Shown: positions 1 to 54,782 of the stretch, piece by piece
How positions within the stretch are numbered: position 1 is the first letter of the stretch
How the letters are laid out: every line of letters starts with the position of its first letter
Source of the DNA: an uncultured Oleispira sp.
GTDB taxonomy: Bacteria > Pseudomonadota > Gammaproteobacteria > Pseudomonadales > Oceanobacteraceae
Direction of reading: 5' to 3'
NCBI GenBank assembly: GCA_913019965.1
Contig: CAJVZR010000022.1
Location: forward strand, 1 to 54,782
DNA length: 54,782 bases
Program-made: the position numbers and the translations under genes
Notes under the pieces: generated by a model
Seen by the model: only the letters and a program-made list of their open reading frames with translations
Told to the model about the DNA's origin: nothing
The model's database searches: none

Positions 1-175
1 GGCTTGGGTTACCCGCGGCAACTAGCGCTTCTTCATTGATTTCTTGCTTGTTACGTACAGAACCGACGTCGGCGCTATTGAAGCCGCTGGCATTGATTGA
101 TGCGTCGTAGAACTCAACTGTCTTTGTTTGAGCTGCCGGTGTTTTTGTAGCTTCTTCGTTTACTTTAATATTCAT
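1..175 (-). CDS. N-terminal fragment of an unidentified protein
   Basis: This is the first 58 codons of a minus-strand gene that runs off the left edge. It starts with ATG (MNIKVNEEATKT...) behind a good ribosome binding site (AGGAGAG). The visible part is hydrophilic, with no signal peptide, membrane segment or cysteine motif. It lies 24 bp downstream of the molybdopterin oxidoreductase gene on the same strand, so it is probably in the same operon and could encode a partner of that enzyme. That is inference from position; I do not recognise the family from this fragment. Confidence 0.6.
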   Translation of the reverse strand, partial: MNIKVNEEATKTPAAQTKTVEFYDASINASGFNSADVGSVRNKQEINEEALVAAGNPS

Positions 176-199
176 TTTCCACTCTCCTTTTATGCCGGC

Positions 200-2464
200 T
201 TAGTAAGTACGACGTTCGACGTTTAATTGTGCAGCCAATGTTTGATCAACTTCTTCGATGCGGATCGAACCTTGTTTAAAGGCTGGCTGACGCGAGTGCG
301 GATCTAACAAGCCTAAGCACACTCGGTTAACACAATCGTGGAAATGGAAGGGAATAAATACAGAGTTACGGGCGACTCGCTGAGTCAGTTGCACCATCAC
401 TACGGCATCACCGCGACGGCTAACAATGCGCACATAAGAACCGTGTTTAATATTTTGCTCCGCCGCCGCATCTGGGTTCATTTCCATATACGGGGTTGGG
501 CTGTACTTGTTCATATTGCCCATCTTGCCGGTACGCGTACGGGTGTGGAAATGTTCCACTACGCGACCTGAGTTCATCCAGAATGGATATTCGGTACAAG
601 GGACTTCGTTATTATTAACAAACGGTAGCGGTATTAGGTTCGCTTTACCGTCTGGGGTTTGGAACTTGCCAGTTGTATATAAACGCTGAGCGCCTTTAAC
701 GCTAAGCTTGCCTGATTCAGTTGCAATTGAGGCTTCTTCATCTTTCTTGGCGTCTTCTTCGGTATAGGGCCATTGGATACCACAAGAGTCTTCAATCTTC
801 TTATGGGTCATACCCGAGATGTTTAACGTACGACCTGCGCCTTTTGAAAGCTCGCGCATTTCATCGAACGCCCCTGCCACGGTTTCAGGGAAGTGAATCT
901 TCTGACCATTCGGGAAACGTTTTGCTAGTTCTTTAAAGATCCAGAAGTCCGCTTTCGAATCGCCTTTGGGTTCTTGTACCTTACGCACTATGTTGTAACG
1001 ACGTTCGGTATTGGTGAAGCAACCTTCTTTTTCTGCCCATACGGCTGCCGGTAAAAACATATGCGCGTATTGGGTAGTTTCTACATCGGCGTAGGCATCT
1101 TGAATTACCAAGAAATCTAGCTTCTCTAAGATCTTACGAATACGGGCGGTATTCGGCATAGAAGTCATTGGGTTGGTGGCCACCAGCCATAGACCTTTAA
1201 TTTCACCCGCTTCAATCGCTGGGAAAATATCGGTTTGCGCTAGGCCACGTTTTTTCGGGAAGAACTCTTCGTCGATGCCCCAGAACTCGGCAATCTCTTT
1301 TCTCTGTTCTGGTTTTTCTAGCATACGATAACCCGGAAGACCGGAGCAAGAAGACCACTCACGAGTTCCCATGGCATTACACTGACCGGTGATGGAAAGT
1401 GAGGTGCCACCCGGCTTACCTATGTTACCGGTAATTAAGTTGATGCTATTGATGCCCACTACACCATCGCTGCCGTGAGTCGACTGGTTGATGCCCATTG
1501 TCCAGATCGACATGGCCGATCCGGCTTTCGCGTATAAACGCGCTACCTGGCGAATGCTGTCTTCGCTGATACCACAGATTTTAGAAGCGGTAATCGGGTC
1601 ATAATCTTTTACGCAGGCTTCAACGTCTTCGATGCCCTTGGTATGGGCATTGATGTAATCACGATCTTCTAAGCCTTCATCCAGAATCACGTACATTAAT
1701 GAATTCATTAATGCCAAATCCGTTCCTGGAGTAATCGCTAAGTGAATGTCGGCGAACTGAGCAAACATGGTGACGCGAGGATCGATCACGATGACTGGGA
1801 ATTTGCGTTTTTCTAGCGCTTCTTTTAAACGCCAGTAAATAATTGGGTGCTGCTCAGGTAAGTTAGAGCCCCACGCCATTAGGCATTCGGTATGTTCAAA
1901 GTCGTCGTAACAACCTGGAGGGCCATCACTACCGAAAGAACGCTTATAACCCGATACCGCTGACGCCATACATAAGGTGGTATTACCGTCGTAGTTATTA
2001 CTACCAATACAACCGCGGGCTAGTTTGCCCAAGGTATAAAATTCTTCGGTTAATAGCTGGCCTGTGGAAACGATGGCGAAGCTATCTTTACCGTAGGTTT
2101 CTTGGATGCGCTGAATTTCGCTACCCATGTGATCGAGGGTGCTGTCCCAATCGGATTCTTGCCACGCATCGTAAGGCGCTTTACGCATTAGGGGCTTATT
2201 ACCACGACCTGATGCTTCGAACAGCTCATGCTCAAAGATACCTTTAATACACAGCTTGCCCCGGTTTACGTCGGCGTTGGCATTACCACGACTGGCAACG
2301 GCTTTACCTTCCTTGTCTAGACCTACTTCAATCGAGCAGCCAGTCGAGCAGTAACCACAGGTTGTGTATTTCCACTGGTGAATCTTTTTATCCGCAATAC
2401 GGATGGGATTCTGTTCCTTGCGTCCAAAGATCTTACTGATCGATAGCTTGTTGCCAAGTTTCAT
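200..2464 (-). CDS. Molybdopterin oxidoreductase, assimilatory nitrate reductase-like (NasA/NarB type)
   Basis: A large catalytic subunit of the molybdopterin-dependent oxidoreductase superfamily, about 754 aa. Near the N-terminus CGYCSTGC followed by GKLCIKG gives the four cysteines of a [4Fe-4S] cluster. The segment TTLCMASAVSGYKRSFG places a cysteine where NapA/NasA-type nitrate reductases bind molybdenum. The C-terminal molydopterin-dinucleotide domain is present (NSGRVVEHFHTRTRTGKM). There is no Tat signal, so it should be cytoplasmic, as in assimilatory nitrate reductases. An ATG 33 bp further upstream is possible, but the start at 2464 has the better ribosome binding site (GAGAGG). A plus-strand hydrolase gene diverges from it. 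Substrate specificity is inferred from family resemblance; a formate dehydrogenase-like or other nitrate reductase subtype cannot be excluded. Confidence 0.72.
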   Translation of the reverse strand: MKLGNKLSISKIFGRKEQNPIRIADKKIHQWKYTTCGYCSTGCSIEVGLDKEGKAVASRGNANADVNRGKLCIKGIFEHELFEASGRGNKPLMRKAPYDAWQESDWDSTLDHMGSEIQRIQETYGKDSFAIVSTGQLLTEEFYTLGKLARGCIGSNNYDGNTTLCMASAVSGYKRSFGSDGPPGCYDDFEHTECLMAWGSNLPEQHPIIYWRLKEALEKRKFPVIVIDPRVTMFAQFADIHLAITPGTDLALMNSLMYVILDEGLEDRDYINAHTKGIEDVEACVKDYDPITASKICGISEDSIRQVARLYAKAGSAMSIWTMGINQSTHGSDGVVGINSINLITGNIGKPGGTSLSITGQCNAMGTREWSSCSGLPGYRMLEKPEQRKEIAEFWGIDEEFFPKKRGLAQTDIFPAIEAGEIKGLWLVATNPMTSMPNTARIRKILEKLDFLVIQDAYADVETTQYAHMFLPAAVWAEKEGCFTNTERRYNIVRKVQEPKGDSKADFWIFKELAKRFPNGQKIHFPETVAGAFDEMRELSKGAGRTLNISGMTHKKIEDSCGIQWPYTEEDAKKDEEASIATESGKLSVKGAQRLYTTGKFQTPDGKANLIPLPFVNNNEVPCTEYPFWMNSGRVVEHFHTRTRTGKMGNMNKYSPTPYMEMNPDAAAEQNIKHGSYVRIVSRRGDAVVMVQLTQRVARNSVFIPFHFHDCVNRVCLGLLDPHSRQPAFKQGSIRIEEVDQTLAAQLNVERRTY

Positions 2465-2753
2465 AGCTGGGAGCCTCTCTCTTTGCGATAGCACCATTAC
2501 CGTGCAACTACGCCAAGCTCTGCTCTATTAAAGAACATGCCTGATCGTGCCAGTAGGGTATTACACCGCTTATAATAATATTGAGAGAGGTAGAGCAATC
2601 TTTGGGCCAAATGAGCCAGAGCTAGAGATTACAAGGGATTCACACCTTTTCATTAGAAACGCAATGAATGTGCAAAGACTCATGAAATTAGCTGACGGAT
2701 ATTGTAAAGTGCCCGCGCTTTTGTAGCGCAATCTAAGGACAAGGAACTCATTG

Positions 2754-3578
2754 ATGAGACTTTTTAAAATACTCCCACTCGCATTTATTAGTTTAATGCT
2801 GACCCTCTCCCAATTTAGCCAAGCGGAATACGCTGAAGTTAACGGCATTAATCTTTATTACAATATCCACGGAACAGGTACTCCCCTCGTACTATTACAC
2901 GGTGGTTATAGCGATTCTGACATGTGGCACATTGAAACAGCCATGCTTTCTCAACATTACCAAGTAATTGAAATTGATAGTCGTGGCCATGGTCGCAGTA
3001 CCGATGGCGATGCACCAATAACCTATGAACTAATGACCAATGATACCTTGGCATTATTAGATCAACTGGAAATTGATAATGCCCACTTTGTCGGCTGGAG
3101 CGATGGCGCTGTGATTGCGGCTCAAATTGCAGCTTTTAAACCAGAGCGAGTGAATAAGTTAGTATTAATGGGGGCTGCTTTTGGTGGTGATACATATGTG
3201 TCTACTTTTTCTACTGTGCTAAATAGTGAAGCCCTTTTCACCCGCTTTGCAGATTTCACTTTTGGTTTAAAATATAAAGCCGTTAGCCCTACCCCTAAAC
3301 ACTGGCCTATTTTCAGAGATAAGCTTTACGACTTATGGAAAACTCCATGTTATTTACCAACAACGCCAGGCCAAAGTTGCTTATCACCTTTGGCTAATAT
3401 TAATAGCGATACACTGGTATTAGTGGGTTCTAACGAAATTATTGAGTTCAGCCATACCCAAGAGATTGTTGCTGAAATTCCAGCAGCCGAACTAGAGGTT
3501 GTTCGTTTTGCGGGACATTTTTTACCTGAGATTCGCCCGATTAAAACCGGTAATTTGATTATTAGTTTTATTCAGTAA
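2754..3578 (+). CDS. Exported alpha/beta hydrolase
   Basis: An alpha/beta-hydrolase fold protein of 274 aa with an N-terminal signal peptide (hydrophobic stretch ending near FSQA), so probably periplasmic or secreted. The oxyanion-region motif LLHGG, the nucleophile elbow GWSDG (Ser in G-x-S-x-G) and a late FAGHF histidine are visible. The ATG at 2754 is preferred over the TTG one codon earlier because AAGGA lies 8 bases before it. The gene stands alone on the plus strand and is followed by a strong hairpin. The substrate cannot be predicted: esterase, lactonase and haloperoxidase-like members share this layout. Confidence 0.8.
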   Translation: MRLFKILPLAFISLMLTLSQFSQAEYAEVNGINLYYNIHGTGTPLVLLHGGYSDSDMWHIETAMLSQHYQVIEIDSRGHGRSTDGDAPITYELMTNDTLALLDQLEIDNAHFVGWSDGAVIAAQIAAFKPERVNKLVLMGAAFGGDTYVSTFSTVLNSEALFTRFADFTFGLKYKAVSPTPKHWPIFRDKLYDLWKTPCYLPTTPGQSCLSPLANINSDTLVLVGSNEIIEFSHTQEIVAEIPAAELEVVRFAGHFLPEIRPIKTGNLIISFIQ

Positions 3579-3585
3579 CGATTAT

Positions 3586-3622
3586 GAACCCCGTATTCAT
3601 TCGAATGATTAATGCGGGGTTC
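3586..3622 (+). terminator. Hairpin after the alpha/beta hydrolase gene
   Basis: GAACCCCG pairs with CGGGGTTC across a loop that itself contains the palindrome CATTCGAATG. It begins 8 bases after the hydrolase stop codon. The downstream T-run is weak but a T-rich stretch follows within about 20 bases. It could also serve transcription arriving from the opposite protease gene. Confidence 0.6.
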
Positions 3623-3691
3623 TAGCTTGCTTTCAACTTGATTTTTTAAAACGGTTTTAATTTTTGATCATTAAAATTTAAGCTTATTTTT

Positions 3692-6472
3692 TTATTCAGC
3701 AACTGGCCAGACCATCGCCGCATTTACGACAATAGGTGATTTATCTAATCCTTTACAGAAATCTGCACCATCAGCGGCATAGAATATTTTTTCCATCACA
3801 GGAAGGCTTAAAGCAGCCACTTGATCATTTGCAGTCTGGCTGGCACCTAAACCCCACATCGCTAAGAATTCACGCATGTCTTTTTGCAAGGCAACCGACG
3901 TAGCAATATTCATCCAATCATTATTAGACATAGCATTAGCATCGCTACGAGAATAGTTCGCGAACCCTAGGTTCCCTTTCATACTTTCCCAATTTTCATC
4001 ATTGCGAGTCGCGGTATAAAAATCACGCTCCAATATATGCAGACGAGCTAATAAATACCAACCATTGGTTAATGACCCTTGCCCCTGACCTGCCATCATC
4101 ATTTGAATCGTCATGGCGACACCTTGGCTCCAACCCGTTAGAGCTTGAGCTTGCATATACGCTTCTGGGTTATCTTCCGCCTGACTTGCTTTCAATAAAT
4201 CAAATAAGCTTTTAAACGGTAAACTCTGACACGAAGGCTCGATTCCCGTATCGATATAATGATTGTATTTTGTGAAATAGGAATAGGGGTTCGTCGTTGA
4301 ATGCCCTTCCCAACCGGCAAAACGAAAACGTCCTTTTTCTAGCCCATGTCCTAATTCGTGTACATCACCATGACCTGTTGGTGAATAGCTCCAATACGCA
4401 TCGTACGGATTACCCGAGCAGCCATAACCACAAGTAGCCTGATCAGCATTCATATGCTTTACGATATCGATAGTTTGAACATTTAAGTTACGATCTTCAG
4501 CAAAGCTGTGTATCTCTATTTCTTTATCGATTCCAGGTCCTTGGAAACCCGCTAATACATGAGGCAAGTTGTGCATGTAACGCTCAGTAGCTTGTGCTAT
4601 TTCAGCTGCACTGTTCCAACCTTCAATCGACTGCAACATTTTTTCTGTTTTTGAATGTACTTCAAACCCCGGGGTGGCTACTTCGGCCCAATCGAATAAA
4701 TTTTTATTAAGCTGAAGCGCAAAGCTTTCATCGTCTAATTCACTTGACCAATAGGGATGCTGGCCTACATTTTCAAATTTAAACTGAGTGTCTAAATCAT
4801 TAGCAGAAAAGTTAATTTGAATCGGTCCCCCCAACGGTGAAGTGAATTCAACGGTTTCACCGGGTTTCACCTCCAAATACACGCTTTGCAAATAGCGAGG
4901 TCGCTTATAACCATTTTCTGCGTAGAGGTGTGTTGCACCGTCACGTACACTGTTTATATAGACTTTAGTGGTTAAATCTTCGCTATCCATGCGAGTCACC
5001 TTCACGGTTTCTCCTGGAACTGCATATACCCCAGCAGCACGGAAATTTCTTTTACTCTGAATATTCACGGTTTTATTAATACGAGGGGCATTACTGAAAT
5101 CACTACGACTAAAGTTTCCTAAATCTTTTTGTACAGGGTTTATTGGTCGTGAAATATAGCCCGCATAATCACTGTATAACGCAGACAAAAAGTCATTATC
5201 TGAACTTGTTATTTTATCCATGGGATAAGTTATTTGCTGACGTAAAGTATCCGAAAGCAATACTAAATATTTTTCTAAGAGGTAATGTTCTTCAGAAAAA
5301 ATATTGATTTTATTGCCATCTAGATTTCTTAATAAGCTTCTTACTTGCGAGGCTCCAGATAAAAACTGAGACTGATATCCTTCAACAGAAGCACAGTTCT
5401 CCCCATCACACTGGCTCCAATCAAAGCTAATACTTTTATTCGACAAGGTCGTTAATAATGCTTTTATGTCAGTAATAGTGCTTTCTAACTGGAAAACTTT
5501 TGAAGCTGGTCTCGCATTTTTTACGATGGCTTTCTGCCAATAATTATCTCTGATATAAGATACGTGCAGTGTATCCAGTAACGCCTTACCCAAGTCTGTT
5601 AAACCACCATCCCAGTGCATATATAGCACACCAACATTAGCATTTAACGCACGATTAACTTGCTCGACGACCGCTGCAATTTGATCGTTATCTGATAAAC
5701 CTTGTTGCGAAATAATTAAGATATCGGTATCAGTGGTGATACAGCTCGCTAATAATTCTCCATCACACTCATCCGCCGAATTATACTCAACCTGTTGAGG
5801 GAATTGAGTATCAAGCCACTCACGAGTAGCGACTTCATCAGGAAAATAATAGCTCTGATCGAGTTGACTAATGACAACCTGTAATGGCGTTGCCGAAAAG
5901 CTATCACGCTGGCTAAGCCATTTGATGCTGTTGACCATCAGGCTGTTCATCTGGCTATTTATATCAAAACCACGTTTTTGGCTACGCATTGGGTTACTTC
6001 CCAATACGAGGTAACGTCCCTCTCCCCGCTCTGTTTTTTCTTCGCCTAATACAGCTATTTGGCGTACGACCTCGGTATCATTATTTTGGCTAGCATTAGT
6101 AAGAAGCAAAGGGCTGTTAAAACCAAACTGTGCATTTAACTGGGCCGCATCATGAGTATTATCCCAGCTAATGTCGGTCAAGCTTGAGCCGTCAGTCTTC
6201 TCCGAGCCATCATCATTTAAGTTAAGTAACTCTTTAATATCTGCATGGTAAAACTGATCTTGCTGTTCGATATAATTTAACGCGGCGCTATTGAAAACCG
6301 TCGCATCACCAACCTGGCTTGCATCCCCAGTAGTCAATGCTTTTTCCAGCGGCGTAAGTTCTTTTTGTTCTTCAGCTTGTTGAAGGGAAACATTATCACA
6401 GGCCATTAATAGGCTAGTTAACGCTATTAAAGGAAGTTTATTGGGTGAATTTCGAAAAGGGAGCTTAATCAT
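3692..6472 (-). CDS. IMPa-like M60/M88-family zinc metalloprotease lipoprotein
   Basis: A 926-aa lipoprotein with signal peptide and lipobox LLMAC (Cys25). The zinc site HELGHGLE is at about residues 705-712, and a downstream glutamate in GWEGH (about E722) is a candidate third ligand, as in the enhancin/M60 gluzincins. Length, lipoprotein start and motif resemble the Pseudomonas aeruginosa immunomodulating metalloprotease IMPa (PA0572), which cleaves next to O-glycans in mucin-type glycoproteins. Function here is inferred: surface or secreted degradation of glycoproteins. A middle beta-rich region (about 480-600) probably corresponds to a carbohydrate-binding or accessory module. The gene is monocistronic, with a hairpin upstream separating it from the crotonase gene. 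Confidence 0.75.
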   Translation of the reverse strand: MIKLPFRNSPNKLPLIALTSLLMACDNVSLQQAEEQKELTPLEKALTTGDASQVGDATVFNSAALNYIEQQDQFYHADIKELLNLNDDGSEKTDGSSLTDISWDNTHDAAQLNAQFGFNSPLLLTNASQNNDTEVVRQIAVLGEEKTERGEGRYLVLGSNPMRSQKRGFDINSQMNSLMVNSIKWLSQRDSFSATPLQVVISQLDQSYYFPDEVATREWLDTQFPQQVEYNSADECDGELLASCITTDTDILIISQQGLSDNDQIAAVVEQVNRALNANVGVLYMHWDGGLTDLGKALLDTLHVSYIRDNYWQKAIVKNARPASKVFQLESTITDIKALLTTLSNKSISFDWSQCDGENCASVEGYQSQFLSGASQVRSLLRNLDGNKINIFSEEHYLLEKYLVLLSDTLRQQITYPMDKITSSDNDFLSALYSDYAGYISRPINPVQKDLGNFSRSDFSNAPRINKTVNIQSKRNFRAAGVYAVPGETVKVTRMDSEDLTTKVYINSVRDGATHLYAENGYKRPRYLQSVYLEVKPGETVEFTSPLGGPIQINFSANDLDTQFKFENVGQHPYWSSELDDESFALQLNKNLFDWAEVATPGFEVHSKTEKMLQSIEGWNSAAEIAQATERYMHNLPHVLAGFQGPGIDKEIEIHSFAEDRNLNVQTIDIVKHMNADQATCGYGCSGNPYDAYWSYSPTGHGDVHELGHGLEKGRFRFAGWEGHSTTNPYSYFTKYNHYIDTGIEPSCQSLPFKSLFDLLKASQAEDNPEAYMQAQALTGWSQGVAMTIQMMMAGQGQGSLTNGWYLLARLHILERDFYTATRNDENWESMKGNLGFANYSRSDANAMSNNDWMNIATSVALQKDMREFLAMWGLGASQTANDQVAALSLPVMEKIFYAADGADFCKGLDKSPIVVNAAMVWPVAE

Positions 6473-6529
6473 AATAATGCTTTATTCTTAGTTTTATAAT
6501 AATAGAAACATCTTATAGGCAGGTGATAT

Positions 6530-6569
6530 TAGGTCAATAGCCACCGACTAGATGGCTACTTTAGACCTA
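6530..6569 (-). terminator. Two-step hairpin between crotonase and protease genes
   Basis: TAGGTC pairs with GACCTA, and inside it AGCCA pairs with TGGCT. It lies just after the crotonase stop codon. No clear U-run follows on the minus strand, so it is a weak intrinsic terminator or an mRNA 3'-end stabiliser. Confidence 0.4.
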
Positions 6570-6581
6570 TTGTTTTGCGAG

Positions 6582-7448
6582 CTACTTCTCAAACAACCCC
6601 TTAATTGGCAACAAGTCATCATACTCAGGCTGAGTCTTCATCGCTTTTGCTTGGAAGGTTTTCATCATGTCATTGGGGCGGAACATACCTGCTTGCCAAG
6701 TAGCCATGTATTTCAAGCTGTCTTCAACACTGTGGTCGCGACTGTAATTGAGCATCTCTTTGCAGCCCGTTACCGCTAGTGGAGAATTGGCCGCTATCTG
6801 TGCGGCGATCTCCATCACACCCTCTAGCATACTTTCTTGATCGTCGTAGACTCGGTTAACCAAACCAAATTGCTGCGCTTCTTGAGCTGAGAACTTACGC
6901 CCAGTAAACGCTAACTCTTTTACAATACCGGCAGGAATCAACTTAGGAATGCGCTGTAAGGTACCTACGTCGGCTGTCATACCCAGCTCTGTCTCTTTAA
7001 TGGTGAAATACGCGTCGGCGGTACAATAACGGCTGTCTGCGGCACAGACTAAGTCCAGCGCACCACCGATACAGCCACCCTGAATGGCGGTTAAAACAGG
7101 TAAGCGGATTTCTTCTAATGAGCTTAAGGTGCCTTGTAGCTGCAATACTAAGCGGCGAATACCTTCGGCAACTCGTGATGGATCTTTGGCCTGCGGCATA
7201 GCAGAGCCATCAGTAAATACACCCAGATCCATACCCGCAGAAAAGTGCTTACCGGTAGAAGAGATGACGATAACCCGCGCATCGGTAAGGCTTTCGATAT
7301 CACGCATACACAGTGGCAGCTCGACCCAAAAGGCTTTATCCATGGAGTTCATCGCTTGTGGGCGAGAGAATTGAACGTGAGCGATACGGTCTTTAAGGGT
7401 TACATTGAAGCTTTTATATTCGGGTAACTTAGCTTGGGTCGATGTCAT
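6582..7448 (-). CDS. Crotonase-family enoyl-CoA hydratase/dienoyl-CoA isomerase-like protein
   Basis: A 288-aa crotonase-fold protein. The CoA-binding/oxyanion signature is seen as HFSAGMDL and as AIQGGCIGGALDLVCAAD. The segment KETELGMTADVGTLQRIPK matches the active-site region of delta(3,5)-delta(2,4)-dienoyl-CoA isomerases (ECH1 type), where the Glu and Asp are catalytic, so an isomerase acting on unsaturated fatty acyl-CoA is more likely than a simple hydratase. It sits downstream of the lipase/foldase genes, which fits a fatty-acid use context, but a 61-bp palindromic hairpin separates them. The start ATG is 21 bases after that hairpin. Confidence 0.82.
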   Translation of the reverse strand: MTSTQAKLPEYKSFNVTLKDRIAHVQFSRPQAMNSMDKAFWVELPLCMRDIESLTDARVIVISSTGKHFSAGMDLGVFTDGSAMPQAKDPSRVAEGIRRLVLQLQGTLSSLEEIRLPVLTAIQGGCIGGALDLVCAADSRYCTADAYFTIKETELGMTADVGTLQRIPKLIPAGIVKELAFTGRKFSAQEAQQFGLVNRVYDDQESMLEGVMEIAAQIAANSPLAVTGCKEMLNYSRDHSVEDSLKYMATWQAGMFRPNDMMKTFQAKAMKTQPEYDDLLPIKGLFEK

Positions 7449-7468
7449 TATGATGATCTCTATTTCTA

Positions 7469-7529
7469 CTTGTTGGCTGAAACCGGCTTATATTTACAGT
7501 GTAAACATAAGCGAAATTCAGCCAACAAG
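7469..7529. repeat. Long imperfect hairpin before the crotonase gene
   Basis: A perfect 13-bp inverted repeat, CTTGTTGGCTGAA with TTCAGCCAACAAG, encloses a second stem (CTTATaTTTAC with GTAAAcATAAG, three-base loop). There is no T-run on either side, so it is not a typical terminator. It lies between the foldase stop codon and the crotonase start. Confidence 0.7.
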
Positions 7530-7559
7530 CAAGACCCTAACTCCCTCTTTAAGCAGCAG

Positions 7560-8594
7560 TTACAGACCATTAATCGCTTTGACACGGATGACCTCGACAC
7601 GACTGAAGTCTCGCTCCAGCAAAGCCTGAACTTCGCCATCAGCATCCTCTGAACTCATGCCCGCCGCTTGAATCGCCTGATATTGGTTATTAAAGGCTAA
7701 TAAGCGTTGATCCCATACGTCACGTTCTTGATCGAGTTGAGCGAGAGCGCTGGCGGCTTCATCCCCTAGGGTTTGCGATCGCATTTGGTAGATGTCTTCA
7801 GCTGTGCCACCGCTCGCTTTTAATTCGATAGCCTTTTGATAAACTTTTGCAGGCTTCATGGCTGCTTCACGCCCCTCTCTTATGTCGTCGGGTAAGGCAT
7901 TCGCCAACGCTTGAATTTGTTTCTGCTTCTCTGCCGTGGTTAAACTTTCATTTTGCTGAATGGTTAGATGCTCCAACATAAATTCATCATATTCTGCTTC
8001 GGCAGCAAAAAAGGCATCACTTTCTGAAGGAGAAAAATATTCTTGTTGAATGACAGCTAATACTGCTTTTTGCTGACGAATATTTTCCAGCTCAGTTAAA
8101 TCCGGATTACTAGGCTGTTGTTCTAAATTGGCTAGTTCGACTTTATAATCAATAAAACGTTTGAGCGCATCAAAACCTTGTTCTAATGCGGGGGATGTTA
8201 GTTGTTGTGTCATCGCTGCTTGAATGCGTAATAAAATATCATCCAATTCCTCCTCTCCCATGGCGGACAAATAGATTTCGAAAAAATCTTTTAATATCAT
8301 ACCAACGACCAGATTGCCGTCATCATCGAGAGGCAACTCTATATTCAAATCAATGCCCTCTAAGCTCACGGGTAAGTTCACAGGCAGTTTTTCATTAAAT
8401 GTTTGAATACCGTATGCCATTGAACTTGCCTGTTGAAAGGCAACTTCATTTGTTTTTAATACTGATTGAAACTGATCAGCCATGATGGGTTTTTCCACTT
8501 CATCCATTTGTTCTACTTGCAAATAGAGTCCCACAGCTGCAACCGCAACAAAAAGACTAGAAATTATTAAGAGTTTATTATTTTTATTTCTCAT
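7560..8594 (-). CDS. lifO: Lipase-specific foldase (lipase chaperone)
   Basis: Membrane-anchored steric chaperone needed to fold the cognate secreted triacylglycerol lipase in the periplasm. The 344-aa protein has a single N-terminal hydrophobic anchor (residues about 8-25), a short linker, then a highly charged helical domain rich in Glu and Gln. The segment LKDFFEIYLSAMGE (about 101-114) matches the conserved Lif signature RxxFDYxLSAxGE; here Arg and Asp are replaced, so the signature is degenerate. It lies directly downstream of the lipase gene on the same strand, the usual lipA-lif arrangement, with hairpins in the 115-bp gap that may lower its expression relative to lipase. Confidence 0.85.
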   Translation of the reverse strand: MRNKNNKLLIISSLFVAVAAVGLYLQVEQMDEVEKPIMADQFQSVLKTNEVAFQQASSMAYGIQTFNEKLPVNLPVSLEGIDLNIELPLDDDGNLVVGMILKDFFEIYLSAMGEEELDDILLRIQAAMTQQLTSPALEQGFDALKRFIDYKVELANLEQQPSNPDLTELENIRQQKAVLAVIQQEYFSPSESDAFFAAEAEYDEFMLEHLTIQQNESLTTAEKQKQIQALANALPDDIREGREAAMKPAKVYQKAIELKASGGTAEDIYQMRSQTLGDEAASALAQLDQERDVWDQRLLAFNNQYQAIQAAGMSSEDADGEVQALLERDFSRVEVIRVKAINGL

Positions 8595-8637
8595 AAAGCA
8601 TCCAAGTAAAAAATAGACATTTCAGTTTAAATAGAAA

Positions 8638-8667
8638 AACCCTAAAGCTAATCATAACAATAGGGTT
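8638..8667 (-). terminator. Attenuator-like hairpin between lipase and foldase genes
   Basis: On the minus strand AACCCTA and TAGGGTT form a 7-bp stem followed by TTTTTC. A second small hairpin (GGGCT/AGCCC, 8704-8718) overlaps the lipase stop codon. Partial termination here would give more lipase than foldase mRNA; this is inference. Confidence 0.45.
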
Positions 8668-8709
8668 GATCTTTAATATCAATACAACTATTTAAAAGTT
8701 AAAGGGCTA

Positions 8710-9681
8710 TTAAAGCCCTAATTGCTTCAAACGGTTAGCGTGATTTTTAAATACCGTTTTAGGATTAGTATCCAATAAAGAAACTAGGCCTAATACATGA
8801 TTATTAATATCAATGTGATTCATGATGTAATTATCACGTAATACTCGACCAAAATGATTTGAGCAAACACCGGTAATACCGTCATTTGGCTCGCCTTCAA
8901 ATACTAGGCCAGTCGTTCCGAATAGTAGATCTGAAATATCGACTCCTGTTGTAACGGTTTTACCACCACCCCAAGAAAACAATTCGATTTTATTGCCATC
9001 AACGGTCACATTACGAGGACCTTCGCCGCACTCTTCTGTTGGCACACCTAGAGGGAAACGAGCATTAAAATCCGCGGCACCGACAACATTGAACTCACCT
9101 AACATAGCGTATAAATCTGATTTGCTTGCTTTGTTATCAGAAAGAATATTAACCAAATTACCTGCTGCATCACCTACCGCTGCAAACATGTCGCCTTTAA
9201 CCGTACCTTCTGGAGCCAGTGTAGTTAACAATTCAGCAACAGGTGAACCGGTATGAGGCGTTGACATTGAAGTGACAGAAGCCACTAAATCTGGACGAAC
9301 CGTCATAACATAACGTGACGTTACGCCACCTTGGCTATGACCAATCAAATTAAACTTAGTGTATTTACCACCAGAGCTTGCACGAATCTCATCTAGCTGT
9401 GCGATTAAATGTTCGCCACGGCTAACGGAACTTTCAAAAGCATTAATTTTTGGTACAAAAACTTTACCGCCACGAGACTCAATGGCTTTAGGAATTTGAT
9501 ACCAATAATCGATTCCTGCAATGGTATCGAATGCAAAAATACCGGGCACTAAAACAATCGGATGTTTTGTTTCAGTAAAGGTATAGTAGTTATTAAAAAT
9601 TTTCTTAAACCAACCAGCTTGCGCTGGAACAGCTACGGTAAAAGTCACGGTTGCAACAAGTGCAATAATTAGCTTTTTCAT
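8710..9681 (-). CDS. lipA: Secreted triacylglycerol lipase (family I)
   Basis: Extracellular lipase of 323 aa. A Sec signal peptide ends at PAQA (about residue 22). IVLVPG forms the oxyanion region, the nucleophile is Ser116 in GHSQGG, and the acid and base are probably Asp267 (GEPNDG) and His289 (MNHID). Cys218 and Cys273 could form the disulfide typical of Pseudomonas/Burkholderia family I lipases. AAGGTCG gives a good ribosome binding site before the ATG. The foldase gene follows, which means secretion is probably by Sec and then the type II system. A divergent AraC-type regulator gene lies 145 bp upstream and is a candidate controller. Confidence 0.92.
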   Translation of the reverse strand: MKKLIIALVATVTFTVAVPAQAGWFKKIFNNYYTFTETKHPIVLVPGIFAFDTIAGIDYWYQIPKAIESRGGKVFVPKINAFESSVSRGEHLIAQLDEIRASSGGKYTKFNLIGHSQGGVTSRYVMTVRPDLVASVTSMSTPHTGSPVAELLTTLAPEGTVKGDMFAAVGDAAGNLVNILSDNKASKSDLYAMLGEFNVVGAADFNARFPLGVPTEECGEGPRNVTVDGNKIELFSWGGGKTVTTGVDISDLLFGTTGLVFEGEPNDGITGVCSNHFGRVLRDNYIMNHIDINNHVLGLVSLLDTNPKTVFKNHANRLKQLGL

Positions 9682-9826
9682 AATCGACCTTCAGTTTTGT
9701 TTTTATTAGTAAGAAGTACATTTGTAGAATAGGTCGGGCCAAAAGATGCCACTTGTACGAACTGATTAACCTTGCTACCTTTAAAAAATAATTACAAACA
9801 TCGAATTTTTTACTCTGAGAAAAATA

Positions 9827-10624
9827 ATGGTCGAAGAAAAATTTCCCTCATTACTTTATTTGTGGGATAAGCGAACCCTTTATATTGGCCCCTTACTTGA
9901 ACCTCTCAATTTATCGCAAGGTGCAGCAACCCTACTGGTATCACTGGATAAGCCTTTTTCATTCAAAATAAAAGGCGAAGAAAAAAGCATTGATTGTACG
10001 AGCTTGCTATTGCCTGCAGGTTTATCAGTAAGCATTGATACAGGTGACGCCATCGTTGCCAATTGTAATCTTGATCCACTAGGGGCAGATTTCTCGGGTT
10101 TGACCTGTTTAATGCAACAAAATAAAGGGAAGATTGCTTACGATCTCAAGCAGTATGCGGACTTCAAGCAATCTTACCGTGCAATGTATGAGCAGCAATT
10201 AGACTCTGAAGCGGCTTATGGTTTACTTGAAGATTTACTTGAAAATAGGTTTAGCCAATTTTACCCAAATCACGCCATCGATAGTCGAGTGGCCAAAGTG
10301 GTGGAAGAAATTAAGCTAACCGTTGACGATAATCTATCGGTCGAAGACCTAGCTAGCTTGGTTAATTTATCGGTGCCTCGCCTTGTTCAGATTTTCAAGA
10401 AGCAAACAGGGGTCCCTATGCGCCGTTATCGTTTATGGCATAGATTATTTGTGACTGCGGTAAGAATGGGACAAGGGGATAGCTTGACCGTCGCCGCTCT
10501 CACTGCAGGATTCACCGATTCCGCTCACTTTTCTCATACCTTTAAATCCATGCTGGGTATGACCGCCTCCGCAATGTTGATGCAACCGAACAGCATCAAC
10601 ATTGTTGTTCAAAAGACGCGCTAA
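9827..10624 (+). CDS. AraC-family transcriptional regulator
   Basis: A 265-aa regulator. The N-terminal about 150 residues look like a small cupin-like sensor domain without a recognisable ligand motif. The C-terminal about 100 residues carry two helix-turn-helix motifs: VEDLASLVNLSVPRLVQIFK and VAALTAGFTDSAHFSHTFK, ending in the usual GMTASAM segment. It diverges from the lipase gene, so lipA is the obvious candidate target; the 145-bp shared region contains both promoters. Its 3' end overlaps the convergent DUF2339 gene by four bases. The start is preceded by a weak ribosome binding site (TGAGA). Confidence 0.85.
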   Translation: MVEEKFPSLLYLWDKRTLYIGPLLEPLNLSQGAATLLVSLDKPFSFKIKGEEKSIDCTSLLLPAGLSVSIDTGDAIVANCNLDPLGADFSGLTCLMQQNKGKIAYDLKQYADFKQSYRAMYEQQLDSEAAYGLLEDLLENRFSQFYPNHAIDSRVAKVVEEIKLTVDDNLSVEDLASLVNLSVPRLVQIFKKQTGVPMRRYRLWHRLFVTAVRMGQGDSLTVAALTAGFTDSAHFSHTFKSMLGMTASAMLMQPNSINIVVQKTR

Positions 10625-13386
10625 ACCGTATCTACTACTTCGTTTATGACTTTCTTAGCCGGTGGTACTGGGGACAAATACCCCACCACCAGCAATAAAG
10701 CGCCGACAACAATAAATGAGATGATACGCTCAATGGTCCCCTGACCAGACAGGTCCAGTAGAAAGAGCTTAGCCACCACAATCGCCGTTAAGGCGGCGCC
10801 AATTAACCATAATTGTCTCTGTGCTTGCTTCGAGGCAACAACCATCACTAAGAGCCCTATCAAGGTCCATGCTATCGAAATAGTCGTTTGCACTAACGCT
10901 GAGTCAAACATGGCATCTAGATCATAACGGACACCACTCACCACATGGATTGTTTTCAGTAGCAGCACATTGAACCAAGCAAAAATAAAGCTGGCACATA
11001 AACCCAGTGCCCAGCGAGGATCAAACTTCTCATAAGCCTGCGTCATTAGAGTATGCCCATGAAGGCTATACCACTTAATAACCGTCCATAGGGCTAATAA
11101 CTGAATAAGATCAATGGGGTTGAATAATGGAATATAAGTAAGAGGGTAAGGTTTCAAGACCATCATGAAATTGAAGGTCACACTCCAAATTACCATTAGG
11201 CCAATAATCACTAATGCACTGATTTGCTGATACGCTTTAACATGATGTATTAATGATTCATGTACAAAGGGCCAAGACTTTTGGCTATTAATCAGGTCTA
11301 AGGCAATGACTAATACCACCATCACCACCAGAGCGCTCCAAGCACTGGCTAAATTAAAATCGTCCACCAACCAAGCCAGCTCAAAGCTCACAATACTTAT
11401 CACTAACAAATAACTAATGCTGTGTAGGGCCGTAGGTTTAAATAAATCATAGCCCGCTTGTTCTGCTTTAAATAAAATCCCATACAAGGTTACTAATGCC
11501 AGTGGCCAACTTAGGTAGCCATAATCCGCTAAGAAGTGCCCTTGGAAAATTGTCGGCCAAAAATACAAACATAAAGGCAATAATAATAACCACGGGAAAA
11601 ACTTAATTTGAGTCCACTGAAAACGTAAACTCGCAAGGGACCAAAGTATTGCGCTTACGGCAAGGAAAGCGACATAAGCAACTAATTCATAATCTCGGGT
11701 GATATGAAAATCAACCTGCATCAGTGCACCGATATACCACCAGATAATAGCCCAGACGATTAATGCATTGGCGCTGAAGCGATCGATAAAATGCTTAATC
11801 GATAATATAGTCTGCTTAAATTCAGTTAGAGTTTCATCAATCTCATAATGGCGGATGTTTTCTGATTGCAAATTATAGGCGGTGAATAAAGCCGATAGAC
11901 TGATAATGGCAATCCCCATGAATTCAGCATTAATAAATGCCCAACTACCACCATAATAGGGATAGTCGATTAGAAATAATAAACCACCAAGTAACTGCAA
12001 GGCTAAGCCCACGTATTTCAGTATTTCGCGCTGCTGACGTAGAGCAATCCAAACAAAGCCAGCCCCTTCAATGGCCCAAGAAGCCGCAGTCCAACGTCCG
12101 TCTAAAGCAAAAGGAATTGTCAGTGTTGCGAAGATAATACCCAGTGCAAACATTGCTTGTGATAGCAGCTGTAAATTGTCACTACCCTGTCTTCTTAATG
12201 CCTGAGTAAGGATTAAATAAAATGCAGCCAAGCTTGCAGCACTATAAGCCAAGCCGTATTCCATGTGATGCACTAAGGCACTTTGCAAGCCAAAGGCCAC
12301 CATAGGGACGCCAAAAACTAAGGTGCCATCTACATAACCTTTCAATTCAGGTTTTTGCTTAATAGAAAATAGAATAGAAATCGCGACATAAATTAAGAAG
12401 AAGCTAATTAAGAAAGGCTCTGTGGTTGCAAAGTGTGCCGAGCGATACTGGGTGACTCCCCAAAAAGAAGCAATTATAAAGGTGAATAAAAACCCCACCA
12501 CATTCAATAAGCGCCAGGATTTAAACCACGCAACAAAGAAGATGGCACAGTTTAATACTAGATAGTAACTGAATAGCCCTATGTGACTACCTTGCCCTGT
12601 AGACGCTAATAACGGCGCAGCAAAGCCTCCAGTGATTGCAGTAATCGCTAAGGCCTTTGAATTTTGCAACATAGCCAAGGACATGGCCAATAGACTGAAG
12701 ACAATTAATAAAGGGAAGGTAAATTCTGAAGGAATTAATTGATACAGTTTAAAGCTGGCAAAGATAGCAATATAGCTGATGGCAATACCGCCACCCTGCA
12801 TCATTAAGCCATAAGCAGGATTTTTGAGCCTTAGATGCCAGCCAATACCGAGCATAATTAAAGCGGCAATCACGATAGCGGCCATACGAACTTCGATTGA
12901 TATTAGCGAATTCTCAATCGAATATTTGGCAAGAAACGACATACCAAAGAATAAAACGATAATGCCGATACGAACGATTTGATTGCCTTGGCTAAAGTAA
13001 TTTTTAGCTAAGGTAATTAATTTTGTTAGTCCTTGCTCGAGTGCACTCGGCTCTCTGATCAAGTTTGATTGTGGCTCTACTCGCCACTTGTCTTTATTAG
13101 AACTTGAATTTTCGTCTTGACCAGCAACAAGGTCAGTATTGTGAGTAGCTTCCTCTACGGGGACTTCTTGTGCGGTGAGTTCTTCTATGGGAGATGCTTC
13201 TATAGAAGTATCATCTATAGTTTCAGTATTGGCTTCAGGCTTTACTATTTGCTGTTGTAGCTGAAGAAATTGCTGCTGTAACTTATACAATTGGCTTTGT
13301 AGAGTTGAGAGCTGATTTTTCTGGCCATTCGTTCGATAAAACAAATAGCCGATCAGCCCTATGCATAATACCAGTATGCCTTCCAT
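10621..13386 (-). CDS. DUF2339 polytopic membrane protein
   Basis: A 921-aa protein with an N-terminal membrane segment, a Gln-rich coiled-coil (LSTLQSQLYKLQQQFLQLQQ, about 26-45), an acidic linker, and then more than twenty predicted hydrophobic helices from about residue 140 to the C-terminus. This layout is that of the DUF2339 family of bacterial membrane proteins, whose function is unknown. It has no recognisable catalytic motif. The gene ends in a four-base overlap with the convergent AraC gene and starts 41 bp before... the nitroreductase stop on the same strand, so the two could be cotranscribed. Confidence 0.8.
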   Translation of the reverse strand: MEGILVLCIGLIGYLFYRTNGQKNQLSTLQSQLYKLQQQFLQLQQQIVKPEANTETIDDTSIEASPIEELTAQEVPVEEATHNTDLVAGQDENSSSNKDKWRVEPQSNLIREPSALEQGLTKLITLAKNYFSQGNQIVRIGIIVLFFGMSFLAKYSIENSLISIEVRMAAIVIAALIMLGIGWHLRLKNPAYGLMMQGGGIAISYIAIFASFKLYQLIPSEFTFPLLIVFSLLAMSLAMLQNSKALAITAITGGFAAPLLASTGQGSHIGLFSYYLVLNCAIFFVAWFKSWRLLNVVGFLFTFIIASFWGVTQYRSAHFATTEPFLISFFLIYVAISILFSIKQKPELKGYVDGTLVFGVPMVAFGLQSALVHHMEYGLAYSAASLAAFYLILTQALRRQGSDNLQLLSQAMFALGIIFATLTIPFALDGRWTAASWAIEGAGFVWIALRQQREILKYVGLALQLLGGLLFLIDYPYYGGSWAFINAEFMGIAIISLSALFTAYNLQSENIRHYEIDETLTEFKQTILSIKHFIDRFSANALIVWAIIWWYIGALMQVDFHITRDYELVAYVAFLAVSAILWSLASLRFQWTQIKFFPWLLLLPLCLYFWPTIFQGHFLADYGYLSWPLALVTLYGILFKAEQAGYDLFKPTALHSISYLLVISIVSFELAWLVDDFNLASAWSALVVMVVLVIALDLINSQKSWPFVHESLIHHVKAYQQISALVIIGLMVIWSVTFNFMMVLKPYPLTYIPLFNPIDLIQLLALWTVIKWYSLHGHTLMTQAYEKFDPRWALGLCASFIFAWFNVLLLKTIHVVSGVRYDLDAMFDSALVQTTISIAWTLIGLLVMVVASKQAQRQLWLIGAALTAIVVAKLFLLDLSGQGTIERIISFIVVGALLLVVGYLSPVPPAKKVINEVVDTV

Positions 13387-13427
13387 GGTCGATATTTCCT
13401 CAATAGCATTTACAACAGAAATAGATG

Positions 13428-14087
13428 CTAGGCGAAAATAACAGAATCTCCTAGCTCAGCACGATCAGTTCGCGCCTTGTTAACATTAGCTTCGTCATCA
13501 GCATAGCCGAACGACATACCAAATAGAATACCGCGTTCTTCAGGAAGCTCGAACATATCACGTATTGGCCCAGGGAATTGACCTAACGCCCCCTGCATGC
13601 AGCTGGAAATACCTTGCTCTTGCAATAATAAGGATAAGGTTTGTGCATAAATCCCCATATCCACGGCCCCCATAATATCGAGGTATTTATCGAGGGTGAA
13701 TATCGCAACATGAGGGGCATCAAAGAAAGACCAGTTACGTAGCATGGCCATCTGGCGCTTTTGCTTTTCTTCACGGCCAATATCCATGGCGCTATAAAGT
13801 GCATTCGCGGCGCCAAACTGACGATCTCGGTGCTCGCCGGTATAAGCCACATTCCAATTAAAATCAGGGTTGGGCTTTTGCTGCTGCATAACATTTTGAA
13901 TTAGTTTGTTTTTAAGCTCGTCTTTCTTTTTGCCAGAAACAACGAGGACTTGCCAAGGCTGTACATTACAGTTCGATGGCGATTGTTGAGCGGCACTGAA
14001 GATCTGCTGTAATAACTCGGGGGATATTTCTTGTTTGGTGAAGCTGCGACATGAGCTGCGCTGCTGGAGTATTTGTTCGATGCTCAT
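13428..14087 (-). CDS. Nitroreductase-family FMN oxidoreductase
   Basis: A 219-aa flavoprotein of the nitroreductase family. The N-terminal RSSCRSFTKQ binds FMN phosphate in this family, SPSNCNVQPWQVLVV is the conserved second motif, and a C-terminal GMSFGYAD segment completes the fold. Such enzymes use NAD(P)H to reduce nitroaromatics, quinones or other electron acceptors; the native substrate is unknown. An overlapping reading frame inside it is a shadow. The start codon is only two bases from a perfect 12-bp inverted repeat, so translation or promoter activity may be controlled there. Confidence 0.85.
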   Translation of the reverse strand: MSIEQILQQRSSCRSFTKQEISPELLQQIFSAAQQSPSNCNVQPWQVLVVSGKKKDELKNKLIQNVMQQQKPNPDFNWNVAYTGEHRDRQFGAANALYSAMDIGREEKQKRQMAMLRNWSFFDAPHVAIFTLDKYLDIMGAVDMGIYAQTLSLLLQEQGISSCMQGALGQFPGPIRDMFELPEERGILFGMSFGYADDEANVNKARTDRAELGDSVIFA

Positions 14088-14089
14088 AA

Positions 14090-14139
14090 GATGTTCTCAT
14101 AATTATTTTAATAATCAGGTATAAACCTATGAGAACATC
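14090..14139 (-). promoter_or_regulatory. Perfect 12-bp inverted repeat abutting the nitroreductase start
   Basis: GATGTTCTCATA and TATGAGAACATC are perfect inverted copies separated by 26 A/T-rich bases. On the minus strand the 3' copy contains the only Shine-Dalgarno-like stretch (GAGA) and ends two bases before the ATG. It could be a paired operator for a dimeric regulator or an RNA hairpin that hides the ribosome binding site. Confidence 0.65.
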
Positions 14140-14233
14140 CTAGCGAAAGTGGAACAAGATGCGTAATGAATATTACGAATCTCTGACTATTCTTGCTAGC
14201 TATTTGAGTCGCTATGCCTCTAACCGAAGATAA

Positions 14234-14482
14234 TTAACCGTACATGGCTTCAACAGTGCCTTTAAGCTTCATCATTAGCGGTTGGCCACGACGATCCAAC
14301 GCTTTAGGTGAAGGTACTTTAACCCAGCCTTCGCTGATGCAATATTCATCAACATCAAAACGTTCTTTGCCATTCAGTAAAATACGAATGTTGTGCTCAA
14401 AGATTTCTTCTACATGGTGTGGGCTACGAGGGTTACCGGAAAGACGATCTGGTAATGGTGGTAATTCATTGGTATCAGTCAT
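14234..14482 (-). CDS. DUF3297 family small protein
   Basis: An 82-aa soluble protein, MTDTNELPPLPDRLSGNPRS..., which matches my memory of the DUF3297 family: conserved LPDRLSxNPRSPHH start, a GKERxDVxEYCISEGW centre and a GKAxDRRGxPL-like turn (ALDRRGQPLMMKLKG). The family is common in Proteobacteria and has no assigned function. The start has a good ribosome binding site (AGGAACC). It stands about 97 bp downstream of the helicase gene on the same strand... its own upstream region, so it may be a separate unit. Confidence 0.8.
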   Translation of the reverse strand: MTDTNELPPLPDRLSGNPRSPHHVEEIFEHNIRILLNGKERFDVDEYCISEGWVKVPSPKALDRRGQPLMMKLKGTVEAMYG

Positions 14483-14578
14483 GGTAGGTTCCTAAATGTC
14501 AGTAATATATTCTAATTAATAAGTGCTGTTTAACGAGTATCGAAAAGGGCGCAATTGTAGTCAATATGACCCTCGCGC

Positions 14579-15940
14579 TCAATAACCCGACCAGATATCG
14601 GTATTCACCGGCGCTTTATTTTTACCTTCTTGCTCCGCTTTTTCTTGAGCTCTTTTTTTCGCTTTCTTCTTACCTGTACCTGCGGGAGCGGCCATGGGCT
14701 TATCATGGGCTAAGAAGTCTGCAGCCAACGCTGCAGCCGCTGATTCATCAACGTTAAACCCATCCACCTGTTCGCGTTCAAGCTGGAACTTGTTCTTCTT
14801 TTCGATGATTTTGAAGTGATGATAATCTTCATGGTCAATCAGCGATAACGCTAAACCCACTTCACCGGCGCGGCCACTCCGGCCAATGCGGTGCATATAG
14901 TCGGCAGGGCTTCTAGGTAAATCAAAATTAAAAACCACAGGCAGCTTCTCGATATCCAAACCACGAGCGGCGATATCGGTAGCGATTAAGACTTCAATCT
15001 CGCCTGCTTTAAATCCCTCAAGCACACGGCTACGAGCGCCCTGGCCCTTATTGCCATGAAAAACTTCTGCGCTGATCTCATGCTTAGAGAGCTTATATGC
15101 CAAATGCTCACAGCTATTTTTAGCATTAACGAAAACCAGCACTTGTCGCCACTGGTGCTGCTTAATGAGCTGAGCTAATACAGCGGTTTTTTCGCCCTTA
15201 TTTACGGTAAACACACGTTGCACTAAAGTGCTGGCATCGGCGCTTTGAACTTGGATTTCAACTGGATCATTGAGCAAATTTTGGGTTAAAGACTTAACCT
15301 GCTCTGGAAAGGTCGCCGAAAATAATAAGGTTTGTTTTGACTCGCCAGCAGGCATAAGTGCTAACAATTCCGTTAGTTCATCGACGAAACCGAGACTTAA
15401 CATGCGGTCGGCTTCATCAAGCACTAAGGTTTTCACTCGATCGAGCTTAATCGCATTACTTGAAATCAAATCGAGCAAACGGCCAGGGGTTGCTACCAAA
15501 ATATCGCAGCCTCCCCGTAGCGCTAGCATTTGCTTATTGGTCGATACCCCACCAAATACTGCCACGGTTTTAATCGCACCGTTGAAATGCACCGCATAGG
15601 ATCGAATACTATCGGCAACTTGCTTGGCTAACTCACGAGTTGGCACCAATACGAGCCCAGAAACATAATTGCCTTTTGTGCCTTCGTTACTCGTAGACCG
15701 TGCGGCTTGCTGCTGAGAAAGCTGTTGTAAAAGAGGCAAGGCAAAGGTCGCCGTCTTACCCGAGCCGGTATTGGCCCCAGCAATTAAATCTCGTCCCGCT
15801 AATATACTTGGAATCCCTTGCGCTTGAATCGCAGTGGGTTGCTGATATTCCAACTCAGCTAAGCGCGCTAACAAAGGAGGTATAAGGCCCAGATCGTCAA
15901 AGGAGGCAGTAATACTAGAATCAGGGGTATCAGAGGACAT
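14579..15940 (-). CDS. DEAD-box ATP-dependent RNA helicase (RhlE-like)
   Basis: A 453-aa RNA helicase. In order: Q motif with ASFDDLGL and QPTAIQAQGIP, motif I ANTGSGKT, motif Ia PTRELA, motif II DEAD, motif III SAT, then the second RecA domain with ATDIAARGLD and HRIGRSGRAG. The C-terminal tail is Lys-rich (KKKAKKRAQEKAEQ), typical for RNA-binding extensions of RhlE-type helicases involved in ribosome assembly and mRNA turnover. ATG at 15940 is chosen over an upstream TTG at 15955. The RNase D-like gene lies immediately upstream on the same strand, 32 bp away from this start, suggesting an RNA metabolism pair. Confidence 0.93.
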   Translation of the reverse strand: MSSDTPDSSITASFDDLGLIPPLLARLAELEYQQPTAIQAQGIPSILAGRDLIAGANTGSGKTATFALPLLQQLSQQQAARSTSNEGTKGNYVSGLVLVPTRELAKQVADSIRSYAVHFNGAIKTVAVFGGVSTNKQMLALRGGCDILVATPGRLLDLISSNAIKLDRVKTLVLDEADRMLSLGFVDELTELLALMPAGESKQTLLFSATFPEQVKSLTQNLLNDPVEIQVQSADASTLVQRVFTVNKGEKTAVLAQLIKQHQWRQVLVFVNAKNSCEHLAYKLSKHEISAEVFHGNKGQGARSRVLEGFKAGEIEVLIATDIAARGLDIEKLPVVFNFDLPRSPADYMHRIGRSGRAGEVGLALSLIDHEDYHHFKIIEKKNKFQLEREQVDGFNVDESAAAALAADFLAHDKPMAAPAGTGKKKAKKRAQEKAEQEGKNKAPVNTDIWSGY

Positions 15941-15971
15941 GAAGGCAGGGCTCAAAGCAAAATAATAGCGG

Positions 15972-16556
15972 CTATTTTAGCGCATTTATCGTTTGAGCAA
16001 CACAGATTGCAGAGTGAGCATCGTTCGCTGCGTACAAAATTTGGTTGTCTTTTAGTGGGTAAGCTCCCCAATTAGATCTTTGGGCCCCTTTTCCTAAGCG
16101 TGACTTAAGCACCATGGCGACACCCGCGCGCGCACCAATCATGTTTTTCTCGCCTGCAAGGCCTTTTAACTTAACCGATAAATCCTCGGTATTTACGATA
16201 TCAATATCCAATTTATTACGGAGTTCTTTATTATCGCCCTTAATACCAAAGCCTACTTTTTTAATATTAGGGTTGCTCAAAATAGCCCTCGCGGTAGCCA
16301 AGGCAGAAGGAAACCTAACGGGAAAAAGAAATGCCTGCCTCTGTGTAGCAAGTTGAATTAAGGTAGGCCCTGGGCTCACCTCGCCCTTACGAAAGATCGG
16401 CTTACTTTCAGTATCGAACCCTAAGCAAGCCTCGCGCTCTAAGTTGGATAGTGCTTTAGCCGCATCAAGCTCGTTTTCGATAATAAGAATATCGTCTAGG
16501 CTCATTCCCTTGTACAAGGGTAATGCTTTGATCTCATCTTTAGTTGGACGCTTCAC
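15972..16556 (-). CDS. RNase D-like 3'-5' exonuclease domain protein
   Basis: A 194-aa DEDD-type exonuclease. GFDTES is motif I (Asp and Glu), VGFGIKGDNKEL is motif II with Asp, and YAANDAHSAI near the C-terminus is motif III of the DEDDy type, with the catalytic Tyr and Asp. The protein is a single exonuclease domain without the HRDC domain of full RNase D. It starts with GTG, three bases downstream of the Nudix stop, so it is translationally coupled to the Nudix gene. The helicase follows, so an RNA-processing role is likely, although DNA cannot be excluded as substrate. Confidence 0.83.
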   Translation of the reverse strand: MKRPTKDEIKALPLYKGMSLDDILIIENELDAAKALSNLEREACLGFDTESKPIFRKGEVSPGPTLIQLATQRQAFLFPVRFPSALATARAILSNPNIKKVGFGIKGDNKELRNKLDIDIVNTEDLSVKLKGLAGEKNMIGARAGVAMVLKSRLGKGAQRSNWGAYPLKDNQILYAANDAHSAICVAQTINALK

Positions 16557-16559
16557 TTT

Positions 16560-17105
16560 TTAAACCAGCTCTTCAAGAATGACTTTCAGCATAAAGGTTT
16601 CGCGATCAATCGACAGGCCTTTCTTTGGGCTATTAGTAATAACCTCTTCATTATGAGCAATCGCCGTTTGGATATTGACCCACACAGGCTTCATGCCGTT
16701 ACTCACTTCGTGAGATTCAAACGCGGTATCACCTAATTCATCGTCGATATCACAGGTGTAGCAGTGAGAGATCATATGGATGATATCGGCATCGGATTTA
16801 TACCAAGGGCGATATTCATCGTAGCGCGCAAACGGCTGCACATTACGAATGCCCTTTGCCCCGGTTTCTTCTTGCAATTCACGCTTTAAGCCTTCGATTT
16901 CATCTTCACCTTCATCAATACCACCCCCAGGCAAGCTGTAATCGTGGTAGCGCTCAGTGAATAACAGCAAGATACTGTCACCTTTCAGCACAATCGCACG
17001 GGCAGCATGGCGTTCGATTAGGTTCAGCTCAGAAGACTCTAAACGACTTTCCTCAATACTCTTTGGAGATAAGTCTGGATGATAAGCAGTTTTTAACAGG
17101 CGCAT
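16560..17105 (-). CDS. Nudix hydrolase
   Basis: A 181-aa hydrolase of nucleoside-diphosphate-linked substrates. The Nudix box GGGIDEGEDEIEGLKRELQEETG fits GX5EX7REUXEEXGU; it is written here only to identify the residues RELQEETG as the metal-binding part. An N-terminal extension of about 35 residues precedes the domain. The substrate is not predictable. It is the first gene of a probable three-gene unit with the exonuclease and the DEAD-box helicase. Confidence 0.85.
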   Translation of the reverse strand: MRLLKTAYHPDLSPKSIEESRLESSELNLIERHAARAIVLKGDSILLLFTERYHDYSLPGGGIDEGEDEIEGLKRELQEETGAKGIRNVQPFARYDEYRPWYKSDADIIHMISHCYTCDIDDELGDTAFESHEVSNGMKPVWVNIQTAIAHNEEVITNSPKKGLSIDRETFMLKVILEELV

Positions 17106-17154
17106 AATAAAAGGTCAGATGTGTGGATAATTCATTCTGCGCAGTTTACCGTAC

Positions 17155-17520
17155 TTAAGCGATGCGATACGAAAAAACTAATTTGTTTTTATCCAAATCT
17201 CTCACATAGGCCGAAAACATAGGGCCTCGTTGACTGGGTTCCCCTTCACAAGTCCCCCCCAAAACAAGCGCTTTTTTATGCAGCCTTTCAACTTCGGCTT
17301 GAGACTCCACTCCAAAGCCCACCATGGTGCCATTACCATTCGTAGCTGGCTGCTCATCGAAAGGGATGGCGACGGCAAAAGCTAAGTCAGCTCCTTGCCA
17401 ATAGGTCATTCTATCGGTGGCTAAAACTTGGTTAAGCTCCGTTTGCTCAAAAAGTGAATCATAGAAGTTTATTGCGGCTTCCATGTTGTTTGTGCCAACA
17501 ACGAAGTAATTCATATTCAT
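17155..17520 (-). CDS. VOC (glyoxalase/bleomycin resistance) superfamily protein
   Basis: A 121-aa single-domain protein with the beta-alpha-beta-beta-beta pattern of the vicinal oxygen chelate family: MNYFVVGTNNMEAAINFYDSLF at the start and YVRDLDKNKLVFSYR at the end. The metal-binding residues are not obvious, so it may bind rather than convert its ligand. A ribosome binding site AAGGA lies 10 bases before the ATG. A 9-bp inverted repeat 46 bases upstream may be its operator. Confidence 0.8.
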   Translation of the reverse strand: MNMNYFVVGTNNMEAAINFYDSLFEQTELNQVLATDRMTYWQGADLAFAVAIPFDEQPATNGNGTMVGFGVESQAEVERLHKKALVLGGTCEGEPSQRGPMFSAYVRDLDKNKLVFSYRIA

Positions 17521-17565
17521 AATTGAGTATTCCTTAATGTTTGAATTAGAAATTATATTGCAGCC

Positions 17566-17588
17566 CTACTGACAGGACGTGTCAGTAG
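17566..17588. promoter_or_regulatory. 9-bp inverted repeat upstream of the VOC gene
   Basis: CTACTGACA and TGTCAGTAG are perfect inverted copies around GGACG. There is no T-run, so a dimeric-repressor operator is more likely than a terminator. It lies in the 240-bp divergent region between the VOC gene and the GXWXG gene. Confidence 0.5.
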
Positions 17589-17760
17589 AGGCTCAAGCTT
17601 ACTTACCTAGCCTTGGTTCACCTTCCCACATCTGCCTATTCAGATTATTTGACATCAGTATTTCCCTATGAGAACCTAAAAAGAATGACGCATCATTCAG
17701 CTTTCAAAATGAGTGATTCCCGACCCAAAAACAACAACAACTAGAAACGCAGAGGTCCTT

Positions 17761-18423
17761 ATGAATACCCAAGGAAAATTGGTCATCAACCTACCCGGAA
17801 TCGTCTATGACGTAGCACAATGGTTAGCATTTCCGCTGAACATGCTAATTAGTGGCATGTGCTATCTACAGCCAAAGAAATCGGTATGGAATGAAGCCAA
17901 TAATAAAAACCTGAAACTTGAAGGCTCAGGTAAGCCGTTAGATCAGATCAAGCACGAGATTCTTGAACAGCAAGACATAGCGTATAACGAGGAAGACTTA
18001 GTCCGCCTTTATGACTCCTTGTCTAATGTGAACGCTAAGCAGGATTTGGTTGGCCGTGCATGGAAAGGCAAGATTTTAAGAACTAACGCCTCGGTATTGG
18101 ATCTGGCTGAGTGGTTTGTGGTCCGCCCGCTAAGCTTTTTAGGGGTTCGTTGGGGTAAGCGCTATCGCACTCAACATCAAGGCGACCCGCTGTTATTCCG
18201 CTGGGCAGATAAGCTTTATTTCCCAATTCCAATTTGGGGCAATGTGGGTATGACGGATATCCGCTGGCGTGAAGACGCAACCGCGACGATGAATTATGAT
18301 CATCAGCCATGGAAGGATTATTTTAAGGTCATCACTAATGACGATGGCAAGGTAGTGCTGTTAGGTGTTTGGACGCATAAGCACATTGCAGGCGGTTGGT
18401 TTACGCTGACGTTAGAAGGTTAA
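17761..18423 (+). CDS. GXWXG/DUF4334 domain protein
   Basis: A 220-aa protein. GRAWKGKIL (G-x-W-x-G) about one third along, followed by GVRWGKRYRTQHQGDPLLFRW and a C-terminal part with DDGKVVLLGVW, fits a GXWXG domain plus DUF4334 arrangement. Neither domain has an established function. The ATG at 17761 is preferred to the upstream GTG at 17713 because AGAGG lies 7 bases before it. A hydrophobic segment near residues 10-35 may be a membrane-associated helix. It is an isolated plus-strand gene. Confidence 0.65.
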   Translation: MNTQGKLVINLPGIVYDVAQWLAFPLNMLISGMCYLQPKKSVWNEANNKNLKLEGSGKPLDQIKHEILEQQDIAYNEEDLVRLYDSLSNVNAKQDLVGRAWKGKILRTNASVLDLAEWFVVRPLSFLGVRWGKRYRTQHQGDPLLFRWADKLYFPIPIWGNVGMTDIRWREDATATMNYDHQPWKDYFKVITNDDGKVVLLGVWTHKHIAGGWFTLTLEG

Positions 18424-18472
18424 GAGTTGCTCGTTTATTAATGAAGCCATCGATAAGTCAGCCTAACAGTTT

Positions 18473-18501
18473 ACTCTTCGTTGCAAAAATGCACGAAGAG
18501 T
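18473..18501. terminator. Hairpin between convergent genes
   Basis: ACTCTTCG pairs with CGAAGAGT, and TGCA with TGCA, with one bulged base and an A-rich loop. It lies in the convergent gap between the GXWXG gene and the lipoprotein gene. The T-rich stretch follows only after about 15 bases. Confidence 0.5.
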
Positions 18502-18583
18502 TAAGCCGCTGTCATATTTTTAGTTTCGTTTTTAAATTGATCAAAGTCTGGCTTCTCATCAATAAATAGTTAATGAGTTAATT

Positions 18584-19348
18584 CTAAATCACTTTGATTA
18601 GGCAATCCGACAAGCGCGCTTCATCGAGCATTTTGTATTTGTCATATTCTTTTAAGAATGGAATATGAGGCAAATCGTTAACAAGAATGCCAATACTCTG
18701 CTGGTGAAACTCATTCGCTTGTTTGTCGTACGATAAAGGATTACTGATTTTAATCGCCGCTGCTTGCAATAACATAAGGTCTTGGCCTAGACGATACGTT
18801 TTATCTTGGCTTTCGCAGCGATAATACAAGCTGTGCAATGCACCAAACCCTAGCGACTCTACTAGGTGTTTTGTCATGGCTATATGAACATTGTTATAAC
18901 GTTCAAAGTCATCGATAGCTAATAATGCTGTATTCACTGCTTCTGTTATCGCAAACGCATCGTGGCTATTGCTGCTATTAAGAGCACTCAATATTTCTTT
19001 GGCTTCAGTGATCAGCTCTGGTGACAACTCGTCTGCTCGTGCCATTGGATGATCAAAGCCTAAGTTATCTTCCATCGGCACAAAGTCATTGGCGATGATC
19101 ATTACACCGTCTTTAACATATGGCACAGCACGGGCATCGAATGTTGCGGCAACAGGCAGCAATAAGGTTTCTGTTGTGATGAGTTTGGTGAACAAGGCAT
19201 TCGTTTTTCCATCGCTCTGTTCGGCGTATTGAACCTTACGTTCTTTATAAAGCTCGATGGCATCTTTGAGATGTATTTCAAAGCCTTCAACGCAACCCGT
19301 TAATAGTACTGTAGCGCTGATCAGTACTATTTTACAGTAATTCATCAT
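18584..19348 (-). CDS. Lipoprotein of unknown function
   Basis: A 254-aa predicted lipoprotein: MMNYCKIVLISATVLLTGC has a charged start, hydrophobic core and lipobox LLTGC (Cys19). The mature part is mostly helical and acidic, with no catalytic motif or repeat that I recognise. The start at 19348 follows GGGGAT by 10 bases; an upstream ATG at 19375 lacks a ribosome binding site. Single gene, convergent with the GXWXG gene. Confidence 0.7.
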   Translation of the reverse strand: MMNYCKIVLISATVLLTGCVEGFEIHLKDAIELYKERKVQYAEQSDGKTNALFTKLITTETLLLPVAATFDARAVPYVKDGVMIIANDFVPMEDNLGFDHPMARADELSPELITEAKEILSALNSSNSHDAFAITEAVNTALLAIDDFERYNNVHIAMTKHLVESLGFGALHSLYYRCESQDKTYRLGQDLMLLQAAAIKISNPLSYDKQANEFHQQSIGILVNDLPHIPFLKEYDKYKMLDEARLSDCLIKVI

Positions 19349-19479
19349 TGTATTAGGTATCCCCGTTTTGATCATTTTTAATGATTCTGTTTGTATGTTT
19401 CTGATATATGTATCTAGGTGAGGGCGGGATTGTATTCGGGATTGCAGTTTCTGGCTAGTTTATGATCATCACTACGGTC

Positions 19480-20091
19480 TTAATCTATAGCTCCATTTTC
19501 TGATAAAAGTACATGTATTTCTTGAGCCATAAAGGAATAGCCTTGTTTATTAAAATGAACAGCATCTGACTTCTTTGAAGGACTGCGCATAAGACCACCA
19601 ATTAGGCTTGAATCAAAAACTAAGTCATATTCCTCTGCCAGTTCACTGTAGAGGGCAGCAGAATTTGAGAACAAGCTCTTTTCAGGCACGCCAATAAGCA
19701 CAACTTGAATGCCCTCCTGTTGAGCAATCTGTATCATTTTTTCTAGATTATTTTTTATTTGGTTAGCGTCTGCATTTCTAAGAATATCATTTCCGCCTTC
19801 CAGCAATATCATTAAACTGGGGGAATACTCTTCTATTGCTTGTGGAAGCCTAAGCAGTCCCTCTGCAGTGGTTTCACCCGATATACCAGCATTGATTACT
19901 TCAAGCCCAGTCAAATTAGCCAGCACGGTAGGGTAGCTATTTTTCTTATTCACTCCGACTCCAGCGGTTAAACTATCGCCAAAGGCTAGAATAACATCAC
20001 CCGCTTCTAGCTGATCTAAATTCGAAGAGCCACAACCATTTAAAAAAAGTGCTAAGCAGAAAACCAAATATGTTCTTGTTAACTTATGCAT
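19480..20091 (-). CDS. tesA: TesA-like SGNH/GDSL lysophospholipase/thioesterase lipoprotein
   Basis: A 203-aa SGNH hydrolase with the four blocks in order: FGDSLTAG (nucleophile Ser), NAGISGETT (Gly), LEGGNDILR (Asn) and SDAVHFNKQGY (Asp and His). These match the E. coli TesA family, multifunctional thioesterase I/protease I/lysophospholipase L1. The N-terminus MHKLTRTYLVFCLALFLNGC ends in a lipobox-like LNGC, so the enzyme is probably anchored to a membrane as a lipoprotein, unlike soluble periplasmic E. coli TesA. The ATG at 20091 is chosen over the upstream TTG at 20121. It lies 69 bp downstream of a carboxyspermidine decarboxylase gene. Confidence 0.85.
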   Translation of the reverse strand: MHKLTRTYLVFCLALFLNGCGSSNLDQLEAGDVILAFGDSLTAGVGVNKKNSYPTVLANLTGLEVINAGISGETTAEGLLRLPQAIEEYSPSLMILLEGGNDILRNADANQIKNNLEKMIQIAQQEGIQVVLIGVPEKSLFSNSAALYSELAEEYDLVFDSSLIGGLMRSPSKKSDAVHFNKQGYSFMAQEIHVLLSENGAID

Positions 20092-20160
20092 ATCAAACTT
20101 CACTATGATTTTATTAATCAACGATAATAATCAAAGCCATTAAAGCATAGAAGAATAAAC

Positions 20161-21396
20161 TTAAGAAAGTCGCTGCTTAAAATCTTGATAGCCAAATTCT
20201 TTCACAACTTTTATTTCGTCTGTTTCAGAATTCCATAGCGCTAATGATGGTAAGCCTATGCCATTGAAAGTTGAGGTTTTTACCATAGTATAATGGCTCA
20301 TATCATCGAACATTAAGCGCTGACCAATCTCTAATGCTTGATCAAAGCTATAATCACCCATCACATCACCGGCTAAGCAGGTTTGACCACCAAGGCGATA
20401 GGTATGTTGTTTTTCACCCTTCTCCCCTGCTGCATTCTTAGATGCCAAATCGATCACTTCTGCTCGGTATGGCATTTCTAAGGTATCGGGCATGTGGCAG
20501 GTTGCGCTGGTATCAAGTATTGCGAGATCCATTTGGTTGTAACCTAGATCTAATACTTCACTCACGAGCACACCGGTATGAATAGCGATGGCTTCGCCAG
20601 GTTCTAAATAAACTTGTACATCGTATTTTTGTTGGAAGGCTTTTACTCGTGCGATTAACTTATCCACATCATAATCAGGATGAGTTATATGATGGCCACC
20701 ACCAAAGTTTACCCAGTCCACTTTATGAAGGTATTCGCCAAATTGTGCTTCTACCGCGGTTAGGGTTCTGTCCAGAGGTTCAAATAGCTGTTCGCACAAA
20801 GTATGAAAATGTAAGCCTGTGATACCAGTAGCGATTAAATCATCGGCAGTTGGTACGTTTTGCTTAAAGGTATCGAATGGAATACCTAAACGAGAACCCG
20901 CTGCACAAGGGTCGTAAATCTCGGCAGCACCTTCTGAGTGCATTGGATTTATGCGTAAGCCAAAATCTAAAGCTGGGCGCTGCGCTTTCGCTTTTTTGAT
21001 TAATGGCTGAAATCGTTGCCATTGATTAAAGGAATTGAAAACGATGTGATCACTGAAAGTTAATAACTCTTCTAAATCAGGTTCAGTGAAGGCGGCAGAA
21101 AATACGTGTACCTCCCTATGGTCACTACCTTTTTTATTGCCACCAAATTCCTCATATCCCAATAAAGCTTCGTGTAATCCACTGGAGCAAGTACCCGATA
21201 AATATTTGCTAATTAAAGGAGCGAGTGAAAACATGGAAAACGCTTTCAAAGCCAGCAAAACCTTTGCTCCGGATTCCTGCTGAACTCGGTTAAGAATTTT
21301 GAGGTTATTCTCAATTGCTACTTCGTCCACTACAAAACAAGGGCTTGGAACGCGGACAGGATCAAAATTAAAAAAGGTTTTGCTATTAATACTCAC
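20161..21396 (-). CDS. nspC: Carboxy(nor)spermidine decarboxylase, copy 1
   Basis: A PLP-dependent decarboxylase of the alanine racemase-like fold III, 411 aa, which removes CO2 from carboxyspermidine or carboxynorspermidine to give spermidine or norspermidine. Lys51 (LLALKAF) is the PLP lysine, FGGGHH the phosphate-binding loop, YLEPGEA the substrate-side motif and GQTCLAGD carries the active-site cysteine. Start is GTG with AGAGA upstream. The matching dehydrogenase lies 220 bp upstream on the same strand, but a 137-bp palindromic element separates them. The protein is clearly different in sequence from the second copy in the siderophore operon and is the better candidate for the housekeeping enzyme. 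Confidence 0.9.
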   Translation of the reverse strand: MSINSKTFFNFDPVRVPSPCFVVDEVAIENNLKILNRVQQESGAKVLLALKAFSMFSLAPLISKYLSGTCSSGLHEALLGYEEFGGNKKGSDHREVHVFSAAFTEPDLEELLTFSDHIVFNSFNQWQRFQPLIKKAKAQRPALDFGLRINPMHSEGAAEIYDPCAAGSRLGIPFDTFKQNVPTADDLIATGITGLHFHTLCEQLFEPLDRTLTAVEAQFGEYLHKVDWVNFGGGHHITHPDYDVDKLIARVKAFQQKYDVQVYLEPGEAIAIHTGVLVSEVLDLGYNQMDLAILDTSATCHMPDTLEMPYRAEVIDLASKNAAGEKGEKQHTYRLGGQTCLAGDVMGDYSFDQALEIGQRLMFDDMSHYTMVKTSTFNGIGLPSLALWNSETDEIKVVKEFGYQDFKQRLS

Positions 21397-21449
21397 GTTA
21401 ATCTCTTTTATCAGCAGGAATATAAATATTTAATCTAAAAAGGCGTTAG

Positions 21450-21586
21450 CTTCCGCGGTTCGATATTGAGTGTATCGTTTAAGACCGTCAGATCCCATGG
21501 AAGGGATCTACGAGCCTACAGGGAGAGCGAAGCGACGTATTCACGGCGTGTCGCAAAAGGATATACTCAATGTCGATCCGCGGAAG
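21450..21586. repeat. 137-bp MITE- or REP-like palindromic element
   Basis: Terminal 27-bp inverted repeats with three mismatches (left 21450-21476, right 21560-21586, both beginning CTTCCGCGG when read inward) enclose a small hairpin (AGATCCC/GGGATCT, 21490-21509) and a G/C-richer core containing GAGCCTACAGGG and CACGGCGTGTC. Similar cores are, from memory, scattered in genomes of marine gammaproteobacteria. No target duplication is obvious and no second copy was seen in this window. Confidence 0.7.
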
Positions 21587-21616
21587 TGATTCGATCACCA
21601 ATTCTTCCCAATCGTC

Positions 21617-22825
21617 TTAAATTAACTCAAACCCAGGCTCTTCAATCACCTTAAACGGCAAACCATATTTATTCATGCCTTCCATGAATGGATCTGGGTC
21701 CATCTGCTCGATATTCCAAACACCATCCTGCATCCACTTGCCTTCTACCATCATCTTGGCACCGATCATGGCCGGTACACCTGTGGTATAAGAAATGGCT
21801 TGCGACTGCACTTCACCATAACAATCTTGGTGATCTTTGATGTTATAAACGTAAACCGTTTTTTCTTTGCCATCTTTAATGCCACGTACTACACAACCAA
21901 TACAAGTCTTACCGTGAGTACGAGGGCCAAGAGTTGATGGGTCTGGCAATAGCTCTTTCAGCAATTGAATCGGTACAATCTTTTGGCCATTGAACTCAAT
22001 CGGCTCAATGCCCGTCATGCCAACATTCTGGAGAACTTCTAGATGCTTAAGGTAACTATCACCAAAGCTCATCCAGAATTGCGCACGCTTAATCGTTGGG
22101 TAGTGCTTGGTTAGCGACTCTAGTTCTTCATGGTACATGCGGTAAATATTAAAAGAACCGACACCATCAGGACAGGTAAATTCTTGCTTAGTCGACATGG
22201 CTGGTGTTTCAACAAATTCACCGTTTTCCCAATGGCGACATTCTGCGGTCACTTCACGAATATTAATCTCAGGATTAAAGTTTGTCGCAAACGGGTAGCC
22301 ATGGTCGCCACCATTAACATCGATGATGTCTAGGTAATGAATTTCATCAAAATAATGCTTCGCCGCATACGCAGTAAACATATTGGTCGCGCCCGGATCA
22401 AAGCCTGACCCTAATAGCGCCATCAAGCCCGCTTTCTCAAACTTTTCTTGATACGCCCACTGCCAGTGATACTCAAACTTCGCAGTATCTAATGGCTCAT
22501 AGTTAGCGGTATCCAAATAATGAACACCCGCTTCTAAGCACGCGTCCATAATCGTGAGGTCTTGATAAGGCAAAGCTACGTTAATAACCATGAAGGGCTG
22601 TTCAACGTTCAATAGCGCAACCAGTTCTGGCACATTATCCGCATCGACTTGCGCTGTCGCAATATCGCGGTTATGAGTTTCTTTAACCTGCTTAGCAATG
22701 GCAATGCACTTAGATTCTGTACGGCTTGCTAATACAATTTCAGAGAATACTTCAGGCAGCTGAGCACATTTATGCACAACTACTTGGCCAACGCCACCGG
22801 CGCCAATAATCATTACTTTTTTCAT
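21617..22825 (-). CDS. Carboxy(nor)spermidine dehydrogenase, copy 1
   Basis: A 402-aa saccharopine dehydrogenase-like enzyme that joins a diamine (putrescine or diaminopropane) to aspartate beta-semialdehyde and reduces the imine with NADPH. The N-terminus IIGAGGVGQVV is the Rossmann nucleotide-binding loop; LGSGFDPG and GKTCIGCVVRG are family-typical motifs. It pairs with copy 1 of the decarboxylase downstream. Its 107-bp upstream gap holds four 14-bp tandem repeats, so it probably has its own transcription or translation control, apart from the siderophore operon upstream. Confidence 0.9.
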   Translation of the reverse strand: MKKVMIIGAGGVGQVVVHKCAQLPEVFSEIVLASRTESKCIAIAKQVKETHNRDIATAQVDADNVPELVALLNVEQPFMVINVALPYQDLTIMDACLEAGVHYLDTANYEPLDTAKFEYHWQWAYQEKFEKAGLMALLGSGFDPGATNMFTAYAAKHYFDEIHYLDIIDVNGGDHGYPFATNFNPEINIREVTAECRHWENGEFVETPAMSTKQEFTCPDGVGSFNIYRMYHEELESLTKHYPTIKRAQFWMSFGDSYLKHLEVLQNVGMTGIEPIEFNGQKIVPIQLLKELLPDPSTLGPRTHGKTCIGCVVRGIKDGKEKTVYVYNIKDHQDCYGEVQSQAISYTTGVPAMIGAKMMVEGKWMQDGVWNIEQMDPDPFMEGMNKYGLPFKVIEEPGFELI

Positions 22826-22832
22826 GTTAAAC

Positions 22833-22888
22833 CTATTTATCTAAATCTACCTATTCAGATCTACCTACTCAGACCTATCTACTCAAAT
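22833..22888. repeat. Four 14-bp tandem repeats in the leader of dehydrogenase copy 1
   Basis: CTATTTATCTAAAT, CTACCTATTCAGAT, CTACCTACTCAGAC and CTATCTACTCAAAT follow each other without gaps and begin seven bases from the start codon. The last three are close copies, the first more diverged. They could be a phase-variable leader or regulator binding sites. Confidence 0.75.
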
Positions 22889-22932
22889 CATGAATCTGTG
22901 TTCTATTATCCGACATTTTATCTTATTTAAGA

Positions 22933-24195
22933 TTAAGCGTATAACACTCTGTTAGCTGGGCTATCATTGTCAGCGCTTAAGTCACAAACCTCTGTAGAAA
23001 TACCCATTTCAGCTAGGCGCTCAAAGAACGGGATAGGATCTAGCTCTTCCACGTTGACCATGCCTTTAACATCCCATTCACCACTGGCAATCAGCTTAGC
23101 AGCAGCAACCGGAGGCACACCCGCCGTGAATGCGATGGCTTGAGAATCAATATCCGCATAAGTCACTTCGTGATCACAGATATTATAGACAAGCAGCTCT
23201 TTATCTTGGCCATCGCGCTTACCTTTAATCAAGGTGCCAATACAGGTCTTTCCCTTGTATCTAGGCGCTAGACTAGCAGGATCTGGCAAGCAGGCTTTCA
23301 AGGTATGCAACGGCACAACTTTATCGCCGTTATTGGTGGTCACTGTTTCGTGATTCAATAAGCCCACTTTCTCAAATACTTCTAAGCAATTTAAGTAATG
23401 ATCACCGAACCCCATCCAGAAGCGAACCGTTTCAACACCTGGAATATTCTGAGATAACGAGTGTACTTCATCGTGTCCCATCAGATACAACTTGTGCTCA
23501 CCAACTTCAGGGAAATCGTATTTCATCGAACGGCTGTGGTGTGGATAAGTACGCCATTGGCCATCTTCTAAACAACCCGCATCTTCAATGATTTCACGCA
23601 GGTTAATTTCAGGGTCGAAATTAGTAGAGAAATAATGGCCATGATCGCCATCGTTCACATCCATAATATCGATGCTTTCGATGGAGTCGAATTCGTGCTT
23701 TTGTGCGTAAGCGCAATAAGCGTTGACAACACCTGGATCAAAACCACTGCCTAGAATAGCCGTTACACCCTTTTCTTTGCACAGCTCGCGCTTTTTCCAT
23801 TCGTAATTGGCATACCATGGATACGGAGCATTCATCACGCTGTAATCTTCATGAACCGCAGTATCGATATAAGCCGCTCCGGTTTCTAAACAAGCATCAA
23901 GAATATTCATGTTTACGAATACAGTGCAGACGTTGATAACGATCTGGCTTTCGGTTGATCGAATTAAATCAACCAAGTCATCGGTATTATCGGCATTAAC
24001 TTCACGGCTATAAAATTGAAAGCCTTCTACCGCTTGATGATTCTTTTTATTCACTGAATCGATTATGGCATCACACTTAGCAACATTTTTAGATGCTAAA
24101 CACACTGATGCAAATACATCGCTACTTTGTGCACACTTATGAGCAACGACTGCGCCTACTGCGCCAGCTCCAATAATGAGTACGTTCTTTTTCAT
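22933..24195 (-). CDS. Carboxy(nor)spermidine dehydrogenase, copy 2 (siderophore operon)
   Basis: A 420-aa paralogue of the neighbouring dehydrogenase, with IIGAGAVGAVV as nucleotide loop, LGSGFDPG and GKTCIGTLIKG. It is somewhat longer at the C-terminus (about 15 extra residues, ending NRVLYA) and clearly diverged from copy 1. It is the last gene of the siderophore operon, 58 bp after the decarboxylase copy 2, with a good ribosome binding site (GGGGA). Expected reaction is putrescine plus aspartate beta-semialdehyde to carboxyspermidine; the presence of arginine-to-putrescine genes in the same island favours spermidine over norspermidine. Product identity is inference. Confidence 0.88.
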   Translation of the reverse strand: MKKNVLIIGAGAVGAVVAHKCAQSSDVFASVCLASKNVAKCDAIIDSVNKKNHQAVEGFQFYSREVNADNTDDLVDLIRSTESQIVINVCTVFVNMNILDACLETGAAYIDTAVHEDYSVMNAPYPWYANYEWKKRELCKEKGVTAILGSGFDPGVVNAYCAYAQKHEFDSIESIDIMDVNDGDHGHYFSTNFDPEINLREIIEDAGCLEDGQWRTYPHHSRSMKYDFPEVGEHKLYLMGHDEVHSLSQNIPGVETVRFWMGFGDHYLNCLEVFEKVGLLNHETVTTNNGDKVVPLHTLKACLPDPASLAPRYKGKTCIGTLIKGKRDGQDKELLVYNICDHEVTYADIDSQAIAFTAGVPPVAAAKLIASGEWDVKGMVNVEELDPIPFFERLAEMGISTEVCDLSADNDSPANRVLYA

Positions 24196-24253
24196 AACAT
24201 ATTCCCCAAAAAAAGTTTAAAACAAAAAATAAGAAAAAAGCTAAGACTAATAA

Positions 24254-25399
24254 TCAAGATAAGAAGTCTCGAAAATCTTCGTAATCAAACTCGCGAATGA
24301 CGCGGGTTTCTCCATCAATATTTTTATGGCAAATGGCTGGCATCTTGATGCCATTAAAGAAGTTTTTCTTCACCATGGAATAACCCGCCACATCGGTGAA
24401 TTTCAACTCATCGCCAATTTCAATATTTCGATCAAACACATAGGTTCCGAATACATCACCGGCCAAACAGGTACGGCCACTCACTCGATAAACAGACTTG
24501 CCCTCTCGAAGTGCTTCATCAATATCGTCTTCGGAAATTTCTTCAGCGCCTTCTAAATCAGGCAAAAACTGATAGACCAAGACATCCAATAAATGTGTTT
24601 CAACACCTGCATCGACGATCAAGGTTGGTAATTTGTTTTCAACCTTGTCTAATACCTTCACCACAAGAGACGTTGATTGAGTTACTGATGCTTCGCCGGG
24701 CTCTAGGTAAACTTGTAGGTCGTACCTATTCGCCAATAACTTTAAGCGTTCACATAAAGCATCCAATGGATAACCGTCACTGGTAAAGGCAACACCACCG
24801 CCTAAACTCAACCAGCTCAAGTTAGGTAAAATCGTAGCGAAACGATGTTCGATGGCATCCAGTTGCTGGCTAAGACTGATAAAGTCATCGTTTTCACAAT
24901 TCATATGAAACATCGCGCCATCGATGACATCAGTAATCTTGTCAGGCAATAAGTCGTAGCGAACACCTAAGCGAGAATATTTTGCAACCGTATTACTTAA
25001 ACCGTATTCGGAATGACCTACTTCTGGGTTTAGCCTCAAGCCAATAGATCGATCCTTCTCTTGAACCTGCGCTTTGTATTGCTCTAATTGATTAAGCGAA
25101 TTGAAAATAACCTTGTCGCAGTACTCAACGATTTCAGGCATTTCATCGTCACTAAAAGCCACGCTATAACCATGAGTTTCACCGGCGAATTTTTCATGAC
25201 CTAAGCGCGCTTCATATAAGCTGCTGCTCGTAGTGCCTGCCATATAGTCCTTCATAAAATCAAAGGCGCACCAGCTGGAAAAACATTTCAAGGCGAGAAC
25301 ACTCTTGGCGCCGCTACGCTCACTGACATAAGCGATGCGTTCCATCGCTTTTAACATACGGGTTTCGTCAATGAGATAATAAGGTGTGCTCATCTTCAT
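24254..25399 (-). CDS. nspC: Carboxy(nor)spermidine decarboxylase, copy 2 (siderophore operon)
   Basis: A 381-aa fold-III PLP decarboxylase, shorter than copy 1. Lys38 (VLALKCF) is the PLP lysine, SLGGGVAF the phosphate loop, YLEPGEA and GRTCLAGD the other active-site motifs. Its start codon overlaps the asbF stop by four bases (ATGA), which is strong evidence for co-expression with petrobactin-type genes. Expected product is spermidine, the backbone polyamine of petrobactin. The central segment around residues 255-290 is acidic (SEDDIDEALREGK) and differs from copy 1. An ATG two codons further in is an alternative start. Confidence 0.9.
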   Translation of the reverse strand: MKMSTPYYLIDETRMLKAMERIAYVSERSGAKSVLALKCFSSWCAFDFMKDYMAGTTSSSLYEARLGHEKFAGETHGYSVAFSDDEMPEIVEYCDKVIFNSLNQLEQYKAQVQEKDRSIGLRLNPEVGHSEYGLSNTVAKYSRLGVRYDLLPDKITDVIDGAMFHMNCENDDFISLSQQLDAIEHRFATILPNLSWLSLGGGVAFTSDGYPLDALCERLKLLANRYDLQVYLEPGEASVTQSTSLVVKVLDKVENKLPTLIVDAGVETHLLDVLVYQFLPDLEGAEEISEDDIDEALREGKSVYRVSGRTCLAGDVFGTYVFDRNIEIGDELKFTDVAGYSMVKKNFFNGIKMPAICHKNIDGETRVIREFDYEDFRDFLS

Positions 25400-26259
25400 A
25401 ACATTAGCTCTGGCTGGGACTGCTGAAGAAAATCGGATTCCAGTTTAGCTAGCGCTTTACGATCATTATCCAGTGTCGCAAACACATCGTGACCAAACCA
25501 TTCCAACGAGGCATCCATGTTTTGCCACGGGATACTGGACTCTTTCATCAGGTAAGCTAGAAACTGTTTGAAATCATATTCACCTTTAAACAAAGGTGTC
25601 ATACCAACACGGCTACCCGCGGGTGCATAAACATTACCCGGGCTAAAAACATCCAGAAGATGACGTTGAGTAATATTTTTAAAATGCATGTGCTGAATTA
25701 AAGGCGCGAGCTGATCAAGCGCAAAGATCGGATCACTGCCCATTTCCCAAACATGAATCACATCAAAGTTAATCCGTAATGCTGGATGATTAACTTCTTC
25801 AATCAACTTGAGAGTCGATTCCAAGGTATCTGCTAATGTATTCGGGTGGGTTTCAACAATCAGATCGATGCCAAAATCCGCTGCTACCTTGCAATATTCA
25901 CGCAAGCGCTGTGTACAAGCAGCGCGCTCCGCTACATCCATGCCTGCACTGGGTTTATTACCCGAGAAAGTACGCAGTTTTTTAGCCCCCCAAGAACGTG
26001 TAATCGTGCATAACGATTTGGCACCTTCTAGTGAACTGGCGAGGTCTCCGTCTAAAGGTAGATAATCGCTGACCATGGAAACGGACAAACCTTTTTCAGC
26101 CAGACTCTCTGGGGTGAAATCAGAAGACTGATATAAGTTCTTAGCATGAACTCCCCACAGTTCAATCGCGTCAAACTGATGCGCTTTTGCCCAATTGGCA
26201 ATGCGCTCCAATGAAATCAATTGGTGTCGGAAAGAAATGGTGCATACGGAATATTTCAC
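25396..26259 (-). CDS. asbF: 3-dehydroshikimate dehydratase AsbF
   Basis: A 287-aa TIM-barrel enzyme of the xylose isomerase-like/AP endonuclease 2 superfamily that converts 3-dehydroshikimate to 3,4-dihydroxybenzoate, the catechol of petrobactin. The N-terminus KYSVCTISFRHQLIS and segments ELWGVHAKNLY, VETHPNTLADTL, HMHFKN and SLEWFGHD match Bacillus anthracis AsbF as I remember it, including the metal-binding Glu and His residues. It overlaps the upstream asbDE gene and the downstream decarboxylase gene by four bases each. This gene sets the locus apart from 2,3-dihydroxybenzoate or hydroxamate NIS siderophore loci. Confidence 0.93.
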   Translation of the reverse strand: MKYSVCTISFRHQLISLERIANWAKAHQFDAIELWGVHAKNLYQSSDFTPESLAEKGLSVSMVSDYLPLDGDLASSLEGAKSLCTITRSWGAKKLRTFSGNKPSAGMDVAERAACTQRLREYCKVAADFGIDLIVETHPNTLADTLESTLKLIEEVNHPALRINFDVIHVWEMGSDPIFALDQLAPLIQHMHFKNITQRHLLDVFSPGNVYAPAGSRVGMTPLFKGEYDFKQFLAYLMKESSIPWQNMDASLEWFGHDVFATLDNDRKALAKLESDFLQQSQPELML

Positions 26260-27551
26260 AGCGGCGCCTCTTCTAAAGGTTGAGTTTCAGATGCAGTGAG
26301 TTTGCTCGCAGCCCACATGTCTTTCACTTCAATTAAACGGTGTTTAAGTTTGAATTCTCTTTCGTCTTGCTGATCCAGCAACTGGAATATTTTTTCAGCA
26401 AAAGCCTCTTTTTTAGTCATCGATAATTTCATGGCGTTGAATTGAATTAGCTTGTAAGTTTTTGCTAATTCATCAATCACATCACACCAATCATCAAACT
26501 CTGGTTCAGGTAAACCGAGTTCGCGCCAGAAAAATGCAAAGCCATGTTCGTAAGCGTATTTACGTGGTGACATAACTGGGATTTCTTCTACCGCCTTGAT
26601 TAAATTTCCCATCGGTAGCGGCTCACCGTTTTTATCTTCACCTTTAATATGGGCACTGATAATTGCACGGATCATATCCGTTACCGGATTAGCGTCTCGA
26701 ACGACGGAGGCATCAAAGAATGCATTGACTTCTTCAGCGGGTGTCGGGCGAGCACCCTGCTCAGAAAACACATAACCACCAGATACTGTTGGTTGAGCTA
26801 CGGCATTTAAAATTCGATCTTTTTTAAACACACCTTCCCAACGGTAATCAGGGTCATACATAAACCAAAGGTCAGGATTATTGGTTGGCCCCAACATGAC
26901 ATAATGTGGGAAAGGGTCTTTGTTGAATTCATTTTCCCGCTCAGGTAAATGAAACATATCCAACATCACTAAAATATGTTGGCCTTGCTCTCTGTTTTTC
27001 ACTAAAGACTCTAGCATTGCTAAATTCTTTTCTTTGCTCGCTTGCTTGTCATACCAAGCTTGAATCGGCATGCCATATAAGCGCTCGTACCAATTAAAGA
27101 AAATATCGTGATTAATATTTTCGTTGTGATAAGTCAGTACAAAACGATCATTGATACAGGCACTGGCATCGGATACGGCAAAGTACAAAATGCGATGATC
27201 TAGATCTGGAAAACGTTTTACGATTTCAGCTAAGTTACTGGCGACACAGTGGATCTTAACGTCTTCATAAACCTCCAAACCTTTTTCATGGGTTGGCAAG
27301 TTTTGTCCCTGATATAAAGTCTTGGCGACTGCACGCACGGTTTCAAAATCTTCATTCATTAAGGCGCTTTCATCCATCGCAATGTCGTGCTCGATTTCAA
27401 GCAACATCAGCATTTGCAAAACCATGGATGAATCTAATGCCAGATCTTCTAATAGACGGGCATCGCTGTGGAACTTATCCATATTCGGCAGAGACATGTT
27501 CTCGCTTAATACTGTAAATATGGATTCAACAATCTGTTCTTTTGTCATCAT
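26256..27551 (-). CDS. asbDE: Fused aryl carrier protein and condensing enzyme (AsbD-AsbE)
   Basis: A 431-aa protein. Residues about 1-85 form an acyl carrier domain with the phosphopantetheine serine in LALDSSMVLQ (Ser41), equivalent to AsbD. The rest, from about residue 95, resembles AsbE, which transfers 3,4-dihydroxybenzoyl from the carrier to a spermidine amine: note NHDIFFNWYERLYGMPIQAWYD. In Bacillus anthracis these are separate genes (about 91 and 327 aa), so this is a fusion in the same order. The carrier must be activated by a phosphopantetheinyl transferase, and one is encoded 7 kb upstream. It lies 62 bp after asbC and overlaps asbF by four bases. Confidence 0.88.
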   Translation of the reverse strand: MMTKEQIVESIFTVLSENMSLPNMDKFHSDARLLEDLALDSSMVLQMLMLLEIEHDIAMDESALMNEDFETVRAVAKTLYQGQNLPTHEKGLEVYEDVKIHCVASNLAEIVKRFPDLDHRILYFAVSDASACINDRFVLTYHNENINHDIFFNWYERLYGMPIQAWYDKQASKEKNLAMLESLVKNREQGQHILVMLDMFHLPERENEFNKDPFPHYVMLGPTNNPDLWFMYDPDYRWEGVFKKDRILNAVAQPTVSGGYVFSEQGARPTPAEEVNAFFDASVVRDANPVTDMIRAIISAHIKGEDKNGEPLPMGNLIKAVEEIPVMSPRKYAYEHGFAFFWRELGLPEPEFDDWCDVIDELAKTYKLIQFNAMKLSMTKKEAFAEKIFQLLDQQDEREFKLKHRLIEVKDMWAASKLTASETQPLEEAPL

Positions 27552-27613
27552 AATGTTATCAATCTAAGTAATCGTTTTTCTTTTAAGATTTTATCGTTTA
27601 TGCCAACATCGCT

Positions 27614-28864
27614 TTATGCTAATGCCAGAGCCTTGCGACTCACCTTTCCGTTAGGTAAGCGCTCAATATTTTCAACTTGAGTAATTTGAATCGGCACTTG
27701 ATATTTGTTCAGATATTGACTGCACCAGCTGCGGATCTTGTCGTCAGCAATTTCTTGATCTGCAACAAACTGCAAACACACTTGATCATTGCCAAACGCG
27801 TGGCTCTTTTTGAATACCACTGCATCGCTAATGCTTGGCATCTCCATAACCACTTTTTCAACTTCAGCGGGGTAAACATTGAGCCCAGAAACATTAATCA
27901 TTTCATCGATGCGAGAAATAAAATGAAGGCGGTTATTACCATCTAAGAAACCTAAGTCACGGGTTGAAATCAGAGTATTATTTTCTGTAGTCACGATGAT
28001 TTCTTCTAGTGCTTCGGACGAAGATCCAGACGTTACCGTTAGATGTGGCAATGGCACACCCTGATCATGAATGGACTTAATATCGCCCCCGAGGGCAATA
28101 CAACCGACTTCCGAACAACCATACTGTTGGTATAACTTTTCACATTTATTCGCGGCTTGTGCTAGCCAGGTCGCTTGCATTAACGTGCCCGAAGTCATGA
28201 TGGCATGAATAGGCTGGTCTGCTTTAACCATCATAGTGATAGTCGTAATCAATGCAGGAGATGAATATAAAATAGGAGAAGCTGTTTCTCGTACTTTATT
28301 AATAATGTATTTCGGATTGAAGTTGGTAATAATTACCGGCTCTGAGCCACGCTTGATACTGGCTAAAATACCGCAGATCAATCCATAAGAATGGTTCACC
28401 GGACAGGCAACGACCGCGGTCATCTGCGCTAGATCCGTAAAGTGCTCAATATAATTGTGTAATTCGATATCAATGCTAACCCAGGTACGATCAATACACT
28501 TTGGCTCACCGGTTGTACCTGAACTCATTTGTACTAATACAGGCTCGATATCATTTTCGTGATCACTGATCTGTTCAATTTTTGCTAGCAGCTCTTCCAT
28601 TGAATCGGCCATTACTTGGTAATGACTAGCGCTGAGTTTTGCTCGGCGGCGCAATGCTTCTTCTGGAGTACCAGCCGGCAAAGGGAAGACAGATATTCCG
28701 TGATCACGAGCATAAAGACATAATGCAATCCACAGGGCAGCATCACTGATACAAGCTGTAATGCGCTTACCCTGACAGCTTCCTAATACGTTATGCTGCT
28801 TGAACTGTTGGTAACACTGCTCAAAATAGTTTTTATCGAAATGTTGATCATTAAGGTAAATCAT
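27614..28864 (-). CDS. asbC: 3,4-dihydroxybenzoate-AMP ligase AsbC
   Basis: A 416-aa adenylate-forming enzyme that activates 3,4-dihydroxybenzoate with ATP and loads it on the carrier domain. Motifs: MSSGTTGEPK (A3 loop), STRDLGFLD (A7), RIDEMINVSGLNVYPAEVE (A8 hinge) and LPNGKVSRKAL with the catalytic lysine (A10). It is shorter than usual aryl-AMP ligases (about 500 aa), as is AsbC of Bacillus. Start lies two bases after the asbB stop with AAAGG in the asbB end as ribosome binding site, so it is translationally coupled. Confidence 0.9.
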   Translation of the reverse strand: MIYLNDQHFDKNYFEQCYQQFKQHNVLGSCQGKRITACISDAALWIALCLYARDHGISVFPLPAGTPEEALRRRAKLSASHYQVMADSMEELLAKIEQISDHENDIEPVLVQMSSGTTGEPKCIDRTWVSIDIELHNYIEHFTDLAQMTAVVACPVNHSYGLICGILASIKRGSEPVIITNFNPKYIINKVRETASPILYSSPALITTITMMVKADQPIHAIMTSGTLMQATWLAQAANKCEKLYQQYGCSEVGCIALGGDIKSIHDQGVPLPHLTVTSGSSSEALEEIIVTTENNTLISTRDLGFLDGNNRLHFISRIDEMINVSGLNVYPAEVEKVVMEMPSISDAVVFKKSHAFGNDQVCLQFVADQEIADDKIRSWCSQYLNKYQVPIQITQVENIERLPNGKVSRKALALA

Positions 28865-28866
28865 AT

Positions 28867-30840
28867 TTAGCCTTTCATTAACTCGCTTTTAATTAACTGC
28901 TCGGGGTTCAGTTTGGTGTCACTTTTTTCTTCATCGCTCTTATCAAACTCAGCGGCTAAAGGGTTGCTTACTGTGTGTTCGAAATAATCTAAGGTGCCGC
29001 CATTGAGAATTTTTTTCTTCAGTAGTGATTCAACAATAATGCTGGGGTTTTCTGCTCCAATACTGTCAATACGCGCAGGATCGGTAATACCTGATTGACG
29101 ATAATCATTGAGTTGATTGCGCACTTGATTCCAAAATTGTGCTTCTGAGTAATCGTGATAACGCTCTAATAAGAAAGACAAGTCGGCTAAATTGAGCACG
29201 TAAACGGTGTCCATATAGAGTTCACGTAACTCGTCAATGTCCGACATGCTGAAACCCTCATCTAACGGAATGGTTTCAAAATATGGATCTGTTTCAGCCA
29301 GTTTTGGCAGATGCTGAGGAAACTTTAGATAGTCTTCTACGTATTCCATATCTTCATGAAAATCGCGCAGTACAATGCGATGAGGCCAGCCGTCTTTGTG
29401 GGTTAGAATTAAATTCTGACAATGAGCTTCAAAGGCGATGCCGTTATGAACCAGCATGTGCCAGATAGGGATCAACATGACCTCTAATAAACGATTAACC
29501 CAAGCATCAACTCCATATCGATCTAACCAATCAGCAATAAACGGACGGTTATCTGATTCAACTAACATGAGCGCGGTAAAAGGAATCGCGGCTTCACCCG
29601 GTAGTAGTTTATCCACAACACTTTCGCGGAAAATCGCACCAACCAGGCCATCCATTGCTTTGGCTTTTACTTCATCTTCTGGTTTATAAAGTAAACCGGC
29701 ATACTCACTTAGTAACAGCAGCGTGCCTTCTCGCTGTAAGTATTCATCTCTAGCGACAACTTCTTGCAACCAAGTTGAAATCGCTGGAGCTGTACAGACA
29801 AAATGATCCTGCAAATTACGGTGGGAAGATGTACTCACTAGGTTCAAAGGAATTTTGACATTCGCTTTTTCAGGATGACTGACATTCACTAACGTACGCA
29901 ATGATTGAGTTGCCTGATAAAAATCCCCCGCAGTGCCCAGTTCAATAATATCGCCACAAGCAATGGCAGACGCTAAACCATGACCCTGAATGGCATCGAT
30001 CTGCCATGGATGAATGGGTACGAGTGAATAAGACAGCCAATTGTTACCCAGTGCTTCCAGACGTTTGGTCAAAATAGAAAAAGGCTCTTCTCCTAGTTCT
30101 TCAATCCAGAAATCAATGGCTGCCGTTGGCAAGGTATGATCGACATGCTGTGATTGAATCGCTAACCATTGAAACTGAAATGTTTTTCCAGCCTCTGGGC
30201 CATATTGAATATGGTTTTGAAGCGTGAAGCCGGTTCTGGCTTTAAAACTGGGGTGATACAGATGACCTTCGGTAATAGCCGATTCCAACTGAGCAAAGTT
30301 TAGCTCGCGTCTTGGTTTTTTATGGTGCTCTAAATAACGCGTATTCCATCGGCACAAGGCGATGGTCTGCATTAACTCGCCTAGCAACCTAGTTTTTGTT
30401 TCTGAAGCAGTATCTAAATGACAAATGAGCTCTTCTATACGGCATTCACGGTAACTGCCTTTAATCGATCCACTGCTTTCTTTATCAAAGATGTGCACAG
30501 AACCATCGGCAATGCGAATGCGCTCAAAAATACGGCGCGCGCCTAAGCATCTAAACTGCTGACCACCCATTTTGAAAGCATAAATACTGTCAAATACCGC
30601 ATCATAGCGGCTATATTCAGAGATAAATTCAACTTGCTCTTCAAATCGGCTGACTGAAGTAAACTCTATAATTTCTTCGTATAACAGTGCATCAACAAAC
30701 TGACGCACCACTCGCTGCTCTTCACTATCAGCAACATCAGGGCTTTCTATATATTGGGCATGTTCCGCACAAAACTGCTCAGCTATTTTTGACAAAATTG
30801 TATTTTTATTCAGATTAACCATAGACTGCACGACATTCAC
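28867..30840 (-). CDS. asbB: NIS siderophore synthetase AsbB
   Basis: A 657-aa IucA/IucC-family NRPS-independent siderophore synthetase. AsbB adds the second spermidine arm (or its dihydroxybenzoyl form) to the citrate intermediate. Visible family motifs: KARTGF for the N-terminal substrate pocket, VHPWQ-like PIHPWQ, LVSTSSHRNL for ATP binding and AFEAHCQNL with LRDFHED, the conserved His and Asp region. The N-terminus overlaps asbA by 26 bp; a second ATG at 30822 is an alternative start. The C-terminal 25 residues are acidic and Lys-rich. The assignment of AsbB rather than AsbA rests on gene order and motif details. Confidence 0.88.
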   Translation of the reverse strand: MNVVQSMVNLNKNTILSKIAEQFCAEHAQYIESPDVADSEEQRVVRQFVDALLYEEIIEFTSVSRFEEQVEFISEYSRYDAVFDSIYAFKMGGQQFRCLGARRIFERIRIADGSVHIFDKESSGSIKGSYRECRIEELICHLDTASETKTRLLGELMQTIALCRWNTRYLEHHKKPRRELNFAQLESAITEGHLYHPSFKARTGFTLQNHIQYGPEAGKTFQFQWLAIQSQHVDHTLPTAAIDFWIEELGEEPFSILTKRLEALGNNWLSYSLVPIHPWQIDAIQGHGLASAIACGDIIELGTAGDFYQATQSLRTLVNVSHPEKANVKIPLNLVSTSSHRNLQDHFVCTAPAISTWLQEVVARDEYLQREGTLLLLSEYAGLLYKPEDEVKAKAMDGLVGAIFRESVVDKLLPGEAAIPFTALMLVESDNRPFIADWLDRYGVDAWVNRLLEVMLIPIWHMLVHNGIAFEAHCQNLILTHKDGWPHRIVLRDFHEDMEYVEDYLKFPQHLPKLAETDPYFETIPLDEGFSMSDIDELRELYMDTVYVLNLADLSFLLERYHDYSEAQFWNQVRNQLNDYRQSGITDPARIDSIGAENPSIIVESLLKKKILNGGTLDYFEHTVSNPLAAEFDKSDEEKSDTKLNPEQLIKSELMKG

Positions 30841-32713
30841 CTTCGTCTTTAATTAGATTTTTCTTCTGCTCTGATTCCGGCATTAAAAATAATGGATTCA
30901 CGATGGTTGAATAAACTGCGTGCTCCATGCCTTCCTGCAATTCATCAATATTATTAACTCGAGCTAAGAGATTGGTTTTGTAATCCAATCGTTCACTACT
31001 AAGTATGTAAGTAATAAAATCCTTACCCACACCCTGCATAGTTTTCTGCAATGACAATAAGTGTTGGCGACTACGCTCTACTAAGGTGTCTTCGTCGATT
31101 AGGCCATCCGCCCCTAAACGATAAATCACGGCGAATAACTGATTTACAAATACGTAGTAGGAGATGGCGGTAAAAATCTTGTCATCGTTATAAAAGATAT
31201 TGGTAAGATTTAACTCTTGACCGACTTCCGCAAGTTCAGCTTCAAAGTGTTCGGACAAATAAAAGCCCTGATTGTCTCGGTAGTAATAGCTGCTTGGATA
31301 ACCTGCAGACACATCTAATAAGCTGTTCTGTTGATGGGCTTCCAATGCAATGCCATAGCTGTCATACAATGACAGTATCGATTCAATCGCACAGCTCCAA
31401 TAACGGTCGAACCAGTCGATAGCCACCTTATCGAGAACGCGACTCTCTGTCTTAGCCAGATCTAGAATAATGTTATTCAGTAGACTTGTGCCTGCGGTGC
31501 CATCGGCATTTGGGATAGGGTCTTGAACCAGGGTGAGGATTGAACATATGCCCTGACCTTTCTCCTCGGTAAATAAATTACGACGTAAAACGACTTCAAA
31601 GCCTGAATCCAATTGAGGATCTTCAGGATGATTGATGGTGATATACGCAGGGTCATCCACGACTTTGAATTGTGGATGATTAGCCAAGAAACCAATGTGT
31701 TTCAGGTAGCGCTCAATAACCATTCCATCTTCTAATTCACGTCGTTTATTTGTACGCAATGAATTAGTTATCTTCACTGGAATAGAAAGCTTTACCATCC
31801 AGTCTGAAGCTTCACTCGCAACCGTTCGAACAGAAGACGTGGCGGTATAATTACCGCCCATTTCTCCAAGATAGTTCAAACGACCTTCTGCAATCAGATT
31901 CTTTACCCATTCTTCTAATAACAGATTAGGCGCTTGCAATGGGTGAACCGGAATTAAAACTTGATCATCAGCTAGCGCTATTGAATCGTAACGGCTAACT
32001 TCAGATACTATAATTTCACTGGTACTTTGTGCTAAAGAAGAGCCCTCTTTAATCAGGGATTTATCCACAGAAAAATAATGTAATTTAAAGCGACCGCATA
32101 GCTCAGGGGAATAAACCGCTTGCTGCCAAAATGCAATTCCCTGCTGACTCTTTGGTGTTGGATGCAACCAATGTCCGTATAAAATAGATTGTTCAGAATT
32201 TATAAAATCAAGGCTTCTTAATGCAGCATCACCTGTTCGCTGATTCAGAAAGTGTGTCATGGTCTGATAGCTGCCTAACAGGCGACTTAATAATTCAACT
32301 TCGTTTATTCTTATTGAGTCTGATAAGTCACCACGAGTAATACTGATATCATTCTGTTGTTGATAAATCTCTCGCACTAAAGCAATCAGCAAGTAGATAA
32401 TATCCGCAGGCTGCCAAGAGTTAGAAAATTCTTTAGCAGCAGATCCTTTACAGAGTTCGGTACACACATACACGGCATGAAAATGATGGCGACCGACTGT
32501 AGATTGATAAGCCACATCCATAACGATCCGTAGCTGATTTTCAGGTAAACGCAGCTCTATAACGTGATCTCCTTCTAACTCATAAGGAAAATCCGATAAC
32601 ACCAAAAACTGGCTTTTACTGCGCCAAACTCCAGCGTCAATTTCACGCAGATAGGCATTAATAAAAGCGTGAAAAGATGCGTACTCAGCAATATCGTTTG
32701 CTGCAAATTTCAT
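30815..32713 (-). CDS. asbA: NIS siderophore synthetase AsbA
   Basis: A 632-aa IucA/IucC-family synthetase, first gene of the operon. AsbA adenylates citrate and condenses it with spermidine. HPTPKSQQG, IPVHPLQ, TSSVRTVA, VKITNSLR, LEAHQQN and YYRDNQGFY match the AsbA/type A motif set, with ATP- and citrate-binding His, Arg and Lys residues. The ATG at 32713 has AGGG seven bases upstream. A Fur-box-like site lies about 55 bp before the start, so iron control is expected. Its 3' end overlaps asbB. Confidence 0.92.
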   Translation of the reverse strand: MKFAANDIAEYASFHAFINAYLREIDAGVWRSKSQFLVLSDFPYELEGDHVIELRLPENQLRIVMDVAYQSTVGRHHFHAVYVCTELCKGSAAKEFSNSWQPADIIYLLIALVREIYQQQNDISITRGDLSDSIRINEVELLSRLLGSYQTMTHFLNQRTGDAALRSLDFINSEQSILYGHWLHPTPKSQQGIAFWQQAVYSPELCGRFKLHYFSVDKSLIKEGSSLAQSTSEIIVSEVSRYDSIALADDQVLIPVHPLQAPNLLLEEWVKNLIAEGRLNYLGEMGGNYTATSSVRTVASEASDWMVKLSIPVKITNSLRTNKRRELEDGMVIERYLKHIGFLANHPQFKVVDDPAYITINHPEDPQLDSGFEVVLRRNLFTEEKGQGICSILTLVQDPIPNADGTAGTSLLNNIILDLAKTESRVLDKVAIDWFDRYWSCAIESILSLYDSYGIALEAHQQNSLLDVSAGYPSSYYYRDNQGFYLSEHFEAELAEVGQELNLTNIFYNDDKIFTAISYYVFVNQLFAVIYRLGADGLIDEDTLVERSRQHLLSLQKTMQGVGKDFITYILSSERLDYKTNLLARVNNIDELQEGMEHAVYSTIVNPLFLMPESEQKKNLIKDEGECRAVYG

Positions 32714-32764
32714 ATGAACCCTAGCTCACTTATTTCCATTTGATTCGCAGTATACACACTAAAT

Positions 32765-32783
32765 ACGATTGATTCTCATTTTA
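32765..32783 (-). promoter_or_regulatory. Fur-box-like site before asbA
   Basis: ACGATTGATTCTCATTTTA matches the 19-bp Fur consensus at 11 of 19 positions by eye, with the TGATTCTCATT core intact. It lies 52-70 bp upstream of the asbA ATG, in a good position to block the promoter when iron is plentiful. Confidence 0.6.
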
Positions 32784-32912
32784 TTTCGCATTTACCCTAA
32801 GATTATCAATTAGAACTATTTAAATAAGGAATAGATCTGAAAATAAGAAGGTAGAACTAATAGTAAAGGGCTGAATTTAGAGATTATTTTTAGGCTTAAT
32901 ACAAAATAAGTG

Positions 32913-32939
32913 GCGCTATCGTTAATAAGCCGATAGCGC
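32913..32939 (-). terminator. Terminator after the MATE exporter gene
   Basis: GCGCTATCG and CGATAGCGC form a 9-bp G/C-rich stem with a nine-base loop 10 bases after the exporter stop codon. On the minus strand it is followed by ACTTATTTT, a weak U-tract. It separates the speA-pptase-MATE unit from the asb operon. Confidence 0.7.
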
Positions 32940-32949
32940 TAATTAAATA

Positions 32950-34308
32950 TTATCCAATGGATTTTTTAAGCAGTAATGCTGGTCGATAATTTATGAAGAA
33001 GATCACAGCAAATAGAAATGCAAAGGCTTCCGCTACAGGGACTGCGTATAAAAAACCAATACCAGGAAGCAAAAAACTGAGTAACAATACAAAACTTATG
33101 GGTAGAATTAATGAGCGTAACATAGCAATAATACTCGAATGAAGTGCCTGCTCAGCTGAGGTAAGGTATGCACAAATAAGCACATTAAAACCGTTAAACA
33201 AAAAGATCGGCCAGACAATATGTAAAAAGTTCTGAGCTAATTGCTGAGCCTGCTTCGCATCATCCTCAAGAAAAAGACCAACAATTGTACTTTCAAAAAG
33301 ATGCAGCATGGCCACCAGCACAATACTCAAGGTCGCTATCGATACTGCAGCGATACGCATAAATGCCTTAACCCGATCAATGCGCTGAGCTCCAAAATTT
33401 TGCCCTAATAAAACATGCATAGCGTCAATAATGCCGTAATACACCATTAGACTAATATAAATGAGATAATTCACCACACTAAATGCCGCAATTCCCTCCA
33501 CCCCACTTTGCCTACTAATAACCCAGTGAAAAACCAGAATCACTAAACCAATTGAAAATTCATTAATAAATTCAGAAAAGCCGTTAAAGGCGCTATAGCC
33601 CAATTCTTTAAAATTAAAAGCAGGCCAGTATAATTTGAGATTATTTCGACCTGAAAAAAAGTAGCTTGAGATATAAAGCAGCTGTATTACCTGAGCAATT
33701 AACGTCGCCCAGGCCGCCCCTTCAACCCCCCAACCTAGCTTACCAATGAAGAGCGCATCAAGGGCAATATTAATTAAGGCACCCAGCATTAATGCACGCA
33801 TACCCAACTCTGGCCGATTATCAGCACGAATGAAATAGTACATTACTAAGCAAGCCAATTGCACAATCGTTACGAAACAAAAGATTTCAAAATAGCTTTG
33901 CATCAAAGGGTAAATCGAAGAATCCGCTCCCAGAGCAGCAAATAGGTAATTGCTGAATATAAGCGACAAGGGAATAGCTAATATCACCATCGCCAGTACC
34001 ACAAAGAAAATCTGACTAAATAAAGAGGATGCTGAAGCATATTGTTTCTCGCCGATATGAATACTGGCTTTGACTGAACCACCGACTGCGAACATCAAGG
34101 CGATACCAAACAATAATGCAAAGTACGGCATCAACAGGTTAACCGCAGCTAGCGCATCAGCACCTAAATAATTACCAATAAAGAAACCATCCACAATACT
34201 GGCGGTAGAGATTGCCAGTAAACTTAATGTCGAAGGAATAACAAAACGAAAAAAAGTGGCTATGATAGGTCCACTTTCTGGAGAAGTATTGGATGTATTT
34301 TTACTCAT
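32950..34308 (-). CDS. MATE-family multidrug/siderophore efflux protein
   Basis: A 452-aa polytopic inner-membrane protein with twelve hydrophobic helices and two MATE repeats (SIVDGFFIGNYLG in helix 1-2; LMYYFIRADN-like VMYYFIRADNRPE; GALINIALDALFI). Families of this type (MepA/DinF branch) export cationic compounds with a Na+ or H+ gradient. In this context it is a candidate exporter of the finished siderophore or of polyamine. ATG at 34308 with AAGAGAT upstream is chosen over TTG at 34323. It is the third gene of a unit with speA and a phosphopantetheinyl transferase. Petrobactin export in Bacillus anthracis uses an RND-type protein, so this would be a different solution. Confidence 0.88.
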   Translation of the reverse strand: MSKNTSNTSPESGPIIATFFRFVIPSTLSLLAISTASIVDGFFIGNYLGADALAAVNLLMPYFALLFGIALMFAVGGSVKASIHIGEKQYASASSLFSQIFFVVLAMVILAIPLSLIFSNYLFAALGADSSIYPLMQSYFEIFCFVTIVQLACLVMYYFIRADNRPELGMRALMLGALINIALDALFIGKLGWGVEGAAWATLIAQVIQLLYISSYFFSGRNNLKLYWPAFNFKELGYSAFNGFSEFINEFSIGLVILVFHWVISRQSGVEGIAAFSVVNYLIYISLMVYYGIIDAMHVLLGQNFGAQRIDRVKAFMRIAAVSIATLSIVLVAMLHLFESTIVGLFLEDDAKQAQQLAQNFLHIVWPIFLFNGFNVLICAYLTSAEQALHSSIIAMLRSLILPISFVLLLSFLLPGIGFLYAVPVAEAFAFLFAVIFFINYRPALLLKKSIG

Positions 34309-34356
34309 AATATCTCTTAACAATTTTTATAACGATTTCAAAAAATATAATTTAAA

Positions 34357-35172
34357 CTAAGCCTTAAGCTCATTCTTTCTTAACAGCTCGCACTGCAATC
34401 CTACAAGCTGGTTGTCCAATCCAGTCCATTCATCAACAGCAACAACAGAAACATCATTTTTTTTATTAAACTCTACCGTTAACGCCAAGCTGTATTCCGC
34501 CCCTAAACAAAGTACGTTAAATAAACCGATATAGCTTCGCTCTTTTGCAGGTAAAGGCTTAACCCAAGCAGACGATATTCCCACCTCCAGACCATCACCT
34601 CCTTTAAAATAAAATTCCAATTTAGTAAGAGGCACCCTGACACCTAAACCATTGGTTTTTAGATAGGATTCTTTTAGTGTCCACAGTTGGGCAATGTGCT
34701 TAATTTGCGACTGCTCAGTCAATCTCATAAGATCGGCCAATTCGCTTTCTGAAAAATAGCGCTTAGCCAGCGCCATGCTAAATACCGGACGATGTGTGCA
34801 TTCAACATCAATCCCGAGATTCACCCCCTCTCCTAACGCCAAGACAACTAGACCTTCACTGTGTGATAAATTGAAATGAAGGTTTAGATACGTGAACTCA
34901 TCAGCCAATCTGGGTTTGCCATATTCATCAATGGAAAAGACCCACTCCCTAGGCAATATAGTCGGTACTCGTTTTGATAATTGACTGCGCAACAAGGCTC
35001 TAGCTAACAAGAACTGATGAGCCTGCTGCTTACAGACAAAACGGTCGAAGCGAATTCGCTCCTCTGCATCAAGCCAGCCGAAAACTTCAGCCGAAAAACT
35101 TTTATTACATAAAAGCTCAAGGGACGCATAGTTCAGCTGAACCTTTGAATTAGGGAGGAGTGAGCTAGTCAT
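34357..35172 (-). CDS. Sfp-type 4'-phosphopantetheinyl transferase
   Basis: A 271-aa enzyme that transfers the phosphopantetheine arm of CoA to a carrier protein serine. LGIDVE (Mg-binding Asp and Glu) and WTLKESYLK (Glu and Lys) are the two signature motifs; HFNLSHSEG is the upstream family motif. The probable client is the carrier domain of the AsbD-AsbE fusion. Start is ATG at 35172 or GTG at 35178, only 8 or 2 bases after the speA stop, without a clear ribosome binding site; coupling to speA translation is likely. Confidence 0.92.
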   Translation of the reverse strand: MTSSLLPNSKVQLNYASLELLCNKSFSAEVFGWLDAEERIRFDRFVCKQQAHQFLLARALLRSQLSKRVPTILPREWVFSIDEYGKPRLADEFTYLNLHFNLSHSEGLVVLALGEGVNLGIDVECTHRPVFSMALAKRYFSESELADLMRLTEQSQIKHIAQLWTLKESYLKTNGLGVRVPLTKLEFYFKGGDGLEVGISSAWVKPLPAKERSYIGLFNVLCLGAEYSLALTVEFNKKNDVSVVAVDEWTGLDNQLVGLQCELLRKNELKA

Positions 35173-35180
35173 CTGCACAT

Positions 35181-37112
35181 TTACAGTAAATGGTCTTTTT
35201 CGTAATAGGTATAGCCTTGCATGCTAGCGTTGAACGTATTCATCATTTGCTGGCGTTCACGGGCACTAATACGCCCCTCGTTCACGGCGCCCTCTAATTT
35301 ATTTCGGTAGCGCAACTTCATTTCCCAAGGCTGGTACTCCACATAACCCAAAACATCCTCAATGGTATCACCATGAATTTCTTTGACGAATTCATAGCCA
35401 CCGTCTTCACGTAAACGAATGCTGGCAACATTGGTATCACCAAACAAATTGTGTAAGTCCCCAAGGGTCTCTTGATAAGCACCGACTAAGAACACTCCCA
35501 TATAATACTCTTCGCTTTCCTTCAAAGAATGCACAGGCAAGGTAGTATCAAATTCGCGATCGGTGGAAATGAATCGATCTATTTTCCCATCACAATCACA
35601 CGTAATGTCCGCTAAGACAGCACGACGATCTGGGGCTTCATTTAATCGATGCACTGGCATGACAGGGAACATTTGATCAATGGCCCAGCTATCCGGTAAT
35701 GATTGAAACAGACTAAAATTTCCATAATAAATATCCGCCAGAGATTCATCGAACCCTTCTAGCTCTTTAGGGATTTGGTCCATTTCTAGCAACAAAGATT
35801 TAATATCCCGCAGTACATGTAGAAATAGATTTTCAGCTTCAGCGCGAGTACGCAATCCTATCTGACCGCGCTTAAATAACTCACGAACTTCATCACGGTA
35901 ATAATGCGCATCATTAAAACACTCCTGTAGCCTAGCCGGTTTCAAATACTCAAAGATACTGCGCATATTATCGAGTAACTCATGCCCTGAATCATTGGAC
36001 TGCTGTATCTCGATAGGCTCAAAACGCGTTACGTCCAAGATGTTAAACAATAATATCGACGAATACGCGACAGTGGCACGACCGGATTCAGTAACAATAG
36101 TAGGATGACTGATGCCATAACCGTCGAGTGTCGACATAATGGTTTCAACCACGTCTTCACAATATTCATCTAAGGAATAGTTTCGGCTTTGGCTTTCTTG
36201 TGAATGCGCCCCAGTGTAATCAACTGCTAAACCACCGCCCAGATCGATAAAATTCATCGCGGCACCTTCGTTACACAAGTCGGCGTAATAACGACAAGCT
36301 TCGTTGACGCCACCGCGAATATCGCGAATATTTGGTATTTGAGAGCCGAGATGACAATGCAACAATTGCAGACAATGCAACATATCATTATCTCTTAGCA
36401 CATCAACAACTTGAATTATTTGACTGGCTGACAAACCAAAGACACTGCGATCACCGCTGGTTGAGTTCCAATGACCACTCACTTTAGAGGTCATTTTTGC
36501 TCGAACACCAATCAAAGGCTCAATACCTAAAGCCATACTACGCTCAATAATAATCGGTAATTCTGATAGGGCCTCGATGACTACAAAGCAACGAGTACCT
36601 AACCTAACGGCTTGCAAAGCTAGATCAATAAACTCCTGATCTTTGTAGCCATTGCAAATCAACATCTGATCACTGCTATTATCGAGAGTTGATAATGCGG
36701 CGATCATTTCAGGCTTGCTACCTACCTCAAAACCATAATCATAACGCTCACCAAACTGAGCCACTTCCTCAACAATTTGCGCTTGCTGGTTAACTTTAAT
36801 TGGAAATACACCACGATACGAACCCTGATAGCCCAATCGCTTTATGATATTTCCAAAAGTCTCATTTAGATTACTAATACTGTGATCGATTATATTTTCA
36901 ATACGCAGTAGCGCTGGCATGTGCAAGTCGCGATCTCGCAAGCCTTCGATAACGTCCATCAAAGAAAGCCCTGAAGAAGAATCCCCCTTAGGGTTCTTGA
37001 TGACTACTTCACCTTCAGGACTGATGTCAAAATAACCATTGCCCCATTTTTTTATGCCGTAGGTATCTTTTGCTTGCCCGATACTCCACTCAATTCGCTG
37101 ATCTGTATTCAC
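35181..37112 (-). CDS. speA: Biosynthetic arginine decarboxylase, siderophore-linked copy
   Basis: A 643-aa PLP enzyme that converts arginine to agmatine and CO2. YRGVFPIKVNQQ holds the PLP lysine (Lys106), the HCHLGSQIPNIR and DLGGGLAVDY motifs shape the phosphate site, and CDCDGKID near residue 505 carries the active-site cysteine. It begins the unit with the phosphopantetheinyl transferase and MATE genes, and shares its control region, with two Fur-box-like sites, with the plus-strand acyltransferase/aguA/aguB/sip unit. A close paralogue lies at 42960-44873. Its context points to iron-dependent supply of agmatine for siderophore spermidine. Confidence 0.94.
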   Translation of the reverse strand: MNTDQRIEWSIGQAKDTYGIKKWGNGYFDISPEGEVVIKNPKGDSSSGLSLMDVIEGLRDRDLHMPALLRIENIIDHSISNLNETFGNIIKRLGYQGSYRGVFPIKVNQQAQIVEEVAQFGERYDYGFEVGSKPEMIAALSTLDNSSDQMLICNGYKDQEFIDLALQAVRLGTRCFVVIEALSELPIIIERSMALGIEPLIGVRAKMTSKVSGHWNSTSGDRSVFGLSASQIIQVVDVLRDNDMLHCLQLLHCHLGSQIPNIRDIRGGVNEACRYYADLCNEGAAMNFIDLGGGLAVDYTGAHSQESQSRNYSLDEYCEDVVETIMSTLDGYGISHPTIVTESGRATVAYSSILLFNILDVTRFEPIEIQQSNDSGHELLDNMRSIFEYLKPARLQECFNDAHYYRDEVRELFKRGQIGLRTRAEAENLFLHVLRDIKSLLLEMDQIPKELEGFDESLADIYYGNFSLFQSLPDSWAIDQMFPVMPVHRLNEAPDRRAVLADITCDCDGKIDRFISTDREFDTTLPVHSLKESEEYYMGVFLVGAYQETLGDLHNLFGDTNVASIRLREDGGYEFVKEIHGDTIEDVLGYVEYQPWEMKLRYRNKLEGAVNEGRISARERQQMMNTFNASMQGYTYYEKDHLL

Positions 37113-37180
37113 ATTATTACCAGTTCAAGTTTCTACACCTATCATCCACTGCAAGGCTTTAAGAAAGTATTAACGGGACA

Positions 37181-37220
37181 AGGGTGGCCACACAATCCAT
37201 GCAATCCAACCTGCCACCCT
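37181..37220 (-). promoter_or_regulatory. Inverted repeat in the leader of siderophore-linked speA
   Basis: AGGGTGGC and GCCACCCT are perfect 8-bp inverted copies separated by 24 bases, 69-108 bases upstream of the speA start and between it and the nearer Fur-box-like site. It may be an mRNA leader hairpin; no T-run follows, so not a plain terminator. Confidence 0.55.
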
Positions 37221-37230
37221 ATGAGCGAAT

Positions 37231-37249
37231 GATAATGGTTAGCATTTAG
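37231..37249. promoter_or_regulatory. Fur-box-like site, speA side
   Basis: GATAATGGTTAGCATTTAG matches the Fur consensus at 13 of 19 positions by eye. It lies about 120 bp upstream of the speA start and probably controls the minus-strand unit. Confidence 0.65.
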
Positions 37250-37309
37250 ATTTACTAGATAATAAACAAAATTAATTTAATTATTTTCAGTACCCCCCTC
37301 AACCCACTT

Positions 37310-37328
37310 GCAATTGATAATCATTATT
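37310..37328. promoter_or_regulatory. Fur-box-like site, acyltransferase/aguA side
   Basis: GCAATTGATAATCATTATT matches the Fur consensus at 15 of 19 positions by eye, with an intact GATAATCATTAT core. It covers the -35 element of the plus-strand promoter, the classic position for Fur repression. Confidence 0.8.
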
Positions 37329-37342
37329 ATTCGTGACATAAT
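37314..37342 (+). promoter_or_regulatory. Sigma70-like promoter for the acyltransferase-aguA-aguB-sip unit
   Basis: TTGATA (-35, 37314-37319), 17-base spacer and CATAAT (-10, 37337-37342). It overlaps the better of the two Fur-box-like sites. It implies a leader of about 125 bases before the ATG at 37474. Confidence 0.6.
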
Positions 37343-37473
37343 CCGCCGCCTTTACTGACAGGGCCATTAAGAAATGAAGAGATGTCTGAGATTTTAATAA
37401 TGAACAGGTTACGCCTACCCTGCTCACATATTTTCCAACTTAATAACTTTTTCTAATTAATGAGGATAAAACC

Positions 37474-38733
37474 ATGAATGCTTCCCTGCCACGAAATCCC
37501 CAAGTGCTGGATACTAGCCAATCAAGAATCAAAGTCTTAGATTTCTATCGAGGAATTTGTGTCATGTTTATGCCTTTGGTACATTTTTTTTATTTTTATG
37601 GGACTGCCGACTTTACCGAAAGCCCAATCGGCTTATCATTTGAATTGCTAACGATCTGGATCGCAGCAACGATTTATTTATCATCCGTACTCATTCTATT
37701 AACGCCAAAAGCAACCGGTACCCAGAATCTCAAACGCATATTAATTCTTTTCGTCATCGGCTATGCCCTAATATTAGGTTGTGTGCACGGACTCGAATAC
37801 CAAGTAGAAATGACCCATGAAGTATTACTCGGAAGTGTTTGCTGCTTCGTCTTTTTAATGGGAATCTTTATCGCTTTAGCTGGAAGCAAAAATTTATCAC
37901 TGTCGATTAAAAGAGGCTTATTATTATTTTTAGCAGGCTATGCTCTGAATTTCTTCCGCAGCTCACTTCCTATGTGGCTTTCATTGGAATTCGGCCTAGT
38001 CACTCAAGAGGAATTAGGAGACGGCAATCCAATCTATGAATTGTTAGTGGTTGATATTCTACAATTTGCGGGCATTGCCTTTATTATCTGTAGCCTGATA
38101 CGTCACTACCTGCCTAATCCAAAATATTGGCTGGCCATCGCACTTGGCCTTGCTTTCGTTTCGCCCTACGCCTGGGACACTCATACAGGGAATGTTTTCG
38201 CCAATGAAATACTTAAGCTGCTTGCAGGAAATATTGCGGAAGGTGCTTTCTTTCCACAGCTTCCATGGTTAGCTTATGCCATTTCGGGTATGGCATTTGG
38301 CCACTGGATGAAGCATGCTGATGATTTAAATGGCTTTTTAAAGAAGTCTGCCTGGTTTAGTCTCGCGGCCACATTAGCGGGTATTTCTATTATCTTTACC
38401 AATGTTGATTATCATAGCGGAGATTCCATGCGCGCTGGTCCCGGTGCCGTTATTGCGATCAGTGGATTCACCGCTCTTACAATTTTCTTATTTCATGTGA
38501 TTGTCGAAAAAGTACCTCACAATCCGGTATTCGACTTTTGGTACTTGTGGAGCAAGCACATTACAACCATATACGTTGTTCATTGGTTATTAATTGGCTG
38601 GGGGCTCATGTATTTTGGCTTCCGTACTCTAAGTGGAACAGGCTTCTTGGTGACTTTGCTAGCCCTCTATATACTGACTCACTTCCTATCAACTGGTTGG
38701 GTTAGATTTAAACCTAATCAGAATAAACAATAG
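37474..38733 (+). CDS. Acyltransferase-like polytopic membrane protein (DUF1624/HGSNAT-like)
   Basis: A 419-aa membrane protein with about ten hydrophobic helices. The start SRIKVLDFYRGICVMFMPLVHFF has the R-x-x-x-x-D-x-x-RG plus late His pattern of the DUF1624/heparan-glucosaminide acetyltransferase-like group. Those proteins transfer acyl groups across a membrane, but the substrate here is unknown. ATG with GAGGAT upstream. First gene of the plus-strand unit with aguA (21-bp gap), aguB and a siderophore-interacting protein, behind a Fur-box-like site. A role in siderophore or polyamine acylation or transport is inference. It is not closely similar to the DUF418 protein at the other end of the unit, although both begin with D-x-x-RG. 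Confidence 0.55.
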   Translation: MNASLPRNPQVLDTSQSRIKVLDFYRGICVMFMPLVHFFYFYGTADFTESPIGLSFELLTIWIAATIYLSSVLILLTPKATGTQNLKRILILFVIGYALILGCVHGLEYQVEMTHEVLLGSVCCFVFLMGIFIALAGSKNLSLSIKRGLLLFLAGYALNFFRSSLPMWLSLEFGLVTQEELGDGNPIYELLVVDILQFAGIAFIICSLIRHYLPNPKYWLAIALGLAFVSPYAWDTHTGNVFANEILKLLAGNIAEGAFFPQLPWLAYAISGMAFGHWMKHADDLNGFLKKSAWFSLAATLAGISIIFTNVDYHSGDSMRAGPGAVIAISGFTALTIFLFHVIVEKVPHNPVFDFWYLWSKHITTIYVVHWLLIGWGLMYFGFRTLSGTGFLVTLLALYILTHFLSTGWVRFKPNQNKQ

Positions 38734-38754
38734 CTCAGCATCAAGGGTGTTATT

Positions 38755-39777
38755 ATGACTTTCCGCTTACCGCCAGAATGGTATCCACAAGATGCTGTGA
38801 TGCTGACTTGGCCCCATGCAGATACCGACTGGGCTCCCTACCTGAATGAAGTAGAGCCCGTATACATTGAAATTGCCAGCCAGATATTAAAGCGCCAGTC
38901 TTTAGTAGTAATCTGCCATAACAAGGTAGTTCAAACCCATATTCAAGCACTTTTAAATCATGACCAGCTCTATACCTTTGTCATTCCCTGCAACGATACT
39001 TGGGCAAGGGATCATGGCCCAATCACACTCGTCAATGAACAAAAACATACCCAGTTATTGGATTTTGTTTTTAATGGCTGGGGCAATAAATACGAGTCTT
39101 CGCTGGATAATGCGATTAATAAAAGCTTATTAAAGCAGCCAACAATACAAGCTTCATATGAAGCCGTTAATCTAGTTCTGGAAGGCGGTGGTATTGAAGT
39201 TGATGATAATGGCCACTTATTAACCACAGAGCAATGTTTACTAAACCCAAATCGCAACCCTAAATACTCTCGTGAGAAAATTGAGTTTGAACTTAAACAG
39301 CGCTTACAATGCCAAAAAGTACTGTGGTTAAAACATGGTTATTTAGCGGGCGATGATACCGATTCCCATATCGATACCTTGGCTCGGCTTGCTCCACATA
39401 ACACCATAACGTATGTGCAGTGTTCTGATGAGAATGACGAACACTTTGATGAATTAAATAAAATGGAACAAGAGCTTAAAGCTCTGCGTACCTGCGATAA
39501 CGAGGCATTCAATTTAATTCCATTGCCCATGCCGATTGCTTGCTTTAACCAAGAAGGTGAGCGTCTACCCGCCACTTATGCTAACTTTCTAATAATTAAT
39601 GGTGCAGTACTACTGCCAACATATCGCCAATCAGAAATGGATAACCGAGCTTTAACTCAAATTGAAAAAGTATTTCCGCAGCACGACATTATTACCGTAG
39701 ATTGTCTGCCACTTATCCAACAATTTGGCAGTTTACATTGCATCAGCATGCAGTTACCCCAGGGATTCTTATTATGA
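38755..39777 (+). CDS. aguA: Agmatine deiminase
   Basis: A 340-aa enzyme of the guanidino-group-modifying (peptidylarginine deiminase-like) superfamily: agmatine plus water to N-carbamoylputrescine and ammonia. Motifs in order: DTWARDHGP (Asp), VLEGGGIEVD, GDDTDSHIDTLAR (catalytic His) and GSLHCISMQ (nucleophile Cys329). Its stop overlaps the aguB start by four bases (ATGA), so the two successive enzymes are translationally coupled. It uses the agmatine made by the speA gene transcribed in the opposite direction 1.6 kb away. Confidence 0.95.
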   Translation: MTFRLPPEWYPQDAVMLTWPHADTDWAPYLNEVEPVYIEIASQILKRQSLVVICHNKVVQTHIQALLNHDQLYTFVIPCNDTWARDHGPITLVNEQKHTQLLDFVFNGWGNKYESSLDNAINKSLLKQPTIQASYEAVNLVLEGGGIEVDDNGHLLTTEQCLLNPNRNPKYSREKIEFELKQRLQCQKVLWLKHGYLAGDDTDSHIDTLARLAPHNTITYVQCSDENDEHFDELNKMEQELKALRTCDNEAFNLIPLPMPIACFNQEGERLPATYANFLIINGAVLLPTYRQSEMDNRALTQIEKVFPQHDIITVDCLPLIQQFGSLHCISMQLPQGFLL

Positions 39778-40682
39778 CAACGACACTTAAAACAGCGTTA
39801 GTTCAACAAAGTAAATCGGCTGATTTAAACAAGAATTTTACCGACAGCTTAAATGCTATCCGTCAAGCAGCCGAGGCAGGAGCAAAGCTGATTGTATTAC
39901 AAGAACTGCACCGTTCGTTGTATTTTTGCCAGCAAGAAGAGGTTGATGCTTTCGATTTGGCAGAGTCCATTCCCGGCCCATCTACCAACACCTTAGGGGA
40001 ATTAGCGAAATCACTTAATGTGGTTATAGTTGCATCGCTGTTCGAAAAGCGTGCTGCAGGTTTATACCACAATACTGCCGTAGTATTGGATGCAGATGGC
40101 AGTATTGCCGGCAAGTATCGCAAGATGCATATCCCAGATGACCCTGGCTTTTACGAGAAATTTTATTTCACTCCTGGAGATATCGGCTTCGAGCCGATTC
40201 AAACCCGCGTGGGTAAATTAGGCGTGCTGGTTTGTTGGGATCAATGGTTTCCGGAAGCGGCTCGCTTAATGGCATTAGCGGGAGCAGAAGTATTAATTTA
40301 TCCAACAGCCATTGGTTGGGACCCTCGCGACGATGCCGCAGAGCAGAAGCGCCAACTTGATGCTTGGGTAATCAGTCAGCGCGCCCACGCTGTGGCGAAC
40401 GGCGTCCCTGTACTTAGCTGTAACCGAGTAGGTCATGAAGTGGATCCAGGGCCAAATGGCGAAATAAACAAAGCGGGGCCCGGCATCAATTTTTGGGGAC
40501 ACAGTTTTATTACTGGACCTCAGGGTGAGTTTTTAGCCGTGGCCAGTGAAGACAAAGAAGAAATTCTTTTCGCCGATGTGGATTTAAATCACAGCGAAAA
40601 TGTACGCCGTATCTGGCCATTTATGCGCGATCGTCGTATTGATCATTATCAGGACCTGATGAAAATTTATCGTGATGACTGA
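39774..40682 (+). CDS. aguB: N-carbamoylputrescine amidase
   Basis: A 302-aa nitrilase-superfamily enzyme that hydrolyses N-carbamoylputrescine to putrescine, CO2 and ammonia. The catalytic triad is visible as Glu44 (LQELH), Lys117 (YRKMHIPDD) and Cys154 (VCWDQWFPEA). The true start is the ATG overlapping the aguA stop; a longer reading frame starting inside aguA is not supported. Completes the arginine-to-putrescine route begun by SpeA and AguA. Putrescine is the acceptor for the carboxyspermidine dehydrogenases encoded on the other strand. Confidence 0.95.
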   Translation: MTTTLKTALVQQSKSADLNKNFTDSLNAIRQAAEAGAKLIVLQELHRSLYFCQQEEVDAFDLAESIPGPSTNTLGELAKSLNVVIVASLFEKRAAGLYHNTAVVLDADGSIAGKYRKMHIPDDPGFYEKFYFTPGDIGFEPIQTRVGKLGVLVCWDQWFPEAARLMALAGAEVLIYPTAIGWDPRDDAAEQKRQLDAWVISQRAHAVANGVPVLSCNRVGHEVDPGPNGEINKAGPGINFWGHSFITGPQGEFLAVASEDKEEILFADVDLNHSENVRRIWPFMRDRRIDHYQDLMKIYRDD

Positions 40683-40748
40683 TCTCCCTAGATAAGAAAC
40701 ATCCGAGCTTTCCCACGCTTCGTCATAATGTTTTAAAGGTTATTATTC

Positions 40749-41516
40749 ATGTCCAGAGATCTGCCTTATCGCTTAACAGTAAACCAAAGCCAACGTATCA
40801 GTCCAAATATGCAGCGTATCACTTTGCAAGGAAAAGACTTAGCGGAATTTCCAACAGGTTATGAAGGCAGCTATATAAAACTTCTATTTCCGGTTGAAAA
40901 AACTGCCAAAGTTATCATGCGTACATACACAATACGCAAGTTCTCGCTGCATGACTTGTCACTTGATATAGACTTGGTATTACACGGTGAGCAGGGGAAT
41001 GATTCTGGGCCAGCATCGAGTTGGGCTGCTATGACTAAGCCCGGAGATAGCATACAAATACTTGGTCCTGGCAGGGTCAAAATTGTTTCTTTAGAAGCAG
41101 ATTGGTTTTTCTTCGCCGGTGATATGACGGCTTTACCAGCGATCAGTTACCAGCTGGAACAATTACCGGCTGATGCAAAAGGCCATGCGGTTATTGAAAT
41201 TAATTCTGAGCAGGATCAGCAATCACTGAAGAAACCTGAAGGTATCAATATTTTATGGGTGATTAATTCGCACCCAGATACTAACAACACAGTGCTAAGC
41301 GATGCGGTCAAAACACGGCCTTGGTTACCTGGAATCCCTTCTATTTGGGCCGCTTGTGAATTCAGCAATATGCGTTTATTACGCACCTACTTTAAAAAAG
41401 ATAAACAAGTTTCTCGCGATCAACTGTATATCAGCAGCTACTGGAAAATGGGGCAATCTGAAGATAAGCACAAGGTCATAAAAAAACAAGACGCGATGGC
41501 TGAAGATTCTAATTAA
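40749..41516 (+). CDS. Siderophore-interacting protein, FAD-dependent ferric-siderophore reductase
   Basis: A 255-aa member of the SIP/ViuB/YqjH family, cytoplasmic flavoproteins that reduce ferric siderophores to release iron. MRTYTIR is the FAD-binding RxYTxR motif, FFAGDMTALPAI the NAD(P)H-side motif and SSYWKMGQSEDKH the C-terminal signature. 66 bp after aguB, with AAAGG before the ATG; the last gene of the plus-strand unit. It converges with the DUF418 gene. This is the only iron-release function in the window. Confidence 0.92.
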   Translation: MSRDLPYRLTVNQSQRISPNMQRITLQGKDLAEFPTGYEGSYIKLLFPVEKTAKVIMRTYTIRKFSLHDLSLDIDLVLHGEQGNDSGPASSWAAMTKPGDSIQILGPGRVKIVSLEADWFFFAGDMTALPAISYQLEQLPADAKGHAVIEINSEQDQQSLKKPEGINILWVINSHPDTNNTVLSDAVKTRPWLPGIPSIWAACEFSNMRLLRTYFKKDKQVSRDQLYISSYWKMGQSEDKHKVIKKQDAMAEDSN

Positions 41517-41540
41517 TCTCACAGCCCCGCGTAAAATTGA

Positions 41541-42647
41541 TTAGCGACGAAACGGTTGGCGCTGCCAATAATATAAGCTTCGCCATAACCATTCCACTGG
41601 GCCAAATTTAAGTTTATCCATCAATATCGACCCTATACATAGTTGCAATCCCCAAACTCCAATTACCACCCCAAATTGCTGCAGAAAATCCAGCTCTAAT
41701 GATCTTAAATTTAAAAACAACGGATAGAAAAGCAATACCGATATCAAGGTTTGCAACAGGTAATGTGTCAACGCCGCACGACCTATGGCCTGCAATCTCA
41801 TTTGCAACCACGGAAGCTTATTCGACTGGCTCCATAATACAATAATACCAATGTAAGACAGTGCCTGAAGAATTGAAGCAAGGTTGTTCAGATCAACAAA
41901 AATACCATAAGCTGTACCCATAAATAATGCCGCACCTTGCAAAGCCAGTCCGAAAACAAGCCCCCAGATAGCCCAGTTACGGTAACTTTTTAAGGATGAT
42001 TTGCCTAAAACATAACCAACCTTATACAAGGCCATACCAATTAACATATTGGCCAAAGAAAGCGTGAAATATTTAATGAGTTTTAAATGTTCAAAACTTA
42101 AACTCGAAATAGTAGCGGCAATGCTGCTGTCGTAATAGTGTGCGCTTAGTGCAGGCCCTACATACAAAATACAAATAAAGTATAAAGGGACACTGAGGAA
42201 AATTAGTGTTCTAGCGTTAAGCCTTCTGAGTGGATACAGTAGAAAGCCAGACACTGCATAGACAAACAATATATCGCCATACCAGACAAGAAGGTGCAAT
42301 ACACCAAGAATCATTAACCAGAAATTACGTCGGTAAAAAATACTTAAAGAGTTTATTCCTTTTTGATCCAGTTTCTCTGTAATTAAAATAATGCTGGCAC
42401 CAAAAAGAAACGAGAATAGCGTCATCATTTTCTGTGAAAAAAACACTTGAACAATCGTATAAATGGTAAGCATTAAGTGGCCATATAAAAATGACCCAAG
42501 ACCATTTTCCATCGTAGGAAAATACTCTCCTAATTGGCTATAAAATTCTATTTGACCCGTCTCTGAATAAGCAAACAATGTAATGTTAATTGCAAAAATA
42601 CCAAGTAAAGCAATACCACGAATTAAATCCAGCTGAACAATCCTCAT
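41541..42647 (-). CDS. DUF418 family polytopic membrane protein
   Basis: A 368-aa membrane protein with about nine hydrophobic helices. The N-terminal VQLDLIRGIALLGIFAINI and the C-terminal FGPVEWLWRSLYYWQRQPF are typical of DUF418/YeiB-type proteins; function unknown, with proposed transport or acyl transfer roles. It converges with the sip gene, 24 bp apart, and has a Fur-box-like site about 110 bp upstream, so it probably belongs to the same iron-controlled set. Confidence 0.82.
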   Translation of the reverse strand: MRIVQLDLIRGIALLGIFAINITLFAYSETGQIEFYSQLGEYFPTMENGLGSFLYGHLMLTIYTIVQVFFSQKMMTLFSFLFGASIILITEKLDQKGINSLSIFYRRNFWLMILGVLHLLVWYGDILFVYAVSGFLLYPLRRLNARTLIFLSVPLYFICILYVGPALSAHYYDSSIAATISSLSFEHLKLIKYFTLSLANMLIGMALYKVGYVLGKSSLKSYRNWAIWGLVFGLALQGAALFMGTAYGIFVDLNNLASILQALSYIGIIVLWSQSNKLPWLQMRLQAIGRAALTHYLLQTLISVLLFYPLFLNLRSLELDFLQQFGVVIGVWGLQLCIGSILMDKLKFGPVEWLWRSLYYWQRQPFRR

Positions 42648-42959
42648 CCTTTATTTCTCATCCTTATTACTTCCAGAAATTGATTCTACTTTTTCACTCA
42701 CCGTATAATATATCGATTGAACGTCGATATTTTTTTTGCTCAAAATCCATAAACGCAATTGAGAATCATTACTATCTATAAGTAAGAGAAGATTGTCAAT
42801 AACAATCAAGAAAATGCAGTTCCAAGGATGCCAGAACAGGCGTTATGATCGGCAGATCATGCTTAAAGCGAATAATTTAGTCGTTAGTATGAGTCGTTGA
42901 AGGAAGACATATAATTCCCCCCCCGAGAACTGATTGAAGCACCTTTCTAAGAAGCCGAA
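42648..42959. other. 312-bp intergenic region between DUF418 and speA copy 1
   Basis: Holds the Fur-box-like site listed separately, a small inverted repeat GATTGT/ACAATC (42791-42807) and TGATC/GATCA (near 42848). I see no gene in it. Confidence 0.6.
42755..42773 (-). promoter_or_regulatory. Fur-box-like site before the DUF418 gene
   Basis: GCAATTGAGAATCATTACT matches the Fur consensus at 13 of 19 positions by eye and shares GCAATTGA.AATCATTA with the site at 37310. Confidence 0.65.
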
Positions 42960-44873
42960 CTATTCATCTCGTTCGTAATAGGTATAACCTTGCATGCTTG
43001 CATAAAAGGTTTTCAAAATTTCTTGTCTTTCACGGGCGGTAATACGCCCTTCTTTCACAGCTCGCTCTGCGGTATTTCGATACGCTACGTACATGTCTTT
43101 AGGATCATATTCAACGTAGCTTAGAACATCGGAAATAGTATCACCGTGAATTTCTTTAACAAAATCGAAACTGCCATCGTCATTTAAACGCACACTGACA
43201 ACATTGGTATCACCAAATAAATTATGCAAGTCACCTAAAGTTTCTTGGTACGCCCCCACCAGAAAAACACCGAGATAATATTCTTCATTATCTTTCATTT
43301 CATGTAACGGTAAGGTATTTGAAACTTCGTGCTGGCCGATGAACTTATCAATTTTACCATCACAGTCACAGGTGATATCAGCAATAATCGCATTACGCTT
43401 AGGCTCTTCATCCAAACGATGAATAGGCATAATTGGGAACAACTGATCGATCGCCCAAATATCCGGCAGCGATTGAAATAAACTAAAGTTACCGTAATAA
43501 ATATCGGCTAACGATTCTTTCAGTCCTTCAAGGTCAACGGGAATGCGTTCCATCAATTCGATCGTTTTATTGATCTGCTGTAAGATTTCTAAAAATAAAT
43601 TTTCTGCTGCTGAGCGCGTTCTTAAATCAACTTGGCCACGCTTAAATAACTCTCGGATTTCATCGCGATAAAAATGGGCATCGTTATAACATTCTTGAAC
43701 TCGTTGAGATTCTAAGTAGGTTAAAACCTCTCGCATATCTTGCAGTAACTGGTGCTCGTCACTTTCTACTTTGGGTAGCTCAATAGGTTCAAACTTAGTT
43801 ACATCAAGCACATTGAAAAGCAAAACCGATGAATAGGCGACGGTCGCTCGACCTGACTCCGTTACTATCGTTGGATGCTCAATATCATACTCATCGAGTG
43901 TATTTTTAAGCGTATCGACTATGTCTTCGCAATATTCTTCTAGGGTGTAATTACGGCTTTGTGAATCGTTGGAACGAGCACCGGTATAATCCACCGCTAA
44001 GCCACCGCCAAAATCAATATGGCTCAACGCAGCGCCTTCAGCACTTAAGTCCGCATAATAACGACAGGCCTCTACAACACCACTGCGTATTTCTCGAATA
44101 TTGGGAATTTGAGAACCAAGGTGGCAATGCAATAGTTGCAAACAATGCAGCATTTCTGCTTCTTTTAAACGATCAACCAATTGAATTAACTGACTGGTTG
44201 ATAGACCAAAAACACTGCGATCACCGGAAGTTGAATTCCAATGCCCGCTAACTTTTGAGGTCATCTTCACACGTACACCGATTAACGGCTCGATATTTAG
44301 CTGCTTACTACGTTCGATTATTATTGGTAGCTCTGCAGGCGTTTCGATAACGAAGAAACATTTAAAACCTAGCTTAACAGCTTGTAAGCCTAGCTCGACA
44401 AACTCTTGGTCTTTGTAGCCATTACAAATGATTAAACTACCTGGCTCGGTCAGAGTTGAAAGCGCAGCAATCATCTCGGGCTTACTACCCACTTCTAAAC
44501 CGTGCTGAAAGCGTGCACCAAAATCGGCAATTTCTTCTACAACTTGCGCTTGCTGATTTACTTTAATCGGATAGACACCACGATACGGCGATTGATAATC
44601 GAGTTTTGCAATGGCTTCGCTAAAGGCATTATTTAATCGATAGATTTGAGCATCGAGAATATTTTCAATACGTAGCAAAACCGGCATCTGTAAGTCACGC
44701 TCAGTCATGCCTTTTACAATATCCATCAAAGGTACTTGAGTAGTCAGTGTTTTAGCCGTGACTAACCCCTGGTCAGATAAACCAAAATAATCGTTACCCC
44801 AATGCTCAATACCATACACGTCGGCAGAGCGACTGGCTGACCAAGAAGTATCTTTAATGGATTGCTTATTCAA
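42960..44873 (-). CDS. speA: Biosynthetic arginine decarboxylase, second copy
   Basis: A 637-aa paralogue of the siderophore-linked SpeA, with PLP Lys104 (YPIKVNQQAQ), FGGGLAVDY and CDCDGKID. Long identical blocks with the other copy (for example LHCLQLLHCHLGSQIPNIR) show recent or conserved duplication; the differences are concentrated at the N-terminus and around residues 370-460. It lies alone, downstream of greA, with no convincing Fur box upstream, and is therefore the better candidate for the housekeeping enzyme. The start has no strong ribosome binding site. Confidence 0.93.
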   Translation of the reverse strand: MNKQSIKDTSWSASRSADVYGIEHWGNDYFGLSDQGLVTAKTLTTQVPLMDIVKGMTERDLQMPVLLRIENILDAQIYRLNNAFSEAIAKLDYQSPYRGVYPIKVNQQAQVVEEIADFGARFQHGLEVGSKPEMIAALSTLTEPGSLIICNGYKDQEFVELGLQAVKLGFKCFFVIETPAELPIIIERSKQLNIEPLIGVRVKMTSKVSGHWNSTSGDRSVFGLSTSQLIQLVDRLKEAEMLHCLQLLHCHLGSQIPNIREIRSGVVEACRYYADLSAEGAALSHIDFGGGLAVDYTGARSNDSQSRNYTLEEYCEDIVDTLKNTLDEYDIEHPTIVTESGRATVAYSSVLLFNVLDVTKFEPIELPKVESDEHQLLQDMREVLTYLESQRVQECYNDAHFYRDEIRELFKRGQVDLRTRSAAENLFLEILQQINKTIELMERIPVDLEGLKESLADIYYGNFSLFQSLPDIWAIDQLFPIMPIHRLDEEPKRNAIIADITCDCDGKIDKFIGQHEVSNTLPLHEMKDNEEYYLGVFLVGAYQETLGDLHNLFGDTNVVSVRLNDDGSFDFVKEIHGDTISDVLSYVEYDPKDMYVAYRNTAERAVKEGRITARERQEILKTFYASMQGYTYYERDE

Positions 44874-44939
44874 GCCTCAACTCCAACTTAAATCATTATT
44901 TGAAAATAATTAGTATCAATACTATTTTAGAGCAGAAAC

Positions 44940-44978
44940 AAAAAAGCAGCATCAGCCAATGACTGATACTGCTTTTTT
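44940..44978. terminator. Bidirectional-looking terminator after greA
   Basis: AAAAAAGCAGcATCAG pairs with CTGATaCTGCTTTTTT around a seven-base loop, with one mismatch, 17 bases after the greA stop. On the minus strand the 3' arm ends in TTTTTT, so it ends the carA-carB-greA transcript. Confidence 0.88.
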
Positions 44979-44994
44979 GGCATCAATTAATCGA

Positions 44995-45471
44995 TTAGAT
45001 ATGTTCTACCTGATCAATTTCATACTCAACGTCACCCGCTGGTACTTTAACCACAACCACGTCACCTTCTTCTTTACCGATTAACGCGCGAGCGATTGGT
45101 GAAGAAACTGAGATGCGAGCTTGTTTAATATCTGCTTCATCATCCCCTACAATGCGATACGTTACCGTATCGTCAGTATCAAGGTTGATAATTGTTACAG
45201 TGGTGCCGAAGAAAACTTTGCCCGTATGCGGGATAGTTTTAACGTTGATCACCTGGCTATTAGAAAGCTTGCCTTCGATGTCTTGAATACGACCTTCGAT
45301 GAAACCTTGCTGCTCACGAGCGGCGTGGTATTCAGCATTTTCTTTCAAATCACCGTGTTCACGTGCGATTGCGATGTCTTTAATCACAGCCGGACGCTGA
45401 ACGGTTTTTAACTCTTTCAATTCAACCTGAAGGGCTTCTTCACCTTCAACCGTCATTGGATACTTTTGCAT
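44995..45471 (-). CDS. greA: Transcription elongation factor GreA
   Basis: A 158-aa factor that binds the RNA polymerase secondary channel and stimulates cleavage of backtracked RNA. The N-terminal coiled coil has the acidic tip in [13 protein letters not shown], and the C-terminal FKBP-like domain is seen from about residue 80 (GTTVTI... [15 protein letters not shown]). Normal length. It is 24 bp after carB, the usual arrangement in pseudomonad-like gammaproteobacteria. Confidence 0.97.
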
Positions 45472-45495
45472 AATCTATTCCCTTACACGCAACCA

Positions 45496-48400
45496 TTAAA
45501 TGGCAGCGTGGATTTCCTGTAAACGACGAACTACATTCAAGCCTTCTGCATTCAAGCCTTCAACAACCGCTTCAGCACCGGCCAAAGTCGTTGTATAAGA
45601 AACTTTATGCTGCAATGCGCTGCGACGAATATCCGCAGAATCAGCAATGGCTACTGGACCTTCAGTGGTATTAACGATCAAAGCAATCTCATCATTCTTA
45701 ATCGCATCAACGATATTAGGACGTGCTTCGTTTACCTTGTTGATACGCTCAACTTCGATACCGGCTTCTGCCAATTTCGCGTGAGTACCGCCAGTCGCTA
45801 CTAGCTTGAAACCTAGCTTAGCGAAACCTTGAGCAACCGCTACAACGCCATCTTTATCTGCATCACGTACAGAGATGAATACAGTACCTTCCGTCGGTAA
45901 TTTCTCACCGGCACCTAGCTGAGCTTTGTAGAAAGCTTCACCGAAGGTTGCACCTGCGCCCATCACTTCACCGGTCGACTTCATTTCAGGGCCTAAGATT
46001 GGATCTACGCCTTGGAACTTGTTGAACGGGAATACCGCTTCTTTAACCGAGAAGTGCTCTGGAATGATTTCTTTGGTGAAATCTAATTCCGCTAACTTCT
46101 TGCCCATCATTACTTTTGCTGCAATAGAGGCTAAAGAAGAGCCAATACACTTAGAAACGAATGGCACTGTACGTGATGCACGAGGGTTAACCTCAATCAC
46201 ATAAATTTCGTCATCCTGCCAAGCAAGCTGAGTATTCATTAAACCAATAACGCCTAACTCTAGCGCCATCGCTTTAACTTGCTCACGCATTCGATCTTGA
46301 ACTTCTGCAGGCAAGTTGTATGGAGGCAATGAACAGGCCGAATCACCAGAGTGAATACCCGCTTGTTCGATGTGCTGCATAATCGCGCCAATAACAACTT
46401 GCTCGCCATCACATACTGCGTCGATATCAACTTCAACCGCACGGTTTAGGAAGTAATCTAGTAGTACAGGAGAATCGTTAGAAACCTGAACCGCTTCGCG
46501 CATATAACGACGTAGGGAATCTTCGTTATTAACGATTTCCATCGCACGGCCACCTAATACATAGGAAGGACGTACAACTAATGGGAAACCAATTTCGTTG
46601 GCTTTAGAAATCGCTTCTTCAGTAGAACGTACCGTTGCATTAACCGGTTGCTTCAAACCTAAACGCTGAATCATCTGCTGGAAACGCTCACGGTCTTCAG
46701 CACGGTCAATCGCTTCAGGAGAGGTACCAATAATCGGTACGCCCGCCGCTTCTAATTCGTTCGCCAGTTTCAATGGCGTTTGGCCACCGTACTGAACGAT
46801 CACGCCTTTTGGCTTTTCTTTATCAACAATTTCTAATACATCTTCAAGCGTTACTGGCTCGAAGAATAAACGATCAGATGTATCATAATCGGTAGAAACT
46901 GTTTCAGGGTTACAGTTCACCATGATGGCTTCGTAACCTAATTCTTTCGCTGCAAACGCCGCATGTACACAGCAGTAATCGAATTCGATACCCTGGCCAA
47001 TACGGTTAGGGCCACCACCCAAAACGATAATTTTATCGTTTTCAGTTGGGTTAGCTTCACACTCTTCTTCATAAGTAGAGTACATGTAAGCCGTATCGGT
47101 TGAGAATTCTGCGGCGCAAGTATCAACACGCTTATAAACAGGGCGAACGTCTAACGCTTGGCGCTGCTTACGGAAGGCTTTTTCAGAAACACCTAGCAAC
47201 TCAGCTAAACGTGCATCGGCAAAACCTTTACGTTTAAGACGGAAGATACGATCTGCGTCCATCGACGTTAAGCTGCTTTGAGCAACTTCGGCTTCGTCTT
47301 TAAGTAGGTCTTCGATCTGTACCAAGAACCAAGGATCAACACCTGAGTGCTGATAGATTTCATCAACAGATAAACCGGCGCGGAATGCATCACCGATGTA
47401 CCAGATACGATCAGCACCTGGAGTCTTAAGCTCAGAAATGATCTTGTCCATCGCGCCTTCAGAAGCCAGGTCGATGATTGGATCAAAACCGTTAACGCCT
47501 ACTTCCAAGCCACGAAGTGCTTTTTGTAGCGACTCTTGCTGAGTACGGCCCATTGCCATCACTTCACCTACAGATTTCATCTGTGTGGTTAAGCGGCCAT
47601 CGGCTGTTGGGAATTTTTCGAAAGTGAAACGAGGAATTTTCGTTACAACGTAATCGATTGAAGGCTCAAACGATGCTGGAGTTGCGCCACCCGTGATGTC
47701 GTTTTGCAATTCATCCAGGGTATAACCAATCGCCAACTTAGCAGCGATTTTAGCAATCGGGAAACCGGTCGCTTTAGACGCCAAAGCAGAAGAACGAGAA
47801 ACTCGTGGGTTCATCTCGATCACAACCATACGGCCGTCTTTTGGATTAATACCGAACTGAACGTTAGAACCACCGGTTTCTACGCCGATCTCACGCAAAA
47901 CTGCCAAAGAGGCGTCACGCATGATTTGTAATTCTTTATCAGAAAGTGTTTGTGCTGGAGCCACTGTGATCGAGTCACCAGTGTGAACGCCCATGGCATC
48001 AAAGTTTTCGATAGAACAGATGATGATGCAGTTGTCGTTGGTATCACGCACAACTTCCATCTCGTATTCTTTCCAACCGATTAAAGACTCATCGATCAAA
48101 AGCTCGCTGGTTGGAGAAAGATCCAAACCACGAGTACAGATTTCTTCGAACTCTTCTTTGTTATACGCGATACCACCACCGGTACCACCCATAGTGAAAG
48201 AAGGACGAATAATACAGGGGAAGCCAAGATCTTTTTGAACTTCTACCGCTTCAGCCATTGTGTGGGCAATACCCGCACGAGGACACTCAAGACCAATCTT
48301 CTTCATGGCTTGGTCGAAACGGTTACGGTCTTCCGCTTTGTCGATAACGTCGGCTTTAGCGCCGATCATTTCAACATTGAATTTTTCTAAGATGCCAGCA

Positions 48401-48711
48401 GCTTCTAAGCCTAATGCACAGTTAAGAGCAGTCTGGCCACCCATAGTTGGCAAGATGGCGTCTGGGCGTTCTTTTTCAATGATGTTAGCCACTGTATCAA
48501 CCGTGATCGGTTCGATATAAGTCGCGTCAGCCATTGAAGGGTCGGTCATAATTGTGGCTGGGTTAGAGTTCACAAGAATTACGCGGATACCTTCTTCACG
48601 CAAGGCTTTACAAGCCTGTGCGCCAGAATAGTCAAACTCACAAGCCTGGCCGATGATGATCGGGCCAGCACCAATGATTAGGATACTTTTTATGTCGGTA
48701 CGTTTTGGCAT
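45496..48711 (-). CDS. carB: Carbamoyl-phosphate synthase large subunit
   Basis: A 1071-aa subunit that makes carbamoyl phosphate for pyrimidine and arginine synthesis from bicarbonate, ATP and ammonia delivered by CarA. Two ATP-grasp halves are visible ([17 protein letters not shown] near the start; [16 protein letters not shown] near residue 560), followed by the MGS-like allosteric domain at the C-terminus ([20 protein letters not shown]). Full length, no lesion seen. It starts 9 bp after carA. The arginine it supports is the precursor of the polyamine route in this window. Confidence 0.98.
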
Positions 48712-48720
48712 GGCGGCTTC

Positions 48721-49881
48721 CTACTTCTTGGCGGCTTGAATAAGATCGATGAAACGATCGAACAATGGGGCAACGTCACGTGGACCAGGGCTTGCTTCAG
48801 GGTGACCCTGGAAGCTGAAGGCTGGCTTATCAGTCAGCTCGATACCCTGCAAAGTGCCATCGAAAAGAGACTTGTGAGTCGCTTTGATGTTCGCTGGAAG
48901 TGATGCTTCGTCTACTGCGAAACCGTGGTTCTGGGCCGTGATCATTACAACGCCAGTCTCAAGGTCTTGCACTGGGTGGTTACCACCGTGATGGCCATGA
49001 GGCATTTTCACGGTTTGCGCGCCAGAGGCTAGAGCCAATAACTGATGACCTAAACAGATACCAAATACAGGGATCTCTGTTTTAAGGATTTCCTGAATCG
49101 CTTCAATCGCGTAAGTACATGGCTCTGGGTCACCTGGACCATTCGATAAGAAGATGCCATCTGGGTTCATCGCTAGCACTTCAGACGCTGGAGTCTGTGC
49201 AGGAACAACCGTCAGATCACAACCGCGTTCAGCTAATAAGCGTAAAATGTTGCGCTTAACACCAAAGTCATAAGCAACAACTTTGAACTTAGCGTCGGCT
49301 TTAGCCAATTCGCCATAGCCTTTGCCAAGAACCCAATCGGTCTCAGTCCAGCTGTAGTTTTCAGTTGTAGTTACTTCTTTCGCTAGATCCATGCCTTTAA
49401 GGCCAGGGAAAGCTTTAGCCGTTTCGATTGCTTTAGCGATGTTCTCTTCAGAAGCAACTTCACCGTCTGCAGCTTCAACCGCAACGATACAACCGTTCAA
49501 AGAACCTTTTTCACGCAAGATGCGGGTAAGGCGACGAGTATCGATATCGGCGATGCCTAGGATGTTGTTCTCTTTAAGATAAACATCCAATGCTTTTTCG
49601 CTACGGAAGTTAGAAGCGATAAGCGGAAGATCGCGAATCACTAAGCCTTTAGCAAAAATGCCGCGAGACTCTTCGTCTTCAGCCGTAATGCCGTAGCTAC
49701 CTACGTGAGGATAAGTCAGTGTAACGATTTGATTTGCATAAGATGGGTCAGTCAGGATTTCCTGATAACCCGTCATCGAAGTGTTAAAAACAACTTCACC
49801 GACGGCTTGACCTGCTGCACCAATGGCAGTCCCTTTAAAGACGCTACCGTCTTCTAGAGCTAGAATGGCTGTTATAGACAA
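48721..49881 (-). CDS. carA: Carbamoyl-phosphate synthase small (glutaminase) subunit
   Basis: A 386-aa glutamine amidotransferase subunit. The class I triad appears as FGICLGHQ (nucleophile Cys) and [11 protein letters not shown] (His and Glu). There is no ATG; the TTG at 49881 ([12 protein letters not shown]) has GGGG nine bases before it and aligns with known CarA N-termini, so it is preferred over the TTG at 49905. The leader is long and contains a strong terminator at 50020-50050, which suggests attenuation. Operon partner carB follows after 9 bp. Confidence 0.95.
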
Positions 49882-50019
49882 GGCTATGATCCCCGAAATA
49901 ATCAATAAATACGGTCATTGTAGAATACCCAACGCTGGGTATCTGGCGGTAAAAGCGGCACATTCTTTGAGTTATAAATCAAAGACTTAGCTTTATTTTA
50001 CCTAGCGTCTAGTCGCAAA

Positions 50020-50050
50020 AAAGCGGGAGGAGCTTAGCTCCACCCGCTTT
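50020..50050 (-). terminator. Strong terminator upstream of carA
   Basis: AAAGCGGG/CCCGCTTT and inner GGAGC/GCTCC stack around a three-base loop with one mismatch. On the minus strand it is followed by TTTTTTG, the standard intrinsic terminator shape. It would stop transcripts heading for carA about 140 bases before the start codon, so it is either a carA leader attenuator or the end of an unannotated small transcript. Confidence 0.8.
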
Positions 50051-50451
50051 CTTTAATCTGCACTGTATATCTAAGAGCTTTAAATAAGATTAGACGCTGG
50101 CGCCCGTCTCTCAAGTCATTAATTAACTGAGCTGGACGTACGCCTGTAAACTGGTCGCGAATCATACCAAAACAGCCACTATTAGTCCATATCTATATTT
50201 AGCCAAATTGATATGTCCATTTTGGCCTAGAGATGCCACACCCATTAAATAAGCAAGCGCTTGGTTTATTATTTTCACCCCTCTTTATCGCACAGTTTTT
50301 TTCAACCCCCCACTACCTAAATATCATCACTTCTTACAAAGAAAAAATTAATTCATAAGAATTAATTTTAAATTTTTCTAAACAAATAAATATTTTTTCG
50401 GTAACAGTCCATCCAGTTGAGATTCATTACTGACAAGCTAATCATCGCAAG

Positions 50452-50490
50452 TGATAAGAATATCAAAATAATTTATTAACCAATCAATAA
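50452..50490. promoter_or_regulatory. Candidate LuxR/HapR-type operator (autoregulation)
   Basis: TGATAAGAATATCA (50452-50465) matches the core TGATAAATTTATCA of the known Vibrio LuxR site at 11 of 14 positions; seven bases later TTATTAACCAATCAATAA (50473-50490) is an imperfect palindrome with TTATT/AATAA arms. Both lie about 210-245 bp before the regulator start. Confidence 0.4.
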
Positions 50491-50696
50491 ACTTTCACCC
50501 TATAAATACAGTAGTTTTTGGTACGCACATGTCAGTAGTGGTTATGTTTTATTCAACTGTATCGCCTATTGATGAACATATTTTTGTTTTTGTGATCTAC
50601 TACTTGCCGTTAGTTTTTTAAAAGTATCTAATGCTTAAAAATATAGTTAATAACTTTTATATAAAAACTACACTCTCACTTTAAAGGAACGATTTT

Positions 50697-51302
50697 ATGC
50701 CTATTGCTGTTGATGGACGCCGCCGCCTAGCCCCAGAAGAGCGCAAGCGTTTATTACTCAATGACGCCGTTGAGGTTTTTGCTGCCAGAGGAATTGGCCG
50801 TGGAGGGCATACGGAAATTGCCGAAATGGGTGGTGTATCAGTTGCTACCGTTTTTAACTACTTTAATACTCGTGAAGATCTAGTAGACGCGGTTCTAGAT
50901 GAAGTGGAAACTCAACTTCTTGCTTTAGCCGAAGAAATTTACAATCAAGGTGACGAGCCTCTTACTGCTATTCACAACCATATTAAAGCGTTTATGGACC
51001 TGTGCGAGACCCAGCCAGCTTATGTAAAAGTATGGTTAGAGTGGAGCTGCTCTATTCGTGCCGATATCTGGCCACAATACATTGAATTCCAAAACAAGCT
51101 ATTAGAAATGATTGCCAAACAGATTGATAAGGCGATTAAAAATGGCGACCTAGCACCAGGACTTGCAGCACCAGAACGCGCTCGCTGGTTATTAGGTAAT
51201 TCACAAATGCTTGTTTCTATGGCATTCGACCCAAGCGGTAAGCCACGCGGCATGCAGCAAATGGTTGATCGTGGTATTGCTCACCTTTTGGGTGCTGTTT
51301 AA
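50697..51302 (+). CDS. TetR-family regulator of the LuxR/HapR/SmcR type
   Basis: A 201-aa DNA-binding protein. The N-terminal region FAARGIGRGGHTEIAEMGGV and then SVATVFNYFNTREDLVD closely matches the DNA-binding domain of the Vibrio master quorum-sensing regulators LuxR, HapR and SmcR as I remember them. The C-terminal ligand/dimer domain is more diverged, but the KVWLEWSCSIRADIWP segment also matches (KVWFEWSASTRDEVWP in Vibrio). Good ribosome binding site (AAAGGAACG). It interrupts the usual dapB-carA adjacency and is flanked by a terminator. Which genes it controls is unknown. Confidence 0.85.
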   Translation: MPIAVDGRRRLAPEERKRLLLNDAVEVFAARGIGRGGHTEIAEMGGVSVATVFNYFNTREDLVDAVLDEVETQLLALAEEIYNQGDEPLTAIHNHIKAFMDLCETQPAYVKVWLEWSCSIRADIWPQYIEFQNKLLEMIAKQIDKAIKNGDLAPGLAAPERARWLLGNSQMLVSMAFDPSGKPRGMQQMVDRGIAHLLGAV

Positions 51303-51328
51303 AGCCCACTGGCTTAATCAGAAGACAT

Positions 51329-51376
51329 AAAAAAACCGAAGCCGCTTTTATTATAAAGTCTGACTTCGGTTTTTTT
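51329..51376. terminator. Bidirectional terminator between the LuxR/HapR-like gene and dapB
   Basis: AAAAAAACCGAAG and CTTCGGTTTTTTT form a long stem in the gap between two convergent genes, with T-runs in both directions. Confidence 0.9.
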
Positions 51377-51405
51377 GTATCTAGGAAAGGCTCTAGCAAT
51401 AGAAC

Positions 51406-52239
<834 letters not shown>

Positions 52240-53370
52240 TTACATTTCTTCGAAGAATTTTTTAACGCCATCGAACCAATTTTTCTTCTGTGGTGAATGT
52301 TTTTCACCTTTCAAAGATGCTTGGAATTCTTTCAGCAATTTCTTCTGATGTTCGGTTAACTTAACCGGCGTTTCAACCTGCACACGGCATAATAAATCGC
52401 CAGGGCTAGAAGCACGAATCGGTGTTACACCTTTACCACGCAAACGGAACATACGGCCGCTTTGCGTTTCTGCAGGAATTTTCAGTTTTACACGACCATC
52501 TAGGGTCGGTACTTCTAATTCACCACCTAATGCCGCATCAACAATACTGATTGGCACATCGCAATATAGATTGTGGCCGTCACGCTCAAAAATGGCGTGA
52601 TCTTTCACATTCATCTGAACGTACAAGTCGCCCGCTGGACCACCCATTCCGCCTGCTTCGCCTTCACCGCTTAAGCGAATACGATCACCGGTATCAACTC
52701 CGGCAGGCACTTTAACATTAAGGGTCTTAGTTTCTTCTTTAACACCACGACCGTGACAGCTACTACAAGGATCTTCGATTATAGTCCCCTGTCCTCTACA
52801 AGTAGGGCAAGTCTGCTGCACAGCAAAGAAACCTTGCTGCATGCGTACTTGGCCTTGGCCGCCACAAGTAGAACAAACTTTTGGTTTAGTTCCTGGCTTA
52901 GCACCAGAGCCATCACACGGATCACAAGAAACCAAAGTAGGGATTGTAATTTTCTTCTCACAACCTTTAACCGCTTCTTCAAGGGTCAAGCTCATGGAAT
53001 AACGCAGATCGCTACCACGCTGAGGACCACCGCGACGACCACCACCGCCCCCGCCGCCACCAAAGATGTCGCCAAATACATCACCGAAAATATCACCAAA
53101 GCCGCCAGCGCCACCACCGTGACCATGGCCACCACCTTGGCTAGGATCAACACCCGCATGGCCATAACGATCATAAGCACCACGCTTTTGATCATCACTT
53201 AAAATCTCATAGGCTTCAGAAGCTTCTTTAAACTTCTCTTCTGCCGCTTTATCACCTTCGTTACGATCTGGGTGATGCTTCATCGCTACCTTACGGTAGG
53301 CTTTTTTTAGTTCTTTTTTATCGACGTCTTTTGATACGCCTAGAACTTCGTAAAAATCTCTTTTAGACAT
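52240..53370 (-). CDS. dnaJ: Chaperone protein DnaJ
   Basis: A 376-aa Hsp40 co-chaperone that stimulates DnaK ATPase. J domain with HPDRN, Gly/Phe-rich segment (about 75-115), four zinc-finger motifs [24 protein letters not shown] and CSSCHGRG, then the C-terminal substrate domains. Normal length. It lies 112 bp downstream of dnaK, with a hairpin between them. Confidence 0.98.
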
Positions 53371-53423
53371 TGTTCTGCCCTAACAAATAGCTTAACAGCT
53401 TGGCTAATTCTTTATAACGCAAA

Positions 53424-53456
53424 AACGCGGCGTCCCGATTAACAGGAGGCCGCGTT
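53424..53456 (-). terminator. Hairpin between dnaK and dnaJ
   Basis: AACGCGGC and GCCGCGTT pair around a loop with an additional TCC/GGA match; on the minus strand TTTTTG follows. Partial termination here would make dnaK more abundant than dnaJ. Confidence 0.7.
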
Positions 53457-53482
53457 CAATTAATCACTCTAAAACGCGGTGA

Positions 53483-54782
53483 TTACTTATCTTTAACTTC
53501 TTCAAATTCAGCATCAACAACGTCGTCATCTTGACCAGCGTCTTGAGCCTGTTCGCCGCCTTCAGCGCCTGCTTGTTCAGCAGCCGCTTGCTCAGCGTAC
53601 ATCTTTTGCGCTAGACCTGAAGAGGCTTCAGTCAAAGCAGCCGTTGCTGTTTCGATCGCTTCTTTGTCTTCGCCTTTCATAGCTTCTTCAACATCAGCAA
53701 TGGCTTTTTCGATCGCTTCTTTTTCTTCAGCAGTGGCTTTATCGCCCGCTTCTTCCAAAGTTTTCTTAGTTGCGTGAACAAGGCCATCAGCCGTATTACG
53801 AACCTGGATCATTTCTTCAAACGCTTTATCCGCTTCAGCATTTGCTTCTGCGTCTTGAACCATTTGCTCGATTTCTTCATCGCTTAGACCAGAAGAAGCC
53901 TTGATCACGATAGACTGTTCTTTACCTGTCGCTTTATCTTTAGCAGAAACGTTCAAGATACCGTTGGCATCGATGTCGAACGTTACTTCGATCTGAGGCA
54001 TGCCACGTGGAGCCGGTGGAATGTCAGCCAAATCGAAACGACCTAGAGATTTGTTCTGCTGAGCTTGCTTACGCTCGCCCTGAACGATATGAATCGTTAC
54101 CGCGGCTTGGTTGTCGTCTGCGGTAGAGAAAACCTGAGATTTCTTAGAAGGAATCGTTGTATTCTTCTCGATAACTGCAGTAGCAACGCCACCCATAGTT
54201 TCGATACCTAAAGTTAAAGGCGTAACATCTAGCAATAGAACGTCTGTAACGTCACCGGCTAAAACACCACCTTGAACAGCTGCGCCCATGGCAACGGCTT
54301 CATCTGGGTTAACATCTTTACGTGGCTCTTTGCCAAAGAACTCAGCAACCTTAGCTTGTACTAAAGGCATACGAGTCTGACCACCAACAATGATGATTTC
54401 GTCGATTTCAGAAGCAGACAAGTCAGCATCCTGAAGAGCAATACGACAAGGTGCGATAGACTTAGCAACTAAATCTTCAACCAAGCTTTCTAATTTTGCA
54501 CGAGTCACTTTAACGTTTAAGTGCTTAGGACCTGTTGCATCAGCAGTGATGTAAGGAAGGTTAACGTCAGTCTGCTGTGCAGAAGACAATTCAACTTTCG
54601 CTTTCTCGCCCGCTTCTTTCAAACGCTGCATTGCTAGTGGGTCACCTTTAAGGTCCATTCCACTTTCTTTCTTAAATTCTTCGGCAAGATAATCGATCAT
54701 GCGTAAATCGAAATCTTCACCACCAAGGAACGTATCACCGTTAGTTGCTAGTACTTCGAATTGAGTTTCGCCATCAACATCA
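53483..54782 (-). CDS. dnaK: Chaperone protein DnaK, 3' part
   Basis: C-terminal about 433 codons of the Hsp70 chaperone; the gene continues beyond the right edge, because the frame stays open and Hsp70-like ([11 protein letters not shown]) to the last base. [10 protein letters not shown] and the [14 protein letters not shown] substrate-domain start are visible, as is the alpha-helical lid and the acidic tail ending EFEEVKDK. The ATG at 54700 is internal, not the start. Followed by dnaJ. Confidence 0.98.

What the first reader, a model, noticed from the sequence alone, without database searches (positions are those of the whole stretch)
20161..44873. A self-contained arginine-to-petrobactin island with its own spermidine supply
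The window encodes SpeA, AguA and AguB (arginine to putrescine), carboxyspermidine dehydrogenase and decarboxylase (putrescine to spermidine using aspartate semialdehyde), AsbA, AsbB, AsbC, fused AsbDE and AsbF (spermidine, citrate and dehydroshikimate to a petrobactin-type siderophore), a phosphopantetheinyl transferase, a MATE exporter and an SIP reductase. Known petrobactin loci, as I recall them, take spermidine from general metabolism. Here the whole supply chain is linked physically and by Fur-box-like sites.
Basis: partly seen in the sequence, partly recalled or inferred. Interest (0 to 1): 0.93.

Follow-up and report, generated by a model that had tools for sequence, protein, structure and literature searches.

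The report
Petrobactin island with own spermidine line
This bacterium's gene island for a petrobactin-type iron-scavenging molecule carries its own set of genes predicted to make the building block spermidine from arginine; in this assembly it stands between genes that form one spermidine operon in related genomes, and the agmatinase gene that those relatives keep was not found, so the cell would likely depend on the siderophore island for that step.

Summary
The window has a petrobactin-type cluster (AsbA, B, C, DE, F, PPTase, MATE, SIP) with SpeA, AguA, AguB, carboxyspermidine dehydrogenase (CASDH) and decarboxylase (CASDC), but SpeA, CASDH and CASDC each occur twice. Comparison with 43 family genomes separates the sets. 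The outer copies (SpeA1, CASDH1, CASDC1) are the genus's housekeeping operon. SpeA2, AguAB, CASDC2 and CASDH2 belong to the asb island, which lies 1.9 Mb from that operon in the complete sister genome G021. In trees, asb-linked CASDC2 and CASDH2 form their own clades across Gammaproteobacteria, Myxococcota and Verrucomicrobiota. Two Fur-like sites between the divergent SpeA2 and AguAB operons are conserved in 4 of 4 family carriers. In the window the island stands between SpeA1 and CASDH1, and agmatinase, present in 5 of 5 other genomes of the genus, was not found, so island AguAB is the only agmatine-to-putrescine route found. The general idea is not new: PMC7989816 (2019) reported arginine decarboxylase, CASDH, CASDC and agmatinase in a roseobacter petrobactin-like cluster. 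This is a second, separately assembled version. Product, transcripts and enzyme activities were not tested.

The parts
22933..24195 (-). CASDH2, island carboxyspermidine dehydrogenase
   Evidence: NF043000 480 bits, below cut-off 800; asb-linked clade 100/99; same side of the CASDH tree as Paracoccus denitrificans and Sinorhizobium
24254..25399 (-). CASDC2, island carboxyspermidine decarboxylase
   Evidence: TIGR01047 416 bits, over cut-off 409; asb-linked clade 100/98; aligns with 3mt1 over residues 3-380
25396..26259 (-). AsbF, 3-dehydroshikimate dehydratase-like
   Evidence: 3dx5 named AsbF, 242 bits
26256..27551 (-). AsbDE, fused aryl carrier protein and DUF6005 ligase-like domain
   Evidence: PF19468 452 bits; D40-S41 of the carrier part invariant in 28 aligned sequences
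27614..28864 (-). AsbC, adenylating enzyme
   Evidence: NF006167 502 bits, cut-off 513
28867..30840 (-). AsbB, NIS synthetase
   Evidence: 3to3 named AsbB, 307 bits
30815..32713 (-). AsbA, NIS synthetase
   Evidence: PF04183 and PF06276; next to AsbB in most of the asb loci compared
32950..34323 (-). MATE exporter, candidate siderophore exporter
   Evidence: PF01554
34357..35178 (-). 4'-phosphopantetheinyl transferase, candidate activator of AsbD
   Evidence: PF01648
35181..37112 (-). SpeA2, island arginine decarboxylase, first gene of the asb run
   Evidence: TIGR01273 721 bits, over cut-off; asb-linked clade
37225..37249 (.). Fur-like site 1 (two overlapping 14/19 matches)
   Evidence: aligned sites in G021, G003, G002 score up to 12-13/19
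37310..37334 (.). Fur-like site 2 (15/19 and overlapping 14/19)
   Evidence: aligned sites in G021, G003, G002 score 14/19
37474..38733 (+). HGSNAT-like membrane acyltransferase, first gene of the AguAB run
   Evidence: PF07786
38755..39777 (+). AguA, agmatine deiminase-like
   Evidence: PF04371 394 bits; TIGR03380 213 bits, below cut-off 382; only PF04371 match in G000
39702..40682 (+). AguB, N-carbamoylputrescine amidase-like (start codon uncertain)
   Evidence: TIGR03381 304 bits, below cut-off 410; 5h8i named N-carbamoylputrescine amidohydrolase, 251 bits
40749..41516 (+). SIP, ferric-siderophore reductase-like
   Evidence: PF04954 and PF08021
41541..42647 (-). DUF418 membrane protein at the island edge; Fur-like site 42755-42773 upstream (13/19)
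   Evidence: PF04235; aligned site in G021 scores 17/19
42960..44873 (-). SpeA1, housekeeping arginine decarboxylase
   Evidence: next to CASDH1-CASDC1 in G021, G022, G023
21617..22825 (-). CASDH1, housekeeping
   Evidence: groups with housekeeping CASDH1 of G021, G022, G023, G025
20161..21396 (-). CASDC1, housekeeping
   Evidence: groups with housekeeping CASDC1 of G021, G022, G023, G025
14088..14578 (.). stretch between DEAD helicase and nitroreductase genes where G021 and G022 carry agmatinase (SpeB); no SpeB here

Best explanation
Window 22933-42647 is a petrobactin-type siderophore island whose own SpeA2, AguA, AguB, CASDH2 and CASDC2 genes are predicted to make the spermidine linker from arginine, likely under Fur control. 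Inferred flow: SpeA2 makes agmatine, AguA and AguB turn it into putrescine, CASDH2 joins putrescine to aspartate semialdehyde, CASDC2 decarboxylates the product to spermidine, AsbF makes 3,4-dihydroxybenzoate, AsbC loads it on the PPTase-activated carrier domain of AsbDE, and AsbA, AsbB and AsbE join two arms to citrate; MATE would export it and SIP would release the iron. Shown by sequence: the genes, their order, their separate ancestry from the housekeeping copies, and the conserved Fur-like sites. Also shown for this assembly: the island lies between housekeeping SpeA1 and CASDH1, and agmatinase was not found. Inferred from that: the island's AguAB now serves the whole cell. Inferred from kinship: CASDH2 is of the putrescine-using type, while the housekeeping set (with agmatinase in relatives) may work from agmatine.
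For: Separate loci in the complete sister genome G021: housekeeping SpeA1-CASDH1-CASDC1 at 0.775-0.779 Mb, island at 2.674-2.692 Mb. Three other g1 genomes without asb (G022, G023, G025) have the housekeeping trio and no CASDC2, CASDH2 or SpeA2. G002 and G003 carry the island and AdoMet decarboxylase, and the only CASDH and CASDC genes found in them are in the island. Trees: the 9 CASDC2-type asb-linked rows share a clade (100/98) that holds none of 34 unlinked rows; 9 asb-linked CASDH2 rows likewise, with none of 21 unlinked rows (100/99). Agaribacterium has SpeA-CASDH-PPTase-MATE-AsbA-B-C-DE-F-CASDC2-AguA-AguB-SIP on one strand. Close genes: AsbDE/AsbF overlap 4 bp, AsbF/CASDC2 overlap 4 bp, CASDC2/CASDH2 58 bp apart. 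Two Fur-like sites conserved in 4 of 4 family carriers. AsbDE and CASDC2 protein hits share the exact longest-contig length in 38 of 120 cases against 0.84 expected after jitter. Agmatinase: 5 of 5 other g1 genomes, none found in G000, none in the stretch where G021 and G022 have it. No PF00282 decarboxylase found in G000.
Against: No product, transcript or enzyme assay. AguA, AguB and CASDH score below curated cut-offs. Only 7 of 80 named asb loci have linked CASDC/CASDH, 4 of 80 SpeA and 1 of 80 AguA/AguB, so the Myxococcota and Verrucomicrobiota loci share only the last two steps. Agaribacterium lacks CASDH2 and has only a CASDH1-type enzyme, which does not fit a strict putrescine/agmatine split. 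AguA is not confined to carriers: G023, without asb, has one. Fur-like matches of 13/19 also lie upstream of SpeA1 in G000 and G025. In Marinagarivorans (L012) CASDC2 and CASDH2 are interrupted frames. G000 is 94% complete in 160 contigs, so an agmatinase elsewhere is possible, and a misjoin cannot be excluded without reads. The agmatinase protein query had no positive control; the family search did. An E. coli-type ornithine decarboxylase, another putrescine source, was not searched for in G000.
Confidence: 0.78

Rival explanations
1. The polyamine genes are ordinary housekeeping genes that happen to lie beside asb, and the siderophore draws on the general spermidine pool.
For: SpeA1, CASDH1 and CASDC1 in the window are housekeeping copies; 73 of 80 named asb loci show no linked CASDC/CASDH over half-length in the stretch held.
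Against: A second, differently rooted set travels with asb, is 1.9 Mb from the housekeeping set in G021, overlaps AsbF, and is the only carboxyspermidine route found in G002 and G003.
Confidence: 0.07
2. The island makes a different polyamine (for instance norspermidine, or spermine/thermospermine made by a promiscuous CASDH2), and the product is a petrobactin analogue.
For: PMC8776838 (passages) discusses a norspermidine petrobactin analogue in seawater; PMC11999265 (sections 10-13) shows that the P. denitrificans type of CASDH also aminopropylates spermidine, and CASDH2 falls on that side of the tree.
Against: AguA and AguB point to putrescine; no PF00282 decarboxylase (the family of diaminobutyrate decarboxylase, recalled) found in G000; no homospermidine synthase among the 40 window proteins scanned.
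Confidence: 0.15
3. The island is real, but its place inside the housekeeping operon and the absent agmatinase are faults of a fragmented assembly.
For: The genome has 160 contigs at 94% completeness and the window is a whole contig; in G021 the island lies elsewhere. One junction holds a short degenerate repeat.
Against: The only direct repeats of 30 bases or more found between 20161 and 44995 are the two SpeA genes, at most 74% alike with no exact match over 19 bases, so no near-identical repeat spans a junction. Both insert ends resemble G021's island ends, and agmatinase is missing between genes that flank it in G021 and G022, on the same contig.
Confidence: 0.12

Closest known systems
Petrobactin (asb) NIS siderophore clusters, e.g. 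Alteromonas and Marinobacter (PMC8776838)
   Same: AsbA, AsbB, AsbC, AsbD/E and AsbF homologues; HGSNAT-like genes near the cluster in three Alteromonas loci (L017, L051, L074)
   Different: The figure legend seen names asb genes, a PepSY gene and two hypothetical genes, no spermidine genes (passage); here five spermidine steps, a PPTase and SIP are in the island
Roseobacter petrobactin-like clusters with SpeA, CASDH, CASDC and agmatinase (Epibacterium ulvae, PMC7989816; Leisingera plasmid L247; Tateyamaria L080)
   Same: Arginine-to-spermidine genes inside an asb cluster
   Different: They have agmatinase and, in the two loci examined, CASDH of the CASDH1 side (Tateyamaria also CASDC of the CASDC1 side); the island has AguA/AguB and CASDH2/CASDC2 of another clade
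Rhodopetrobactin and methylolanthanin clusters (PMC11317620, PMC13251462)
   Same: asb-type synthetases with fused AsbDE; polyamine linker
   Different: The linker is acetylated homospermidine; the gene table seen lists no spermidine-supply genes (passages)
NIS clusters that carry their own amine precursor gene (recalled: DesA/DfoJ lysine decarboxylase in desferrioxamine clusters, SbnA/B/G in staphyloferrin B)
   Same: Dedicated precursor supply in the cluster
   Different: Few steps there, five from arginine here; this comparison is recalled, not from a call

Membership tests
Petrobactin-type (asb) NIS siderophore cluster | Two NIS synthetases (AsbA, AsbB) | tested here: met
   PF04183 and PF06276 in both; AsbB to 3to3 at 307 bits
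Petrobactin-type (asb) NIS siderophore cluster | AsbC, AsbD, AsbE and AsbF for 3,4-dihydroxybenzoate | tested here: met
   AsbC just below and AsbD below the strict NCBIfam cut-offs
Petrobactin-type (asb) NIS siderophore cluster | Product is citrate with two dihydroxybenzoyl-spermidine arms | not testable with these tools
   needs mass spectrometry
Roseobacter type of spermidine-supplying asb cluster (PMC7989816) | SpeA, CASDH and CASDC in the cluster | tested here: met
Roseobacter type of spermidine-supplying asb cluster (PMC7989816) | Agmatinase in the cluster | tested here: not met
   AguA and AguB instead; no agmatinase found in G000
Roseobacter type of spermidine-supplying asb cluster (PMC7989816) | CASDC and CASDH of the same lineage as Tateyamaria (both genes) and Leisingera (CASDH) | tested here: not met
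   CASDC2 and CASDH2 fall in other clades; the Epibacterium sequences themselves were not fetched
Fur regulon | Fur-box-like operator at the promoter, conserved among relatives | tested here: met
   15/19 and 14/19 matches, aligned sites of 12-14/19 in the 3 other family carriers
Fur regulon | Fur binding and iron-dependent transcription | not testable with these tools
   needs binding assay and transcripts
Putrescine-type CASDH (P. denitrificans, A. tumefaciens) | Sequence groups with enzymes shown to use putrescine | tested here: met
   CASDH2 with Paracoccus and Sinorhizobium, 100/100 split from CASDH1; enzyme data from PMC11999265; that the Paracoccus row is the assayed enzyme was not checked
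Putrescine-type CASDH (P. denitrificans, A. tumefaciens) | Uses putrescine in an assay | not testable with these tools
   needs coexpression in a spermidine-void E. coli strain

The most novel reading that the evidence does not exclude
A siderophore island has taken over a step of the host's core polyamine metabolism: it entered the housekeeping spermidine operon, the cell's agmatinase was lost, and the whole cell now makes putrescine (and hence spermidine) through the island's Fur-controlled AguA and AguB, so that iron would set the polyamine level. The island also brings a putrescine-based spermidine chemistry beside the host's agmatine-based one, and its last two steps (CASDC2-CASDH2) have spread with asb across Gammaproteobacteria, Myxococcota and Verrucomicrobiota.
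Probability: 0.3. Interest if true: 0.75.

Novelty: new variant of a known kind. Interest (0 to 1): 0.56.

Why it matters
Which polyamine is at hand has been proposed to decide which petrobactin form marine bacteria release (PMC8776838, passages). A cluster that carries its own five-step spermidine line would make the product independent of the host's polyamine type, which may help it work in hosts with different polyamine chemistry. If the island really replaced agmatinase, it is a clear case of a specialised-metabolism island capturing a primary pathway, and it predicts iron-dependent polyamine levels, which are easy to measure.

Tried and rejected
Rejected: (1) a single polyamine set in the window: the two sets differ in position, tree and neighbours. 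(2) Recent tandem duplication of CASDC and CASDH: copies are 35% and 43% identical. (3) CASDH1 of the window as the moved island copy: it groups with housekeeping CASDH1, while the island's own second CASDH (beside SpeA2 in G021, G002, G003 and Agaribacterium) was not found here. (4) Norspermidine: no PF00282 gene found in G000. (5) SpeB remnant between the helicase and nitroreductase genes: none found. (6) Fur sites by score alone: the window has 35 places at 13/19 or more (17.2 expected, mean of 20 simulated sequences), 8 at 14 or more (2.45) and 2 at 15 or more (0.45, up to 4), one of those two inside SpeA1, so scores alone prove little. (7) The weak third CASDC-family match in G000 (C19) as an ornithine decarboxylase: it is LysA (477 bits, over cut-off). 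(8) Other E. coli polyamine genes (SpeB, SpeD, SpeE and the first 385 residues of SpeC as queries) near the 80 named loci: only agmatinase in L080. Homospermidine synthase was not sought with a model of its own; of the 10 commonest unassigned neighbour groups, one member each was scanned, and 8 gave Pfam matches, for receptor, transport or regulation.

Rows left out of counts: trees dropped second copies of the same genome's genes (CASDC: L125, L128; CASDH: L090, L093, and also L012, L124, L127, L195, L197-L199; SpeA: nine partial rows), identical sequences, and hits under 150 bits or 60% of query length, which removed the Marinagarivorans CASDC2. Window rows L004 and L005 were labelled by hand because their loci are cut short; genes beside MATE/PPTase only were counted as asb-linked; ten P rows in the CASDC tree have no known context and were not counted. 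Nineteen of the 80 named loci are shorter than 21 kb, so flanks are cut and 7 of 80 is a lower bound; partial pieces were sought by tblastn in 8 loci only, which added a 30-residue CASDC1-type piece at the end of L078. Only the best 80 of 208 confirmed relatives were kept. One of 120 CASDC2 rows lacked a contig length. G024 (71% complete) showed SpeA1 and agmatinase but no CASDH or CASDC match over 50 bits. On recheck the odds of the section on the most novel reading were lowered from 0.35 to 0.30, because E. coli-type ornithine decarboxylase was not searched for in G000 and the Myxococcota and Verrucomicrobiota loci share only the last two steps.

Literature: nine searches. Seen: PMC7989816 passages and section 8; PMC11999265 abstract, passages, sections 10-13; PMC7857480, PMC8776838, PMC13251462 and PMC11317620 passages. 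Other papers: search listing only.


Full report
What is there. The window is the whole contig C22 of a 4.32 Mb genome in 160 contigs, 94% complete. Between 20161 and 44873 lie two interleaved things. One is a petrobactin-type siderophore island: on the minus strand SpeA2, PPTase, MATE, AsbA, AsbB, AsbC, AsbDE, AsbF, CASDC2, CASDH2 (37112 down to 22933); on the plus strand, divergently, an HGSNAT-like acyltransferase, AguA, AguB and SIP (37474-41516); and a DUF418 gene (41541-42647). The other is SpeA1 (42960-44873) on one side and CASDH1-CASDC1 (22825 down to 20161) on the other.

Which copy is which. The family search covered 44 genomes, the window's own included. DUF6005 (AsbDE) occurs in 4 of 44: G000, G021 of the same genus, and G002 and G003. 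Protein matches tie G003 to a Bacterioplanoides record and G002 to a Saccharospirillaceae record, so the family is taken as Saccharospirillaceae. In the complete genome G021 the housekeeping trio SpeA1-CASDH1-CASDC1 lies at 774889-779464 and the asb island at about 2673801-2691776. G022, G023 and G025, without asb, have the trio and no CASDC2, CASDH2 or SpeA2. In these relatives the order is carA-carB-greA, about 5.5 kb, SpeA1-CASDH1-CASDC1; in G025 it is split over two contigs and carA was not in the stretch taken. In the window the order is carA-carB-greA-SpeA1, island, CASDH1-CASDC1: the island stands inside the trio. Its ends resemble the island ends of G021: DUF418 with its upstream region on one side, the end of CASDH2 on the other. 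The island's second CASDH, found beside SpeA2 in G021, G002, G003 and Agaribacterium, is absent here: only two CASDH genes were found in G000.

A dedicated line. In G002 and G003, which have AdoMet decarboxylase, the only CASDH and CASDC genes found are in the asb island. In the CASDC tree (54 rows) the 9 CASDC2-type asb-linked rows, from Gammaproteobacteria, Myxococcota and Verrucomicrobiota, sit in one clade (100/98) with none of the 34 unlinked rows; the window's CASDC1 sits with its genus. In the CASDH tree (35 rows) 9 asb-linked CASDH2 rows form a clade (100/99), and the SpeA2-linked second CASDH forms another (4 rows, 97/92). SpeA2 groups with asb-linked SpeA (5 rows, 99/98). Among 80 named asb loci, CASDC and/or CASDH of at least half length lie in the stretch held (at most 10 kb either side) in 7 (L010-L015 and L080), SpeA in 4 (L010, L011, L078, L080), AguA and AguB in 1 (L010). 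L010-L015 are the six best AsbDE matches of the list. So the complete set with AguAB is seen in the four family carriers and Agaribacterium, while the other five loci of the group share CASDC2 and/or CASDH2. A cruder check: 38 of the 120 best AsbDE protein hits share the exact longest-contig length with a CASDC2 hit, against a mean of 0.84 (maximum 6) after jitter. Agaribacterium haliotis has one co-directional run from SpeA (cut by the locus edge) to SIP, with one CASDH, of the CASDH1 side, and one CASDC.

Control by iron. The region between SpeA2 and the HGSNAT-AguA-AguB-SIP run holds two Fur-like sites, 37225-37249 and 37310-37334, best scores 14/19 and 15/19; aligned sites in G021, G003 and G002 score up to 12-13 and 14. 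Upstream of DUF418 lies a further Fur-like site, 42755-42773 (13/19), aligned with one of 17/19 in G021. Upstream of SpeA1 the best scores are 11 in G021, G022 and G023 and 13 in G025 and G000. The case rests on conservation and position, since such scores are common in the window as a whole. The consensus used is recalled. Whether the minus-strand run is one transcript is not shown: MATE and AsbA are 236 bp apart.

The capture of a housekeeping step. Agmatinase (TIGR01230) is found in 5 of 5 other genomes of the genus, but not in G000, G002 or G003. In G021 and G022 it lies between the DEAD helicase and the nitroreductase genes, and in G025 between CASDC1 and the nitroreductase gene. In the window the helicase and nitroreductase genes are there with 491 bases between them and no agmatinase remnant found; a protein query of the whole genome also found none (no positive control). 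AguA is single-copy in G000 and is the island copy; G023, without asb, also has an AguA. AdoMet decarboxylase was not found in G000. So in this assembly the only agmatine-to-putrescine route found runs through the siderophore island. That the whole cell depends on it is inferred, and hangs on a 94% complete draft and on the absence of ornithine decarboxylase, for which only the alanine-racemase-fold candidate was excluded (it is LysA).

Two chemistries. PMC11999265 (sections 10-13) shows that some CASDH enzymes use putrescine (P. denitrificans, A. tumefaciens), others agmatine, the latter in genomes with arginine decarboxylase, and that the dehydrogenase mainly sets the choice. CASDH2 falls with Paracoccus and Sinorhizobium (52.6 and 52.8% identity, against 39.2 and 40.5% for CASDH1), split 100/100 from the CASDH1 side, which includes a Monoglobus gene beside speB and speE. 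So the island may run a putrescine line (SpeA2, AguAB, CASDH2, CASDC2) while the housekeeping set, with agmatinase in relatives, may run through N1-aminopropylagmatine. Agaribacterium, with AguAB but only a CASDH1-type enzyme, does not fit this split cleanly.

What is known. The idea of spermidine genes in a petrobactin-like cluster is in print: PMC7989816 (2019, section 8) names arginine decarboxylase, carboxynorspermidine dehydrogenase and decarboxylase and agmatinase in Epibacterium ulvae and says they likely encode spermidine production, perhaps for the siderophore. The same set stands in Tateyamaria (L080) and on a Leisingera plasmid (L247). That version has agmatinase and other lineages of CASDH and CASDC, so the window's version was likely put together separately. 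In nine searches I saw no paper that describes the AguAB/CASDH2/CASDC2 version or its insertion into a housekeeping operon; this covers only the held open-licence library, and most listed papers were seen as listings only.

Verdict. A real, conserved, dedicated arginine-to-spermidine line in a petrobactin-type island: a new variant of a known kind. Product, regulation and enzyme specificities are predictions.

Noticed in passing
37474-38733 and 41541-42647: Two membrane proteins of acyltransferase-like families (PF07786, DUF418) sit in the island; PF07786-like genes also stand near asb in 7 of 80 named loci (L017, L051, L052, L057, L063, L074, L078), so they may modify the siderophore.
   Followed up: partly
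L012:12181-14299: Marinagarivorans algicola has CASDC2 and CASDH2 after AsbF, but both are interrupted frames (decay or sequencing error).
   Followed up: partly
L078:131-2029 and 16031-16120: Marinifaba aquimaris contig has SpeA at one end and a short CASDC1-type piece at the other, with asb between: possibly another asb insertion beside a housekeeping spermidine locus.
   Followed up: no
22826-22932: The CASDH2/CASDH1 junction holds a short degenerate repeat around TGAGTAG-like units, resembling the SpeA1 stop region of relatives; possibly an insertion scar.
   Followed up: partly
L191:11689-17751: In G021 the island is followed by two PepSY_TM genes and a TonB-plug receptor; no receptor is next to the island in the window.
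   Followed up: partly
L194:5146-10256: Five genes that look like LysR, ATP-grasp, AstE/AspA, a small protease-like protein and a magnesium transporter lie between greA and SpeA1 in G022 (only the AstE/AspA-like one was scanned); the window lacks them at that place.
   Followed up: no
3692-6472 and 7560-9681: An M60/IMPa-like metalloprotease gene and a lipase-like gene with a lipase chaperone gene lie in the left flank.
   Followed up: no
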